This document shows positions 1 through 64,000 of a DNA stretch of 64,000 bases, in pieces. Within the stretch, counting starts at the first letter, position 1; each line of letters opens with the position of its first letter. The translations under genes were made by a program, and so were the position numbers. The DNA is from Prostheceraeus crozeri (lineage: Eukaryota > Platyhelminthes > Polycladida > Euryleptidae), in NCBI GenBank assembly GCA_907163375.1, contig CAJQUW010011501.1:248001-312000 (forward strand). The letters run 5' to 3'. The notes beneath the pieces are model-generated. The model searched no databases. It was not told the origin of the DNA and saw only the letters and a list, made by a program, of their open reading frames with translations.

Positions 1-2659
1 ATGATGCGAAAAAGTATTCAACGCCTTGAATAAAACTGAGTGATTTACCGCACTTATTGGAAGTTTTATATCGTCGCCACTGATTGCTGTGCGCAACTAG
101 CTATTATCTAAAAATGGCATTATTCAAGTGAAGATGTAAATCCAAGTTGCTACATCTTTGATGTTTAAAAATGAAATAATGTAGGGCAGAATGGAATGAA
201 CACAAAACTAGAACTGCTTTTTAAAGTGCAGATGCGCTAACACCTGCAGTCTACATTATCTATCAGGCCATCAAACCCATAATCCATAACTAGTGGTTAA
301 TTATTGCAATTTAATGTACATTCAAAATTCGCCAAATGAGCTTAAATGAATGGAAAGCAAACAGTAAACTTCTAATGGCGTGCTCAGCATATTGAATTCG
401 AAGTCTCTTGCTAATAACATGTCCTTTCGTTGAAGTACATGTATTAAAATGAAAAAATGATGAATAGTAACTGTCCTTGATACAGTATTTATTATTTCCC
501 AGGGTACGGATATATCTAAGATACGTACAATGATCGGTCCAAAGTAGTCCGGATAAGAGACTTGAGTCATTTAAGACATGTCACAGCGAAGTGCCTGACG
601 ATCCATTATTTCATCAGTGCGCGGCTTCAGCATGCATCGAATGACGTAGACCAGCGTGCAGTCCGGGTAGAGCGGTTAACCAGGCGGTTCCAGACCACGC
701 GGTCCGAAGCGTTCCGCTCTTCCCCAGATTCATCAACACTGCGTCATGATGTGCTGCTTACTCGTTAATATCGGTGTAATCCAGAGAATTTCACTAAAGC
801 GACAATAGCGAATGAAAATTCCTGCGAAATGTTCTCAATCTTAGTGAACAAACAAGTTCATTCACATTCATATCCCCATTTTGTTTGACTTTCTTTCCTC
901 CTTTCTACAAGACGCCGCAATCGGTATGTTTTCAATATCTCATAAATTATTGCCATTGATAAATAGATTGAGCACAAATATGTTTCACTGTTTCCATTGA
1001 ATTTTTGACACCAACACAATGAAGTGTTGTGACTGAGATTTCAGGAATCGAACATGGTTGAATGAGAGCAATAACTGCATTCTGTAGCAGAGAGAAATAC
1101 TGATGAGATTCACTTATTTGAGTTTTCGTTTCTGTCGCACTATCAAAAATCCGCATAGGATGATTTTGTTGTGATTTTGAGCACAATGTTTCCATCATGA
1201 ATTCCACGACGAACTAGACAAGGAAGTAAAAATCCAATTATAGCTCCGAAAACTTTTCTCGTCATTTGGTGTGCATTGAAATTCGTCACTTGAACTTCTA
1301 AAAAAGATAATAACTTAGATTTGTAATGCAGAAATTAAAACGTGGCGGAATGACATCGGCCTGAATCAGGAAGGTTGGAATTATCGAACTAAGAAAGACA
1401 AAAATGCAACAATGCGCTAATGGTTTATTCCAAATCCAAAGGTTTATTCACTGCATTTGACATTTCATCGAACCAGTTGACGCTCACGCGTCTTTTTGAG
1501 AAAGAAGAGAATAGAAATGATGTCATGTCTAAATTTGCATCAGCTGTGTCATGTAGATCGGAAAAATGAGCATAAAGCGTTGATATTCATTGCGTTAGGA
1601 AATTCAGAGAGATTCTTGCAGAGCTCCTGATGAAATTTTCAAGTTAAATCAATGTATTTTGATGAATTTGTGATTCTATACATGGATGTAAAACATGAGA
1701 AACGAAGAATGATCGATCTACACGCTCATGGTATGTGGAATTGATTTTTGACCTACACAATATTTCATTAGGCCCTGTGTATTTTTCAAAAACATTTATT
1801 TTGTTTTACATACATGTACATTGTACATGTATATTGCATTCACGATATTTTCATCTTTGCGTCATTTTACCTATGTGGTATTCCATTAGTAGACTGATGT
1901 TGTTTATCTACTCAATCTAGATCGTCCGGCTATAATGCGAGAAGGAATTCTCCTTATCACGCCTCTTCCTACTTTGATTCGATGTTGCCACATCAAGTCC
2001 TTTAGCAACGATAAACACAGTATTAGCGATCTGTGGAGGGTTTTTCACTTTCTTCCATTTTGATATTGCCACTTAATTTTGTTTCATCAGTATTTTGCTT
2101 GATTCGTTATTTATTATAAAAAAAGGTTGGTTTTGTAAGCATAGTTTCTGTACTTGGTACCTTATTTGAGTTTGCACGATCTCTTTCGAGAATTATTAAA
2201 TCTGTGCATTGCTTATGAACATTCATCCAAAGATTGAATGTTCCGAAACCTGTAGCGGCCGAAAGGTCTCACAAATGAAATTGCATCTCATATTCCCTCT
2301 CACCAAAACTTATTTATTGCGTTCAGTGCCGTCTGACTTGATGGGTAAGGAAACAGAGAGCTGCTATGCGCATCGAAATGATGTCGAAGGACTCGGTCTC
2401 ATGGATTGGGACTGGTAGGTGACTGGTAAACCCTGTCACACACTGGAATCAGGAAGATGAGGTGTTGACTCCATTTAGACTTCATTTCTATCATTTTGAG
2501 TGTCAGTCTAAGATTCCTTTTCAATGTTATTCTAAACTTGCATTCAAGAATTGTTATCTTAAAACTCAATGTTTCTGGACTTCTGCACCACTCACAAGCA
2601 TCTAGAGAGATCACGTTTGTATCAGAATTATGTGAAATACATCATTTCCAAACTTTTAG
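1..2659. other. Host non-coding DNA, no gene assigned
   Basis: AT-rich DNA in which I can support no gene. A CpG-richer patch near 590-770 has an open frame on the plus strand (rich in Arg, Ser and Thr) that might be an exon, but I cannot place it in a gene. If the host gene that starts in frame at 2660 has more 5' exons, they lie here or left of the window; I tested the candidate donor near 2344 and its phase does not fit the next exon. Confidence 0.5.
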
Positions 2660-2806
2660 ATGTTATCGACGTCATCTCAATAGATGCAAAACAATTAATA
2701 CAAAATCTCGTGACGGTGACATGAAGAAATGGCTGAAGAAATATCGACGTGTTCAAGAAGACGATGAAATGACCCGGAAACAAAGAATTGAGGAGAATCA
2801 AAGACA
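2660..2806 (+). CDS. Host IQ-motif gene, exon A
   Basis: First exon of the chain that I can support. It follows a 3' splice site (cttttag, ending at 2659) and encodes a very charged segment rich in Lys, Arg and Glu, such as MKKWLKKYRRVQEDDEM. The best donor by phase is GTCAGT at 2807, leaving two bases of a codon that exon B completes. A stronger-looking GTATCT at 2811 gives the wrong phase. The frame is open upstream to about 2496, so the true exon start could differ. Confidence 0.55.
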
Positions 2807-2870
2807 GTCAGTATCTGTAATTTTAATCATTCCAATGAAATTTTCATCAGCGTTTTATCCAATATTACAG

Positions 2871-2939
2871 AGTCGCAGCTATTGGACGTCTCGATGCCCA
2901 GAAGTTGTCAATGATTGGTGCGCACGTGGATATATACGA
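2871..2939 (+). CDS. Host IQ-motif gene, exon B
   Basis: A 69-bp exon between the acceptor ending at 2870 (aatattacag) and donor GTAAGT at 2940. It encodes VAAIGRLDAQKLSMIGAHVD and a few more residues. A second frame is also open here, but only this one continues without stops through the next exon. The following intron is nearly 4 kb and holds most of the transposon remnants of the left part of the window. Confidence 0.65.
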
Positions 2940-4007
2940 GTAAGTTAGAACACAGAGATGGATTGATTTGTCTGCGTGGTTACTTTAGATGTGACGCAAT
3001 TCTATCTCAGCTATCAAAAACATAGAAATAGATAATTTGTTTAAATGCTTAAGTTTCACTAGAAGGGAAATTTGAAGGAATCGATGGACACTTTCGGACT
3101 CTATAAGAGTGGCAAAAGCATTTAAGGATCCTATTACTGTCATGGTCAAATCTTGCTGTGTTGTCGAATGCACCGAGCGCTGTGTCGCAAAATTTACTGC
3201 CTCATGAATCCAACAAATTTTTTGAAAATGAAAATGCTTCAGTGAAATGAAGAAGAATGCATATGAACTTAAATGACGTGGTTATATCGACGTCATCATC
3301 TATGCTTCACTTCGAATCGTGTCTCCAGTCCATAGGCAGTTTGAGTCGCTGATTCTATATTGCGGATAGATGCCGAATACTAGAAATCAAATATCAGTTG
3401 GTGTTAACCTTTTGGAGGGAAATCCTTGATTTTCAAGCTAGTTGAGGCTTTTCATGCGCCTCTTGTCGAAAAAGCCTTTGATTCAACTAGTCATGTTACA
3501 TCAAACTATTTCAAACCAATTATGATATTTTTTCAATTACACTCTTCGCTTTTTTGACTTTTGAAAAAAACGCTGATGAACAAGTGACTGAAGTCGAATG
3601 CTGATTGGCTGCGATTTATCTTAATGTTTGGCAAATCAGAAGGCTGTATTCTACTGCTGCCAACAGACAATTTTTGCAAGTATTTGCGATTTCAGTTGTA
3701 GGCCTACGAGTGTCTCTGTCGATGTTCCAATTCTCCCAATGCACGAAATAGACTTCTTCCCTTGTATGCAATCCACGCCTCGCTTGAGGCGCGCGATTCG
3801 AAGCGTGAGTAGAAAGATGTGGAGAGAATCGTCTATCTTTGGCTTGCGTGATTGGCCAAGCGCGCGCAATGCGCAAGGAAAGTTGCATTAAGGACCACAC
3901 GAGCTGTTGTTGTCACACTGACGTCTGAACATCTGTCAAGTGAACAGTACTTATCTTTGACTCAATGTTTCTCCGTGATAAATTCATCAAATGGAAATAT
4001 TATTCAC

Positions 4008-4420
4008 ATCGTTCGACTCCTCACGATCTGAACTGACTGACTGTGTATGTTCAATGCGGCGTCAATGATCTAGTTTGTCAGAATTCAGGTTTGAAGTTGC
4101 ATTACGTTCAAGGGAAAATTGATCTTCTTGCCCCTCGAGACTAGTTATAGGCGTGACCATCAGTATTAAGGAAAGTCATCTCTAGACCCAAACACGGAGA
4201 CAAAGCAATTCATCTGTGTGGCTAGAACACAGATATCAATTGTTTTGTCTGCGTGGTTGTGACTAGAGATGGCATTCCTCATTGCCACGGCCAAGCTCAA
4301 TTTTCTTTTGAAAATAATGCAAATTGAAATCTGAATTCTGACATACCAGAACATTGACACCGCATAACATTGACCAGTACACAGTCAGTAAATTTAGAGC
4401 TTGAGGAGTCGAACGGTGAT
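4008..4420. repeat. Imperfect palindrome
   Basis: The segment 4008-4190 reads similarly to the reverse complement of 4258-4420. Shared landmarks are gttcgactcctca, tgactgtgta and tcagaattca. The arms are clearly diverged, with small indels. Part of the right arm (4226-4270, with ttttgtctgcgtggtt) also resembles 2947-2995. Probably an old foldback transposon or an inverted duplication. Confidence 0.55.
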
Positions 4421-4585
4421 AGGTGATTTAGGAAGCGTAATTTTCGAAAATTAATCAATAATTTCACAAAGTTTCGCAATCCGCTCAAAATAATGTAATA
4501 AGAGACAAGGGTAGGGGTAGGCGCATCATACTTAGATAGTTCTACAGCAAGATATTATAAAGAATTCAAGAACAGCAAATGCTGT

Positions 4586-5704
4586 TGTATAGAGTGGAAG
4601 CTTTCCCAAGTCAGATAGAAGACTTATTTTTGTTCTACCGCGAGATCTTTCGGCCTACATCGTAGGCCATTCTCAAGCGACTGCACTGTATTGTTGAATC
4701 AACGATTAACATATCTCACATGAAATCACAGCGATATCGGACGGATTGACACTTACATGGTAGCAAACAAAAGAGCCTGTTAACATCTAATGAACAACAC
4801 AATACTGACTAACATAATAGGAGGAATGTCAATGAAAAACCAAGCTCGAAGGTCATTCAACCAGTCATAGGTTGAAAGATCAAAACTGAATGACAATTAC
4901 ATAGGCCTACATTAAGACTAAGCCACACAAAAAATTGACCAATAAGCAAGACCAAAGTGATGAAAAAAAGCTGAATAAATAATGCAATACTGAATTCCAA
5001 CGAATAATACTGAAAGAGTAATACTAAAAGCAAAGAATCACAACCACAAAGAGGAAATATAATAAAGTTATGGCAAAATAAATTCAAGAAACAATCTACA
5101 TAATACTTACTACTACTAAATAATACTGAACATGTAATACTATAAAGAGCTAGATAGTACTAATACTATATGAAGAGATCGGCAAAAAAAATAAAAAAAA
5201 ATAAATGAATAAACAACTGGTGGTGAAACTTAAAACAGTCTGTCCCAGCTGGCACTGACGTTACACTTCGTTTTGTTACTGCTGCCAAGGCGCCTGGTCC
5301 ACAGAGCCTCCTTTGTAACCTAACTTTTTTTTTGTGTGGCTTAGTCTTAATGTAGGCCTATGTAATTGTCATTCAGTTTTGATCTTTCAACCTATGACTG
5401 GTTGAATGACCTTCGAGCTTGGTTTTTCATTGACATTCCTCCTATTATGTTAGTTAGTATTGTGTTGTTCATTAGATGTTAACAGGCTCTTTTGTTTGCT
5501 ACCATGTAAGTGTCAATCCGTCCGATATCACTGTGATTTCATGTGAGATATGTTAATCGTTGATTCAACAATACAGTGCAGTCGCTTGAGAATGGCCTAC
5601 GATGTAGGCCGAAAGATCTCGCGGTAGAACAAAAATAAGTCTTCTATCTGACTTGGGAAAGCTTCCACTCTATACAATTACAAATAAATTTCCTATGTTT
5701 GAAA
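4586..5704. mobile_element. Long-TIR foldback element (MITE-like)
   Basis: The arms 4585-4934 and 5328-5677 are reverse complements along 350 bp without indels and with only a few mismatches that I could spot; a 393-bp AT-rich spacer separates them. The arms start TTGTATAGAGTGGAAGC. The 11-mer GCAAATGCTGT ends just at the left boundary (4575-4585) and recurs at 5705-5715, so it may be the target duplication; if so, the right end carries 27 extra bases beyond the arm. No transposase is encoded, so it would depend on another element. Arm identity suggests a fairly recent insertion in a host intron. Confidence 0.75.
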
Positions 5705-5879
5705 GCAAATGCTGTGTTTGATAAGAACTAAAGAACTCCATGATAAGGATCATCTTCATCATAGTTGGAGGAATTGGATCATAGTGGCCTTGGGATATAT
5801 TTGCATAACTATCACATTCCTGCGGTTTGTTGCGCAGATGTTTTGCTCCTCCTATCATGAAATCAAATAAATTTGCAAT

Positions 5880-6600
5880 TACTGCTGGAATTCTCCCACG
5901 TTTTGCTAATGAATGGAGACTATCTTCTGTGAATCCTGACAATGAGAAGAAAACCAAAAGTCATTGCATAATTTTTGGCAAGAAACTGTTGAAGACTTTT
6001 CCTACTTGGACAGAAACTCAAGAATTCTGATGCATCATCACATCTTGGGTCCTTGAATTCTGATTGGAAAGGTCGGTCATATGTTGAGGCGCACATTAAA
6101 AAAGCAAGAAGAGAAGTTTTGGTCTGACTCCTGTTGGCATTCTCAATCCTAGCCTATCACCATTTGATAAGGCCTATCTATGGAAAAGCATAGTTTTACC
6201 AACCCTACTATTTGGGTGTGCCCTTTACAGAGTAATGACATTGACATTCTTAATGATTTTCAATCTTCATGTCTGAAATCGACTTTGAGACTGCCAAAAT
6301 CTGCATATCATTCAGTTTTACTGCAAACTATGGACATTTTAACAGTGGGAGACTCGGTTCGTTGAAAAGTCCTACGCGAATTTGATAATATTTTTATCAG
6401 TGACCATCGCTTGCGACAGCTGATTGTTCATCACATATCAGCTGCCTGTACTGAAAACATCCTATATTGAAAGGCTTGTATGTCAGCTTCATCATAAATA
6501 TTTGTGGAGGATCCATGATCAATGTATTGCGTGTAGCGATGGGCAAGATTCCCCCTTCTCTTCATTCTGCAAAACGACCGCAGTGTGGTGTAGCGGACAG
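5880..6600 (+). pseudogene. Decayed LINE reverse-transcriptase fragment
   Basis: Pieces in several frames resemble the end of a non-LTR retrotransposon RT domain. Near 5905-5990 there is WRLSSVNPDNEKKTK with a following IIFGKK, similar to the W-x-L-x-V-N...KTK...FGK motif. Near 6180-6330 come a SIVLPTLLFG-like stretch and then DFQSSCLKSTLRLPKSA. Frames shift and stops interrupt, so it is dead. The clade cannot be told. Confidence 0.5.
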
Positions 6601-6864
6601 CATCAAAACTGTCATGAAGTTCAATGAGCCTTTACGCTCGCGCTTGCTCATGATGCTGTGCTTTCATTTTTAATTGCCAGTTTTTCTGTACTTACTTGTG
6701 CAGACATTGAATAGATTATTATTATTATAGTGGGATTCTCCCAAAGCACTCGACCCACTATCTTTGCTCGATTCTTATTTGAAGTCTTATAGTTGATGTC
6801 ATGATTGTGTCTGATGGAAATTTCAATTCAAAATCGGAATTTGAGTCTCCTTTCTTCGCTGCAG

Positions 6865-7130
6865 ATACTTTCACCCTCCAAGAGACGGTCCTACGAAGCG
6901 TCAAAAGCACATTGCTGCAGTTATTATTCAGAAATGGGTTCGTGGCTGGCTCACTCGTGTGTTCACTGACCGGCTGAAACGAAAAGCTCTTTATCACGCT
7001 GATTCATTCAAGACATTTGTCGGGGATTACTTTGCTTTGATGAAACGAATTCAGCGGCGAAATGGGATCAGAAATCCCACTGTACGCTTTAATCTTCGAG
7101 AAATGGAGCATTACATGGATACGAAGCGAA
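6865..7130 (+). CDS. Host IQ-motif gene, exon C with IQ motif
   Basis: 266-bp exon after the acceptor cttcgctgcag (ending 6864), ending at donor GTACGT. It encodes an HPPRDG segment and then an IQ motif (IIQKWVRGWLTR), the pattern Ile-Gln-x3-Arg-Gly-x3-Arg that binds calmodulin or myosin light chains in known proteins. A basic amphipathic stretch follows. Phase agrees with exons B and D. The IQ motif is the main functional clue for the gene. Confidence 0.8.
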
Positions 7131-7189
7131 GTACGTCGGTTTTCTTATACATTATGGAAGTCAATGATTGATCGATCCTTTCCTTTCAG

Positions 7190-7324
7190 AATATGAATTG
7201 GCTTTTGACAGTAAGGCCTTCCGAGGTCAACTATTGGAGAAAGATGTTATGAAATTCTTCGATGAATGCGATCTCTCTCCTGCCAAATATGAAATTCGTG
7301 AGGCGCTCGATGTGTTGCACAAAA
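7190..7324 (+). CDS. Host IQ-motif gene, exon D
   Basis: 135-bp exon with a strong 3' splice site (cctttcctttcag) and donor GTAAGA. It encodes YELAFDSKAFRGQLLEKDVM and an acidic segment with FFDECDLSP. The split codon with exon C gives Lys. No domain recognised. Confidence 0.75.
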
Positions 7325-7658
7325 GTAAGAGAATCACTGCACGCTCTTTAGCCCTGTGCATGCCGGATTAGGGACTGCGCTTTTACAATTCTTAGTTTTG
7401 GTGTATTTTTAGACTTCCGTTTCACAATTCAATGCCTCCGGCTTTGGAGAATTCTCACTCTTTCGATACTCTGTAGATAAAAAACAAAGCGATGTTCATA
7501 CTGTGCGTATATTGTCAACACGAGGTACCTTTCACCAGCTCTCATCAAGCGTGTACGCTGGAATGATCGATTACTTGTAAAATGAACGAATCTATAAAGT
7601 AACAAAGTGACAGCTAATTACAGCAGAGGAAGAAGCTAAAACCAGGGCAGTTGCAACG

Positions 7659-8042
7659 TCATGACATGCTCTTTCTGGTTACACAGATCTGGTCAGAAAG
7701 TTTTAATATTAATAGCCTCCAGGGCTTCAATCTAGAAAAGCTGTCAGATCTGTAAACAACAGAGAAACACCGAGTGGCTACAAAGGGGTCAGTCGGACAA
7801 GATTGGAGATGCCGCGTCACACCACTGCTAGAGATACGGTTAGATCGGGGCGGGCGCTTGCTCTCAGTGCTTAACCAACGGGGCAAATGCTCCGATATCC
7901 TCTCTTCAAGTCGCCTCGAAGATCTCCCAATGTAACTGCTTCTGCAGCCACAAGTGTACACTATAGTGTGCGATCCTTCGGAGAGGGCATCTGGACATGA
8001 CAATTGGAATAAACCACAGTCAATTGAGCACTGGTGACACAC
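7659..8042 (-). pseudogene. Penelope-like element GIY-YIG endonuclease fragment
   Basis: A 127-codon open segment carrying a GIY-YIG-type core: IVYTCGCRSSYIGRSSRRLE, then RISEHLPRWL and SGVTRHL. This matches the C-terminal endonuclease of Penelope-like retroelements and some related RT elements. The reverse transcriptase part is absent, so this is a 5'-truncated or decayed copy lying antisense in a host intron. Known family role: nicks target DNA to prime reverse transcription. Confidence 0.65.
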
Positions 8043-8149
8043 GAAAGGGCGTTACGAAAACATTTACTAAAAATGGGTGACGCGCCATCGCCAATGAAAA
8101 GAATCTTCAGAAACAGACGCTTCTTTTCAGGGCCAAAAAAGTGACTGTA

Positions 8150-8330
8150 AGTACCGATTCACAAGTTCCTTAGGAAAGCCATTCTTACATAGAGCAGATC
8201 CTCCGGCTTTCACGAGGTCGAAGTGATATTTCTATGCGCCTTGCTCCTGGCTCCACCATGAATAATGACTTGCCGGCTGGGAATCGAACCCAGTCCTTGA
8301 ACTGCTAGCGCGGTATGAAGATCATCAAGA
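8150..8330 (-). mobile_element. tRNA-derived SINE fragment
   Basis: On the minus strand a tRNA-like 3' half is visible: a T-arm stem-loop CTGGGTTCGATTCCCAG (plus-strand 8275-8300) containing a consensus pol III B box, followed by an acceptor-like end and a non-tRNA tail. I find no complete cloverleaf or clear A box, so this is a SINE remnant or tRNA pseudogene, not a working tRNA. Confidence 0.5.
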
Positions 8331-8338
8331 CCAGCAAT

Positions 8339-8400
8339 GCACACCCTCCACGATTATAGCGAAGTTTCCCTTGTTCCTGATACAATCGTGGAGGGTGTGC
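8339..8400. repeat. Perfect 17-bp-stem hairpin
   Basis: GCACACCCTCCACGATT at 8339-8355 pairs perfectly with 8384-8400 across a 28-nt loop. Located in an intron of the host gene next to the SINE fragment. It could be a small foldback remnant or a structured RNA. Confidence 0.8.
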
Positions 8401-8556
8401 CTCTCTGTGAAAATGTCATTTATCCTCTCACACCTCACTTTGACTATTCAACAGTGCTGTAATTGGACTAGCAAACATTAATTCTATACTAAAATGTTAA
8501 AACTGCTGTTTATTTCCTACATCAGGCCTCTTATGTCAAATTATTTCTGTCTTCAG

Positions 8557-8712
8557 ATAATTCTAATTACTTGGCCAAAGGATTGTCGAAGTCTGATGCT
8601 CTGGAATTAGTTTTCCAAATCTATAAACCGAAAGGGACAGATTTACACAATTCACGGAAATCTACATGGATGCATCCATTGTTGAATGGGATCGATGCCA
8701 TTCGTCTTGTTG
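8557..8712 (+). CDS. Host IQ-motif gene, exon E
   Basis: 156-bp exon after ctgtcttcag, ending at donor GTGAGC. It encodes LAKGLSKSDALELVFQIY and a segment ending in the IDAIRLV region. Phase is 1 at both ends, matching exon D and the following micro-exon. The intron before it carries a Penelope-like fragment, a SINE piece and a long hairpin. Confidence 0.75.
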
Positions 8713-8793
8713 GTGAGCATTCATTGTTTGAGTCAATGTTTAGAGAAATATACTTATTCATGATTTGATTTATATTCAATTTTCATGTTCTAG

Positions 8794-8811
8794 AGAAGAA
8801 AAAGCGTTCAA
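8794..8811 (+). CDS. Host IQ-motif gene, 18-bp micro-exon
   Basis: An 18-bp candidate exon between ttcatgttctag and GTAAGA. It adds six residues (EKKKRS). It is too short to be convincing alone, but it is phase-compatible with exons E and G, and its donor is near-consensus. RNA data would settle it. Confidence 0.45.
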
Positions 8812-9136
8812 GTAAGAATCAGTAGCATCACTATTGACCATAAATTCCCCCTTTAAAGTTTAATGTAGAAAATAATTCCATCATCAAACAGCACTGTAAT
8901 GGGGTATGGTATTGGATCTCTAACCAATGCACTCGCGATAACATTAACTTCATGCACAATGAAAGCACCGATATTTCAAAAACCAAAGATGAAAGGGCTA
9001 AAAACTGTCTGTATTGTGAACATGGATTTTCGAGTGTAGTCTGATCACAACTTCACACATCAAATGGAGCTCTCATTGCACGTAGTCCGGTCACCATGAC
9101 AAGTTTCTGCAGGAACGAGGCCGAAAATGATACTTT

Positions 9137-9730
9137 TACAGAATGATGTGCTCTCTATACCTACTACGAATCTGCACGTCTGCCCAGCTCCAACTGGTTC
9201 ATCCTCTTCTCAGGCGGGAAAGCGCATGTACATGTGTAAATCCAATGGGTGACAGATTGAAGTTTTCCGCAAAAATGAAATTTTCAATGTTTTCTCTTAA
9301 TGGGTGACAAGTAAGCCCTACTAAGTCTAAGACCATCATCATTTTTGGCATGGAGTATCTTCAGTTTGTTTCCTATCATGTTATAGATTTAGCAAGCCTC
9401 CAAATGTCGGCAAACAACAGTTTGACCAATTTTGGTCACATTCAAGCCCGCTATGGCATAAATCACCTATCAGAAGCATGATGATAACACACACACACAT
9501 GCATATGATTGGAAATTATCTCAAGACATTCCATGCTAAAAATGATGACTCAGCACTCAGTGCGCGTGATTTTCACTTAATTATTGAAAGCACAGAAAAT
9601 CTCCAGTCGTCTTCCTACTGGATTTGCATCTGTTCTCTTTAATTCATCCTGTCTGACAAGAAGAGGAGCAGTTGGAATTCGGTAGACGCGCAGATTCGTA
9701 GTAGGCATAGAGTGTACATCATTCTGTGGA
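9137..9730. repeat. Diverged inverted duplication
   Basis: About 80 bp at 9137-9215 is similar to the reverse complement of about 9645-9730. Landmarks: acagaatgatgt, then ctactacgaatctgc. Both arms translate to related peptides (IPTTNLHVC and MPTTNLRVY), so a short coding-like segment seems duplicated in inverted orientation about 430 bp apart. No gene is recognised. Confidence 0.5.
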
Positions 9731-10725
9731 AGACTCATTTTCAATAATATTGATAATATATTTGATGATATTGGATACAATAACACAGCGTAGAGTTGTA
9801 AATGAAGTTGTAATTGAATTGCAGTTAAGAGCTTTAATTTTCAATTTATCCGTCATAATCATGCAACTGTTACTCTGTGTACTGGACCATTTTATATGTA
9901 TATTTGCGACTTGAATGCAGTCGAATGAAATGAATGCCGCCTTTCACAGAGGTCAGCAAGGTAAAGAATCGCTACATTTGAGTCTTATTTTTGCGGCCAT
10001 ATGGGAGTTAAATAAATAATGTTTGGCTTAATGGGCCTTCCTTTGCACAAAACTAAGCATTAGATATAAAGAATCAAAAAGTAAAATGTGTGAAATTGCT
10101 TCCCAAATTTGCGCTGATGTTTCATCAGGGGCAATACAAATGCTGAAACAGTTTTATGCGGAAGAAAAGCCCTTAAGTCAAAAATATTATAATTGCAGTA
10201 TATTTTCTGTCACAACTTGACTTTTGAGGCATTTTAAGGAAGAGTGAAAACTCAGGAATATTCACTGCGATGTTGATACGACGGTTGCATCACATTGAAC
10301 CATGTAGATTGAATCAACCAGCACACTTCACTCGATGACTAGTGCGTTTTATAAGATCTTGACTCACTTGAAACGATCATGATGATGAGAATACATTTTG
10401 TAAAGGCCTTTTCAAGGCAAAAGATGTCCTCACAGCCACGTAGATAAGTCTCGTGATGGAAATTAAAGTAATGCAGCAATCAGTTGTGGATGGTAAAATG
10501 CTCTACACAACAAAGTTGACAATACTTCGTTATCCCAACTTTTGAGACGACCTAGTTTCATTGATTTTCAATTCTAACATTACCTTCGACACAGATATTG
10601 CACCAATACGTGCTATTCTTGTATTATGTTCTTCCTGGTATTTCCAACTAAGGTTCTATATTTCATATTCTTTGTGTTCTTCGCAATTCTTACGAAAGTG
10701 ATCGCATGGTGTGAAATACTTTTAG

Positions 10726-10809
10726 AAAGTGAAAATCATCACGCAGTGGGTGCGCGTGTGAGACCGAACAAGTTCATATATCAACCCCAAAATGCGGCTG
10801 ACCTGATAG
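10726..10809 (+). CDS. Host IQ-motif gene, exon G
   Basis: 84-bp exon after acttttag with donor GTATGT. It encodes SENHHAVGARVRPNKFIY and then a PQNAADLIG segment. Phase is right on both sides. The next intron is about 4.8 kb and holds inverted repeats but no gene that I can see. Confidence 0.7.
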
Positions 10810-13800
10810 GTATGTAGAGTCATGGTTTGGTCAAAGATCGATTCGACTCAGATTTTCTTGATTGGTGAAACATAAATGAATCATTGATCAATTGCTGCCA
10901 CTAATGTCAAATTCCTGATCTGTGTATGAAATCACAGAATATGATTTTATATTTTAGAATATGATCACAGCATCTGATGATTATCTACATTTTTGTGGGA
11001 AATGTGTCTGTCCTTTGTAATATTCTTTGTATTATCGTCTTTATTGTAGCCTTTTCCTGGTGAATTTAGCAGGCGTGGCGTAGTGAATCATTACATTATA
11101 CCCTTGATATTAATTCATTGATGATATAGATCTGATCTCAGCACATTCTTAAGGTTTTGGCTCGAGACCGACCGCTTTGGGTCTCTGAGGACCATATCTC
11201 ACTCGAAGGAGCCAATATCTGAGGGTAGCCACTTTCAGAATGTTGTCCCACTCTTGATAATGAAGAGTTGAAGGAATTATGATTGCATCAAAATGCTTGA
11301 AAACTGAACTGAAAGCACAGTGTATTTGCAATATATGATAGCACTCCATGAAGATGATGAATTTCAAAAGTACATTAGTGAATGGACACCGCTCGCAATC
11401 GATATCTAAACTACGAACAAGACATCATTAATAATGACTACAGTCACAACCGCTACGTATTCCCACTATGATTGTGATTGTTTGTGGATTGGATGTGGAT
11501 GATCCCTGCACTACAGAGTGTGTTCAAATAATGTTATCTATCCTCATTCTTTCAATATCAAATGAATTGCTTTGATTTCTCTATCCATATTTTACCTGAA
11601 TTTCTTCCATGTAGTCTATATTATTACATTAATTATTATCGTATTCAAATTCGTAAAAATCTCATATTTTGATATTTTATGGAGGTCAAATGTGTGTTAA
11701 CTACACTAGGGATGAATTAATAACTTAGAACGTCAAAACAGTTGAGAATTCTTATCTTCGTTGAACTTGAAAAACAGCTGATTGTTTAAACAACGCGTTC
11801 GCGTGTCTTTGAAAGATGTCGAATTTTTGCAAGGATTGGATGTTTTTTGCTGTGTGTTGTCTTTAAAATGACAAAAATGAAGTAGGTAGGCGCGATCTGC
11901 GCTCGTACCATCAATGAATATCTACTCCTGGTTGTTCTGACTATTGTCTGGAAGACTTAAAAAATGCTTCGATGTCGACGGTGGTCACTTTGAATACCTA
12001 GGGTAGCTATTATCATGCGTTGATAGTCAATAGAAATTTGATAAATTTTGAATTTAATGTGCTTTTTTAAATTGTTACCTTTTTTAATGGGCACCCTGCA
12101 GTAGAAACGTCCCTACACTTTTGTTCACTAACTTTCTAGGAATTTGATTTACTTGTGTTCCGATACATTATACAGTAATCAATCTGCATGAGTTAGATTC
12201 TGAAATCTCAGGAATAGCGGATATCATGTCATGATGGAGTTAAGACCTGTAAAATGTACAGTATTGGATTGAATGTCGAATTGTCGAATGTGCATAAAAA
12301 AGCGCTGCTGTCTTCACGTTAAAGTTTTATCTCGTCATTGTATTGCCAACAAACACACTAGATGATGAGCAAATGCCCGAGAAAGTCCTAGTCATAGACC
12401 ACAATGTAGAACTCCCTGGGCATTGAGATGCTAATACGAACAAAGGTTGTGTTTGCTTGCGCTGTGCGGAACCATTTGTGGTACTTCTATTCCCCCCCCC
12501 CACATTTTTCAAGTTTTCCAAAATCATCAAATTTCGCCAAAGTTAGTCACATTGGGTTTAGAATAGACTTGATCTGTCACTAAGTGACACTACAACACGA
12601 CTGAGAAGTCTTCCTTGAACCCTGGGATGAAGGATTAGTCCCTTGGATACTCAGTTAGAATACAAGGTACAACTGTGATCTTCAAACTTCGTGTGATTGT
12701 TGTCTATAGACAAATGACGAGCAGTTGTCTAATTCTGAGGCTGCAAATGTTCTGCAAGTCAGATAAGAGGAGATTTACACACTCAATGGCATGCGACGTT
12801 AGTGAGACTGCCCGTAGGAGCAAGAGAAGATCATTGACGATGCAACACTAGCGGGTGTCAACAACAGAAATGTGGGGGAGGGGGGAAAGAATAGAAGTAC
12901 CCCATTTGTGACCTTTATCTTCGCAGTAAATAATTAGATGAATCGTTACAGGAGTCAAAAGCTAATTTTTACACTTACATGATGTGGGTGATATTAGAAT
13001 GACAAGAAAATACGCATAACCTCGAAGTCAACACGAGATTGATTCTAAACGAAATTTTGATGGCAGACTTTTCTGATATTCAATTAATCATAAACATGCT
13101 TTCATTGTGAAACTGCGTGTTGTGTCTATGGCATGTACAATTGTACATGTGCTATGTGTAAGATGCGTTAATCTAGATCGCCTTGTCATAGGAAAATTGA
13201 TCTTACTTTGTATTACCGAAATATTCTCAATAAGTAGCATGAAAGAGACACGTGCAATAATTATTTTCAGCAGTGTTTAAATTCGAAGACAATTCACGGT
13301 AAAGTGAGAGATAACTAAGAATGAGAATGGTTTGTCATCATGAATCGTGCAAGCTGAAATACAGATTATCTGATTTTTCTGTCTCTGCGTGTCAAACTGA
13401 ATTGAGCGCTATTTTTGCAAACATGCACATGTTACGTGTACTGCATCACGTGAAGCAATATTTTCTAAGTCAAAAGCGGAAGTTCAATTAATATTGATGA
13501 CTCACATCACACAAAGCGGTGATAATACATGATAAGTCCAGGGCTCGAAGAATCCACACCGGCAAAACTTTCCTCGTGTTAGTGGCATATGCATATCGAT
13601 CAATGCTACCTCAAAGTCGAAGGTGTTTATAAAATTAAAACATCGGGCGACAAATCGGTTAACTAATGGCCGTGCTCATAAGCGATGTTTGGGATTAACC
13701 GTTGTTTTAAAACTAAGTAGAGATTTTCAGAGCACCAGATGCAAGTCAAAGAGAATGCTTAATTGAGAACTTTCACTTCTTTGAGTGTTTTCGATGAATA

Positions 13801-15638
13801 AGGACGGCGTGGAATTGAGCAGACACAATTCTATCAGCATTTTATTTCTCAAAATTTTACTCATTGTCATTTCGACAAAAAGCAACAGAATTTACCTTTA
13901 AAATGATTACATTTAACATATTCATTCAGAGGATTGGAGACATGTTTGTGTTTTTCAGGTCTCGCTCTTATTTTAAAACAAAAAATCCAATAAATAAGAG
14001 CAAAACTACACAGACAACCTCTGAGGTCTCGGGATCCTCTTTGCATTTTATAACGAATTTTCAGAAAAATAGCTTAATATCAAGGCAATATTTGAAGATC
14101 AAAAAATTGACGAACACCAATAAAAGTTTATTCTCCATAAAAATGTTCAATATTTCGGCATGCGACTTAATCATGAACTATGAAAAAAAGAGTATAAAGA
14201 AAAGTGAATTTTGTATTTTAGCTTTGTTTGCTTTGTGGTATTTCTTTTCATAGTTCATGATTAAGTCGCATGCCGAAATATTGAACGTTTTTATTGACAA
14301 TAAGCTTTTATTGGTGTTCGTCAATTTTTTGATCTTCACAAAGCTCTCACCAATGGCGCACAATCTAAAAAAAGCAATATATGATCAAAGCTGAATGTGA
14401 TCTGTTTGAATGAGAAACGGGACCCGAAACGTCCTATATTTTACATTTCCATGCACTGTATTGTGTGCCGTATAACAGATGGAAGGACCATTTCTAATGC
14501 GAATGTGAAACACCTCCATATAAAGCTATTGGTTCAGCAGCATTTCCGACAAAGATAAGATGCATTTTATAGCCTGCTGCCGTTTTTTATGTTTTTGTAG
14601 TTTGAATCTTTTGCAGGAATCTAGAGAGTAAATAGATTTCTGAAAATGTTCACTTCCGATGGTCGAAATATTAAGTCTGTCTTCTTATTTCTATAAAATA
14701 TTGTAACAAGAAAATTATGTAACAAAGATAAGAATTATTAGTTTTATTTTTGATAAAACATTTTTGAGAAGCAATTTTCGAAAGAGATAAGAATGAAAAT
14801 TTTCACAACGCTTCGCTCATAGTCCATTGAGCATTCTCAAGAGTAAATACAAGAATTAATGACTGGATTAGATACATGAATTGATTACAAAGAGTGGAAA
14901 CTAGGCTAAAAGGAATAAAGTAAATCTTGCACTTGCATAGCTAACTTTATATGTAAAAACAAACATCTAGCAAATTGTGCTGCATAGACTTAGGAAAAGA
15001 AAGAGCAAACATGTTTTATTTTGTTGATTGATGATTTTTTACCCAAGTTTAAACAAATCATTGATTTATCATTTCTGAAGTGCATGATATCAAATGCAGA
15101 CAATGTTCTTGTGTACATTATGTTCCACATCGATATAGGCGCTAATGCTTGAGAGGAGCTGAAAACTTGCAGATACTCAAGCAAGTTTAAATAGCATTTC
15201 AAGCATTACATGAGAAAATACTTAACCAAAACATTGAGATACAGCATCGTTTCACCATACTCTAGATATAGAGGCAAAATTAATTAATGCACGCTACAGG
15301 CAAATGAGGTGACATACATCGTTGACCTGTAACAAAACTTCGTATTTAACTGAATGTCAATGATAATAGCGAACAGCAATATTTGACAGATAACAATCAA
15401 TATGTCATTGGAACTTTTGTCGATCTGAATGATGACTTTGCACAACAGAGTCGTATTATAATAGCATTCAAATATTTAAACGTAAACAAAAAGTTATTTA
15501 CGTCGTCCACCTTTCCATCGATCGTTTAAAGGCGAAGCGCCAAAGTGCTGTCTATTTTGTATATTGTGAACTCTAACAGAGATTGACAGTAAAAGAAAGT
15601 AGAGCTTGCATATAAATATTCATACGTCTTCCTTGTAG
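10810..15638 (+). other. Last intron of the host gene
   Basis: No coding region supported. It holds the inverted repeat at 14093-14338 and a poly-C run at 12493-12502. A weak 35-bp inverted match of the sequence around that run lies near 12866-12912. The rest shows nothing I can name. Confidence 0.5.
14093..14338. repeat. 94-bp-arm inverted repeat
   Basis: 14093-14186 and 14245-14338 are reverse complements with several mismatches, separated by 58 bp. The open frames that cover this region on each strand encode the same peptide (NISACDLIMNYEKK) because of the palindrome, so they are not genes. Probably a small foldback element in the last host intron. Confidence 0.75.
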
Positions 15639-15871
15639 ATCAAGATGAGTTGGAACCGACGCCGCTAAGTGTGTGCCTAAAACTTGTACTGGAATCACGG
15701 CAAGAACAATTGTCTTGGGAACAAAAGCAGCGAATGAAGGCAGAGATAAAGTCTCTTGAAGAAACTGAGCTTCGTGCAAGCTCAGAGAAAGTTCTTCGAG
15801 AAAAAATTAAGCATGAACTAGATAAAAGAAAGTCTCATCAAGCAACCGCTATACCGTGGATAAATGATTGA
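15639..15871 (+). CDS. Host IQ-motif gene, last exon
   Basis: Terminal exon after ttccttgtag. It encodes a 77-residue C-terminus: an acidic start (DQDELEPTPL), then a long Glu/Lys/Arg/Gln-rich segment with the look of a coiled coil, ending in TAIPWIND before the TGA. Phase matches exon G. This gives a clear 3' end for the host gene, 640 bp before element 1. Confidence 0.75.
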
Positions 15872-16510
15872 TGAGCTCTGAGATCTCTTCCTTAAATTGA
15901 TACAGGTGATCGTGAACTGTGATATTTTGTTATGAAAGTGTATAGAGAATGTATTTTGTTATAAATCCTAACACCATAAGCATTCTGTGATCAGCAATAC
16001 AGCATTTTTCAATGACTTTTTGTTTTCCATGTGAAGAATCAATCAAGCATGACTCAGATGTTGGTGATTAATTCATTTTATCCTCAGGATTATAGTTTGT
16101 TCCCTCAAAGTCATGAATTGATACAAATTTTGAAGGGTGAGCTCTACGGCCCCTCTTTTATGGTAGCTGCTAGAAGAAGGACCTACGCATTAGAGTAGAA
16201 AAATAATCCTAACCCTTTCATCATGAATTATTTTCAAAATTTATGTTTTTTATAAAAATAATTTTCAAATTGCGGCCGTTGAGAGCTTATGTCACTGAAA
16301 TACAGGGCCCAGTAAATTATCAAAATCATCTAAATTAGTAATATTCGAAAACGCGCAATGGTTATTTGCTATATGTCTATTAATCGAAGTTGCATCAAAG
16401 TGAGACTCGCAAAGTTGACATATAGAGAATAGTTACCTAATTCAGTATATTTACTAGGCTGCAAAATTTGATGCATTTTAGTTTAGCCTACTCAAATAAC
16501 TTTCAAAATG
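15872..16510. other. Host 3' flank and spacer before element 1
   Basis: AT-rich sequence after the host stop codon, with no gene or repeat that I can support. The first TSD copy of element 1 starts at 16511. Confidence 0.5.
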
Positions 16511-16516
16511 AATGCT
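16511..16516. repeat. Target-site duplication, left copy
   Basis: AATGCT directly before the element terminus AGTAGC; identical to 41562-41567. Confidence 0.9.
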
Positions 16517-16773
16517 AGTAGCAAATTCTAGCCCCTTTCCGCCCCATTTGCACTTAAGTACATGTGCACTTTTATCGGAGCACACGCCCACGCATCGGGT
16601 AGCGAAGAAGACAGGAAACGGAGCACACGCCCACGCATCAGAGCACGGAGCACGCATCGGCGCACTTGGGGGTAGAGCACGGAGCATCAATCGGAGCACG
16701 CGGCGCCGAGCACGTGTGATGAGTCACCGCAGGGTATATAAGGAAAGGCGCTGTCAGAGAAATTCATTCTCAT
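16517..16773 (+). repeat. Left terminal inverted repeat of element 1
   Basis: 257 bp, reverse complement of 41305-41561 with one mismatch seen by eye (16715 against 41363). Inside are repeated GGAGCAC / CGGAGCACAC units, two copies of ACGCCCACGCATC, and a TATATAAG box near the inner end. The TIR thus serves both as replication/integration end and as promoter. Confidence 0.92.
16735..16742 (+). promoter_or_regulatory. TATA box in left TIR (PolB promoter)
   Basis: TATATAAG, 38 bp before the PolB start codon, downstream of GTGCTCCG/CGGAGCAC repeats in the TIR. Confidence 0.75.
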
Positions 16774-16780
16774 TCTATCC

Positions 16781-19700
16781 ATGCAGTACACGTGTGAATT
16801 CTGCTGTCAGTCCTTCTCTCGCTTTCAAGACTGTATTGCCCATGGAGCAGCGGAGACGGGTCGCAACTATTGTTGGACGTGCTGTAAATGGTATGGAGAC
16901 GAACACGATTGCCGCGCGTTTAATTATGGTGATGACAATGACTTGCTGTGTCTGGATTGCGACGGAAGTTTCGATGTAGAGGCGTACCATAAGCATGCGT
17001 GTGTGGGACGGTGTCGCTACTGCGATACAGTGGTGAATGCTGAAGCGGAAGGATGGGATGAACATTTGTGTCCCTACCTGTTTGAGTTCATGCAAGAGGG
17101 CGGTGCAGCTGTGGAAGAAGAACGGATCATGGACGGTCGCGGATATAATTATCGATTTACCCCTCATCAAGCCACGAATGAATGGAAGGTATATTTAAAT
17201 TCAATGTATGCGGACTTATATCGTGTCATTGTACAACAACACCCCCACGAGGACGTGAAAGTGTTTGTGAGTATGAGACTCAGGTTTGCCAAGATGGATA
17301 TGTCGACGGGCGAAGAGGAAGTGAGAGACATCACCACACCCTCATACATTCACGAAGGCGTCCAAGCACGCAACTTTGATACATGGTTCGGTGACATGGT
17401 GTCAATGTTTGAAGAATTTATTGAAGACTATCGAGAAGACGGATCAGGATTTGCGGTGAAGGAAGTGTTGGAGTTACTAGTTCAAACAAGTTCCTTCCCT
17501 AATTTTCGCATGGGCGCACCGATTCCTATCCACCGAGATATCAAGCTCTGCAAAGGCATATGTGTGTTTGAGCGCAACACATATACATCGCATTGTTTTC
17601 AAGACAGTGTCCTCTATGCACTGGCCTACCAAGACAATCGCATTCCTCGACGTGTTCGTGCTAATTCCCGCGCCAAGACATCCTATGACATTTATCAGAA
17701 TCGACTTCCTGCAGTGCGCATGTTGAATTTGAACCAATATTATCATCTAGACTTTTCCATGATGACGTCAGAGGGGTTGATGAATACACGGGATATTCAA
17801 GAGTTTGAAAAGAAGAACAATATCATTCTTCGTATCCACGTGCATGACAGTAAAGGATTTGTGGGCCAATTATACCCGGTCCGTCAAGCTGTGAAGGAGA
17901 ACACACGCATCGTTCATCTGGTGATGGTGACGCGGTACGATATGGAGGATCAGTCTGGACATTTTCTTCCCGTGACGGATTTTCAGAAATGTGCTCGCAT
18001 GTGGTATCGGAATATGAGCCAAACGCAAGTAAAACGATTTGAAACATGCGAGTTATGTAGCTTACGATTTAATTTCTACGAGAAGGGGATGAAGTATGGA
18101 AAGACAAAGGATATGGCACACAAAGAACGTGTGGAGCATCAAGCCAAATGCGATGGAGGATTTTTTCAGATGGAAACGACCCCGGAAGATACGAAACCGC
18201 ACGAATTTATCGACCACGCGAAAACCACTCAACCCCTCGCTGTGATGTATGCGGACATTGAGAGCATGATTGATTCCGTGTCCAAGAAGCATACGGCAGC
18301 GTATGTGGGATCCTATGTGGTGTGGCATCCGGCGCTGGACAAGAAAGAATCGGTGGTGATCCATAAGGGGAACGAGTGCATTCCTGCCTTTATTACACAC
18401 ATCAGACAGGTGGTCTGGTTGATGTTTGATCACATGAAAGCGACAAACCGTAACATGACGCTGACGGAGGATGATCTGCGGGACTATGAACAGACAGCTC
18501 AATGTAACATGTGCAGATGTGATGTAAAACCCCAGAAGCAAGGTGAAAAGAATGGGCCTACGACCAAGGTGCGAGACCACGATCATATCACGGGCAAATA
18601 TCTGCAAACCCTGTGCAATGCATGTAACCTGCGACGACGTCAATCCCGGAACACATTAAACATCTTGTTTCTCAATTGAAAGGGATATGACAGTCACCAG
18701 GTGATTGTACAAGGGTTTACCAAGTTGGATCACAAGTATAAGATCGAGCCCCTTTATGTGTCAGGAGACAAGACGTTGGGAGTGACCATCGTTCTTCCCA
18801 TGCCATCCAATACCCTATATAAACTCCGATTCATCGATTCATGTCAGTTTTTGAAAGACTCTCTAAACAATTTGTCAACGACCATCAGTGACTTTCCTCA
18901 CTCAAATCACATATTGAGCAACGTCTATCCGAATTGCGATCACACATCTATTCGGAAAGGATATTTTCCCTATACATATTTTGACTGCTGGAATCGTATC
19001 CACGAGACTCAATTGCCTCCGAAGAAAGCATTTTATAATGATTTGAGTGAGAAGGAGTTGGAAGAGGATGAGTATGCTATGGCACAAAAGGCGTGGACAG
19101 AGACGGGGTGCAGCACGTTTGAAGATTATATCCACTATTATTTGACAGTGGATGTAGCCTTGCTCGCAGACATCTTCGAACACTTTCGAAGTGAAATACG
19201 CGATGTGTCTGCATTGGACCCCATCCACTATTTCGGCACACCTGGCTTGACCTATTCATTTTTCTTTAAAAAGACACAGGTCAAGTTGGAGAAATTGCAT
19301 GACGTGGATATGTACCGCGTGTTTGAAGCAGGGATTCGTGGAGGGATGACATTTGTGAATCAGCACCGCGCGCAAGCAGAAGAAGGTACTCACCTGTTTT
19401 ACATCGATGCGAACAGTTTATACGGTGCGGCCATGATGGGACCTTTGCCGAAAGATTGTTTTGCCTGGGTACGACCGGAGGTCTTGGTGGACATCAACGA
19501 CGAATGGGTGAGACGATACAATGTCAATGGCACCACGGGTCATGTACTGTGCGTCGATTTGGAATATCCCCCACACGTCCAAGATGCTACGGAAGATTTA
19601 CCATTGGCTCCTTACCGCGGGACGGCGAAATGGGAGGACATGTCTCCCTATATGCAAGAGCTATGGCAAGAGTTGAACGGGAACCGACCCTTTCACTCAG

Positions 19701-20968
19701 CCAACAAGTTAATGATGACGCACGAGAATCGCAAAGAGTATGTAGTACATATCGCTGCTCTCAAGTATTATGTGGAGAAGGGCTTACATATCACCAAGGT
19801 TCATTACGGGATCTCCTTCAACCAAGAACCGTATATTCGCCCCTATGTTCAATACCATACGCAAGAACGCGCCAAGGCCACCACGAAAATGCGCCGCAAT
19901 CTCCACAAGTTGATGGTGAACGCACTGTACGGTAAGACAATGGAGAATGTGCGGAAATATGGGAAGCACTATTTTGTTCGATCACCGAATGTATTTAGCA
20001 AATGGACACGTCATCCCTATTGCCAATCTTTCTTCAACATCAGCGACAAAGCCGTGGTGGTGAATGTGCGCAAGACCAAGGTAGACTTGAACAAGCCCAT
20101 TTATATCGGGCAATGCATCCTGGACAACAGCAAGATTATTATGTACAAGCTGTTTGACCAGTGGAAAGCCAACAAGACGTGCACCTCAGTGGAACTCATT
20201 GGTGGGGACACAGACTCCTTCTTCCTCAAAGTCCGCAGCCGGTATACACGCGAAGAAGTGCTGCGTTCGTTTGACAACATCCCCAATTTTATTGATACGG
20301 AGGCGAAAGGTGTTCTCGATACCTCAAATTACCCCGTGAGTCATCCAGAGAGACGTACCGAGAATGCAAATCGTTTGGGATGTTTCAAGGACGAGTGTGT
20401 GGGGGATAGGGTGAAGGAGTTTGTATGTTTGAGTGCCAAGATGTACTCTTACATTGTCCTCAAAGGCAATGAGGAAGAAATCCACGACTGTCGCATGAAA
20501 GGAGTGTGTCAAGCAAAGAAGCGACAAGTGAAACATCAGAATTATGTGGACGCCTTCGAAAAACATTCCGTTACCACAGTGTTACAAACCCTCCTCCAAT
20601 CCCAACACCACGTGATGAGAACAGTGACGCAAGTGAAGAAGGCCTTAAGTATCTGGGAGGACAAGCGGTGTTGGTATTTACCCAATCGGAGCCTTCCCTA
20701 CGGTAACCATCGCCTATATGAAGAAGGGTATCTACACCCCGCTCTCAAAAATGTCAAGGATCTGCAACCGCATGGTGGAGCTCAGAGCATCCTCCGCAAT
20801 ACCACTGCAGACATTGTTACCGCAACTCCCTCTGGCCACCTACCGAGCATCACGCCCTTGTCGAGTCTATTGGAAATGGAACTCTTCGGTTGCTGTACAG
20901 ATTTTTCCACGGGGGTGTATCCAAATTTTGGGCAACCACTCCCTGGAAACCTACGATCGTATTTGTAA
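16781..20968 (+). pseudogene. PolB: DNA polymerase B, element 1 (one in-frame stop)
   Basis: Replicative family B polymerase, expected to act in protein-primed copying of the element in the nucleus. N-terminus: Cys/His zinc-finger-like segments (residues about 4-110, with AYHKHACVGRCRYCD). Further on: a second Cys cluster near 420-460, exonuclease motif YADIES near 490, an endonuclease VII-like zinc motif (CNMC ... RDHDHITGKY ... LCNACN) at about 574-620, motif A DANSLYG near 875, motif B KLMVNALYGKT near 1043 and motif C GGDTDSFF near 1141. A TGA at 18677-18679 interrupts the frame inside the conserved segment just before KGYDSH; both halves are otherwise in the same frame. Beyond about 20710 the C-terminus has no match in the element 2 polymerase and overlaps the TBP-like gene, so the native stop was perhaps lost. 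Promoter: the TIR TATA box. Confidence 0.92.
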
Positions 20969-21293
20969 AGAGATGCGCCAATTACTCGCCCCCTACGGAT
21001 TGGACGTGAGCGACCCAATCACAAAATCCTGCACCGTTCAATGTCAATGGAACTATACAAAAGACCGCATGCAAACCATTCAACAGTTACCATCGTCATC
21101 AGTGATTTCCAACGAGCGCGAACTGTTTCCCGGAACGTTAATACGCAAAGGTAATTTACACTGTTCCTTCTTTTCCAACGGAAGTGTGATTGTGACGGGT
21201 GTTTTATCGATTGCAGAAGCGGAATCGTTGGTGGAAGACATTCTCAACTCCCTATTCGAAGGAGAGTCCCTCAATGAATCGGACAGCAACTAG
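20751..21293 (+). CDS. TATA-binding-protein-like factor, element 1
   Basis: About 180 residues in two imperfect repeats that follow the TBP saddle pattern. Repeat 1 has a QLP...Y...RP segment and then VAVQIFPRGCIQILG, where TBP has a strand-turn-strand ending in C/V-T-G. Repeat 2 has NERELFPGTLIRK and then FFSNGSVIVTG, closely matching the TBP signature E-L-F-P-G-L-x-R ... F-x-x-G-x-V-x-x-T-G. Each repeat ends in a helix. The element 2 protein at 60361-60905 aligns along the whole length, which supports both. The start is set at the Met that gives the same N-terminal length; an upstream Met at 20718 is possible. It overlaps the PolB tail by about 218 bp and the RING gene by 20 bp, and is probably expressed from the PolB side. 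Confidence 0.75.
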   Translation: MSRICNRMVELRASSAIPLQTLLPQLPLATYRASRPCRVYWKWNSSVAVQIFPRGCIQILGNHSLETYDRICKEMRQLLAPYGLDVSDPITKSCTVQCQWNYTKDRMQTIQQLPSSSVISNERELFPGTLIRKGNLHCSFFSNGSVIVTGVLSIAEAESLVEDILNSLFEGESLNESDSN

Positions 21294-21777
21294 TATCCCA
21301 ACGTCGTGGGTTGTCGCAAGAGATCTGGGATATTCATTCAAAGCGATAGAAACGGTAACACATCTCAATGAAACGATCACTGCTGGTGAATTAGTGGATC
21401 GACTCATGGATCTTGATAAGCACGCTATGAATCACCATTTGGAGCGTAGGTGGATCGAGGATGTCTCCCTGCCACACTGCAATACAATGACATTGGCGCG
21501 ATCTGGAGTGAAAAAAGTGAAAAAAGTGAGATTTGCAACGGATGTGTCAGATAACTCTTCCCATAAAAGTGACTTTAGAAAGAAATTAGAAGAAGAGACA
21601 TTTCAATTATTATGTGAACGCAACTGTGTTAGATGTTTTAAACAGGAACGGTCCCTTCTCTTTCTACCATGTTCTCATAATGTTATGTGTTCTACATGTT
21701 ATAATGCCTTGGAAACGTTATCTTGTCCCCTTTGTGATCAAGACATTGCTTCAACAGTCACTGTCTATCGTGCATGA
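21274..21777 (+). CDS. IAP-type UBA/RING protein, element 1
   Basis: 167 residues. The C-terminal 55 carry a C3HC4 RING of the kind found at the end of inhibitor-of-apoptosis proteins: CVRC, LPCSHNVMCSTC, CPLC and a terminal T-V-x-V-Y-R-A tail. Residues about 10-45 (VARDLGYSFKAIETVTHL) look like an IAP UBA domain. No BIR repeat is present. Known role of the family: RING E3 ubiquitin ligase activity and, in insect viruses, blocking of host cell death; here that is inference. The start is the first Met, overlapping the end of the TBP-like gene by 20 bp. A polyadenylation signal follows at 21868. Confidence 0.75.
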   Translation: MNRTATSIPTSWVVARDLGYSFKAIETVTHLNETITAGELVDRLMDLDKHAMNHHLERRWIEDVSLPHCNTMTLARSGVKKVKKVRFATDVSDNSSHKSDFRKKLEEETFQLLCERNCVRCFKQERSLLFLPCSHNVMCSTCYNALETLSCPLCDQDIASTVTVYRA

Positions 21778-21867
21778 TGTACGGAAAAACTCTGTGTACA
21801 GTGTATAGTGTACTATCACAAGTGACTGAACCTTGTACAAAACCTTGTAGTATTACCCTCTGTCTGA

Positions 21868-21873
21868 AATAAA
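21868..21873 (+). terminator. Polyadenylation signal, left gene block
   Basis: AATAAA 91 bp after the RING stop codon, between converging transcripts (PolB-TBP-RING and the minus-strand virion genes). Confidence 0.5.
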
Positions 21874-21893
21874 AATACAATCATTGACATGAT

Positions 21894-22526
21894 TCATTTC
21901 TTTATTGACTTCAAAACATGGGATAATGTAGAATACAAATAGGAATAGACAATTTTATCATTGAAGGACAAGTAGGTTTGAATGAGTTCTTGATCTTTCT
22001 CGTAAGCATCCAATGTTCGAAAGAAAGTCAGTGTTTTTTCCATAGACGTGTTAAAAGGGCGTTGGTTTAAAAAGTAAATACAGTAAGCACCACAATAGGC
22101 TTTAGGTCCTTGTATACGCAGAGGGCGACGATAGTTTAGAGGATAAGGTGTTGTCGATAACCATTCGGTCACATGCGGATAGTGAGATGGAGTGAGTCCA
22201 TAAGAGTCAAAGAATTCGCACACGCGTTGATCCGCATTTTGATAAAAGGCCAACCAATGCTTGCCAGGTTGATGAGAGCGATCACTATTGACAATAAGTG
22301 TCTTTGATTCCGTGGAATGAGCAGGAAGTAGATCAGCAGGAAACACACCTTGGAAGGGAACGTAAGAAGATTGGAGGAGGCGATGAGCAAACGTTTGACA
22401 ACTACACTGAATAGCACAGAGAAAATCATCTTCGCACATGCAGGCATTGAGTAAATGTTTCTCTTGTAATTGATTCATACCCTGCATGATTCCTTCGATT
22501 TCCGTGTTGCTTAACCAGTCTCCCAT
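21894..22526 (-). CDS. Adenain-like cysteine protease, element 1
   Basis: 210 residues. Catalytic features of the adenovirus-type (C5) maturation protease are visible in order: His in GKHWLAFY (about 100), an acidic residue in FFDSYG (about 118) and the nucleophile Cys in PKAYCGAYCIYFL (about 150). Known role: cleaves capsid and core precursors during particle maturation. The element 2 enzyme at 60932-61393 starts with the same W-L-x-x-x-x-I pattern, supporting this start. A short overlapping frame (22614 back to 22426) begins with a Met about 27 bp after a motif like the late promoter. It could be a leader ORF or a lost N-terminal extension. Confidence 0.85.
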   Translation of the reverse strand: MGDWLSNTEIEGIMQGMNQLQEKHLLNACMCEDDFLCAIQCSCQTFAHRLLQSSYVPFQGVFPADLLPAHSTESKTLIVNSDRSHQPGKHWLAFYQNADQRVCEFFDSYGLTPSHYPHVTEWLSTTPYPLNYRRPLRIQGPKAYCGAYCIYFLNQRPFNTSMEKTLTFFRTLDAYEKDQELIQTYLSFNDKIVYSYLYSTLSHVLKSIKK

Positions 22527-22645
22527 TCAGCCAACGCTGAGCTTTAATGAGACGGTGTTGATAAAGAGATGTCCAAGCGATAGGAGGAATGTGATTCTCG
22601 GGCTCCTTCACCATATCTTATGAGGATGTCCATGCGCGCCAACAC

Positions 22646-24012
22646 TTAAATAGCGGGAGGGATATACGCACTGGAGATGACAGAATTCTCCGGTGTGACG
22701 GAGAATTGTTCGTCATGAATGACAAACATTAATAAATCCAAATTTTGCGTGGTCGTATTCTCAAATTGCAATTCCAGTCCATATTGACGTGTATTGGTGG
22801 GTTGAACACTATCGATTTGTTTATCCAAGGTACAGTCAAAGGCGATAAAGTAACAGTATTTGGTAAAACTCTCCAAATCAATACCACATGATTCATTCGT
22901 GTTATAGACTTGAATCGCACGATTGAATTGACTGTAGGCAATCACGTCATCTTTGCAATTGATGGTGCCTCCTGTCATGATGGCTCCATTGGTGGTCATG
23001 GTGACTTGAGAGAGTCCATGCCTTTCAAAATAGAGTTTCGACTTCCTGGATCAAACCAAGAGTTACTGGGAACAACCGCGAAAAAGATGAGTTTAGGACT
23101 CAATAGAGCAGCCACATTGGAAAACGTCTTCTTTTGTATTCCACTTTCAATCGTTTGTCGTTGGACGGTCATGCCATTGTAGCGATAATAAATGGCTTCT
23201 GTTTTGCGTCGATTCGCAGTTTTCAATTGCAGTTCTGCATTCGGTGTGAGCATGGGCATATACAATTGGAAAGACGTGATTTTGAACTTGTACTTTGTAG
23301 AGGTTGTCCCTGCAGCATGTGCCATATCATAAATGGCATATTCCGGTTTATTCAAGGTGAAAATGAGATCCAGTTGCATGCTTGGGGGCAGAGCAATCAC
23401 TTGTTGGAACAAATTACATTTCAGGGGAAAGTCAAAGGTACGTTTAAATTTGTGGTCTGACCATTGTTTGAGAATGGCTTGATTGAGTGCATTCTCTTTA
23501 TCTGTAAACTCTACCGCCTTAGTCTTTATCGTCTTCGTCGCTGCATCATACTCCGTGTCATACATCACTTGAGGAACAGTAAATCCTTGTGTGACCATGT
23601 GTGTATTCTTCACATCATTGGTATATTGTAAAAGATTGCTAAGGTAAGCTCTCAAATAATACAAGTCATTGCCTCCTTCAATGGTGCGTTCATTCAAGCG
23701 GATAGTAATGTCGGAAAAGAGGGAGTGGGCCGTATTGTTGATAATAATTGCCTTGTCTGACGTCTCACATGGGACGTCTGCTCCTTTAGCCGAATCATGT
23801 TTCATGAGTTGTACTTCCACGCGAAAATAGGCATTGCATACATCCATCCAATGAATGGCTAGTCGAGGGACCGTGAATTGAATGGTACCGGGATTTTCCA
23901 ATCCATTGACTGGCGTCAGAACGCTCGTATGCTGAGACGTACTCGAGACATCGACTTTATCACTTTGGAATACATCGTAACGCGCATCCAATAAGGCAGG
24001 GGTTTCCGCCAT
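22646..24012 (-). pseudogene. Major capsid protein (double jelly-roll type), frameshifted
   Basis: Reading frame of 338 codons from 24012, then a second frame of 117 codons ending at 22646. Together they match the length and order of the intact 425-residue element 2 protein. Similar points: the N-terminal V-D-V...T..P.NG...I.F.VP block, an IRLNERTIEGGNDLYYLRAY segment matching L-T-I-G-E-Q-Q-V-E-G-G-Q in element 2, and TLNKPEYA matching TLNKPEFA. The family is the one annotated F54H12.2-like in animal genomes and proposed to be the Polinton major capsid protein. The frame change falls near 23030-23055, so a single indel is likely. A late-type motif lies 25 bp before the ATG. Confidence 0.78.
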
Positions 24013-24036
24013 GCTTGATGGAACGGATGTCCTAAG

Positions 24037-24044
24037 ATTGCTTA
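24037..24044 (-). promoter_or_regulatory. Late-type motif before the capsid gene
   Basis: TAAGCAAT on the minus strand, 25 bp before the ATG at 24012. Confidence 0.5.
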
Positions 24045-24048
24045 GTTC

Positions 24049-24636
24049 TTAAAAGAGCATGCGTTGTTTAGCACCTCCGCGATAACGCCCCATCAAACTT
24101 CCTTTTCCCCATTTCGTATGATGGGCAATGGCCACATGACCACGGCGACGTTTAGGAGCAGGTGCTTCCACCCGATCTCCTTCTTCATCCGTGAAGACGC
24201 GTTTCCGACTCACTTTATTTTGAATAGCTTCTACAACACGTTCGGGAGCAGTCTGTAAAGTGCGTTTGGCGAGTGCTTTCACACCCTTTTTGAGATGGTG
24301 AACTCCTTCTTGTGCGGTAGAGCTGACAGCATCCGTGACAGCTTGTTTCGCAGCATTGAGAAACTCTGTCGTACGTAACGATTTTCCCAACGTTTTCTGT
24401 ACCGTATGTACAAGTCCCTTTTGCGAAGGTTTTCGCGATGCTTTTCGAGAGGGTTTTCGAGAGGGTTGTCGATGTGTTTTTCGAGAGGGTTTTCTGGGAA
24501 CACTCTTTTTGAGTGATTTGGGCAGACGGATGGATGGTTTCTTGACACCAGTGACACGGGGTCTAATCATGCGTGTTTTCTGTCCAATCACTTTATTCCA
24601 TCCACCGCGTTGCATAAATGAACCTCTTCCAAACAA
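24049..24636 (-). CDS. Basic core-type protein, element 1
   Basis: 195 residues, extremely rich in Arg, Lys and Ser. It has RKPSRK-type repeats (residues about 48-75), a helical middle that contains TEFLNAAKQAVTDAVSS, and a basic tail with PAPKRRRGH followed by RYRGGAK. Position between capsid and penton genes and composition recall adenovirus core proteins (pVII/pX types) that pack DNA. That role is inferred from composition, not from a clear family match. Element 2 has a positional analogue at 62673-63128. A late-type motif (24712-24719) lies upstream but 76 bp away, farther than for other genes. Confidence 0.6.
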   Translation of the reverse strand: MFGRGSFMQRGGWNKVIGQKTRMIRPRVTGVKKPSIRLPKSLKKSVPRKPSRKTHRQPSRKPSRKASRKPSQKGLVHTVQKTLGKSLRTTEFLNAAKQAVTDAVSSTAQEGVHHLKKGVKALAKRTLQTAPERVVEAIQNKVSRKRVFTDEEGDRVEAPAPKRRRGHVAIAHHTKWGKGSLMGRYRGGAKQRMLF

Positions 24637-24712
24637 TCGTCCAGAGGAATGTGGTCGGTGACGGATTAAAAGAGATGCGTCATCGTGTCTTGATGTGCTT
24701 GGGAACAGACAA

Positions 24713-25615
24713 TTACTTAATTGCGCGACGTCGAAGATGCATTTTTACATAGGACCGTCCGTCTGTCATAGGGATGGGATGACCGTCATCCGACATGAGT
24801 TTGATTTCAATATCTTGCACCTGTTGACTTTTCACAGGGAGATAGGTGACATTCTGGAATTCATGATGAATACTATCTCCATAATCTTTCCCCGTGTAGG
24901 GAATCACACACATACAGTTTGTTTTCATACCTCCTACATAATGATAGCCTACAATATTACAATACAGGAGAATATTGTAGGTGAAGGCATTCAAATTCAA
25001 AGGGGCAGTCGCTTGCTGTGAGGAAGTGAGTAAGTCTGTTTTAAACCCAAGAATGTCTTTGAGCAAAGGATGGAGTTTCATACTGTAGTGTGGGGGTACG
25101 ACCACTGAGACAACATGGACATGAGGCGCCAATGTAGTGATAGAAAAGTGGAAATTGTGTCCATGCTGTCGATTCTGATTCAAACACTGCATCAACGTCT
25201 TCTCCGAATAAATACCGCGTGGAATGTTGAAGCGCGTAAACATGTCTCCCTGTTTGTCTTGTTTGTCTTGTTTATCTTGTTTGCCTTGATTGTCTTGTTT
25301 GCCTTGTTCACCCTGTTTGCCTTGCTTGCCTTGCTCTCCTCGCGGTGAATCCGTTTTGATGGACATGATAGAGGACGTATAGACGGTCGAAATCGTCTCA
25401 GGATGATCCTTCAATGTCCCCACACTAAAGCTGACATCCACGGGTATTGTCTGAAGGGTATTGATGAAATTGACGACGGAGATACCGGCTTCCCATTGAT
25501 CCCCATGGACTATGGGGATGGAAGGAACCAAGCGATTTTTGAAATGATTGGCTCTATTTTCAGGAAACAAATTGGGCTGAGCTTTACTCAACAAGTGAAT
25601 CGTTTCCTCATGCAT
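24713..25615 (-). CDS. Penton-like minor capsid protein, short form, element 1
   Basis: 300 residues. The N-terminal segment LLSKAQPNLFPENRANHF with a following WEAGISVVNF is shared with the long protein next door (LLSNTQPHLYDNKANHFF, WEVGLKEFGYVN) and with both element 2 proteins. The C-terminal segment (DIEIKLMSDDGHPIPM...RSYVKMHLRRR) is shared as well. The family is the putative penton/minor capsid protein of Polintons and adintoviruses. Between them is one copy of a G-x-Y-S-x-x-x-L module and a low-complexity stretch of Gly-Glu/Lys-Gln units. The DNA behind that stretch is a short tandem repeat, so its length may vary. A late-type motif lies 24 bp before the ATG. Confidence 0.7.
   Translation of the reverse strand: MHEETIHLLSKAQPNLFPENRANHFKNRLVPSIPIVHGDQWEAGISVVNFINTLQTIPVDVSFSVGTLKDHPETISTVYTSSIMSIKTDSPRGEQGKQGKQGEQGKQDNQGKQDKQDKQDKQGDMFTRFNIPRGIYSEKTLMQCLNQNRQHGHNFHFSITTLAPHVHVVSVVVPPHYSMKLHPLLKDILGFKTDLLTSSQQATAPLNLNAFTYNILLYCNIVGYHYVGGMKTNCMCVIPYTGKDYGDSIHHEFQNVTYLPVKSQQVQDIEIKLMSDDGHPIPMTDGRSYVKMHLRRRAIK
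25245..25345. repeat. Short tandem repeat inside penton-like gene
   Basis: Irregular units of cttgtttgt / cttgtttgcc / cttgttcac. In the coding direction they encode repeated Lys-Gln-Gly/Asp. Expansion here would lengthen the protein without breaking it if multiples of three are kept. Confidence 0.75.
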
Positions 25616-25638
25616 GGTTGAGTGTCACTCTGTCCATA

Positions 25639-25646
25639 ATTACCTA
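25639..25646 (-). promoter_or_regulatory. Late-type motif before short penton-like gene
   Basis: TAGGTAAT, 24 bp before the ATG at 25615; overlaps the stop codon of the long penton-like gene. Confidence 0.6.
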
Positions 25647-28600
25647 GTCTCCTTACGGCGGAGATGGAGTTTGAAATAGGATCGTCCTTCATGAATCGGA
25701 ATAAATTCGCCATCATCACCACGCAACTGAATTTCAATCTCATCAATAGCGGATGTAAAAATGGGGTAATAATCAATATTGGACACTTCATACGACACCA
25801 TTTCCCCCAAACGTTGTTTCTCTTCAATGGGGTGAATTTTCAAGATTTGTTCACGTTGTCCTCCCACAATACTTTCCGCCACAATATTACAATAGACGAT
25901 AATGTTGAAGGAATTGGGAGTCATACTGAGGGGAGACAGTGTTGTCATCTGTGTATTGGGTCCATAATAGGATTGGGGTAGACCTATACGATAACTCAAC
26001 GCTTCTCCAAAATCAATAAAGGCATGTTCCGCGGTTTTCACCGTCAAATAATGATCTTTCGAGAGAGAGAGGGATACATCCGTCCACGCCTGTAAATTCA
26101 CTTGGAGTTTAGAAAAGAGTCCTTCCAAGGTATAACTCCCTTTGGGAATGCGGACACGATGAAACGAGGTAGAAATGTCCAGGGTGGGGTTGATGTAACC
26201 TTGCCGAATCATGTGGTCATAGATGTGCAACGGTTTCATGGTCTTGCTATAGAGATGAAGAAAAGGGCGAGGTGTGGGATGTGTATTCACCATCACCGAT
26301 TGAATATCTTGTTTTGCCACATCCACTCCCATCACCATACCATCCACTAGATAAAACATGTTTTCTTGCCAGCGTTCCATCATGGTCGTCATGAGCTGTT
26401 GCATATCCTCACTGAACCATCCAATAAAGGAAGTCAATCTATCTTTGCAGACTTTCAGGGTGGATTCATCTTGATACGCGACAGCGGGTGAATACAATGT
26501 CTTATCAGAGAGTCTATCTCCAAACAAGTAGGATTGTAAACACGTATTGGCCAACAGCTCTTTCGATTTGTAAGCATAAGGGAAATAGGATTTCTGAAAC
26601 AAGCGATCCAATTCCTTCCCTTTCCATGGGAAGAGGGTGTCGAGGGTGTGGTTCCATCCTTTGGCATAATCAAAGGTATATTCCGGTAAACCATAGATGT
26701 GTAATGTCATCCCATGGGTGACATGTTTTGGACGTTGTTGATAGCGATGGTAACTTGCAGAACAATGTTCCGGCGTTTCCGAGTGTATACAGGTTTGTTC
26801 ATGATAGGTGAACATACCATATTCATGACTATGATTCAACATGTGTTGCCAGAGTTGTGGGGGATTGATTTTCAACCCATACCCTTCCGCGATTTTAAAG
26901 TGAAGCACGTGAAAGACGCCCACTGTGGTATACGTCACCCACACCATATCAGGCAGGGGGATGGCTTGATTGAAAGCTTGCACAAAGGATTGGAGGGTAT
27001 AATATTTCGTGGGTAAATTGAATCGTAATGGACTAGGGAGATGAGATAGGGTATGAAAAATCTCAAAAGAGTCGCCATGTTTGATGTTGAGAATATTGGG
27101 ATGCTTCTTATCCTCGGTCTTATACTGTTGTGTCGGTTTTCCATTTCGAAGCAAGACATGGGTCCCACTCAATGCATAGGGGACACTCTTCTTTTCAAAG
27201 AGAGTGTCCAATTCCATGGTTTGTTTCTGAAGGATAAAGGAGGGAACATGAATCGTGCTGAGAGGGAATTCCAAGATCCATTCTTCCCACACGTAGGTAG
27301 TCACTTCTTCTGCTTTGAAAATCTCATAGGCTTTAGAGTGTCGGTCCATCTTGATTTCCATATCGTCCGTGCAATCGATGGTCAGTTCATAATGATAGGA
27401 CATGGATGTAATGGTCCATGTCATGGGGGTGGGGAAGATGGTATTCAAATAGGTTTCCAACGAATAATAACCTGTGGGGACGATAGATCTCCATGTCTTA
27501 TCACTCTCTAAATTCTTGTAATAAAACGATTCAGGTCTAGACACATAAAATAACAGTTTGTTCCCCTTGATGAGTTGACAAAGATCCGATGTCAACACAG
27601 TCACTTCTGCACTGCATTCACCCTATCTCGTTCACGAACGATCTCGTCAAGATTGTCAGTTCCTGCAGTGGGTTTGAATGCTTTCACCCTCCTTCTTAAC
27701 GTTGCCAACCGTTCCTGTTTCACTTCAAAATCATGGAGAATAGTCCCATACAGCTCCATCAAATCCACCAAACTATGATAGGCAAATACATTATACGTGT
27801 TGTAGATATGATACTTTTCCGTAGGGGTGAAGGGAAGGGCATGTTGCCCCGTTTCATGCTGCATATCCGCACCACTGGCCAATACATTTTCTTTCACATC
27901 TTTAGGATGGGAATGAACTAAATGATGATGAATGATGGGCCGTTTTGTACCTTGTTCCTTTTGAATCGATTGTCGAACATTTTTCAATAAGACCGAATCA
28001 AACAATCGCTTCTTGGCTCCGAATCGTTTAGAGACTAAAACACCTTCCATCTTGTGTTGACGTAGGTGTCGCATCATGTTGCGGTACTTTGCATTCAGTG
28101 TGTTGATATAGGTAGGCAATAAACGGGTGGTGACTAAATCAGGAGCGTCGGCTATATGGAGGGTAGGATCGATTTTGTGTAACTGTGTATCAATCTTGTC
28201 ATACAATTGATCAATACGGTTTCTGAACCATGACACTTGTTTTTTCTTGGGATGTGGATACTTCTTTTCACGTTCTTTTGGGGTGAGTGGATTGAGGAAC
28301 TCCACTGGGAAAATAAATTGATTTTTCGTGGTGCGTGTTGGTAAAGCAATCCATTTTTTAGAGGCCAAATGTTGCATTCGGAAAAAGGTGTGTTGGTACA
28401 TTCTCACAGCTTTCATCAACGCTCTCAGTTTAGGAAGAAGGGTGCGAAGATTATGAAACAGGCCTATATGCCCTCTGGGAATAGGAGGTGCCTTTGCATT
28501 GCGTTTGAGAGAACTCACAAAGGTATCGGTCCTCATCCACATAGCACGTGTCGTATCATCACTCAGGGGTTGTATATCCTGATAGGTCACTGGAGGTGCC

Positions 28601-29493
28601 ATGGTAACAGTGGCTATTTTCTGCAAATCGGAGAGGATTCCATAATCCATCGCAGACAATGTATAATTGGAAGCATGATTTACATGAAAGGACAACCTGT
28701 TGGACGAATGAAACACTAATTTCCCCACACCAAACCATTCTAATTGTTTGAATAAATTGAGCACTGAGATTTCATTTCCGATCAACCTTTCAATCCCATG
28801 TTTGGCAAAATGGCAGCGGTGTAAGGGAATCACACTGAACCAATAGTCATGGGCGGGATATTTCTTTACGTCACATTCCTTTCGATGAATGGAGAGACGT
28901 GTATGGATCCGAACGACATCCTTCAACGATAAATGATAGTCGCATTTGTCCAATAAGAGTGAGGCCGCCAAATGAGGGGAAAACACAAGGACGTAATGAA
29001 AGGCGGAGAATTCCTTGATTTGAAACAGAGAAAATGGGGCAATGTCAATCACATAGACATCTGCTTCCTCTATGCCATTGCCTCCATAATACAAGTAGGA
29101 TGGATGTGTCGTGACAGTCATCATGCTGGAAATGGTGCGGCGTGTATATAATTCCAACGCTGTGATCATGGGGACTCGTTTCACTTCCTCATCGGATTCA
29201 AAAATGGTGTGACGACGGACCACATTGGTCCCTTCCATCGTATAATAAGGCAAATAGGCCTTCAAATCTTTCGTATCCACCATTTTCCCCACGGTAATAT
29301 AACAATCTTCGGGAATCGTATCCACATTATTCACATACCCAAACTCTTTCAACCCTACTTCCCATGTTTCTCCTTTAGGAATAAAAAGTGGATTTTCCAG
29401 TCGTGTAAAGAAATGATTGGCTTTATTGTCATACAAATGGGGTTGAGTATTGCTCAACAAGTACACATGTTGTTCCTCATGCAGTTCCTGCAT
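25640..29493 (-). pseudogene. Penton-like minor capsid protein, long form, frame broken in the middle
   Basis: Two abutting frames, 29493-27601 and about 27620-25640, together about 1,280 codons. The first has the family N-terminus (VYLLSNTQPHLY; WEVGLKEFGY). The second has the family C-terminus (DEIEIQLRGDDGEFIPIHEG, then KLHLRRK) but no ATG near its start, so I read this as one gene with a single frame change near 27601-27625. The second half has three copies of a module beginning PTGYYSLETYL, PTKYYTLQSFV and PKGSYTLEGLF. The start at 29493 is preferred because the late-type motif then sits 26 bp upstream; an ATG at 29520 also exists and overlaps the integrase tail. Two separate proteins, the second from a non-AUG start, cannot be excluded. 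Confidence 0.65.
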
Positions 29494-29503
29494 GATTACA
29501 AAA

Positions 29504-30756
29504 TCAATAGCGGCGTACATTACCTAGAGGTTCTAAGTCTGTCACCCATGAGTTCATCGAGGCCGGATAACCTTGCCAGTGCACAAAGTATTCTGGTCGT
29601 CCATTCCGACGTCGGGTCTTGAGCACTTTGTCCACTTGATAGACTTCTTCCTCCCGATGAATCACTTGTAATTCCTGAGCATAAAAGGATCCTTTGATCT
29701 CTTCTCCACTCAAGTCTTTGATCTTGTACATTTTGGTACCATGGGGGTTCTTGAGAATGTTGGAGACAATGAACTCTTCCGTCGACCAATTCGCTTCATA
29801 CCCTCGTCCAAACGTTCCTTTATCACGTGAAATACGTACCCGTGCTCCCACAGGGATAGACTTTCCCGGGACTGCAACCTTTTTATAGTTTTGTCGGAGA
29901 CGTTTCGAATTGTTTCGTTTCACTTCCTCGGCATTGGAGGCATTCACATCCATCGGGGTGAAACCTGTGGATGAATGGGTGCTGTGATTGTATGCATACA
30001 TGACATCTGCGATATAATCCACCCAATTCTTGTCATTGGTGGCTGTAAAGATACGTTCCAATTTATTCTTCACCGTACGGTTCAAGCGTTCGACATGAGC
30101 ACATTTATAGGGACTGTAGATGGAAAACAATTCAATAGCGTGCTTGTCCAAGACGTCTTTCACCGGTCGGTTATAAAATTCACGACCTTGATCCGTTTGT
30201 AGTCGTTGCGGGTGGGAATGGTTGCGAAAATGGCTTCTAAAACCCCCGACACTTCTTTGGCACTCTTGGTTTTGAGAGGGAATGCCCAGGCTTTGCGTGA
30301 AAAGATGTCCATCACCATGAGAATATACTTGTAGCCACGATTATGCTGTGCATACTTTTGATAATCGACAATATCCGCTTGAAATTGAATTTGCGGACCG
30401 CGTACACGATACGGGTGCAAGGGTTTAATACGATGCAATCGAGATTTGTGAAGGGTTTAGGTCGGTTGACGCATTAACCATTGTTTGACTTTTGTTTTTG
30501 AATAATGTGAAGCAGCAGCAAGTGCATTGACGCTTCCGTAGCCAGCGGGATGTTTGGGATTGTAATAAATCTTGTGCAACACCTCCTCCATCGACACAAT
30601 CTGCTTGGTATTGACGTGGGGGTTGAAGATAGGCGGTATTCCCGTTGGAACAACAATTAAAGCTCGCCGTGATGGTGTACTGTGTCTCTGCGCTGTCGTC
30701 TGCGTTGCCTTGGCCGCAACAACGTCCAAAGATACGCGATAAGAATGAGGAGGCAA
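29504..30756 (-). pseudogene. Retroviral-type integrase with chromodomain, element 1, two breaks
   Basis: DDE integrase that joins element ends to host DNA. Order from the start: N-terminal helical DNA-binding segment (YYNPKHPAGYGSVNALA); rve core with first Asp in QFQADIVDY, second Asp in TDQGREF and Glu in AHVERLNRT; then a C-terminal chromodomain (YQVDKVL ... YFVHWQGYPASMNSWV). A TAA at 30457-30459 interrupts the frame where relatives have an aromatic residue, and a one-base shift near 30205-30225 separates the core into two frames. The start at 30756 is favoured because a late-type motif (ATTACCTG on the plus strand) is 21 bp upstream; the Met at 30591 is an alternative. Confidence 0.88.
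29519..29526 (-). promoter_or_regulatory. Late-type motif before long penton-like gene
   Basis: TAGGTAAT, 26 bp before the preferred ATG at 29493; inside the integrase tail. Confidence 0.6.
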
Positions 30757-30776
30757 TTGGCGCGGCTGCCGTTGCC

Positions 30777-30784
30777 ATTACCTG
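30777..30784 (-). promoter_or_regulatory. Late-type motif before integrase
   Basis: CAGGTAAT, 21 bp before the ATG at 30756; overlaps the ATPase stop codon. Confidence 0.5.
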
Positions 30785-31971
30785 AATGGTGAGCCATAGG
30801 ATCCCAATTCAAGAACTCCTTTTTTACTTAAACGAGTATTGATGGACGATTTCAAGGGAGAACGCTTCGTCTTGGGAGAGGTGACAACAGAAGGTTTGAC
30901 GACTTTCCCTTTCGATCGCTTGAGGACGGGTGGATCTGCAACGTGCGTGAGCGGAGGTTTTGTGGCGTGCGTGAGCGGAGGTTTTGCGGTGTGCGTGAGC
31001 AGAGGTTTTTCCATTCGCTTCCCATGATCATTGTCCAAATTGAAAAATTGGCGACGAAATTTATCGAACAAATACAACCGGGCGTTCCATGCAGCGATAT
31101 CATTGGCGGTAGGACGGTGACGCACAATATCTCGTGCAATACGGTCAAGATGGGCTTGTTGAGGAGTCATCATCATGGTTCTCACCCTCTGATCTTCCGC
31201 TTGACGTTGTAACATGGTCGACATCAGTTGGGTACTGTCACCACCACCGCCGCCCATTTGCTGTCCGCCACCGGTGTGTTCATTCATGTCAGATTTGGGA
31301 ACCACCACTAATTCACTAAAGTCCATTTTCGTTTTATTGGGTCTTTTGCTTAACTTAAACACAATCATAGGTGGATTAAATAAGTTGGTGCGAAATCGGT
31401 ACTCAAACGGACAATTTGTAGTGAAATCAATAAAGAGGTAGGCATAATTCCCATACTTTTGAACCAATGTCGTTAATATATCATGTACGACGCTCATATT
31501 GCCTTTCGGGAGCATTTTCCACATGAATTGAGCCAATTGTTGTTGATTTCTCGGATTATTGAACGCGACCAAATAATGGACATTGCCATTACGCATACGT
31601 TGTTCTTTATCACCATACAAATACTGTGTGATTTGCACTGCGAAAAACCGTTTATGATGAGATCCTCTTAAAAATAATCCCGTCACAGTTTCATTGTTTT
31701 GAGATTCCTGTTGTAAATCATCGAGAATAATTAAATCATTTTCTTGCAATTGATCAAAATCATCTTGGGTAGGCACACCCATTTTCAAGATCACCTCTTG
31801 TAACTCTTTATGAAATGGACTTTCTATCCCATAATACCACCAGACTTTACGAATGGGTTTTTTGAATAAAGTATGACGGTTCTTGATCATATTCGCCACA
31901 AACGTGGACTTTCCCGATTTACTAGGACCCGAGACAATCATGGATGAGTCATTCTCTAAACGGAAATCCAT
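30778..31971 (-). CDS. DNA-packaging ATPase, element 1
   Basis: 397 residues, intact. Walker A SGPSKSGKST at about residues 14-23, Walker B LIILDDLQ at about 74-81, followed by an Asn-rich sensor-like region (VHYLVAFNNPRNQQQLAQF). This is the FtsK/HerA-superfamily, A32-like packaging ATPase found in Polintons, virophages and adintoviruses, which pumps the genome into the capsid. The C-terminal 120 residues are extra and basic, with three KPPLTH-type repeats encoded by a short DNA tandem repeat (about 30930-31010). The stop codon overlaps a late-type motif used by the integrase. Its own late-type motif (32023-32030) is 52 bp upstream. Confidence 0.9.
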   Translation of the reverse strand: MDFRLENDSSMIVSGPSKSGKSTFVANMIKNRHTLFKKPIRKVWWYYGIESPFHKELQEVILKMGVPTQDDFDQLQENDLIILDDLQQESQNNETVTGLFLRGSHHKRFFAVQITQYLYGDKEQRMRNGNVHYLVAFNNPRNQQQLAQFMWKMLPKGNMSVVHDILTTLVQKYGNYAYLFIDFTTNCPFEYRFRTNLFNPPMIVFKLSKRPNKTKMDFSELVVVPKSDMNEHTGGGQQMGGGGGDSTQLMSTMLQRQAEDQRVRTMMMTPQQAHLDRIARDIVRHRPTANDIAAWNARLYLFDKFRRQFFNLDNDHGKRMEKPLLTHTAKPPLTHATKPPLTHVADPPVLKRSKGKVVKPSVVTSPKTKRSPLKSSINTRLSKKGVLELGSYGSPFR

Positions 31972-32022
31972 CTTGTCAAATCATAAAAGTCAGACATATA
32001 TTCCATGCATCATGTATTAAAC

Positions 32023-32030
32023 ATAACTTA
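32023..32030 (-). promoter_or_regulatory. Late-type motif before packaging ATPase
   Basis: TAAGTTAT, 52 bp before the ATG at 31971; overlaps the stop codon of the 507-residue gene. Confidence 0.5.
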
Positions 32031-33551
32031 AAATTGTTTCCAGAACATAGAATCATTTCCAGAATAAAGAAGAGGTGGAATAAAACGTCCACGTGTACAT
32101 GTTTTAAAGAGTGAGTTTTCAAGAGCAGTCACCATTTCACTCATCAATGTCCTTTCCATGTCATGGGTAAGAGGATTCATATTGTACCGTGCAAATGCTT
32201 CCTTCAACATGTTGGGAAAGGCGCCACGATGGATTTCGTAGGCACTACGCACAATGAAATAATGTTCAATATAGTTCAACACAGACCACTTCTCATTGAC
32301 ACACTGTCCTGCTTTGTACCATGAGGATGACACATACCACTGACTCTCCTGCTTATGTTCCACCATTTCCTTGAACATTTCGAGGAATCGATTGATCCAT
32401 TTCTCGGCTTGTATTTGATCACCGTCAAAGATATGCAGCGCGTGTGACTCTTCCCGGATGCGAATGTACACGCCGAGTGCTTGCGCCTTGGCATAATCCG
32501 TCCGCATCCTCCTCCAATCCTCCTCCTCCGTGGGTTGAGCACTCCACCTTTGAGAAAGCATGTTTGTCATCTCATCCTCCTTTTCTTTCATAAGTACAGT
32601 GCTGTCCTCTGATTGGGAGAGATGATCGAGATCCTCTATAAAGTGATTGAGTTCCTCCCAATCAATATCCTGTTTAGGTTGCACCATGTGTATCAGATGA
32701 AATAAACCACTGGAGGGAATGGATGCCTTCTTTATATCGAGTGTTAGCTTTGTCTTCTTCTTCTTTTCCTCCACCGCTGTGCTCTGACCTTCCTCCACCT
32801 GTTTGATACGGACTTGGATTTGATCCACAGTAAAACACAGTTTCAGAGTCTTTGTCTGTGGATTACAGTATATGCCTGTGACGCGGAAGATGGTATTTGC
32901 TTGAAGGAAGGTATTCGCCTTGAGATTGGAAAGAAGATGTCCAAGAGTGGCCAAACTAACCTTCTTGTTCTTTCCATTCTCCTTCATCAGGAAGATGGGT
33001 GTGTCCTGCTTCAGCTTCATAAAGACACTGTCATAGGCCGATTTCTTGTGTACATAACCGAGACAGGAGATGAGGTTGTAGGTAGATTCGGGTTGGACTT
33101 GTTTGTAGAGGGATTGTATCGCATCTTCCAACATCTCCAGATCGCGTGAGACGGCTTGAGAAATGGTGAAGAGGGAGGAGAGTTGAGCGGAACCGTGCCA
33201 AGGGTCATTGTACGTTTGTGCACGCCATCCATAAAATCCCGTGGCAAACACGAGTTTTGAAATGTCTCGTCGTGATTGCCAATCCATCGCATCCATCATC
33301 GCATTTTCTCCGCGAATGGGATAATATCCAGTGTTACCCCATTTCTTGCCCAATACCAGCCGTGTAATGGGCAGAGGCTCCAACTGTGGATGTGCCTTGG
33401 TAAGGTAGTTCTTCTCGGCTTTCCCATTCGTATGGAAATAGGGCTCCGTCGCTTCAACAAAGACTGGCTTCGATGTCGGTGTATCTGACGAATACGTGAC
33501 TTTCGCCTTCTTCGCGAGAGGAGCTTCCAACGTGTTCGTACGTTTACCCAT
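32028..33551 (-). CDS. Unrecognised 507-residue protein with N-terminal NLS
   Basis: I do not recognise the family. The start is set at MGKRTNTLEAPLAKKAKV because a TATATA box lies 32-38 bp upstream; the frame is open 28 codons further, but that would run through the TATA box. PLAKKAKV resembles a monopartite nuclear localisation signal. The body is mixed helix and strand with a Lys-rich stretch (EEKKKKTKLTLDIKKA) near residue 275 and many Trp/Tyr/His. TATA-type promoter and GTGCTCCG/ACGCCCACGCAT elements shared with the TIR suggest an early gene, so a DNA replication accessory role (for instance DNA binding) is possible but unproven. Confidence 0.7.
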   Translation of the reverse strand: MGKRTNTLEAPLAKKAKVTYSSDTPTSKPVFVEATEPYFHTNGKAEKNYLTKAHPQLEPLPITRLVLGKKWGNTGYYPIRGENAMMDAMDWQSRRDISKLVFATGFYGWRAQTYNDPWHGSAQLSSLFTISQAVSRDLEMLEDAIQSLYKQVQPESTYNLISCLGYVHKKSAYDSVFMKLKQDTPIFLMKENGKNKKVSLATLGHLLSNLKANTFLQANTIFRVTGIYCNPQTKTLKLCFTVDQIQVRIKQVEEGQSTAVEEKKKKTKLTLDIKKASIPSSGLFHLIHMVQPKQDIDWEELNHFIEDLDHLSQSEDSTVLMKEKEDEMTNMLSQRWSAQPTEEEDWRRMRTDYAKAQALGVYIRIREESHALHIFDGDQIQAEKWINRFLEMFKEMVEHKQESQWYVSSSWYKAGQCVNEKWSVLNYIEHYFIVRSAYEIHRGAFPNMLKEAFARYNMNPLTHDMERTLMSEMVTALENSLFKTCTRGRFIPPLLYSGNDSMFWKQF

Positions 33552-33582
33552 GACTGAATGAAAATGATTGAAATGGCTCAGT

Positions 33583-33589
33583 TTATATA
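33583..33589 (-). promoter_or_regulatory. TATA box of the 507-residue gene
   Basis: Minus-strand CTATATAAA 32-38 bp before the ATG. Upstream (33623-33660) are ACGCCCACGCAT and GTGCTCCG, both also found in the TIRs. Confidence 0.7.
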
Positions 33590-33622
33590 GAGTTGAGCGT
33601 GGGAAATTTCTTCTCATTGGTT

Positions 33623-33660
33623 GACGCCCACGCATACAAGTGCTCTGATTGGTGCTCCGT
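33623..33660. promoter_or_regulatory. TIR-like upstream elements
   Basis: GACGCCCACGCAT at 33623-33635 and GTGCTCCGT at 33652-33660 repeat motifs that fill the TIR promoters, about 40-75 bp upstream of this TATA box. Probably binding sites of a shared regulator. Confidence 0.55.
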
Positions 33661-33699
33661 GAAATTCACGATGAATCATTCATTTTTGGTGGTGTACGG

Positions 33700-34060
33700 G
33701 GCTTGTCCCTTTTTGTAGGTCAAATTCACGAGATAACGCTTGATTTCATGGGAATTTGCTGAGTCATTTTACGATAACATCGGTCGATTTGGTGTGGAAA
33801 AGTACCTCAGAATTCTCGATAAATCACCTGATTTTACGAGGATTTGTAACAGAGTGTGTTCTTCAAAGTCACAGTGAATCGATTGATATCATGGGAAAAT
33901 AACACATCAAATCCGTAGTATTTTTAACGATGTCATGGGAAAATCATCCTTTAAATCTTCGGTATATCGTTTGATTTCATAGGAATTTTAGTGTGTGAAC
34001 GTGTCTTATTCACACTCTTCGGTAAATCGTTCGATTTCATGGGAATTTCATTGTGCGGTT
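33700..34060. repeat. Degenerate ~60-bp tandem repeat
   Basis: Units around TTCGGTAAATCGTTCGATTTCATGGGAATTT. Two good copies lie at 33957-33990 and 34018-34050, and worse ones near 33740, 33820, 33880 and 33925. The right part codes for the repeated C-terminus of the membrane protein gene; the left part is non-coding, as if the gene end is expanding into or decaying from the repeat. Confidence 0.65.
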
Positions 34061-34313
34061 TGGTGGGGTTGAGTATAGGCGTTTTGGACACATCATAATT
34101 GACGACTTCCACATCGAGTAAGGGTTTTCCACTCTCTTTACGTTTTTTGATATCTTTCATCATTTTTCGACCAGATAAGAGGGTAACCAAAATCAATATG
34201 ACGAGTGTAAAGAATTGTGATAGGGTTTCTTTGAATGAACCAATGAGTGAACATTTTAAATCTCCTCCGTTGGCTGTTGAAAGTGTGTTCACTATGGATT
34301 GAACAGTGTCCAT
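33951..34313 (-). CDS. Small membrane protein, element 1
   Basis: 120 residues. One clear transmembrane segment (FFTLVILILVTLLSG, residues about 34-48) follows a short N-terminus and precedes a basic stretch (RKMMKDIKKRKESGK), so the C-terminus is likely cytoplasmic or internal. The tail has two copies of IPMKSND, encoded by the DNA tandem repeat. No family match. A late-type motif lies 29 bp upstream and overlaps the stop codon of the preceding gene. Perhaps a virion membrane or entry-associated protein, but this is only position and topology. Confidence 0.65.
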   Translation of the reverse strand: MDTVQSIVNTLSTANGGDLKCSLIGSFKETLSQFFTLVILILVTLLSGRKMMKDIKKRKESGKPLLDVEVVNYDVSKTPILNPTKPHNEIPMKSNDLPKSVNKTRSHTKIPMKSNDIPKI

Positions 34314-34341
34314 GATGATAGTATTGATGACGTGGGTATGG

Positions 34342-34349
34342 TTTACTTA
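34342..34349 (-). promoter_or_regulatory. Late-type motif before membrane protein gene
   Basis: TAAGTAAA, 29 bp before the ATG at 34313; overlaps the preceding stop codon. Confidence 0.55.
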
Positions 34350-34742
34350 GTGTTTGGAGCCGATCGATGCATGTAAGGCTTGTTTGAAAGCTGCTGGATT
34401 ATCGTGATATGCAGTGGCATAGGCTTGTGCGAAGGGGATTTGTTTCTTGTTAAATTTCCGTTTTTGACCCAAGTATTTGCGAGTTTGAGGGGGTGGTTTC
34501 ACAAATTTGCGGAGAATTCCTTTGTAAGATTGAATAAACTCGTGCTGTAAAGGTGATAATTTCCCTGGATTCACTCGCATTTTGCTCATGAGTGCTTGCA
34601 TATCCTTGACATATTCCTCAGGCAATTGATCGACATGACGGTTAATTTTCTTTTTCGAGCATCCTATCCCTGAACTTAGGGATTTCAGTACATTGGTAAA
34701 GTCCTGACGTCGACTTGAACATGATTCACACTGACACGTCAT
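34347..34742 (-). CDS. Unrecognised 131-residue protein
   Basis: A Cys-rich start (MTCQCESCSSRR), then a Lys/Pro-rich body. Segments KYLGQKRKFNKKQIPFAQAY and a final HASIGSKH end it. No family recognised. A late-type motif sits 26 bp upstream, overlapping nothing, and its stop codon overlaps the next gene's motif. The spacing strongly supports a real late gene. Confidence 0.65.
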   Translation of the reverse strand: MTCQCESCSSRRQDFTNVLKSLSSGIGCSKKKINRHVDQLPEEYVKDMQALMSKMRVNPGKLSPLQHEFIQSYKGILRKFVKPPPQTRKYLGQKRKFNKKQIPFAQAYATAYHDNPAAFKQALHASIGSKH

Positions 34743-34767
34743 TCTTGTCTATCATCCTCTATCCCAC

Positions 34768-34775
34768 ATAACTTA
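34768..34775 (-). promoter_or_regulatory. Late-type motif before 131-residue gene
   Basis: TAAGTTAT, 26 bp before the ATG at 34742. Confidence 0.6.
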
Positions 34776-34777
34776 GT

Positions 34778-35665
34778 TTACATGGCGTTCACCAAATTCA
34801 TGTAGCGTGCGTGGACGTCTGCATTTTGGTTGGTTAAGTGGGCAATAAACTCTTCCTTTTGAGTCAGCAAGTCACGCATGCTTTCCAATGTCTCATCCAA
34901 ATAGTCTCCATTGCCATCTGTACGATTGGGTTCATGAATGTGTTGATTAAATGCCTCTTCCAACACGTGCAAGATGCGTTTGCGAGCATTTAAATGACGT
35001 TCATGGAGACGAATAGAATCGTTCAACAGTTGAACAATGGCGCTGTTTTTCAAATTGTTCAGTTGAATAATGTACTCGTGGGAGTTGTCAATGACAGGTG
35101 AATTGACTGGGTAAAACATTCTTTCCTCCACGGGGTGTGCGTCCATGGGTTGTTGAGAGGTTCCTACCCCCACTGAGTGTTGTGGTTGAGGGGTTCCTAC
35201 CCCCACCGAGTGTTGTTGTTGAGGGGTTCCCACTCCTCTTGATTCTTGTTGATCAACCTCTGGATTTCCCACTGTGTTCGACATGGCTTGGACATAACTG
35301 TTGTGATCATTGACAGGACCTGGGTAGTTATCAAATGTCACATGACTTAGTGTAGGTTGAATATTCTCTAACGATAGAGGACTCATATCAATCTCATTCG
35401 CAGCCATGGCTAAAACATCAGGCGGCAATCGATTCAATTCTTCTTGTATTTGATGGACCGTATGGGTGGGATCCGGGGGAGCATCCACTCTGGCTCGATC
35501 GTCAACCATACTTTTCACGACAGCTTGTAGCATAGCGTGAGACGGACCAGGTGTTGCTAAGGCGCGATGATCCGCTGGAGAGGGTCGAATGAGTGCTTCT
35601 AGACTATCGTCCGCATCCAAATCTGTATTCTTAGGTTGAGGGGGTCGCAAGGGGATTGCACGACG
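34778..35665 (-). pseudogene. Disordered, coiled-coil region cut off from the zinc-finger gene by a stop
   Basis: About 295 open codons with no ATG in the first 40; the frame is exactly that of the zinc-finger gene upstream, separated only by TAA at 35675-35677. The simplest reading is one protein of about 420 residues broken by a single stop. If independent, it could start at Met 35533. The middle has three GVGTPQ-type repeats (HSVGVGTPQPQ), and the end is a helical segment with heptad-like Leu. Function unknown. Confidence 0.5.
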
Positions 35666-35674
35666 TGAGGTGGG

Positions 35675-36055
35675 TTATAATTGACGATCTTGTCCTGTCA
35701 ACGTAGAGGACACCTTCAAAGAGGATCTCGGAACATGCTGTTGAATAATATACTTGAGTTTGCTCACATTTTCTCCCTCCATTCGCTCGTTTAAAATATG
35801 GGTATGTTGACGCGCAAATTGTTGAGCTGTCTTCCTATCCACCGTTCCATCGAGGGTTTCCCCGCATAGACATGCATAGATGAACTCTTCACTTGCTTTT
35901 ATCTCTTCCTTTGTTTTATATTTTAGATGGTGTGAATTAAAAATATGCCTTCTCAGACGATCTTTTTGATAAGGGCATTTACAGATAGGACATAGGGTTA
36001 TTCTCAATTTTCGCAACGTCAGAGTCTCTTCACTTTCACGCGCTCCTCCCTTCAT
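35675..36055 (-). CDS. Zinc-finger protein, element 1 (paralogue of the right-end zinc-finger gene)
   Basis: 126 residues from Met 36055. A C2H2-like finger (CPICKCPYQKDRLRRHIFNS with a following HH) and then ACLCGE with downstream His. The same arrangement (CPWCHNMYQ...H...CVCGE...FVSLHKEH) ends the 305-residue zinc-finger protein at 39942-40856, so they share a domain. The Met is supported by a TAAGCAT motif 29 bp upstream. It overlaps the end of the gene at 36036-36485. The frame continues after its stop codon into the next open region. Confidence 0.6.
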   Translation of the reverse strand: MKGGARESEETLTLRKLRITLCPICKCPYQKDRLRRHIFNSHHLKYKTKEEIKASEEFIYACLCGETLDGTVDRKTAQQFARQHTHILNERMEGENVSKLKYIIQQHVPRSSLKVSSTLTGQDRQL

Positions 36056-36485
36056 GGTTGATTTTTGTTGTGTGTTCCTGTGCATGCTTAAATACATTCG
36101 TTGGCCATTGAAACAAAACACTGAAATGAGCACAGATACGACTCAATGTCTCTTTGATATAAATAAGACTTGCTGCTGAAATCACACGTTTATGATACAG
36201 CTCTTGTACATAGGTCAAATGTTTTTCATTCATAAACTTCCATAGTGTGTCCTCATACAAAACGTCATCCTCAAAAATAGCCATGAGTAAATACACACGT
36301 CCCACGATGGAATAGTGGTCATTCAGTACCAATTGATTCAAATAGACGGTGGACGTGTCGGTAAACTCTTCTAATGTGGGGATATCATTGCCTCGGATGC
36401 GTTCATCGAACCAAAAATCAATAAGGATCTTCATCCGCGCTTGGTGCGAAGGAGTGGTCGAACTGTCTGTGGGCGTGATGTCCAT
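36036..36485 (-). CDS. Unrecognised 149-residue protein
   Basis: A mostly helical protein (FWFDERIRGNDIPTLEEF; VGRVYLLMAIFEDDVLYE). No motif recognised. Starts with ATG. Upstream lies a duplicated 18-bp piece (CGATGTCGTCTTTTTCGA at 36489-36506 and 36528-36545) and a late-type motif at 36597-36604, which at 112 bp is farther than usual. Its 3' end overlaps the zinc-finger gene. Confidence 0.55.
   Translation of the reverse strand: MDITPTDSSTTPSHQARMKILIDFWFDERIRGNDIPTLEEFTDTSTVYLNQLVLNDHYSIVGRVYLLMAIFEDDVLYEDTLWKFMNEKHLTYVQELYHKRVISAASLIYIKETLSRICAHFSVLFQWPTNVFKHAQEHTTKINHEGRSA
36084..36090 (-). promoter_or_regulatory. Late-type motif before zinc-finger gene
   Basis: TAAGCAT, 29 bp before the ATG at 36055; lies within the overlapping upstream gene. 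Confidence 0.4.
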
Positions 36486-36761
36486 CTTCCACGATGTCGT
36501 CTTTTTCGAGGGTGTTTGGTCCGAATAGGGCGATGTCGTCTTTTTCGATAATAGGGTAGGAGTAACATGATCTTATTTGAGAGAGCGTGAGGATCCATAA
36601 CTTAAATAGTCACTCATCGCGGTGAGTATGCGTACAATCTCTCTCAGAAGAAAAAGGAGTACCAGTAGCATGTTTTTCCAAATCTATCAACCCCAATAGC
36701 AGAATGCTTATAATATGAAAAAGCAACATGATTCATACAATGACATTTTCTTTATTCATAC

Positions 36762-37160
36762 TTAGTCTGTGTCGCTTACATATTCTTCTTCTTCTGATGT
36801 CCATCCAACAGAGAAATATTCAAAATTAAACGTTATACAATAGACACCAAGAATTTCTTTGTTATCACTGTCCATAAATTCATAGTCCCATACGTTCTTT
36901 AGTGAGGCTAAATAGTCATCCATTTCTTCGACGTCACTTTCATAATAACGTTCACTGGCGCCCATCAATGGTGGAGAACCATTTCTTTTGTATTCATAAA
37001 TCGTGAATGTATCCATGGAGAGTTCACATTCAGGCTTCACTTTGATCTTCTCCTTCACATAGGGAATCACTTTCTCCAACATCGCGTGCGGTTGACATGT
37101 CGTTTTCGGGTAAATAATGAGCTGATTTGGATAGGTGTACACGTGAAAGTCTTCCATCAT
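36762..37160 (-). CDS. Unrecognised 132-residue acidic protein
   Basis: Acidic C-terminus (GWTSEEEEYVSDTD). Its layout (I-x-Y-P ... LEKVIPYVKEKI ... DVEEMDDYLASL ... hydrophobic strand) is loosely like the protein at 40882-41301 (LYIIPT ... LEKIIAELRNQL ... DVEELIDSLQKK), so the two may be distant paralogues. A late-type motif is 27 bp before the ATG. It diverges from the acidic gene at 37362, with the GCTCCG repeats between. Confidence 0.6.
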   Translation of the reverse strand: MMEDFHVYTYPNQLIIYPKTTCQPHAMLEKVIPYVKEKIKVKPECELSMDTFTIYEYKRNGSPPLMGASERYYESDVEEMDDYLASLKNVWDYEFMDSDNKEILGVYCITFNFEYFSVGWTSEEEEYVSDTD

Positions 37161-37186
37161 GTATGTGTCTTGAACGTTTCTCTATT

Positions 37187-37194
37187 TTTACCTA
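37187..37194 (-). promoter_or_regulatory. Late-type motif before 132-residue gene
   Basis: TAGGTAAA, 27 bp before the ATG at 37160. Confidence 0.55.
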
Positions 37195-37210
37195 GTTCTC
37201 CAATCGATAG

Positions 37211-37322
37211 GTGCTCCGACATGGAATGGGGCACACCCAATGCTCCGTTCTGTGCTCCGAGCATGGAATGGGGCACGTCTAATGCTCGGAGCAGGGGATG
37301 GGACATTTGCAAAACTATAAAG
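37211..37322 (+). promoter_or_regulatory. Internal promoter with TIR-type repeats
   Basis: GTGCTCCG at 37211 and 37252, TGCTCCG at 37241, the palindrome TGCTCGGAGCA at 37283-37293 and two copies of ATGGAATGGGGCAC, followed by a TATA-like CTATAAAG at 37315-37322, 40 bp before the ATG at 37362. The same 8-mer fills the TIRs. Confidence 0.65.
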
Positions 37323-37361
37323 CCAAGCCGAAAATGTTCCACCTTCATAACACTCGTGAAC

Positions 37362-37952
37362 ATGATTTACCAACGTTACGAACTCCAATTCCGACAAGTG
37401 GATCCTACTAACATACTACAACGAAGTAATTTTCAACACCAACACGATATGGATAGTGAAGGGGAAATGTTGATTGTGGTCCCAGACACTCCACCACCGA
37501 CCCCAGGAAGTCCAAGTCCATTATCTTCCTCACCGGACAGTCCAGATCCTTCAAGCGATAAAGATGATGATCACTTTCCAACAGACCTCCCCTCGAACTG
37601 GGGCTCCATTCCCGATCCTGATGGACCGTATTCCCTACCTCCGACGCCACCCACCATCGATGGGCCATTTCCCATCCCACCGTCACCCTCCGTCACCGAT
37701 CCCGGACCACCAAGTCTGATCAGCGAGAATCGGGAACTTGACTTTCTAGACGACGAGAAGGAGAATACGACACCTAGCTCCGATGACTATCCTGAACTCG
37801 ATCTTCGACCCACTCGCCGTCCCTTTCGCGAACCATTGACGAACCTTAGTGCTTATTTGAACCGTCGCACTGAATTGGATAACATCAACGAAGCTATCGC
37901 CAATTTGGATAGTGTGGACTTTATAAGTGAAGTCAGTGACTGGGTTTTTTAA
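37362..37952 (+). CDS. Acidic, Pro-rich disordered protein, element 1
   Basis: 196 residues from the Met that follows the TATA box by 40 bp. Residues about 30-125 are Pro/Ser/Asp-rich (PDTPPPTPGSPSPL; SSSPDSPDPSSDKDDDH) and look unstructured. The C-terminus is more ordered (FREPLTNLSAYLNRRTELDN) and ends in an acidic-hydrophobic FISEVSDWVF resembling a transactivation segment. No family recognised. The only rightward gene in the right half of the element, with a TIR-type promoter, so an early regulatory role is plausible. AATAAA follows near 37989. Confidence 0.6.
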   Translation: MIYQRYELQFRQVDPTNILQRSNFQHQHDMDSEGEMLIVVPDTPPPTPGSPSPLSSSPDSPDPSSDKDDDHFPTDLPSNWGSIPDPDGPYSLPPTPPTIDGPFPIPPSPSVTDPGPPSLISENRELDFLDDEKENTTPSSDDYPELDLRPTRRPFREPLTNLSAYLNRRTELDNINEAIANLDSVDFISEVSDWVF

Positions 37953-38222
37953 ATGTGTAATTATTCTTTCTATCTTGATTTCTTCTCAATAAACATACAT
38001 GGTAAGCTTTGACTATTTTATTCAAGGGTGAACTGGGTTATAGGACATATCATGATAGAAGTTAAAATGAATGTTAAAGATTGAATTTAAGATTGGAAAT
38101 CGATCATAAAATTTACACGTTAGCATTATTTTAATGTTGAAAATAGTTTATAAAATTGACAAATGCTATCATTCCCAAGTCAATGATTATCAAAAATAAC
38201 AGGTGATTGGAATAACATTTTA

Positions 38223-39223
38223 TTATAGAGATGCACTTTCTTGAGTTATTTCACAACATGCATTATTCTTGCACAAGGTACGATGTTCGGCATAGTCACT
38301 TAAGTTACAATAATGAACAATATAAGACTTGTGGAGTTGTCCATTGTCCACCGTGGTTGATTCATGCATCACAGTGATGGGGTCAATCTTGGTCCAGGCC
38401 CATGCAGCTTCACAGGAATCATAATTTAAATACAGTGTATGCACATAAAGTCGATAGTGTAGTTCAAAGCAATAATGAAGAAGAATCTCGACCACATCTG
38501 ACAGCGCACAGTGGTACCCATACTGTACCTTGGCAGCTTGCGTTTCTGTGAGTGCTTTCCCTCGGCGTAAATGTAACAGGGCTCGACGGTACGCTTCTTT
38601 CCCTTCATACTGGGAATGATTCATCCAGTGACATCCGCGACGCATATGTTCCTTGTAGCCAAGTCTATACACTTCACTATCCCGCATACATGAGGTGAAT
38701 ATATTCCAATGAGAGTCAATGCGTTGAGACCATTCGGGGAGAGAAATACTATCCATGGTCACTTTTTCCAAGAGTTTTATGCTTTTCAACCAAGCTCTTT
38801 CCATCTCCGATAATCCATTCCCTACAATCAGTTCCGCGTCTCCATACTCGCGTGTCATTTCATGGACCCAGAAATTAAAACGGTGAATAATCACATTCTC
38901 TTCTGCACCACATTTCCCAATCACACGTGGGTTGAGACCATGAATAAATTGAGTCGCAAAAACATCACACCCCGATGTCTCATGTTTGATAAAGTCATGG
39001 AAGCGCGATGTAATGGTCACATATCCGGTCGGTTTATCGTCTCTGGGCGTATAATGACACCAAATGGCAGCGACTTCCGCATGGGATCTCCTTCCGTATC
39101 AAATACGATGAAATTGCGCACCGGCTTCTTCTGCTCCACCCACCATTGTTGTACTTTAGGATGATCAAATGTAATGGTATAAGAACCTTGCATGAGCTCG
39201 CCCAAGTGCTGAATCCGACGCAT
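38223..39223 (-). pseudogene. Probable DEDDh exonuclease, frameshifted
   Basis: Two frames, 39223 to about 39045 and then to 38223, together about 330 codons. Motif I could be FIVFDTEGDP (D-x-E, residues about 40-49), motif II the GNGLSEMERAWL region, and motif III YHCALSD (H-x-A-x-x-D). These fit DnaQ/TREX-type 3'-5' exonucleases, although motif II has Glu where Asp is usual. The family call is my inference from motifs. The frame change lies near 39045-39060 and the second frame has no nearby ATG. A TATATAAG box 32-39 bp before the ATG marks it as an early-class gene. Confidence 0.45.
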
Positions 39224-39254
39224 CGTGAAATGAATCTCACCTTGTGTGTTTCGA

Positions 39255-39262
39255 CTTATATA
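39255..39262 (-). promoter_or_regulatory. TATA box of the exonuclease-like gene
   Basis: Minus-strand TATATAAG 32-39 bp before the ATG at 39223; the same octamer as in the TIR promoters. Confidence 0.7.
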
Positions 39263-39295
39263 CCCTTCCCTAGGGTGGTGTACAACATGATTGGT

Positions 39296-39568
39296 TTAGC
39301 GATGATGACGTCTCCTTCGACGTTTTCCTCCTCCTGATATTTTATTCGCTATAGCACTTGCGCCTGCGGCACCGGCTGCACCCGCTGCTCCCAATGCTGC
39401 AGCTTTCCCTGCGGCAATAAGTGTAGGGATGAGGGGTGCTAAAAATGGGAGGATGCCTCCTCTTTGTCTACGACTCCCGCGGTAGATTCCACCTTTTTGT
39501 CTTTGACTACCACGGTAAATACCCCCTTTCTGACGGCGGCTTCCGCGATAAATACCTCCACGTTGCAT
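39296..39568 (-). CDS. RGG-repeat, hydrophobic-core virion-type protein
   Basis: 90 residues: four RQ(K/R)GGI(Y/L) repeats, then a long hydrophobic Ala/Gly-rich helix (ILPFLAPLIPTLIAAGKAAA), then a basic tail (GGGKRRRRRHHR). The organisation resembles adenovirus small core or membrane-active proteins, and the element 2 protein at 62673-63128 also opens with RRQRGGSILGALKSVVAPLI. A role in condensing DNA or disturbing membranes is inferred. A late-type motif is 25 bp upstream. Confidence 0.65.
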   Translation of the reverse strand: MQRGGIYRGSRRQKGGIYRGSQRQKGGIYRGSRRQRGGILPFLAPLIPTLIAAGKAAALGAAGAAGAAGASAIANKISGGGKRRRRRHHR

Positions 39569-39592
39569 GATTACCGTGATAGGCTAGATGTC

Positions 39593-39600
39593 TCTACTTA
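39593..39600 (-). promoter_or_regulatory. Late-type motif before RGG protein gene
   Basis: TAAGTAGA, 25 bp before the ATG at 39568; overlaps the preceding stop codon. Confidence 0.5.
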
Positions 39601-39879
39601 GTTCTTCATTAATAGTTTCCCTAACGTCTTTAACTTTCCCAACTTGTTCCTATTTAGATCGTGTTTCAACCGTTGCCATTCTTCCTTTATCATTTGATTA
39701 TTGGATTTATAACGTGGTCGCCACGCTGCTGGTAACAACGTATTGCCCAAATGACGTCGAATCAATTCACCTTTATGTCTCTGAAAAGCTTCACGCCCTC
39801 TACGATGCAGTTGAGATTTTATATACCGTTTCACATGTCTTACAGTTCCTCCTCTCTGGCGTCGTTTACGGCGTGTCAT
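39598..39879 (-). CDS. Small very basic protein, element 1
   Basis: 93 residues, about one third Lys/Arg (MTRRKRRQRGG; KRYIKSQLHRRGREAFQRHK; LKTLGKLLMKN). Likely binds nucleic acid in the particle; no family recognised. Starts 25 bp after a late-type motif, and its stop codon overlaps the late-type motif of the next gene. Confidence 0.6.
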   Translation of the reverse strand: MTRRKRRQRGGTVRHVKRYIKSQLHRRGREAFQRHKGELIRRHLGNTLLPAAWRPRYKSNNQMIKEEWQRLKHDLNRNKLGKLKTLGKLLMKN

Positions 39880-39903
39880 GATTAATGTTTACGCTTCCCA
39901 ATC

Positions 39904-39911
39904 ATAACTTA
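39904..39911 (-). promoter_or_regulatory. Late-type motif before small basic protein gene
   Basis: TAAGTTAT, 25 bp before the ATG at 39879. Confidence 0.6.
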
Positions 39912-39941
39912 GTCACAAAAATAGGAGATTGATCACTACAT

Positions 39942-40856
39942 TTATTCATCATCCAAATCTACATTATACGTGAACCAATTCAATTGGTTCTTAAAAACAA
40001 TGGGATTCAGAGGTCTCCCTCGTTTCTTACTAAAGTCAAATGAATATTTGCGTGGGTCCCGATTTCTATTCTCTGGTCGAAGCGAGGCTTGGGGGACACT
40101 ATTCACTTCCTTGGGTGGATTCGGTTGACTCTCATATATCCGTTTCAACTTTTCGCGCTGAGTTTTCCATATTTTCTTGGCCATATGCTCCTTATGCAGC
40201 GAGACAAATTGACGGACCTTCTCTTCCTCCACGTCACGATGTGGCATCTCACCACAGACACACATATAGACAAAGTTGTCGCATGCCTCATTCGTCTTGC
40301 TCCACGACGGATTCCTTCCACACACCTCCTTATGTTTTTTGCAAACATGTTCCCATAAGAAGAATGCTTGGTACATGTTATGACACCAGGGACAGCGTGC
40401 CAACTTCACTTTTGACAAGTCGTACAGATATGAATTCGTACTCTCCGGCTCCACTGGGCGATTCGGGTCCAAGGGTTTGGTGGGCATATACATGCTCAAA
40501 TAGGGACATAAATGTTCATTCCATTCATTCTCCTCCTCCTGTATCTTCTCATCACAGTACCTGCACCGACCCACACATGGATGTTTATGGTAAGCTTCCA
40601 TATTATAGTCTTGTTTGCAAAGCAGGCAGGTGAACTCACTCTCCTTGTCGCCCCAATAACCTCTATCCAGTGAGCACTGATGATCGGTAGTCCACCATTT
40701 CCCACAACGATCGCAATACTCCTTCCCTATCTCCTTGCGTCCATGACGGATGCATTGTGAAAACAGTCGGAAGCGTTTATTGCAAAACTCGCACTCATAA
40801 TAGGGTTGAGGGCGGGGACGGACTGTGGTTCGCCTCTTCTTTGTTGGTGGCTCCAT
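39942..40856 (-). CDS. Zinc-finger protein duplicated from the PolB N-terminus
   Basis: 304 residues from Met 40856 (MEPPTKKRRTT, NLS-like). Residues about 20-125 match the PolB N-terminus of the same element: Y-x-C-E-F-C, then AYHKHPCVGRCRYCD and EHLCPYL, versus AYHKHACVGRCRYCD and EHLCPYL in PolB. Residues about 145-245 match the zinc-finger protein at 35675-36055. So it is a fusion of two zinc modules found elsewhere in the element. It may bind the TIRs or regulate PolB, which would share target or partner; this is inference. A variant late-type motif (TAAGATAC) lies 21 bp upstream and overlaps the stop of the right-end gene. Confidence 0.75.
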   Translation of the reverse strand: MEPPTKKRRTTVRPRPQPYYECEFCNKRFRLFSQCIRHGRKEIGKEYCDRCGKWWTTDHQCSLDRGYWGDKESEFTCLLCKQDYNMEAYHKHPCVGRCRYCDEKIQEEENEWNEHLCPYLSMYMPTKPLDPNRPVEPESTNSYLYDLSKVKLARCPWCHNMYQAFFLWEHVCKKHKEVCGRNPSWSKTNEACDNFVYMCVCGEMPHRDVEEEKVRQFVSLHKEHMAKKIWKTQREKLKRIYESQPNPPKEVNSVPQASLRPENRNRDPRKYSFDFSKKRGRPLNPIVFKNQLNWFTYNVDLDDE

Positions 40857-40876
40857 TAAATCGTGGTTCAGATCAT

Positions 40877-40884
40877 GTATCTTA
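40877..40884 (-). promoter_or_regulatory. Variant late-type motif before right-end zinc-finger gene
   Basis: TAAGATAC, 21 bp before the ATG at 40856; overlaps the preceding stop codon. Confidence 0.4.
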
Positions 40885-41301
40885 CGTAAACAATGAACCA
40901 AACCCAATGTCAATCTGCATACACAAGATTCCTCCAAAATAACGACACTCCAGTTGAGAACGTAACTTCTTCTGCAACGAATCAATCAGTTCTTCCACGT
41001 CCCAATCGTCACCAATGTTCAAATAGCGATAGGACACGTCCAGTGAACCTTTGGGGAACTTTGCAGATGTTCGAATATCAAACAAGAAGCGCGGTCCATA
41101 CAGTATTACATTCAGCAACTGATTACGAAGCTCTGCAATAATCTTCTCTAACGACACACTCTTCTCCTTTGTCGGAATAATATACAGTGTATTACAGTCT
41201 CGTTCCACAATAAAGTCTTTCGATGAATAAGGTGTATAGGATATCTCCTCCTTGGGATGACGTGTCGCAGCCAGAGGGCGTAACGTTACTGTTGTCGGCA
41301 T
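40882..41301 (-). CDS. Unrecognised right-end protein, TIR promoter
   Basis: 139 residues, mixed strand and helix (KDFIVERDCNTLYIIPTKEK; DVEELIDSLQKKLRSQLEC). The first gene leftward from the right TIR and driven by its TATATAAG box, so it mirrors PolB in expression. Weak layout similarity to the protein at 36762-37160. Function unknown. Confidence 0.65.
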   Translation of the reverse strand: MPTTVTLRPLAATRHPKEEISYTPYSSKDFIVERDCNTLYIIPTKEKSVSLEKIIAELRNQLLNVILYGPRFLFDIRTSAKFPKGSLDVSYRYLNIGDDWDVEELIDSLQKKLRSQLECRYFGGILCMQIDIGFGSLFT

Positions 41302-41304
41302 ATG

Positions 41305-41561
41305 ATGAGAATGAATTTCTCTGACAGCGCCTTTCCTTATATACCCTGCGGTGACTCATCACGCGTGCTCGGCGCCGCGTGCTCCGATTGATGCTCCGTG
41401 CTCTACCCCCAAGTGCGCCGATGCGTGCTCCGTGCTCTGATGCGTGGGCGTGTGCTCCGTTTCCTGTCTTCTTCGCTACCCGATGCGTGGGCGTGTGCTC
41501 CGATAAAAGTGCACATGTACTTAAGTGCAAATGGGGCGGAAAGGGGCTAGAATTTGCTACT
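41305..41561 (-). repeat. Right terminal inverted repeat of element 1
   Basis: Mirror copy of the left TIR. Its TATATAAG drives the opposite way, toward the gene that starts at 41301. Confidence 0.92.
41336..41343 (-). promoter_or_regulatory. TATA box in right TIR
   Basis: Minus-strand TATATAAG, 35 bp before the ATG at 41301; identical context to the left TIR because it is within the inverted repeat. Confidence 0.75.
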
Positions 41562-41567
41562 AATGCT
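41562..41567. repeat. Target-site duplication, right copy
   Basis: AATGCT directly after the terminus GCTACT; identical to the left copy. Confidence 0.9.
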
Positions 41568-43370
41568 AATATTGGTAGGCGTGCTTCCTTCGTGGTATAC
41601 AGACGCACAAATCATTCGAATATTGATTAGAGGATCAATTTTATCCGTGTGATGTTGGTTTTATTGTTGGTCGATAGGTGCACTGACCATTCCCTCGGAT
41701 GTTTGAGGTAAATGCTGACACATCGTCGCTTGTTGATATTTTTTAGCATCAGGTGGAATTGCATGCCCTTGTCAGAAGTTAAATAAATCATATTTGTTTC
41801 AAAACTTTTTTTTCAAGGATGATATTGAAACACTTCTGTTAAACAAACTTTTACCCAGTTAACGTGGTATCCATGGCTTGCTAAATTGGAGAATGCTAAC
41901 AAAGGCAATGGATAATATAATTATGGAATTATATACTGTATATTATTATATATATATAAATAATATAATTATGGAATATAGATTATCTTTGAATGCTAAG
42001 TCTTAGAGTGGATTTCCAAGAAATCTAGTTGCTAGAGGCATGTATGAGTTGAATGCGACATTGTAATCTTGCGAATGAAAATTCATCATTACTACAGACG
42101 CTCTATTTCACAATTAAAAACCGCATTTCAGATTTCCAATTCATTGAATAGCTATGGGCTAGTAGTCTAAATGCAGAGGCGGCTCATGCAACCTAGCCTA
42201 TAGGCAAATTTATTTAAATTGAAATTTTTTTGCTGCAGTCACAATTTGTTGTTCAGTTGCGACTAACTGATGCTGTGATGTTATGTAAAAATTAAAATCC
42301 ATTTTCACGAGAGGGTGTGTATTTCTACGATTTTATTTTTATAAGAATTCAGCTCTTAACTTTCTCATAATTCGAAAAACATGTCATACATCATCATATG
42401 GACATATAATTAGGCGATGTATAGTTTAGTGCTTTCGATAGGCCAACTGATTTTGCGAAGCGCATGTCGGTAAACTCCTTTGTCCTATGGAATTTCAATA
42501 GAACTTTTAATGACTTCTTATTGGGGTCCCGACCCAAGTCGGTTTTTATAGTTCGGCAGTGCAGTACATTGCCGAACCGATCGTGCACCTCTACCTTTGC
42601 ATATGCTGTAGTGACTGACAATGTGGCGAAGAACAGACAAGTTTGAAAACTGAAATGCTCTGGAAACATGTGAGATCTTCATCCACAAAAAAAGTTCATT
42701 CCGTTAACATAAATAAAAAAACTGAAATCGGAGTCAATAAGAAGTTGGATTGATATGACGGAAAAATGATCGATAAGGGAATGATACTTCGAAAATTGTC
42801 CTTATCTGGAAAAAAACCTTCATTTTAAAAAACCTGAACTTTGACTCAACGCCATTCATCAAAGACAGCATTTGAAAAAATTCACGCATTGCAGATTGCA
42901 GAGTCACCCAAATTCGTTAACGTTGATTAGATCGCGTGATTACCGTTGGTTAACACTGAAAATTCTTCAGATGACGTCATCACTAGGGGTCGCATTACCG
43001 GGGTATTTTTGGAAAACCGGTAATTCGGTAATCCAGTTGCGACAAAACCGGTAATTACCGGTTTTATTGTATCTAACAAGGCAGAGAAAATACTAATTAC
43101 ATGTACATCTACGTTAGAAGGCCCTACATACAGTACGTGGATAAAATCTATTTTTCGAAACAGACACTGCTTTAAATTATTACAATCTACAGAAGACTTA
43201 TTTCACTGCTTGCCTCATACCACCGATCATCGAACGAGTAACACAAGGAAAAACTTTTTGCGAATGCGTTTCAGAAAAGTCTGATTATGAGAACAAAATA
43301 TCGGTGCATCAAACAATACGACAACAAACATCAAACATCACTGGCAGTCACTTACAACATTCATTCAAAA
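41568..43370. other. Host spacer without a supported gene
   Basis: AT-rich. An AT microsatellite-like stretch (41925-41980) repeats ATAATTATGGAAT. An open frame at 42394-42669 (-) shows no recognisable domain. At 42990-43070 the ACCGGTAAT unit recurs in both orientations, next to AGGGGTCGC, a sequence typical of hAT ends; the partner end was not found. Confidence 0.4.
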
Positions 43371-43385
43371 GCAAATTCGCACGAA

Positions 43386-45242
43386 GAAAGCATAGCACGT
43401 ACAACGTTTTGTCGGAAAGGCGACTGCGCAGTTTATTACAGAAGTATCCGGCTGTAGAAAATGCTCTCTCAGACTCAACTGATGTGGGTGGCATGGTGAG
43501 CAAATGGTCATAGACTCGCTGAAGATAGACTGCAAGTTTGCCGCATTGCTCAGCAGATGTGAGCTCAGGTGCAATGGCTGCACTGAAATCACTGGTGCCT
43601 GTGATTGACGAATCTGTAACATTCTTCTTCAGTGAGTCTGCGATCGCCCGTTCAAGATTTTCTTCTAGGGAAAAATTTGGCTCTTCAGAGGATTCCTATA
43701 TATCGTTGCAACTGCTATGCTCAGGTGCTCGTACATCCATTTTTTCGGCGAATTCATCCTATTCAAAAGTTCACAGCAGTACGCTTTTACAGCCGCCTTC
43801 TTTTGTAATTTGGCTTGAGGATTGTGAAGGTATTGCAATATGACAGATTCTTTGGTGTATCGATCTTGTACAACACGCTCTTCAATAGCGTGTTTCATTT
43901 GTTTGGCCAATGTGCTTCCTTCACTGTCAAATGCATTGAATACAAACTTGACGACGCCTTCAGCAGTAAGAAGGTTTGCATCTCGACGAGAGAGGGAAGT
44001 AACAGCCAACTTCACCGGTTTCAATGCATTGAAATGTGTTGCACAGTTTTGAAATCCTGATCGGATAGTTTCTTCTCCTCTGGCAATTGTATGTCGATCT
44101 GCGCTTTTAGAATGCACTGGCGGGAAAAAATTATACGCTCTAGCATATCGGCGAGACTATTCCAACGCGTTTTACAGTCTACAATGAGAGATGACACACT
44201 GAGACCGTCGTCAGACATATAACGCCGTAGAACTTCATTGTTCTTGGGAGATTTGCGGAACGTCTTGACGATTGAACGAACTTTATCGATGGCTTCTTTA
44301 ATAGTATCGTCCTTGAATGGAAGTGGAACATCAGTGTAGGATTCTTCTAAGACAAGATTACTTGAGGAATCATCCACGTATGAGTCAGGGTCAGATTCAA
44401 AGCCCTCATCAGGTTGAAAGTCATCTGCATCACAATCTTGAGCAGCTTTCTTTCGGTACAGAACGTCTAGAACAGCAAGTTGTATTCCATGATTGTAGCG
44501 CAGTTGCTGAGGACATGAAAGCAGTCTACCGAGTTTGATCATCATGCTGCATCCATCTGTCGTCACACAAACAACGTCGGTATCCAGATTAAGATGGAAC
44601 TCTTGCAGTTTGACGCGTAATGCCGACTGGCATTGTTCAGCAGAAAACGTTCCCATTATTCTCACCAGTCCGAGATTATACACCAATCGCGAAGAAGTGG
44701 TCGAATGTAGATTAATGTTCAGGTATCTAACGTTCCGAATCGAAGTCCACTCGTCGAATGTGAGACTGAACCGTTTTCCAGCTCGTAAATCCTCGTCAAT
44801 TTGCGTCGTGATAGTCTGTCTAAGTTCAGTAGCATAAGCGTAGACACGGAGCTTCACACCATTCGCAGAAGTCCTTATAAAGGCACAAAAGAGCACGACG
44901 TAAATCCTTTGATGTTGCAAACACACTGAAGGGAATGTCATCAAGTGCTGTCATTCGAGCAAGTGTTTCGTTCAATGTAATTTTGGATTGGAAGAAGTTG
45001 GTGATTTTAGCTTTAGGCGGTGTGTCACTAATATCAGTCTTTTCACATGCCACTGATCTCTTCAATGTATCGACGTTGTGAAAACTTTTTTGATGGTGAT
45101 GCAATCCACTTGTTGAGCCTCCGACGCACTTCATTACTTTCTTGCATTCTTTGCACTGTGCATGTTGACCCGGTTTGCCTCCAGAATCTTCACGATCATA
45201 GAATCGCCAAATGCCGTCGGTTTTGAAGCTCGTAAACTTCAT
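43386..45242 (-). pseudogene. hAT-family transposase, decayed
   Basis: Parts in order on the minus strand: a BED zinc finger (CKECKKVMKC ... HHHQKSFH, 45242-45060), an RNase H-like core start (RFSLTFDEWTSIRNVRYLNI near 44780; CVTTDGCSMM near 44560), the TRWNSLADML segment near 44160, and the C-terminal dimerisation signature PPTSVESERAFSTAG and then LRSRLS near 43500-43420. At least three frame changes separate these parts, so it is inactive. An acidic insertion (about 44330-44430) lies between core blocks, where hAT enzymes have their all-helical insertion. No matching TIR pair or 8-bp TSD found. Confidence 0.8.
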
Positions 45243-45791
45243 GACGTTCGATAAACACAAAAAAGCAGTGCTCAGTCATGCTGTCCTTAAAGGGGCACTG
45301 TACTTGTTTTGACATGTGAGCTCAAAACAACCTTCAGTTATAGTTCGATCGAATGCGCTTGGTCGCGCGCACCGCATCTCCTCGTGGAAAGAGAAAGCGG
45401 CTATTGTATTCAGGTGATGATGTCATCGTGCTCTTCGACAGTCGTAGTCGTGAAAAAGCGTCTTTCATACTGAGTGTGAACCGTGCTGAATGCGCCCCTC
45501 CTGGTCGTCTATGGTTGATATTTTTTGCCTCCCAGTGCCTAAATCGAGTCCCAATCGTTACACGACCCTCTGACGATAAGCTTGATGGTCTAAATATTTT
45601 CAATTCAACATAAGAATAGATTAAGAGCAACAATTAATTGTAATAAGAAAATCACAAAAACTGAGAGTTGATAAAATTATAAATCCTTTAGCTACTCACG
45701 TCAATCCAGCAATGCACACATGACGATACTTCTCCATTCGATTGACTTGCTTTCAAATACATTCCGATCTTTAGTACATTTAGATGACTTT

Positions 45792-46385
45792 CTATAGGTA
45801 GGCCATTTTCGGTCCAATAAAGAGCGACCAACATTGAAGTTGTAATCCATTATCGTCAATGCTTTCTGAGAAATTTTGGCGTTTCGGAAGATATTTTAAG
45901 AGTTCGTTATGAAACGATTCTAAAGCAGATGTATGTACAAAATGTCTGCAGGATCTTATGGCAGACAACAATTTCTTATCAAAAACAATTTTTTGTAAAT
46001 TTGAATGAGCTGGAGATCCGACCGTGATCCAAGCCTTCCGTCGCGCCTCATCATCAGGCAGATTCGCGTGTTCGTAATGATCGTGAATGTTAGATAGATG
46101 CTCGGCTTGCGACTTCCATTTTGATTCAAGTAAATCAGGCCGATAATCACATGACTGCGCACAATACCAAAAGTGGTTGATTATACTTTTACTCCATAGG
46201 GACAATAATTCGCAGTCTTTCTTTCTTGATGCTTGGCGAACTCGCTTACGGATATTTTTGGCTAAATGCCACACATCAAAATCGTGAATTACGTTTGAGT
46301 ATTGTAATGTAATGTAATTGTAAAAATTATTCAAAAACTTGGCATTTTCATAGGGAGGTGCTGCCGATGCGTCCGACTTTTGCTT
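45792..46385 (-). pseudogene. Second transposase fragment, family uncertain
   Basis: About 195 open codons with VIHDFDVWHLAKNIRKRVRQ, WSKSIINHFWYCAQSC, GSPAHSNLQKIVFDKKLL and SALESFHNELLKYLPKRQ. This pattern is common in many animal genomes in transposase-like proteins, perhaps Kolobok/THAP-related, but I am not sure of the family. No start codon context or ends; a 5' and 3' truncated remnant. Confidence 0.5.
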
Positions 46386-46529
46386 AAGCGGATTACATCG
46401 ATTGATCTTGTCTTAAAATAAATCTCTGATCTACTCTCTGAATAAAGGTAATCGTGCCAGGTTATCGAGACGAAGCGTCAGCTTCGAGTAATCGTTGAGA
46501 GTAGTAAGCAAGTGACAAACACTCGACCG

Positions 46530-46806
46530 GCGCCCCCCCTCTGGAACGGTAGAGTGTCGTGGTCGGCCGCCGTGGTGCTTCGGGTCTGAGTCCCCCCCTC
46601 TCTGGAACGGTAGAGTGTCGTGGTCTGTCGTGGTGTGCCGGCCAGGTGGGTTCACGTTCACAACATGTTCGCTGACTCCCCCCCCCTCTGCAACGACAGA
46701 GTGTGAGACTCGGGTGAGTTGGTCCGACCGCCTGGTTGACGTGGGCGACCGTCTAGGTTGACGTGGGCGACCGTCCAGGTTGACGTGGGCGACCGTCTAG
46801 GTTGTC
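46530..46806. repeat. GC-rich minisatellites
   Basis: CTCTGGAACGGTAGAGTGTCGTGG occurs twice (about 46539 and 46600), and a 22-bp unit GACGTGGGCGACCGTCTAGGTT occurs about 3.5 times at 46735-46806. Runs of C precede several units. Confidence 0.75.
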
Positions 46807-48110
46807 GTGGATGCTGAAATGGCTGCCAGATTCGGATTCAGCGTAAAATTCTGCATCTGTGGTGTGATTTCCAGCTCAATCGGCGAGAAAAAAATTTTCT
46901 TCAAAATTTTAACAGAGTTAAAATTTGGGACGTTTTGGTGTGTAGCGCCCAAACGAAGCATCGGATGGGAAAACGGAGGCCAGATTTGGATTCAGCGTGA
47001 AATTCTGCATCGGTATGGTGAGTTTCAAGTCAATCGGAGAGAAAAAAATTTTCGCTGATGTCCCCCCCTCTGGACAGCTTGCTTCGATTTTGGACAAATT
47101 CAGTGAAAGAATCGGCTTGTTCCTATCTGTCTTCATTTAGATGTGAGACGCCATTTAAGATTTTGGGACATTGGCGAAAAACGACAGAGTTAGAATTTGG
47201 GACGTTTTGGGTTCTAGCTTCAAAACGAAGCATCGGATTGGAAAACGGATTTCAGATTTGGAATCAGCGTGAAATTCTCTATCTGTATGGTGAGTTTCAA
47301 GTCAATCGGAGAGAAAAAATTTTCAACATTTTTCAAAAAACGACAGAGTTAGAATTTTTGCGATGGCTGCCTACTGTAGAGCCAAAACGAAGCATCGGAT
47401 GAGAAAACGGAGGCCAGATTCGGATTCAGCGTGAAATTCTGCATCGGTATGGTGAGTTTCAAGTCAATCGGAGAGAAAAATTTTCGCTGACGTCCCCCCC
47501 CCCTCTGGACAGCTTGCTTCGATTTTGGCTTCTAGTGGGCGGATTTTGTCGTGCGATAGCTCGTTTGAAAGCTAAGAGTGAGACAAATTCAGTGAAAGAA
47601 TCGGCTTGTTCCTATCTGTCTTCGTTCAAAAGTTAGAGCGGTTACAAGATTTTAGGTCGGAGCTCGCTCACCTGAAAAAAACCTAAGTGTCAGAGTGGCT
47701 TTGTATGGGTAAAAATTTGAAAATTTTCCAAAGTGTGGAATTTCGACCTGGGACCGTCACCAAAACATTTTTCATCAAATTTTGAAATTTCACTGACGTC
47801 CCTCCCCCCTCTGGACAGCTTGCTTCGATTTTGGCTTCCAGTGGACGGATTTTGTCGTGCGATAGCTCGTTTGAAAGCTAAGAGTGAGACAAATTCAGTG
47901 AAAGAATCGGCTTGTTCCTATCTGTCTTTGTTCAAAAGTTAGAGCGGTTACAAGATTTTAGGTCGGAGCTCGCTCACCTGAAAAAATCCTAAGTGTCAGA
48001 GTGGCTTTGTATGGGTAAAAATTTGAAAATTTTCCAAAGTGTGGAATTTCGACCTGGGACCGTCACCAAAACATTTTTCATCAAATTTTGAAATTTCACT
48101 GACGTCCCCC
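46806..48110. repeat. Tandem repeat block upstream of element 2 genes
   Basis: Two families. First, four diverged copies of about 100 bp with AAAACGAAGCATCGGATG ... GTCAATCGGAGAGAAAAA (near 46860, 46950, 47220, 47370). Second, two almost identical copies of 306 bp (about 47495-47800 and 47801-48106). Units end in TGACGTCCCCCCC or a variant, a CRE-like half site plus a C-run, the last one directly before the TATATAAG box. No coding sequence. May be the element's TIR or an enhancer-like array. Confidence 0.7.
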
Positions 48111-48137
48111 CCTCTTATCGATTGCATATTCACAGGG

Positions 48138-48145
48138 TATATAAG
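48138..48145 (+). promoter_or_regulatory. TATA box of the element 2 left gene
   Basis: CAGGGTATATAAG, the same context as the element 1 TIR TATA boxes (CAGGGTATATAAG), although the surrounding sequences differ. Confidence 0.7.
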
Positions 48146-48169
48146 AACGGGATCGGGAGAGGAATTTCA

Positions 48170-48822
48170 CTAAGTTGAGAAACTGACTACAGGTAAGTCG
48201 TTTCTCTTGAGGTCCGATATCGGACTTCTGACTTTACATTGCTGATATCAGCTAAGGTGTCAGACTTATAGGTTAGTCAGTATAGCATGACTGACCATTT
48301 GATGATAGTAGGCCGAAATCTTCAAACGGCTATAACTTTGCTTCTACAAGTCCTTTAGACTTGATTCAAAAAACATTCGACAGCGTTTGATATGCTGAAG
48401 GTGACATACTACTTATAAACGTTTTATGGGTAGTACTAAAATACTGAAAAATTTAAATTCATATTTAATGATAATAATTAAAGTTTTTGAATAAAAAGCA
48501 GTCGTTTATGAGTCTCTGTGACTTGGGTCGTTTCCTCTTGTAAATAACTCCACCGGTTTTCATGTCAAAACTGGGGCCCGGATACCAACACAGTGATATG
48601 ACGCACGCTCTGTCCGATCGAGGTTGGATTTGTGGGTCGAGGCCTTGGATCTGGGATAAGATCCCCTCTGAGTAATGCCTGTAACGGATTCAAGATCTTA
48701 ACACCCAAACGGTTGCTGACTTGCTATCAAATGTTTGGTGACTTAGTCTTTCAATGCATATCAGCAAGTAGTATCCTATAAACACTTGCTATCAAATTTT
48801 ACTCTATCTTTACAGAATTATC
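48170..48822 (+). other. Spliced 5' leader of the coiled-coil gene
   Basis: A short first exon ends at AACTGACTACAG; donor GTAAGT at 48193. Acceptor ctatctttacag ends at 48815, followed by seven bases and the ATG at 48823. The predicted intron (48193-48815, 623 bp) lies wholly in the 5' UTR. Confidence 0.6.
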
Positions 48823-49973
48823 ATGACAAAACCGAATAACGCAAAGATGTTGGTTGGCAAGTGTAGTTGTGGCAAGATTGCCAGAGGTAGCGAACTGAAG
48901 AAACATTTACAAGAAAAAGAGGGGACGATGGGCCATGAGAGGAAAGTGATGTTGAGGTTGTGTGTGTCTTGTCGGAAATGTGTGATGGGGGATGAGAAGG
49001 AATTTATGAAGGCGCATTTGCAGTGTGAGAGTGGGAACATCGGAGAGAAGGGGTTCAAGGCATGGTTTGAGGGAGAGTTGTTGGAAAGGGAAGAGGTGAG
49101 AAAGGCGGTGGCAACGATTCAGGACGTGATTGGGGAGAAAGTGGTGAGGAATGCGAGTGATGTGATTTCGAGTGATGGGAGTTCGAGTGAGGAAGTTGAG
49201 TTGAGAGCGAAAATGAAGAAGAAGAAGGATGATGTTGATTTGGATGCGGTGATGGAAGATTTGTTTGGGGACATAGCGGATTTGAAGGAAGAGTGGGAGG
49301 GGGAGGAAGTGGCTAAGCCGATGGCAGCGTCATCGCCACGGCAGCAAGAGGCGTATGATACGGAGGTATTTGTGAGAATGAAGGATCGTGTGATGGCTTT
49401 GGAAAGTAATAATAGAAAAGTTTTGAAGGAGAATGAAGAGCTGAAGGTGAAGGTTGAGGGGTATAGGGCAACGAGGGAAGAGTTGGAGAGCTTGAGAAAG
49501 AATGAGAAGGAATGGATGGCGGAAAGGAGCGAGTTGATGAGGAAGGCAGGTTTGGTGGAGAGTTTGCAGGCGAGTGTGTCGAGGAAGGATGAAGAGATAG
49601 AGCGGATGCGAAGCGTGGTGAAGGAGACGGAGGAGGTGAAGGTTATTAATAAGAGGTTGACGGGTGAAGTGGAGCGACTGCATGAGCGTTTGAAGTGTCG
49701 AAAAAGGAGAGTGTATGACGTCCATCTTCCCCTCTTTGAGAATAATGTATGCGACGCCCCAACCATCACCGATGACCCCAACGTGACCCAACAATGTTAT
49801 GAGGGCGACGGAGTCCGATGTCTCCACATGAGTATGGACATTACCGGTCAGCTTGAAGACTTCGTCGTCCGAAAAGTTCGGAAGAAAGTTCCCAGTAAGC
49901 TTCCTCAACATGATCATTTTTGTAGCTCATCTAATCTCCTATTCTTTTTCTTTCAGAGTTTTTGCAGAAGTGA
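48823..49973 (+). CDS. Zinc-binding, coiled-coil protein with 3' intron, element 2
   Basis: Codes for about 362 residues after removal of an intron 49895-49956 (GTAAGC ... ttctttttctttcag), which changes the end to KVPKFLQK and stops at 49973. Residues 10-70 have Cys/His pairs (CSCGK ... HLQ; CVSCRKC ... HLQC) likely to bind zinc; about 110-165 is acidic; about 185-300 is a long coiled coil rich in Glu/Lys/Leu/Arg. Family unknown. Strong G bias of the coding strand sets it apart from neighbours. The first gene after the repeat block, with TATA box and 5' UTR intron; it may be a regulatory or structural early protein. Confidence 0.65.
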
Positions 49974-50166
49974 GAGGAGTGTCGGTGGACGGAGAACGAC
50001 CCATGGGCTCTTTTAAGGGCCAACCTTCTAATGCAGCTAAAGCGGTCCCAAGCCCGCCACATATCCTCGGATATGGAATGCAGAGGGGAAGAAAAATAAT
50101 GAATGGAATGAAATGGGAGGACACTCACGCGCCACACGCAACATAACACACTTCTCTCTTCCGTTG

Positions 50167-51592
50167 TCTAACAAGCTCTTTACACATGGATCGCAGTCGA
50201 TTGCTATCCCTGTATCAGAAGTGTAAGCTATCTTAATTTTATTTGACACTATTTCATCTATCATCATCGTCCATATGAAATGTTTTAAGATTTACAAGTT
50301 AGACTAAGCGTGCTACTATTTCCAAATGAAAAAGTATACATGGTTAAATCATCCACTTAACCCCATCCGTAGTCTAACAAGCTCTTTACACATGGATCGC
50401 AGTCGATTGCTATCCCTGTATCAGAAGTGTAAGCTATCTTAATTTTATTTGACACTATTTCATCTATCATCATCGTCCATATGAAATGTTTTAAGATTTA
50501 CAAGTTAGACTAAGCGTGATACTATTTCCAAATGAAAAAGTATACATGGTTAAATCATCCACTTAACCCCATCCGTAGTCTAACAAGCTCTTTACACATG
50601 GATCGCAGTCGATTGCTATCCCTGTATCAGAAGTGTAAGCTATCTTAATTTTATTTGACACTATTTCATCTATCATCATCGTCCATATGAAATGTTTTAA
50701 GATTTACAAGTTAGACTAAGCGTGCTACTATTTCCAAATGAAAATGTATACATGGTTAAATCATCCACTTAACCCCATCCGTAGTCTAACAAGCTCTTTA
50801 CACATGGATCGCAGTCGATTGCTATCCCTGTATCAGAAGTGTAAGCTATCTTAATTTTATTTGACACTATTTCATCTATCATCATCGTCCATATGAAATG
50901 TTTTAAGATTTACAAGTTAGACTAAGCGTGCTACTATTTCCAAATGAAAAAGTATACATGGTTAAATCATCCACTTAACCCCATCCGTAGTCTAACAAGC
51001 TCTTTACACATGGATCGCAGTCGATTGCTATCCCTGTATCAGAAGTGTAAGCTATCTTAATTTTATTTGACACTATTTCATCTATCATCATCGTCCATAT
51101 GAAATGTTTTAAGATTTACAAGTTAGACTAAGCGTGCTACTATTTCCAAATGAAAAAGTATACATGGTTAAATCATCCACTTAACCCCATCCGTAGTCTA
51201 ACAAGCTCTTTACACATGGATCGCAGTCGATTGCTATCCCTGTATCAGAAGTGTAAGCTATCTTAATTTTATTTGACACTATTTCATCTATCATCATCGT
51301 CCATATGAAATGTTTTAAGATTTACAAGTTAGACTAAGCGTGCTACTATTTCCAAATGAAAATGTATACATGGTTAAATCATCCACTTAACCCCATCCGT
51401 AGTCTAACAAGCTCTTTACACATGGATCGCAGTCGATTGCTATCCCTGTATCAGAAGTGTAAGCTATCTTAATTTTATTTGACACTATTTCATCTATCAT
51501 CATCGTCCATATGAAATGTTTTAAGATTTACAAGTTAGACTAAGCGTGCTACTATTTCCAAATGAAAATGTATACATGGTTAAATCATCCAC
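50167..51592. repeat. 206-bp tandem repeat, seven copies
   Basis: Units start at 50167, 50373, 50579, 50785, 50991, 51197 and 51403, always 206 bp apart, and differ at only a few positions (for example gtgctact/gtgatact and gaaaaagta/gaaaatgta). Each unit has a 9-bp inverted pair, TAGTCTAAC at its junction and GTTAGACTA about 150 bp further on. No open frame. Located between two element 2 genes. Confidence 0.95.
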
Positions 51593-51650
51593 TGAAGCCC
51601 CATTCAAGTACGTCAGTATGAAAGCAAAGATAATATGAAGTAAAAATTTA

Positions 51651-52100
51651 TTATGGCATGTATTTCAAAAGGTCTTCATCGTCAATATCGTCCCAGAGTC
51701 TGGCTTCACATAGATAACAAAAACAGTTCAGTTGCTTTAATCGTTCTTCCACTGCGAGCCTCACTTTATCAATATACTCCCACTCTGCCATAGTTCGTGG
51801 CTGGGAGTTAGGGGTGTACCACTCCCATAATTGGTGGAGGAATTTCGTGCTGGTGATCTCCATCACATCGTCAGTATCGTACTGGAGATACTTCCACCTC
51901 ACGCCTGTTAAGTCGGGACACTCCTTCTCACATACACTCTCCTCTTCCTCGTCCGCTGGTAATGATAACTTTCGTATATTGTCCAGTCGGTACACCTTCT
52001 CCACCTTCGCCTTTCTTGGTGCATTTGGTGTAACGAGCGCCTTTGGTGTTGAGCATGGAGAAGAGAATTTTGTGTTTGATGTTGTTGGAGGGCTTGTCAT
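51651..52100 (-). CDS. Unrecognised 149-residue protein, element 2
   Basis: Disordered Ser/Thr/Pro-rich N-terminus, a basic patch (APRKAKVEKVYR), an acidic patch (ADEEEESVCEKE) and a more ordered C-terminus (LHQLWEWYTP; CFCYLCEARLWDDIDDED) with a C-x-C-x2-C cluster. No family recognised. Its stop codon overlaps AATAAA. It diverges from PolB; the 275 bp between hold CCAAT and TATA motifs. Confidence 0.6.
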   Translation of the reverse strand: MTSPPTTSNTKFSSPCSTPKALVTPNAPRKAKVEKVYRLDNIRKLSLPADEEEESVCEKECPDLTGVRWKYLQYDTDDVMEITSTKFLHQLWEWYTPNSQPRTMAEWEYIDKVRLAVEERLKQLNCFCYLCEARLWDDIDDEDLLKYMP

Positions 52101-52154
52101 GTTGACTGTGAATAATGACTTTGAAATGTTTTCTAATTCTTAAGTATACACAAG

Positions 52155-52205
52155 CAGCCAATCAGAATGAACATCCAATGAATGAAGAGAATGAAAGTAT
52201 ATAAG
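52155..52205 (+). promoter_or_regulatory. PolB promoter of element 2 (CCAAT and TATA)
   Basis: AGCCAATCAG near 52155 and TATATAAG at 52198-52205, about 170 bp before the spliced start codon. The same TATATAAG octamer serves element 1 early genes. Confidence 0.65.
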
Positions 52206-52374
52206 CAAAGTGACATCCGTATCATTTCACTCTGTCTTTGAGACGCATAAGTGAACTGTTCTCTGACGAATTCTGTATTTGAGGCGTACAAGTGAACTGC
52301 TCTTTAGTGAATTCCAAATTTGAGTGAAGTCTCTATCTTGTTGAAGTATCAAGCTTAAACATAATTTCGTTCAA

Positions 52375-55300
52375 ATGGTAAGTTGAAAATTTCCTCTCTC
52401 ATCTCCCTCAAACGTGTGGCTAATAGCATCTTCCTCAATTTCAGGCATCAACTTTATCACCAACACCCTCCCTTCTCGAGGAAAGTTTAGAGTTGTTGAG
52501 TCAAGGTAGGTTGTAACAATACACTGAGACTTGAACAGAGATGAAAGAATGATTTCTCTTTCAGGTGATACCAGTTCCATCTCGTGCGAGTCCATGTCAA
52601 CATTGTCGCGGAAATGCGACGATCGGCAATGTGCTGACTGTGGACACATCTTCACGAGGAAGCGTGATCTCACCCGACACATCAAGCGAGGTGTTTGTAG
52701 ACCTAAGCCGGCATCAATCTCCGAAGGTAGGGATGATTCTGTTAACGATGTCTCCTTTTCTTGCGATTTATGCATTCAGTCTTTCGAGACACGTTTTGAA
52801 CTATCTTCGCACAGACTTCAACATACACACACGAACGATACCTACACCAACGGTACCTCCTCTATCCGACTCACTGAGGTGTCCATAAATAATTTAGTGA
52901 GGAACTACCAGATGGACTCCTCAGAAACCATTGCTAACTTTGAGGAATGGTTTCATCAAAATTCATCATTGATAGAAGCGCTCTTCAACAATTTAGACAA
53001 TTTTAGAATGAAGGCGCTCATCTATCTTAAAATAAAATATGTAAAAATCGACCACCATACTGGACAAATAATAGAGAGGTTGGAGTTTCACATACCCTCC
53101 TCTCCTGCAACCGAAGTTGTAGACTGTGAGTCTTGGATAAATTTTCATATCCAAGGGTTAAAATTAAATACAGATAAATTTAACGAGCGTGATAGTGGAC
53201 TCGTTTTTGATGGTATTGAGACCGCCATGATTAAAATCAGTTTATTAGGAAATCATAGTGGTCGAGGCTCCTTTAAACTTCCGAAAAATTTAAGAAATAA
53301 AGCAGCAGTCATTTCTGTAGATTGCGAATCGCAATGTTTTAAGTATGCCGTCCTCTCCATTCTCCACTATAATGATGTGCAGAATAGTCGATACCGCAAG
53401 AGTAAGTATCAACAGTGGGAGAATGAATTAAACTTCGATGACTGTAATAGTGACGATATGAAAATTAAAGATATAGAAAAATTTGAAAAATTGAACAACA
53501 TCAAAATAGTTCTCCATGTTTGGGAAAAGGGATTGAAGGGTGTGCGCTACAACTCGCGTTCGAGTTGTTATGAACGTACAGTAAACCTGTTATTAGTAAA
53601 ACAGGATGATAGTGAGGAATGGCACTACTGCGGTATTCCCAAAATCTCTCGCTTATACCACCACTTAGAAAACTCTAGTAGAGAGTTATATTACTGCGAC
53701 AGATGTATTCGCCACTTTAGGAGGAAAACTAAATTTGAAACTCATTACGAATGGTGTAAGCGAGGTAAACTGCAAATGGAGCGCATGCCCAAAGATAAGG
53801 AGTTTTCATATAGAGAGAATGGTGATGAACTAAGTCCTCTTCGTGTCATCTATGCTGACATCGAATGTTATATCGATGATAACATCCATCGACCAGCAGC
53901 CATTTCCTGCTATGAAGTATGGCATGATCACTTTAGGAGTAGGCAAAATAAAATGCGCGTCTGGCAAGGTGAGGATTGTATTTACCAATTCCTACAACTC
54001 CTCGAACAGGCTGTAAAATTTCAACAAAAACATGATGGTGAACTCTATCGCAGATCATTGCATATGACAGCAGATGATCAAGCAAAATTTGATAGTTGCA
54101 ACATTTGCCCCAAATGTAGGAAAACATTTGACGATGATAAGATTAAGAAAGTGCGCGACCATGATCACATCAATGGTAAATTTAGAAACGCACTCTGTTC
54201 AAAATGCAATTTTTCACTTAGGATGAAACGGCGTACATTACCCGTCATTTTCCATAATTTCAAGGGCTACGACAGCCATATGATAAGAAAAGGAGGTTTA
54301 GGTCAAATGAAAGAGTGGAAGCTTGATGTAATAGCACAAACGAGAGAGAAGTTTATGGCCATGACAGCAAAAGTGCCTGTCGATAAAACTAAAGAAAATA
54401 AGACGGTCTATTTTGATATAAAATTTTTAGATTCCTACCAATTTATGACTGCATCACTGGCCTCTCTCGTGCAAAATCTAAAGTCTCTTCCACTAACACA
54501 AAATCTTAAGAAACAATACCCAAATCTAACCGATGAAGTCATCACACGGAAAGGAGTCTTTCCATATGCATATTTTGATGCAATTAGTAAACTCGGCGAG
54601 ACTTCTCTTCCGCCCATAGATAAATTTAGAAATGATTTGACCGGCGCAGAATGTAAGACCGAAGATTATGATCATGCACAAGATGCATGGATAAAATTTG
54701 ACTGCCATACATTTGGTGAATATATGATTGCCTACCTTAAGTTAGATGTATTTTTGCTGGCTGATGTATTTCAGGAGTTTCGACGAGTGGCATTAGAAGA
54801 AGATAAGTTAGATCCCGTCCACTTTGTCAGTCTGCCAGCCATGTCATTTAAGTCTGCTTTTAAAATGACTGGTGAGACCATTCATCTCTTACAAGATCCA
54901 GAGATGTATAATTTATTTGAGCGAGGAATTCGCGGTGGTCTCACATTTGTAAATAAACATAGGTTAAAATCAAAAATAGTAGGCAATGACCAGACTCATC
55001 TGAAGTATTATGACCAAAATAATTTGTATGGTAGTTCATTATCCAAACCGCTACCTCACTCTGAGTTTAGCTGGTTAGATGATAGTGATATTCAACATTT
55101 CTCCAACCCTTCCAACATACTAGCAATTCCAGATGAAGGTGATTGGGGATATTATTTTGAGATAGATCTAATCTATCCAAATAATATTAAACATAAAACC
55201 GTAGATTTTCCACTCGCACCCGAATCAGGTGAAGTGAGTAAAGATATGTTTTCCGACTTTATGAAACAATTTCATAAAGATTTAGAATCATGTGGACAAC

Positions 55301-56361
55301 CCGACTATAAGCCTTGTCGCAAACTTTTACTCACCCAGTATGATAAAGAAAACTATCTAGTCCACTTTAGCATCTTAAAATTTTATTTAGAAATGGGTAT
55401 GATTTTAAAAAGAGTTCGCCGCATTATTAAATTTAGACAGAAAGCCTTCCTCAAGCCATATATTGATAGCAACAGCCAGAAACGTGCACTAGCCCAAAAT
55501 AACTTTGAAAAAGATTTTTATAAATATAAGAACAACAGTCTATTTGGTAAGACGATGGAGGATGTTAGAAAGCGCGTAAACTACAAACTAGTTAATGATG
55601 ATCAAAAGTATCACAAATTGACCTCATCACCTCTATTCATCGATAGAGACATTATCGATGAGGACCTTATAGGTGTTAAAATGATAAAATCTGAAGTTGA
55701 GTTGTGCAAACCCATCTATATTGGTCAAGCTGTACTAGATTACTCTAAGCTTGAAATGTACCAACTCTTTTATAAAATACTAAAACCATGTCCTCTCGTA
55801 AAAGAGGTTCGTTTGTTGGGTGGTGATACAGATAGTTTCTTCTTAGGTATTACCACTCAAAAAGATTTAAATTTCAATGAAGTAGGAAAATCTTTAGAAA
55901 GATATTTTGATACATCAAATTATCATGCTGATCATCCACTCTACTCCATCAAAAATAAGGCAAAACTTGGCTGCTTTAAGGATGAGACAGCAGGGAAGGA
56001 AATAGATGAAATGATTCTCCTCCGTCCAAAAATGTATTCTATGCAATTAAAGGATAGTGATGATAGTATTAAGCGTGCTAAAGGCATATCAAGATCATTG
56101 GTCTCTAACATGAAACATAAGAATTTCAGGAAAGCCTATAGAAATAAAAATATAACGTTTGTCAATATGACAATCTTAAAATCTAAGTCGCATGAGATCA
56201 AAACTCATACTTTTAGGAAACGGGCGCTTTCAGCATGGGAGGATAAGAGGTGCTGGTTAGAACACAACATATCTCTTCCACATGGACATCCTGACACAAA
56301 CATACCACCACCCAAAAGAATTAAACTCACACTACCACATTCAGGAGACGTCTTAGCATAA
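52375..56361 (+). CDS. PolB: DNA polymerase B, element 2, with two 5' introns
   Basis: Best read as three exons: 52375-52377 (only ATG), 52445-52505 and 52565-56361, giving about 1,286 residues. Introns 52378-52444 and 52506-52564 have GTAAGT and GTAGGT donors and tttcag acceptors; the joined frame runs MASTLSPTPSLLEESLEL... into the long frame. Domains: two C2H2 fingers (CADCGHIFTRKRDLTRHIK; CDLCIQSF...HRLQH), a third near 395, exonuclease YADIEC near 450, endonuclease VII-like CPKC ... RDHDHINGKF ... LCSKCN at about 533-573, HNFKGYDSH near 586, motif A YDQNNLYG near 835, motif B KNNSLFGKTMED near 1008 and motif C GGDTDSFF near 1104. All key acidic residues are present and no stop breaks it. 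Confidence 0.9.
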
Positions 56362-56666
56362 TCATCCTTAACTTAGTATTTTGATTTTGATTTCTGTAGA
56401 TAAACATTGTTGTTTTATGTATCGCATGAGATTGTTTTTTCCTTGTGAATATGTGTCCACATCTGTACATTCCCCATGTGATGACTTTTCCACTGAAAGA
56501 CATTTTTCCTATCCCTGTATATTTCCACCCTTCACGAAGTAAAAAGACTTTTTGTATATAACAATGTTTATTGAAGTGCGCTCATGTATATATTTTCAGT
56601 GGATGTTGTATAAAGTCTATTGCTTCACATTCATGTGCATATTTCAATAAATGTTGTATAAAGACT
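56362..56666. other. Spacer between converging element 2 genes
   Basis: 305 bp, AT-rich. It has a 30-bp near-duplicate ending ATGTTGTATAAAG (about 56590 and 56645) and AATAAA-like signals on both strands. No gene. Confidence 0.5.
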
Positions 56667-58187
56667 TCACTTTGTTTTCCGAAACACTAACGTTATGAGG
56701 GATTTAGTATCTTTCACGTGGATGCACTCTTGTAAACCATTGGTAATTTTGATAGCAATAGAGGGTATAGTTTGTTTGACGACGGGATGATAGAAAATAG
56801 ATTCAAACATCTTCTCGACTATTCCATATGAAGCGTCTTTATCATGAATGAAATCGCGTAAAATGTATTCTTTTTTCTCACCAACAGAAATAGGTAAAAT
56901 CAAATCACTTTGAATGTAAAGGTGCTGTTCATGTTTATCAAGTGTCATTGGTGTTTCTATACCAATCGTATGCGCAGCAGCAAACACAGTTTGTAGCATT
57001 GAAAAGCCAAAGAGTTTTTTCAAATTTTTACTCAATTGACATTGAATGTCATCACCCAGTTTCAGAACAACGCGTTGATTTTCAATTGAAAACGAAATGT
57101 GGTGTGTCTTTACATCATATTTACTTTTCATCACATGCTTCAACTTCTGTTGTATATAAGGATTTACTACATGAATGAAGCCTTCAACTGTATGATATAG
57201 ACGCGGCATTATATTGATAGAAACTTTAGATTCTTCATAAGACTGGTAAATTTTCTTGATGCGATCGCCATAGATGTCCACCCACCATTCATCATTAACT
57301 GAATCAGCTTTAGTGTGATATTCATGAGAAGCATACACCACACCGCTTCCAATAATAGGCGTATAATGTCTTACAAAATGACGCAAGGTTGGAGAGAAAT
57401 AAACTGTAAGTTTGTCATTATATTTCTGAATAACCAACTTATTTTTGTCCGCCATAATTTTCTCTCCATACTTCTTACCCACAGTCTCATTCCATCGTTT
57501 TACTAACTCAATAAGTGATAAAGGTTGAACACCACGCTTTTTCAAAATGATGCGTTCTTCGCATTCTACAACATCTTAATCAAATATTTTAAATCTATAA
57601 TGAAATTTGTTGATTCGATTTGAATAAACTTTTTTAACATTTGCAGTAGCAATTGACATTAGATATAGTCCATGGCCAAAACCAAGATGTGGATAGAATT
57701 CATTATCCAACCTCAGCGTAAGACCTTTAGTAAAAGAATGAAAGCGGAGGAACTGTCTCCCACTCCAATGATAGATAGTAAACTCATAAGCTTTCTGATT
57801 TTTATTCTTCATGATGGAAGTATTACCACTGTTGAATGCCTTAATAATTTTCTCATTCCCAAATGGTTCATAAGAATCTGATTTTATCTGAATCCATTCA
57901 TAGTTCCACTTTCCATCTGATGTTAAATTGTATGGGAACTGGAATGCATTATTCATCGTTATTCCATCATGGGTGCGAGGAGTCAATATCATTTCTTCCA
58001 AATCATTCACATTCTGAATATTGCTATCATAGCAAATACTAGAAACGCCAACCTCCCATTCACCTTCTAAATGCAGTGGGCGATTTAATTCTACTCGATA
58101 GTCTGATGGTTTATTTTTGGGAAATTTATTCATAGAAGCATTACTGGGCAAGTAGATTAGAAACGAGTCCTTATTTTCACTTTCCAT
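56667..58187 (-). pseudogene. Penton-like minor capsid protein 2, element 2, with in-frame stop
   Basis: About 507 codons in one frame from Met 58187, interrupted only by TAA at 57576-57578; the part after it has no ATG for about 40 codons, so it is most likely one gene. The N-terminus has the family pattern (FLIYLPSNASMNKFPKNKPS; EGEWEVGVSSICYDS). Later come modules such as MPRLYHTVEGFIHVVNP with KKLFGF, and the C-terminal IAIKITNG...LITLVFRK strand. Putative vertex or minor capsid component. Readthrough cannot be excluded. Confidence 0.6.
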
Positions 58188-58226
58188 ATTATTCACATTG
58201 GAAAAGTATAATAGCATACTTTTGCA

Positions 58227-59624
58227 TTAACTCTTCATTCGGAAATGGAGTGTAATACTTGTCACAGCATCTTTATGAAAAGGAATCAACGCACCAGCAT
58301 CGTCATAAATGGCAATATCAATTTGTGGGATGTAGTTTGATTTCAGCTTTGTATAATGCACTTTCTTGAAAGTATGCTCAGATAAAATACTGCAGCTTTT
58401 TGGCTGGTATGGTATCATTGCTAGCAATGGAGCTTCAACATCTCCCACACGTACATCTTCACCAATATTGGAATATATCTGAAAATAGTTAATACGACGC
58501 GATAGCGACATGTCTGCGCTAGCTTTGGTTACAGTACCACTTTTAAAGATATTTTGATCAAAACCCAAAATGTCCATTAGAGTTTTATCCATAATTAGTT
58601 CAATACCTTTTCCATTTATAGTGAGAGACAAAGTACCTTCTTTTTCAGAAAATGAAATATGTTGCTCATTAATCACTTCATTTAAATAATCTACAACCAA
58701 TTTAACCGAAGTAATAATGCGAGGCATCAACACTCTTGTTTCATGTAAGAAACCACCAAAAGGCTCTACACACTATCTGTATAAAGATACGGCCCATTCT
58801 GTATCAAATTGATTTGGCCTTTCACATGGTAAATGTTGCATATCAGATTTTCCATGAACAGCTGCAGAACGATGTCGTAAGAACTGATGAAAATCTTTTG
58901 AACAAACTAATACTAGATCATCATCATTTAATTTGCTTATTGCAATATGATTAGATGATTTGATATAAGTCAATGTTGCCACTTGTTTACCATCAACTCG
59001 AAGGAGATAATTAAATTTCTTCAATAATGTTTCAGGAGTCATGTTTGTCTTTCTTGGCTTAATCACAATCTTCTTCACCAACGTCTTCTCATTTTTTGGA
59101 ATAAGATCTACATAATAAGCTTCCTCTCGATATATTAACTGTTTATGACCACTTATGTGGTAATTAACGTTAAAATTATCATAGCTTGTCAAGGCGCTAG
59201 CGAGGTAGCCTAAATCATTTCTTAAACTTGGACTTAAACCAACAATCCAATCTTTCTCAACTACATGATGTATATAAGTATAGTCATCATTGTGCGGAGT
59301 AAATTGGGCAATATGTTTACACGCTTTATTCAAGAAATCATATATAAACTTTTTACATAATAAGAGATCTTTCTTTGGCCACTGTGGAATGTATACTCGG
59401 CAGCCCTTTTCACATTGGTAAGCAGCTGTACGCCTCATATTAATAGTCATCACCTCATGATCAAAAGTATAGACACAGTTGCTATAGACAAGTTGAGTGA
59501 CACCCACTTCCCAATTTCCATTTAGCTGTTGTGCATGATCAATGGGAGTAGAAAAGAGTGCGGCTCGATTACTAGTAAATCTCTTTGTAGCCGCATTGCT
59601 AAGCAAAATATGATAAAACGACAT
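58227..59624 (-). pseudogene. Penton-like minor capsid protein 1, element 2, with in-frame stop
   Basis: About 465 codons in one frame from Met 59624, interrupted by TAG at 58773-58775. N-terminus MSFYHILLSNAATKRFTSNR and GNWEVGVTQLVYSN match the penton-like family; the end (QIDIAIYDDAGALIPFHKDA, then LHFRMKS) matches the C-terminal strand pair of the element 1 proteins. At least three repeat modules lie between (IPQWPKKDLLL; MTPETLLKKFNYLL; ITSVKLVVDYLNEV with MDILGF). The part after the stop has Met codons, so a separate product is possible. Confidence 0.6.
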
Positions 59625-59640
59625 TTTTATATTGCTGATC

Positions 59641-59653
59641 TGCAACTTTGCAT
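59641..59653 (-). promoter_or_regulatory. Candidate element 2 promoter motif
   Basis: ATGCAAAGTTGCA on the minus strand, 17 bp before the ATG at 59624. ATGCAAAGTTGTA recurs at 63154-63166, 26 bp before the core protein gene, and ATGCAAAAGTATG lies 29-30 bp before the ATG at 58187. Confidence 0.4.
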
Positions 59654-59659
59654 AACATC

Positions 59660-60016
59660 ATGAAGACTTGGATTTTGGACTCTCTACAATATATCAGAGT
59701 TGATCGTGATGGAAACGTACATTTCAAAAATTCTCATGGTCATACATCAAGAGGAATTACATTAACATGGCGACAATTTGTCAACCTCAATGATATCATG
59801 AGGGATTTGGAATATTTTGAAACATTAAGATTCATCTCCTTGGGTGATCAAGTTTGGCTTCAACATTACAGAAATGAAATTCAAATCTACCATTCTCATT
59901 CCGCAAACTGTTTCTCATTTCGCAAATACAATTGGGAGAAGTATAGAAGATATATACATCACTCCATCATGACATTTATTCGTCGTGAGGTCATCGCCCT
60001 ACTATGCAAATCTTAA
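59660..60016 (+). CDS. PC4-like protein, copy 1, element 2
   Basis: 118 residues. The first half (YIRVDRDGNVHFKNSHG ... RGITLTWRQFVNLNDIM) has the strand-strand-helix layout of the PC4/p15 transcription coactivator, including a G-I-x-L-T-x-x-Q-x-x-x-L core. The second half (QVWLQHYRNEIQIYHSH ... WEKYRRYIHHSI) looks like a degenerate second repeat. PC4 proteins bind single-stranded DNA and assist transcription start or replication. The assignment is from pattern and needs structure prediction. Copy 2 follows 22 bp later. Confidence 0.45.
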   Translation: MKTWILDSLQYIRVDRDGNVHFKNSHGHTSRGITLTWRQFVNLNDIMRDLEYFETLRFISLGDQVWLQHYRNEIQIYHSHSANCFSFRKYNWEKYRRYIHHSIMTFIRREVIALLCKS

Positions 60017-60038
60017 TCAGACATGACTACCACACATC

Positions 60039-60689
60039 ATGAGTTGGAAATTAGATTCCCTACAACGTATTGAAACGGATCATGATCGAAACGTCTATTT
60101 CAAAGATTCAACTGGAAATGTGAGAAGAGAGTTTGCTTTATCTTATCGTCATTTTCAATCTCTACATCATATCATGAAGGACTTGAAATACTTCTATATG
60201 AAAAGACATTCACGTATTGGAAATCGCATCTGGCTGCGCGTCAACAATCGGCGAATTCAACTCTATCATTCCCAACTTCATACTAACTTCACATTTCATC
60301 AAGGTAGTTGGGAAAAGTATAAAAGGAAGGTACATCGCTCAATTTACTCATTCTTTCATCATGAAGCGCCATCGCTACACCATCGTCAACATTCTCCGTC
60401 GCTTCAGACTCTACACCAAAATCGATCTCACAACATTACACCAACAGCTTCCAAACAGCAAGTATTACCCGGGCCGTCCTCAAATGTTAGTGGTGAAGAT
60501 GAACAATTCACGGAATCTTCAACTCTTCCCAAATGGGACTGTACAGATTCTCGGCGCCCTTTCTCATTCATCGGCGCAGTCAATGCGCTTAGAGCTACAA
60601 AGACTACTACGTCGGATATGGAAGAGGGAGAGGTGTGTGATGTCGAATCTGACTGTGGACAATATGGTGATCTCTACTCAATTGAGTGA
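60039..60689 (+). CDS. PC4-like protein, copy 2, with tail overlapping the TBP-like gene
   Basis: Residues 1-107 repeat copy 1 (LDSLQRIETDHDRNVYFKDS ... FALSYRHFQSLHHIMKDL; RIWLRVNNRRIQLYHSQ). The tandem arrangement indicates gene duplication. From about 60360 the frame runs a further 110 codons inside the TBP-like gene in another frame; the tail is acidic (DMEEGEVCDVESDCG). That tail may be real overlapping coding or simply an unblocked frame. Role as for copy 1, inferred. Confidence 0.45.
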   Translation: MSWKLDSLQRIETDHDRNVYFKDSTGNVRREFALSYRHFQSLHHIMKDLKYFYMKRHSRIGNRIWLRVNNRRIQLYHSQLHTNFTFHQGSWEKYKRKVHRSIYSFFHHEAPSLHHRQHSPSLQTLHQNRSHNITPTASKQQVLPGPSSNVSGEDEQFTESSTLPKWDCTDSRRPFSFIGAVNALRATKTTTSDMEEGEVCDVESDCGQYGDLYSIE

Positions 60690-60905
60690 CAGTCTATCAT
60701 TTTTGAAGATTCGTACCAGCAGTTACAGTTTGTGTTATGAACCCGAACTTTTCCTGCAGCTCTCATTAGTTGTTGGTTACCTGTGCATGTGGCAATCTTT
60801 CATAATAGTAAAGTGATCATTACTGGACTAAAATCTCATGTACAAGCAAATATGATCCTAGACTATCTCATTGAGTATGTACGTACCCAGCGGATTGTAA
60901 AATAA
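60361..60905 (+). pseudogene. TATA-binding-protein-like factor, element 2, one frameshift
   Basis: About 181 codons. Repeat 1: IDLTTLHQQLPNSKYYPGRP, then LQLFPNGTVQILGA, aligning with the element 1 protein (QLP...Y...RP; QIFPRGCIQILGN). Repeat 2: SLCYEPELF, identical to the YEPELF signature of TBP, then after a one-base frame change near 60748-60752 a segment with FHNSKVIITGLKSH and a final helix. This reproduces the TBP pattern of F-x-x-G-x-V-x-x-T-G. The frame change lies at TTTTCC, a place where a sequencing or replication slip is easy. AATAAA overlaps the stop. It likely binds promoter DNA. Confidence 0.75.
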
Positions 60906-60931
60906 AAAACAATTTTTCCAACATGATGTTT

Positions 60932-61393
60932 TTATTTCAAATCATGATAGAACTTACAAATCATTTTTTCATTAGAGGATGGATTACATGAAAAGTTTTG
61001 AATAATAGATGCAAATCGAGATACATGTAAACGTCTTAAGATGAAGTACAGTACAAAAGCACCACACGTTGATGAAAGTGGATGTTGTAGTATGCATTCA
61101 TTTCGCTGATATTGACGCGTATGTTTTCTCAACCACTGCTGTGTTGGTATATTTGGAGGTTGAGCAAGAGAGTCAAATAGTTCACCACGTCGGTCTTCTC
61201 CAATAAAGATCGCTTTCCAATGCTCACCGCCTAAATTCTGTGAATGAGTGTTTAGCACAATAAAGATGGGATAGTGATTTACTGCAGGTGGTAAGGTATC
61301 GAGTGAATAGACATTATCGAAAGCTTTCAACGTCGCTTCGTCTGCATTACGCTGCACTTTAGTCTTAATATCGTCAGCAGTCAACCAACTCAT
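60932..61393 (-). CDS. Adenain-like cysteine protease, element 2
   Basis: 153 residues, intact. His in GEHWKAIFI (about 61), acidic residue in GELFDSLAQ (about 74), Gln/Cys region LSSTCGAFVLYFI (about 108). Shorter than the element 1 enzyme but the same order. Matures virion proteins. Its ATG overlaps the stop codon of the capsid gene (TAATG), so it may rely on reinitiation or a shared transcript. Confidence 0.85.
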   Translation of the reverse strand: MSWLTADDIKTKVQRNADEATLKAFDNVYSLDTLPPAVNHYPIFIVLNTHSQNLGGEHWKAIFIGEDRRGELFDSLAQPPNIPTQQWLRKHTRQYQRNECILQHPLSSTCGAFVLYFILRRLHVSRFASIIQNFSCNPSSNEKMICKFYHDLK

Positions 61394-62670
61394 TAACGAT
61401 TATACTGAAGAATCACGTCACGATACTTTGTAATTTCAATATTTGAATCGAAGACTGCATAAAGTAATACATTGATCGTCTCAGGTAGTGTTCTTTTGAA
61501 CGTCAAATCCAAACGAATATTATGAGGCACGTTCGCTTGACGATAGGGTGCACTAATATCGCTGTCAGCAGTCAAATCAAATGCATGAATAGTATATCCA
61601 CTCTTAAACTCTTTCATAGTCAGTCCGTTGGTGTCATCCGTATTGTAAAAGCCAAAGACATCCATAAAATCAACATAACTGCGCATAAATTGATCCGAAG
61701 CAAAATCTGGTTTGTAGGGTGGACCAGGATGACTCACACCATTTACACGTAAAGCAATTTCACTTAACTGATTGTGTTTAAAATTGAAAGGATTCTTCTT
61801 TATATTACCATTAAATGCATCATTTTCAACCATTGCCACCATGAGGAGCTTCGGTGCTTCCGATGGAAAGAGGCCATCTTTCATGAAACTCTTTTGATCT
61901 TTCGGAATTGTAAAGGTGAGAAGCTTTGTATGCTGAACGGGGTAAATGGCATTTTGGCGGTTAAGGCCTTCAGCATGCCCTCTAATGACACTTGGATTCG
62001 GTACTACTCGACGAATGTAAAGTGCAATATCTTCCACATGAATTCTAAAATTGTCAACTTTAGCAAATGCATTCAGCGCAAATTCAGGCTTATTCAATGT
62101 CAGCTTGAGTCGCATGCTGGTATTACACAGTAAAAACTTTGACTGTCTAAAGAAGTCTAAATTCAGCGGACCATATAGCTGACATACTCTACTATCTTTA
62201 ATCATAGCAGATCGCTTTACAAAGCCACTGTTTGTTTCAACATCAAATTTTCCTGCTTCATCTCTGTACCATCCCATGGCTTCCATATGACTTTTTTGTG
62301 CTGCTGGATGAAACTGTGATACATGATTGAAATATGATTTATAGGGATAATCGCTTTGACCACCTTCCACCTGCTGCTCTCCAATCGTTAGAGAAACATC
62401 ACGAAGTAATGTAGTCAATGGTAAATTGTTCAGTCCAACTTTATGTGCATCGTCAATAGCAGTTCCATCTGCTTGCTGAATTCTAAACCTCAAATCAAGC
62501 ATCGCATAACTCAAATCTATATAGTCATCACTACCACCAGGAATAACAAATTCAATGGGGCCAGCATTCTCAGCTGTTCGAGGATGATAATCTACAATAC
62601 TTGAACTAAGAATATCTGTCTGTATGGCTTGTTGATCGAACAAACAAAAACCGGAAGTTTTACACTCCAT
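61393..62670 (-). CDS. Major capsid protein (double jelly-roll type), element 2
   Basis: 425 residues, intact. Family annotated F54H12.2-like in animals and proposed as the Polinton/adintovirus hexon. Features: AGPIEFVIPGGSDDYIDLSY near the start, LTIGEQQVEGGQSDYPYKSY near 95-115, LTLNKPEFAL near 190, FNFKHNQLSEIALRVNG near 300 and a strand-rich end with VLLYAVFDSNIEI. It starts 2 bp after the core protein stop and overlaps the protease start. Confidence 0.8.
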   Translation of the reverse strand: MECKTSGFCLFDQQAIQTDILSSSIVDYHPRTAENAGPIEFVIPGGSDDYIDLSYAMLDLRFRIQQADGTAIDDAHKVGLNNLPLTTLLRDVSLTIGEQQVEGGQSDYPYKSYFNHVSQFHPAAQKSHMEAMGWYRDEAGKFDVETNSGFVKRSAMIKDSRVCQLYGPLNLDFFRQSKFLLCNTSMRLKLTLNKPEFALNAFAKVDNFRIHVEDIALYIRRVVPNPSVIRGHAEGLNRQNAIYPVQHTKLLTFTIPKDQKSFMKDGLFPSEAPKLLMVAMVENDAFNGNIKKNPFNFKHNQLSEIALRVNGVSHPGPPYKPDFASDQFMRSYVDFMDVFGFYNTDDTNGLTMKEFKSGYTIHAFDLTADSDISAPYRQANVPHNIRLDLTFKRTLPETINVLLYAVFDSNIEITKYRDVILQYNR

Positions 62671-62672
62671 GA

Positions 62673-63128
62673 TTAGAAGTTATAGCAGCGTCGTCGTTTA
62701 GCGCCTGATGAATGATTAGAGCCTCTGCGACGTTTGCGTGAATGCCTTTTGACTGAAGATCGCACCTTACCAGCTCCGCGATGTTTCCTCCTTCCTTTAT
62801 TCATTCGTTTAGGTGATTTCTTTCCTTGAGTAACACCAGCAATGGTCTGCTTCAATGTTTTTAAACCGCGTTCCTTCCCACGATTCAACAAACTGCTCTT
62901 AAAACTTCTACCTCTGGAAAGATCACTAGCAACATCACCAGCAAAGCCAACGGCATTACTTAAAACATTTCGTTTTAAAGATCTACCGACATTGGATATG
63001 AGAGGTGCTACAACAGATTTCAGTGCACCAAGTATGCTACCTCCACGTTGGCGGCGAGCACCGATGTACATTTGTCCTCCGCCACTTACATAGGAGGGTC
63101 GTGAATAAAATGAGGCAGTTGGATTCAT
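62673..63128 (-). CDS. Basic core-type protein, element 2
   Basis: 151 residues. RRQRGGSILGALKSVVAPLI near residues 25-45, a hydrophobic/amphipathic helix, then a very basic C-terminus with KKSPKRMNKGRRKHRGAG and RHSRKRRRGSNHSSGAKRRR. It resembles the element 1 RGG protein (39296-39568) in its first part and the 24049-24636 protein in its basic tail. Likely packs DNA in the particle. A motif ATGCAAAGTTG lies 26 bp upstream. Confidence 0.65.
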   Translation of the reverse strand: MNPTASFYSRPSYVSGGGQMYIGARRQRGGSILGALKSVVAPLISNVGRSLKRNVLSNAVGFAGDVASDLSRGRSFKSSLLNRGKERGLKTLKQTIAGVTQGKKSPKRMNKGRRKHRGAGKVRSSVKRHSRKRRRGSNHSSGAKRRRCYNF

Positions 63129-63169
63129 AGCTCAAACCCTAAACATTGTTAGTTACAACTTTGCATGAA

Positions 63170-64000
63170 TCACTGTCGATCACTTAGATGAAAGATGTCG
63201 GCACGACGCATCCAAGAGTTCATACTTGAAGGATAACCAGTCCATTTAACAAGACACCATTCTTCACCTTGCCGTTTTTTACATCGAATGATTTTCTCTA
63301 CCAAATATGCTTCACTTTCAGTGACTACCTCAATCTCATCGCGGTAAAAGCTACCCTCAATTTCTTCATTATCGTAATCTTTCAACTTGTAGGTGGTCGG
63401 AGAGTCTTTTTGATTAATCCTTGATACTGTAAATACCTCCTCTGTCCAATTCGGGAGGTACCCTTTAGCAAAAACACTTTTCACTTTTGAGATACGAACT
63501 TTATCGCCAATTTTCACATCACTTTTCACATGAGTGCGTTTACGTTGGAATGATTCGCGAACTTTATCTACATTGTCAGCATTTACATCTGCTGGTCTGA
63601 GTCCAATAGAACGATGGATAGAGTGATTGTAGGCATGGAGTGTATCTTGTAGAACCTTTGTCCAATTTTGTGTCAAGTTGGCAGTAAAATGTCGCCACAA
63701 GCGATTTTTTAATGTGCGATTAAAACGTTCAACGAGTGCAGCTTTATAAGCGCTCTTTACACTAAACAACTCAATGTCATGCCTCTCAAATAATCTTGTC
63801 ACATGCTGATTTTCAAACTCTTTTCCTTGATCACTCTGAATTCTTTTTGGAATGCGACCTTCTCGAAAAATTGTTTGGAATGCTTTTGCTACTCCTTTCC
63901 CTTCTTTAGTTTTTAAAGGTTGAGCCCACGCATAACGCGAGAAAATATCAATGACGGTTAAAATAAAATTATTGCCCGAGTTATGTTTTGAAATGGAGGC
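63170..64000 (-). CDS. Retroviral-type integrase with chromodomain, element 2 (cut by window edge)
   Basis: The frame is open from 63170 to the right edge, so the N-terminus lies outside. Visible: VIDIFSRYAW, second catalytic Asp in IQSDQGKEFEN, catalytic Glu in AALVERFNRTLK, then the C-terminal region with VGDKVRISK-like SH3-type segment and chromodomain YLVEKIIRCKKRQGEEWCLV / WTGYPSSMNSWM. The first catalytic Asp is beyond the edge. No stop in the visible part, unlike element 1. Confidence 0.88.
   Translation of the reverse strand, partial: ASISKHNSGNNFILTVIDIFSRYAWAQPLKTKEGKGVAKAFQTIFREGRIPKRIQSDQGKEFENQHVTRLFERHDIELFSVKSAYKAALVERFNRTLKNRLWRHFTANLTQNWTKVLQDTLHAYNHSIHRSIGLRPADVNADNVDKVRESFQRKRTHVKSDVKIGDKVRISKVKSVFAKGYLPNWTEEVFTVSRINQKDSPTTYKLKDYDNEEIEGSFYRDEIEVVTESEAYLVEKIIRCKKRQGEEWCLVKWTGYPSSMNSWMRRADIFHLSDRQ

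Follow-up and report, generated by a model that had tools for sequence, protein, structure and literature searches.

TBP-family proteins encoded by two Polinton-like elements of a flatworm genome, and their possible part in a late promoter switch

Viral relatives of the TATA-binding protein (TBP) are known from large DNA viruses. In beta- and gamma-herpesviruses, TBP-like proteins bind TATT, a late box standing at the TATA position (PMC4893493). A TBP gene is present in 59% of mirusvirus genomes (PMC10132985), and the poxvirus factors VETF-l and VITF-3 contribute TBP-like parts to viral initiation (PMC12917281). Here we describe TBP-like genes in two Polinton-like elements, multicopy transposon-like elements of about 25 kb from an animal, which lie in one window (the whole 64,000-nucleotide stretch of DNA analysed). 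As in mirusviruses, the TBP gene belongs to a virus-like DNA genome, although mirusviruses are far larger. Unlike the element proteins, the poxvirus factors have TBP-like domains that were found by structure, resemble TBP little in sequence and work with a viral polymerase (PMC12917281); no viral RNA polymerase came to notice among the element genes. Among the closest known systems are the herpesvirus late factors (EBV BcRF1, KSHV/MHV-68 ORF24 and CMV UL87), where a virus-coded TBP relative serves late genes and a variant box takes the place of TATA (PMC4893493); the element proteins may have a similar role. In contrast to those factors, the element proteins are plainly TBP-like by sequence (Pfam), and their candidate boxes read ACTARGTWA or ATGCAAA. 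With Polintons/Mavericks and adintoviruses the elements share polymerase B, a chromodomain integrase and, in element 1, inverted repeats with a 6-bp duplication; a candidate adenovirus-type protease is present in each, with matches just below Pfam cut-offs. No published Polinton TBP was found in the literature searched, and the Polinton, Maverick and adintovirus texts checked carry no mention of a TBP gene. A transcription gene would be added to the question of Polinton kinship with larger DNA viruses.

Element 1, inserted at 16517-41561, is a Polinton 25,045 bp long. Two Polinton/Maverick hallmarks mark its ends: terminal inverted repeats of 263 nt that are 99% complementary, and the 6-bp sequence AATGCT, duplicated at the target on the left (16511-16516) and on the right (41562-41567). 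The N-terminal part of its polymerase frame (16781-18679, plus strand) terminates at an in-frame stop; the DNA polymerase B part, of the protein-primed type (18701-20968, plus strand; PF03175, 7.4e-25), has a frame that overlaps the TBP gene. On the minus strand are a candidate adenovirus-type protease (21894-22526; PF00770, 3.4e-4, 20.8 bits, slightly under the cut-off of 21.3), a probable capsid protein (22996-24012) and the C-terminal part of an integrase with a chromodomain (29504-30163; PF00385, 2.4e-8). In element 2, a protein of 1276 aa (52531-56361, plus strand) has no Pfam polymerase match and is assigned to polymerase B through its likeness to that of element 1 (36% identity over 717 aligned residues, 4e-137). 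Its candidate protease (60932-61393, minus strand; PF02902, 0.0044, under the cut-off) is directed toward the TBP gene and is related to that of element 1 at 2e-8. The probable capsid protein of element 2 (61393-62670, minus strand) is related to the element 1 candidate at 7e-13. Both are candidates for the double jelly-roll capsid proteins of Polintons; neither matches Pfam, and that of element 2 is also without a match in PDB. Part of an integrase with a chromodomain follows (63170-63802, minus strand; PF00385, 2.7e-7; rve_3, 0.0023, under its cut-off). The integrases are of the retrovirus type; their core was recognised by eye, and the chromodomain is over the cut-off in both elements. The ends of element 2 were not found in one comparison.

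The TBP-like gene of element 1 (20751-21293, plus strand) is intact and encodes 180 aa, with a further in-frame ATG at 20718. It matches PF00352 (TBP) in two stretches with an E-value of 5.9e-11 and 42.5 bits, the curated cut-off being 22.9 bits. In element 2, the first piece of the gene (60361-60816, plus strand) carries repeat 1 together with the beginning of repeat 2, and also matches PF00352 in two stretches (8.8e-14, 51.6 bits). The original prediction had read 60361-60905 as one protein. This reading fails in the window: the frame that encodes repeat 1 and reaches YEPELF breaks after that motif and stops at 60816, and the remainder of repeat 2 is out of frame (60750-60902, plus strand; PF00352 E-value 0.023, 15 bits, under the cut-off). 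Elsewhere in the 2.05 Gb genome, the element 2-type gene has a full-length frame in all 30 of the top-ranked copies fetched. The YEPELF signature itself is present in the element 2 protein as predicted. The ELFP and TG cores, thought to be shared by both repeats, are confined to repeat 2; in repeat 1 the ELFP position is taken by RPCR in element 1 and by GRPQM in element 2, and LG replaces TG.

As a single sequence, the element 1 protein matches solved TBPs weakly (best 2z8u, E-value 0.0041). A profile of relatives (A3) matches 2z8u at 6.1e-24 and yeast TBP 1tbp at 6.4e-19, and both repeats are covered in its matches to solved archaeal and eukaryotic TBPs. In profile-profile comparison with five ordinary and three odd TBPs, both repeats align, with probabilities of 99.5, 97.9 and 98.1. 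Together with the contact positions and the purifying selection described below, these matches make it well supported that both elements encode a predicted TBP-family protein.

Profile searching found about 75 relatives (P0002-P0077), the longest contig listed for them being 21 kb, so that the family has about 75 members or more. Scans of IMG/VR (with TBP1, alignments A2, A3, A4 and A5, and the element 1 polymerase) and of GTDB genomes (with A3) gave no confirmed locus. Like cellular TBP and animal TLF, the element proteins have two repeats, the YEPELF stirrup and most DNA contacts; the element family differs from them in having F99 -> P and V122 -> Q throughout. We take F99, F116, F190 and F207 to be the four DNA-kinking phenylalanines of TBP. 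For these DNA-binding residues, to which the original prediction had pointed, the outcome over 66 members is divided: F116 (66/66), F190 (66/66) and F207 (64/65) are kept, and the fourth, F99, is P (65/65). The repeat-1 asparagine N69 is kept in 55 of 56 members. Other fixed changes at repeat-1 contacts are V122 -> Q (66/66) and L114 -> Q (62/66). At the positions that we assume to contact TFIIB, E186 is E in 62/66 and D in 4/66, E188 is kept in 66/66, and L189 is L in 52/66 and I in 14/66. The basic residues K138 and K145, which presumably serve TFIIA, are mostly lost (K138 is K in 4/66; at K145, R is the most frequent residue, in 16/66). The two-repeat TBP relative keeps the TFIIB stirrup and most predicted DNA-bending residues, and its repeat-1 DNA face is altered in a fixed way. 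This suggests that the specificity was changed rather than copied. The family would provide a set of naturally occurring TBPs whose DNA face is altered, with a kinking phenylalanine replaced by proline, in which the evolution of TBP specificity could be followed.

A stirrup retained beside an altered DNA face would also suit a decoy or antagonist that withholds TFIIB from the promoters of the host or shields those of the element. We consider this improbable: the family keeps the repeat-1 asparagine and all but one of the four DNA-bending phenylalanines, for which a protein acting purely as a decoy would have no use. A role in replication or packaging, in which the protein would bend the DNA of an origin or of the inverted repeats, could be read from the overlap of the element 1 TBP gene with the end of the polymerase frame. 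It seems the most remote of the alternatives, since conserved TFIIB contacts would be useless there.

The element 2-type TBP is under purifying selection, with a dN/dS of 0.23 between two clades of copies (29 of 30 copies; L029 was missed by the start filter). The query that retrieved these copies was a 69%-identical protein, so that the bias is smaller but still present. For element 1 copies (22 of the 27 fetched had the window's length, 21 of them distinct) the dN/dS was 0.22; this value was set aside because the copies had been ranked by similarity to the element 1 protein itself.

Upstream of their start codons, the element genes form two promoter-like classes, one with a TATA box plus initiator and the other with a conserved non-TATA box near the ATG. 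In the first class, a TATATAAG box in element 1 (16735-16742, plus strand) is followed by TCATTC (A at 16766) and ATG 16781, and is mirrored in the other inverted repeat (41336-41343, minus strand; initiator A 41312, ATG 41301). Further boxes are TATATAAG at 39255-39262 (minus strand; initiator A 39231, ATG 39223 of a 68-aa frame) and TATATAAA at 33582-33589 (minus strand; initiator A 33559, ATG 33551 of a 507-aa frame). The TATATAAG boxes foreseen in the original prediction thus exist, at 16735 (plus), 41343 (minus) and 39262 (minus). The element 2 TBP gene has TATAAAAG (60318-60325, plus strand), then TCATTC (A at 60350) and ATG 60361; in 29 other copies, TATAAAAG is kept in 27 and TCAKTY in 28. 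TATA boxes stand 38-46 nt from the ATG.

Such canonical TATA and initiator pairs before five element genes, the element 2 TBP gene with its well-kept TATA box among them, could mean that the element protein is an extra TBP that raises the activity of the element's TATATAAG/TATAAAAG promoters. Herpesvirus BcRF1 binds TATA and TATT alike in vitro (PMC4893493). We hold an extra TBP of this kind to be quite unlikely. With their TATA box and initiator, the TATATAAG promoters resemble ordinary promoters of the host, which suit the host TBP, and the host genome contains a multi-exon TBP gene besides a TLF-like one. The fixed repeat-1 changes, moreover, point to an altered specificity.

In the second class, ACTARGTWA (at most one mismatch) stands 33-38 nt upstream of the ATG in seven element 1 genes, all on the minus strand. 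These candidate late boxes are ACTAAGCAA (one mismatch; 24038-24046, 34 nt to ATG 24012), ACTAGGTAA (25640-25648, 33 nt to ATG 25615), ACTAAGTAA (34343-34351, 38 nt to ATG 34313), ACTAAGTTA (34769-34777, 35 nt to ATG 34742), a second ACTAGGTAA (37188-37196, 36 nt to ATG 37160), ACTAAGTAG (one mismatch; 39594-39602, 34 nt to ATG 39568) and a second ACTAAGTTA (39905-39913, 34 nt to ATG 39879). Those at 25640 and 34343 contain the preceding gene's stop. In element 2, ATGCAAA stands upstream of several genes at a similar spacing: CATGCAAA (63160-63167, minus strand, ATG 63128), TATGCAAA (59647-59654, minus strand, ATG 59624), AATGCAAA (58221-58228, minus strand, ATG 58187) and, on the opposite strand, TATGCAAA (60003-60010, plus strand, ATG 60039). 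The start at 58187 was picked after comparing other copies, the first in-frame ATG being 58217. One merged motif for both elements was unsupported. The boxes differ between the elements although the changed TBP residues agree, which counts against a late-acting TBP.

Two functions had been suggested for the protein, favouring the element's own TATATAAG promoters or switching genes on late. On the sequence evidence the second seems to fit better, because the TATATAAG promoters look host-type while other genes carry a different conserved box. We see an even chance that the element TBPs serve as late TBPs of viral type, acting through the TFIIB and Pol II of the host. Early on, the element TBP would be expressed from TATA promoters by the host's TBP and Pol II; it would then bind the non-TATA boxes and, once bound, recruit host TFIIB and Pol II, turning on capsid-side genes. 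This switch would parallel that of the beta- and gamma-herpesvirus TBP-like proteins at TATT boxes. The labels "late" and "capsid-side" are drawn chiefly from gene position. More tentatively, and with a probability that we put somewhat short of even, each lineage's TBP may recognise a late box of its own, different from TATA but at the position of a TATA box, and hand host TFIIB and Pol II to capsid genes. Such a two-stage promoter switch on a rewired TBP would give a transposon of about 25 kb a virus-like early/late programme and its own core-promoter code. If true, it would account for the means by which Polintons could time capsid genes, and through the two conserved boxes the idea of a late TBP is directly testable.

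Unbiased k-mer tests used hand-chosen gene-start lists (25 for element 1 and 18 for element 2; some non-ATG, and one moved, 58187). In element 1, where CTAAGTAA leads, the best 8-mer (p 4e-7, 8 of 25 regions) was equalled by none of 300 random sets. In element 2, where TCAAGGTA and CATGCAAA lead, the best word is another than ATGCAAA and was equalled in 7 of 300. The TATT late box is not among the leading words of either test. Five of the six exact ACTARGTWA matches in the window stand 33-38 nt upstream of a gene ATG, on one strand, and six of eight exact ATGCAAA matches stand 29-46 nt upstream of a gene start. In the whole window, ACTARGTA occurs 6 times against 2.0 expected, a weak excess reached by 1 of 100 shuffles, and CTARGTA is not above chance. 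Counts by themselves are weak, and the case for the candidate boxes comes from position, strand and conservation.

Among diverged copies, the element 1 boxes changed at 1 of 135 bases and the spacers at 49 of 386; for element 2 the figures are 5 of 80 and 78 of 280. Two of ten stretches (L080 and L082) failed to align and were left out. Against all aligned bases, the contrast for the element 1 box reaches only p 0.005. The footprint is one-sided, because the upstream flank, mostly the preceding gene's end, is conserved as much as the boxes; two of the four element 1 boxes covered contain the preceding gene's stop. The boxes might instead be read by a host factor or act as RNA signals, the TBP having another role, which we think unlikely. 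The difference of the boxes between the two elements would fit this, as would the resemblance of ATGCAAAT to the POU octamer, which we assume to be that of host POU factors, and the GT within ACTARGTWA could belong to a splice donor. Against it, the box-ATG spacing of about 33-38 nt is close to the 38-46 nt of the TATA boxes, which suggests a core promoter element.

Both Polinton-like elements in the window, element 1 and element 2, encode a TBP-like protein, as the original prediction had it: Pfam assigns TBP to each, and that these proteins are relatives of TBP seems to us hardly in doubt. The two predicted genes are not in the same state. The element 1 gene (20751-21293, + strand) is intact. 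That of element 2 does not form one frame in the window: the frame with YEPELF, which starts at 60361 (+), stops at 60816 and the rest is in another frame (60750-60902, +). In element 2 the TBP gene points at the protease gene on the opposite strand, and in element 1 a RING-finger gene sits between the TBP gene and the protease gene. The RING-finger protein (21274-21777, +; PF13920, 5.2e-11 in Pfam for the frame starting at 21199) overlaps the 3′ end of the element 1 TBP gene. In element 2, a 216-aa frame (60039-60689, +) runs across the 5′ part of the TBP gene in a different frame. Because 222-aa frames are found at the equivalent place in L060 and L062, two other stretches of the same genome, the sequences suggest that this part may be dual coding.

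Of 156 candidate proteins for the element 1 TBP query, 9 reached E 0.01 or better, and one of these is 98% identical; a profile built from ten sequences matched 106 proteins. Judged by eye, the database proteins P0002-P0077 are of element type and other TBPs start near P0078; P0082 and P0083 look like element-type fragments. A tree of 85 sequences places the 66 members of the family of element-type TBPs, including those of both window elements, in a single clade (support 0.745), a monophyly that is partly built in because the family was gathered with a profile of itself. The clade has two halves, with support 0.99 for the one that contains element 1 and 0.94 for the one that contains element 2. 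Three odd short TBP-like proteins of 171-175 aa (P0078, P0080 and P0104) group outside the family (support 0.979).

The 66 family members were aligned with yeast TBP, archaeal TBP and four further TBPs, and residue letters were compared with gaps excluded (yeast TBP numbering). The roles assigned to these residues come from studies of the yeast and human proteins. Of the DNA-contact residues, F116 and F190 (each 66/66), F207 (64/65) and N69 (55/56) are conserved, and F99 is P in 65/65 members. Further replacements are L114 to Q (62/66), V122 to Q (66/66), T124 to L or M (66/66) and V203 to H (62/65). T215 is kept in 65/65, E186 in 62/66 (D in 4), E188 in 66/66 and L189 in 52/66 (I in 14). Position N159 is N in 41/66 and S in 23/66, including element 1, and K138 and K145 are not conserved. 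We read this pattern as a TFIIB-holding half that is probably kept and a DNA face of the other half that appears altered in a fixed way.

Element 1 is a complete insertion. Its terminal inverted repeats are 263 nt long and 99% complementary, and the duplication AATGCT at both flanks (16511-16516 and 41562-41567) sets its bounds at 16517-41561. Pfam finds a polymerase B (PF03175, 7.4e-25) and a chromodomain integrase; the protease scores slightly under the cut-off, and the matches of the P-loop protein are under cut-offs. The window copy is not intact, with an in-frame stop at 18677-18679 in the polymerase frame and an integrase (29504-30900) whose core and end are in separate frames. Element 2 starts at about 52.5 kb and extends beyond the window end into L059; its ends were not found in one comparison. 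Its 1276-aa frame has no polymerase match by Pfam alone, and is 36% identical to the element 1 polymerase over 717 aligned residues (4e-137). Its protease and its capsid candidate are related to the protease and a capsid candidate of element 1, and it has part of a chromodomain integrase. Small basic proteins in both elements (39296-39568 and 62673-63128, - strand) contain RRQKGG or RRQRGG stretches, which we take to resemble cleavage sites of an adenovirus-type protease.

Two classes of promoter-like sequence are seen. In the first, a TATA is followed 30-32 nt on by the A of an initiator, TCATTY, before the ATGs at 16781, 41301, 39223, 33551 and 60361, the last being that of the element 2 TBP gene; such gene-associated cases are five of the eight distinct TATA sites of this kind in the window. 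On its strand, the element 1 TBP gene comes downstream of the promoter in the inverted repeat.

The second class consists of candidate late boxes. The best 8-mer before 25 element 1 gene starts is CTAAGTAA, found in 8 of the 25 regions (p 4e-7) and matched by none of 300 random sets. The window has six exact copies of ACTARGTWA. Five are in element 1, on a single strand, 33-38 nt before a gene ATG, and the sixth, near element 2 (56377), is not placed before a gene ATG in that way. Two more element 1 genes have the box with one mismatch at 34 nt; allowing up to one mismatch, there are 40 places, most of them elsewhere. At the four of seven sites where diverged copies were comparable (5, 4, 3 and 3 copies), box bases changed in 1/135 cases versus 49/386 between box and ATG (Fisher p 4e-6) and 925/15836 overall (Fisher p 0.005), a one-sided contrast, since the sequence immediately upstream, mostly the end of the previous gene, is equally conserved. 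The stop of the previous gene falls inside two of these four boxes.

For element 2, the best k-mer is TCAAGGTA, not the box, and was equalled by 7 of 300 random sets; CATGCAAA came second (1.5e-4, 8/18 regions). The candidate box is ATGCAAA. Of its eight exact copies in the element 2 pieces read, six are 29-46 nt before a gene start, five of these on the structural strand. Its bases changed in 5/80 cases versus 78/280 in the spacer (p 1.7e-5; four covered sites, three other copies), and one box is lost in one of the three compared copies. From their position, the box-bearing genes are presumably capsid-side genes.

These promoters may be used in two stages. Early, host TBP and Pol II are likely, judging from the sequence, to act at the promoters with TATA plus initiator, among them the one that would drive the element 2 TBP gene. 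Late, the element TBP together with host TFIIB might use the non-TATA boxes, by analogy with the TATT system that PMC4893493 describes for beta- and gamma-herpesviruses. We consider the chances of the full early/late mechanism evenly balanced. The bolder version, a two-stage switch in which each lineage's rewired TBP reads its own non-TATA late box for capsid genes, is put forward tentatively, as the somewhat less probable case. It counts against the mechanism that the two elements have different boxes and yet share the changed TBP residues, and the boxes could be read by host factors.

TBP copies were searched for in the 2.05-Gb genome that contains the window. The element 1 TBP query gave 9587 first-look places, and the best-ranked 150 were all 97-100% identical and free of stops. 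With the family proteins P0025 and P0017 as queries, 147 of the best-ranked 150 of 11747 and 147 of the best-ranked 150 of 9314, respectively, had no stop; ten of the P0017 loci encode TBPs 94-97% identical to that of element 1. Many intact TBP frames exist in the genome, these ranked tops giving no intact fraction. For 29 element 2-type TBP genes, dN/dS is 0.23 (dS 0.28) between two clades of 21 and 8 copies, and 0.28 and 0.20 within them; dS is 0.23 in the 5′ part, which overlaps the 216-aa frame, versus 0.39 in the 3′ part. The host's own TBP, on another contig, has at least two exons separated by about 15 kb; elsewhere in the host genome there is a TLF-like gene. Among named records, the COX1 gene comes closest to those of polyclad flatworms (69-70%), so that a flatworm host is probable; the gene was translated with code 5 instead of the flatworm code, and its contig may be a contaminant.

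We recognised no report of a TBP in a Polinton in searches of the open-access literature. Neither TATA nor TBP occurs in the text of PMC11071296, PMC11071308 and PMC10120064, or in the accessible part of a paper on a Drosophila DNA virus (PMC8363768). TATA-binding proteins are mentioned in other algal viral elements (PMC10675990), TBP is a mirusvirus core gene (PMC10132985), and TBP-like factors of poxviruses are treated in PMC12917281.

Finally, tandem arrays, including seven 206-bp units, are present between the two elements (46533-48084 and 50160-51695), and inverted relatives of the first array are found in L059 at about 4790-7510. A separate inverted repeat at 4585-5677 has 350-nt arms, 99% complementary and 393 nt apart.
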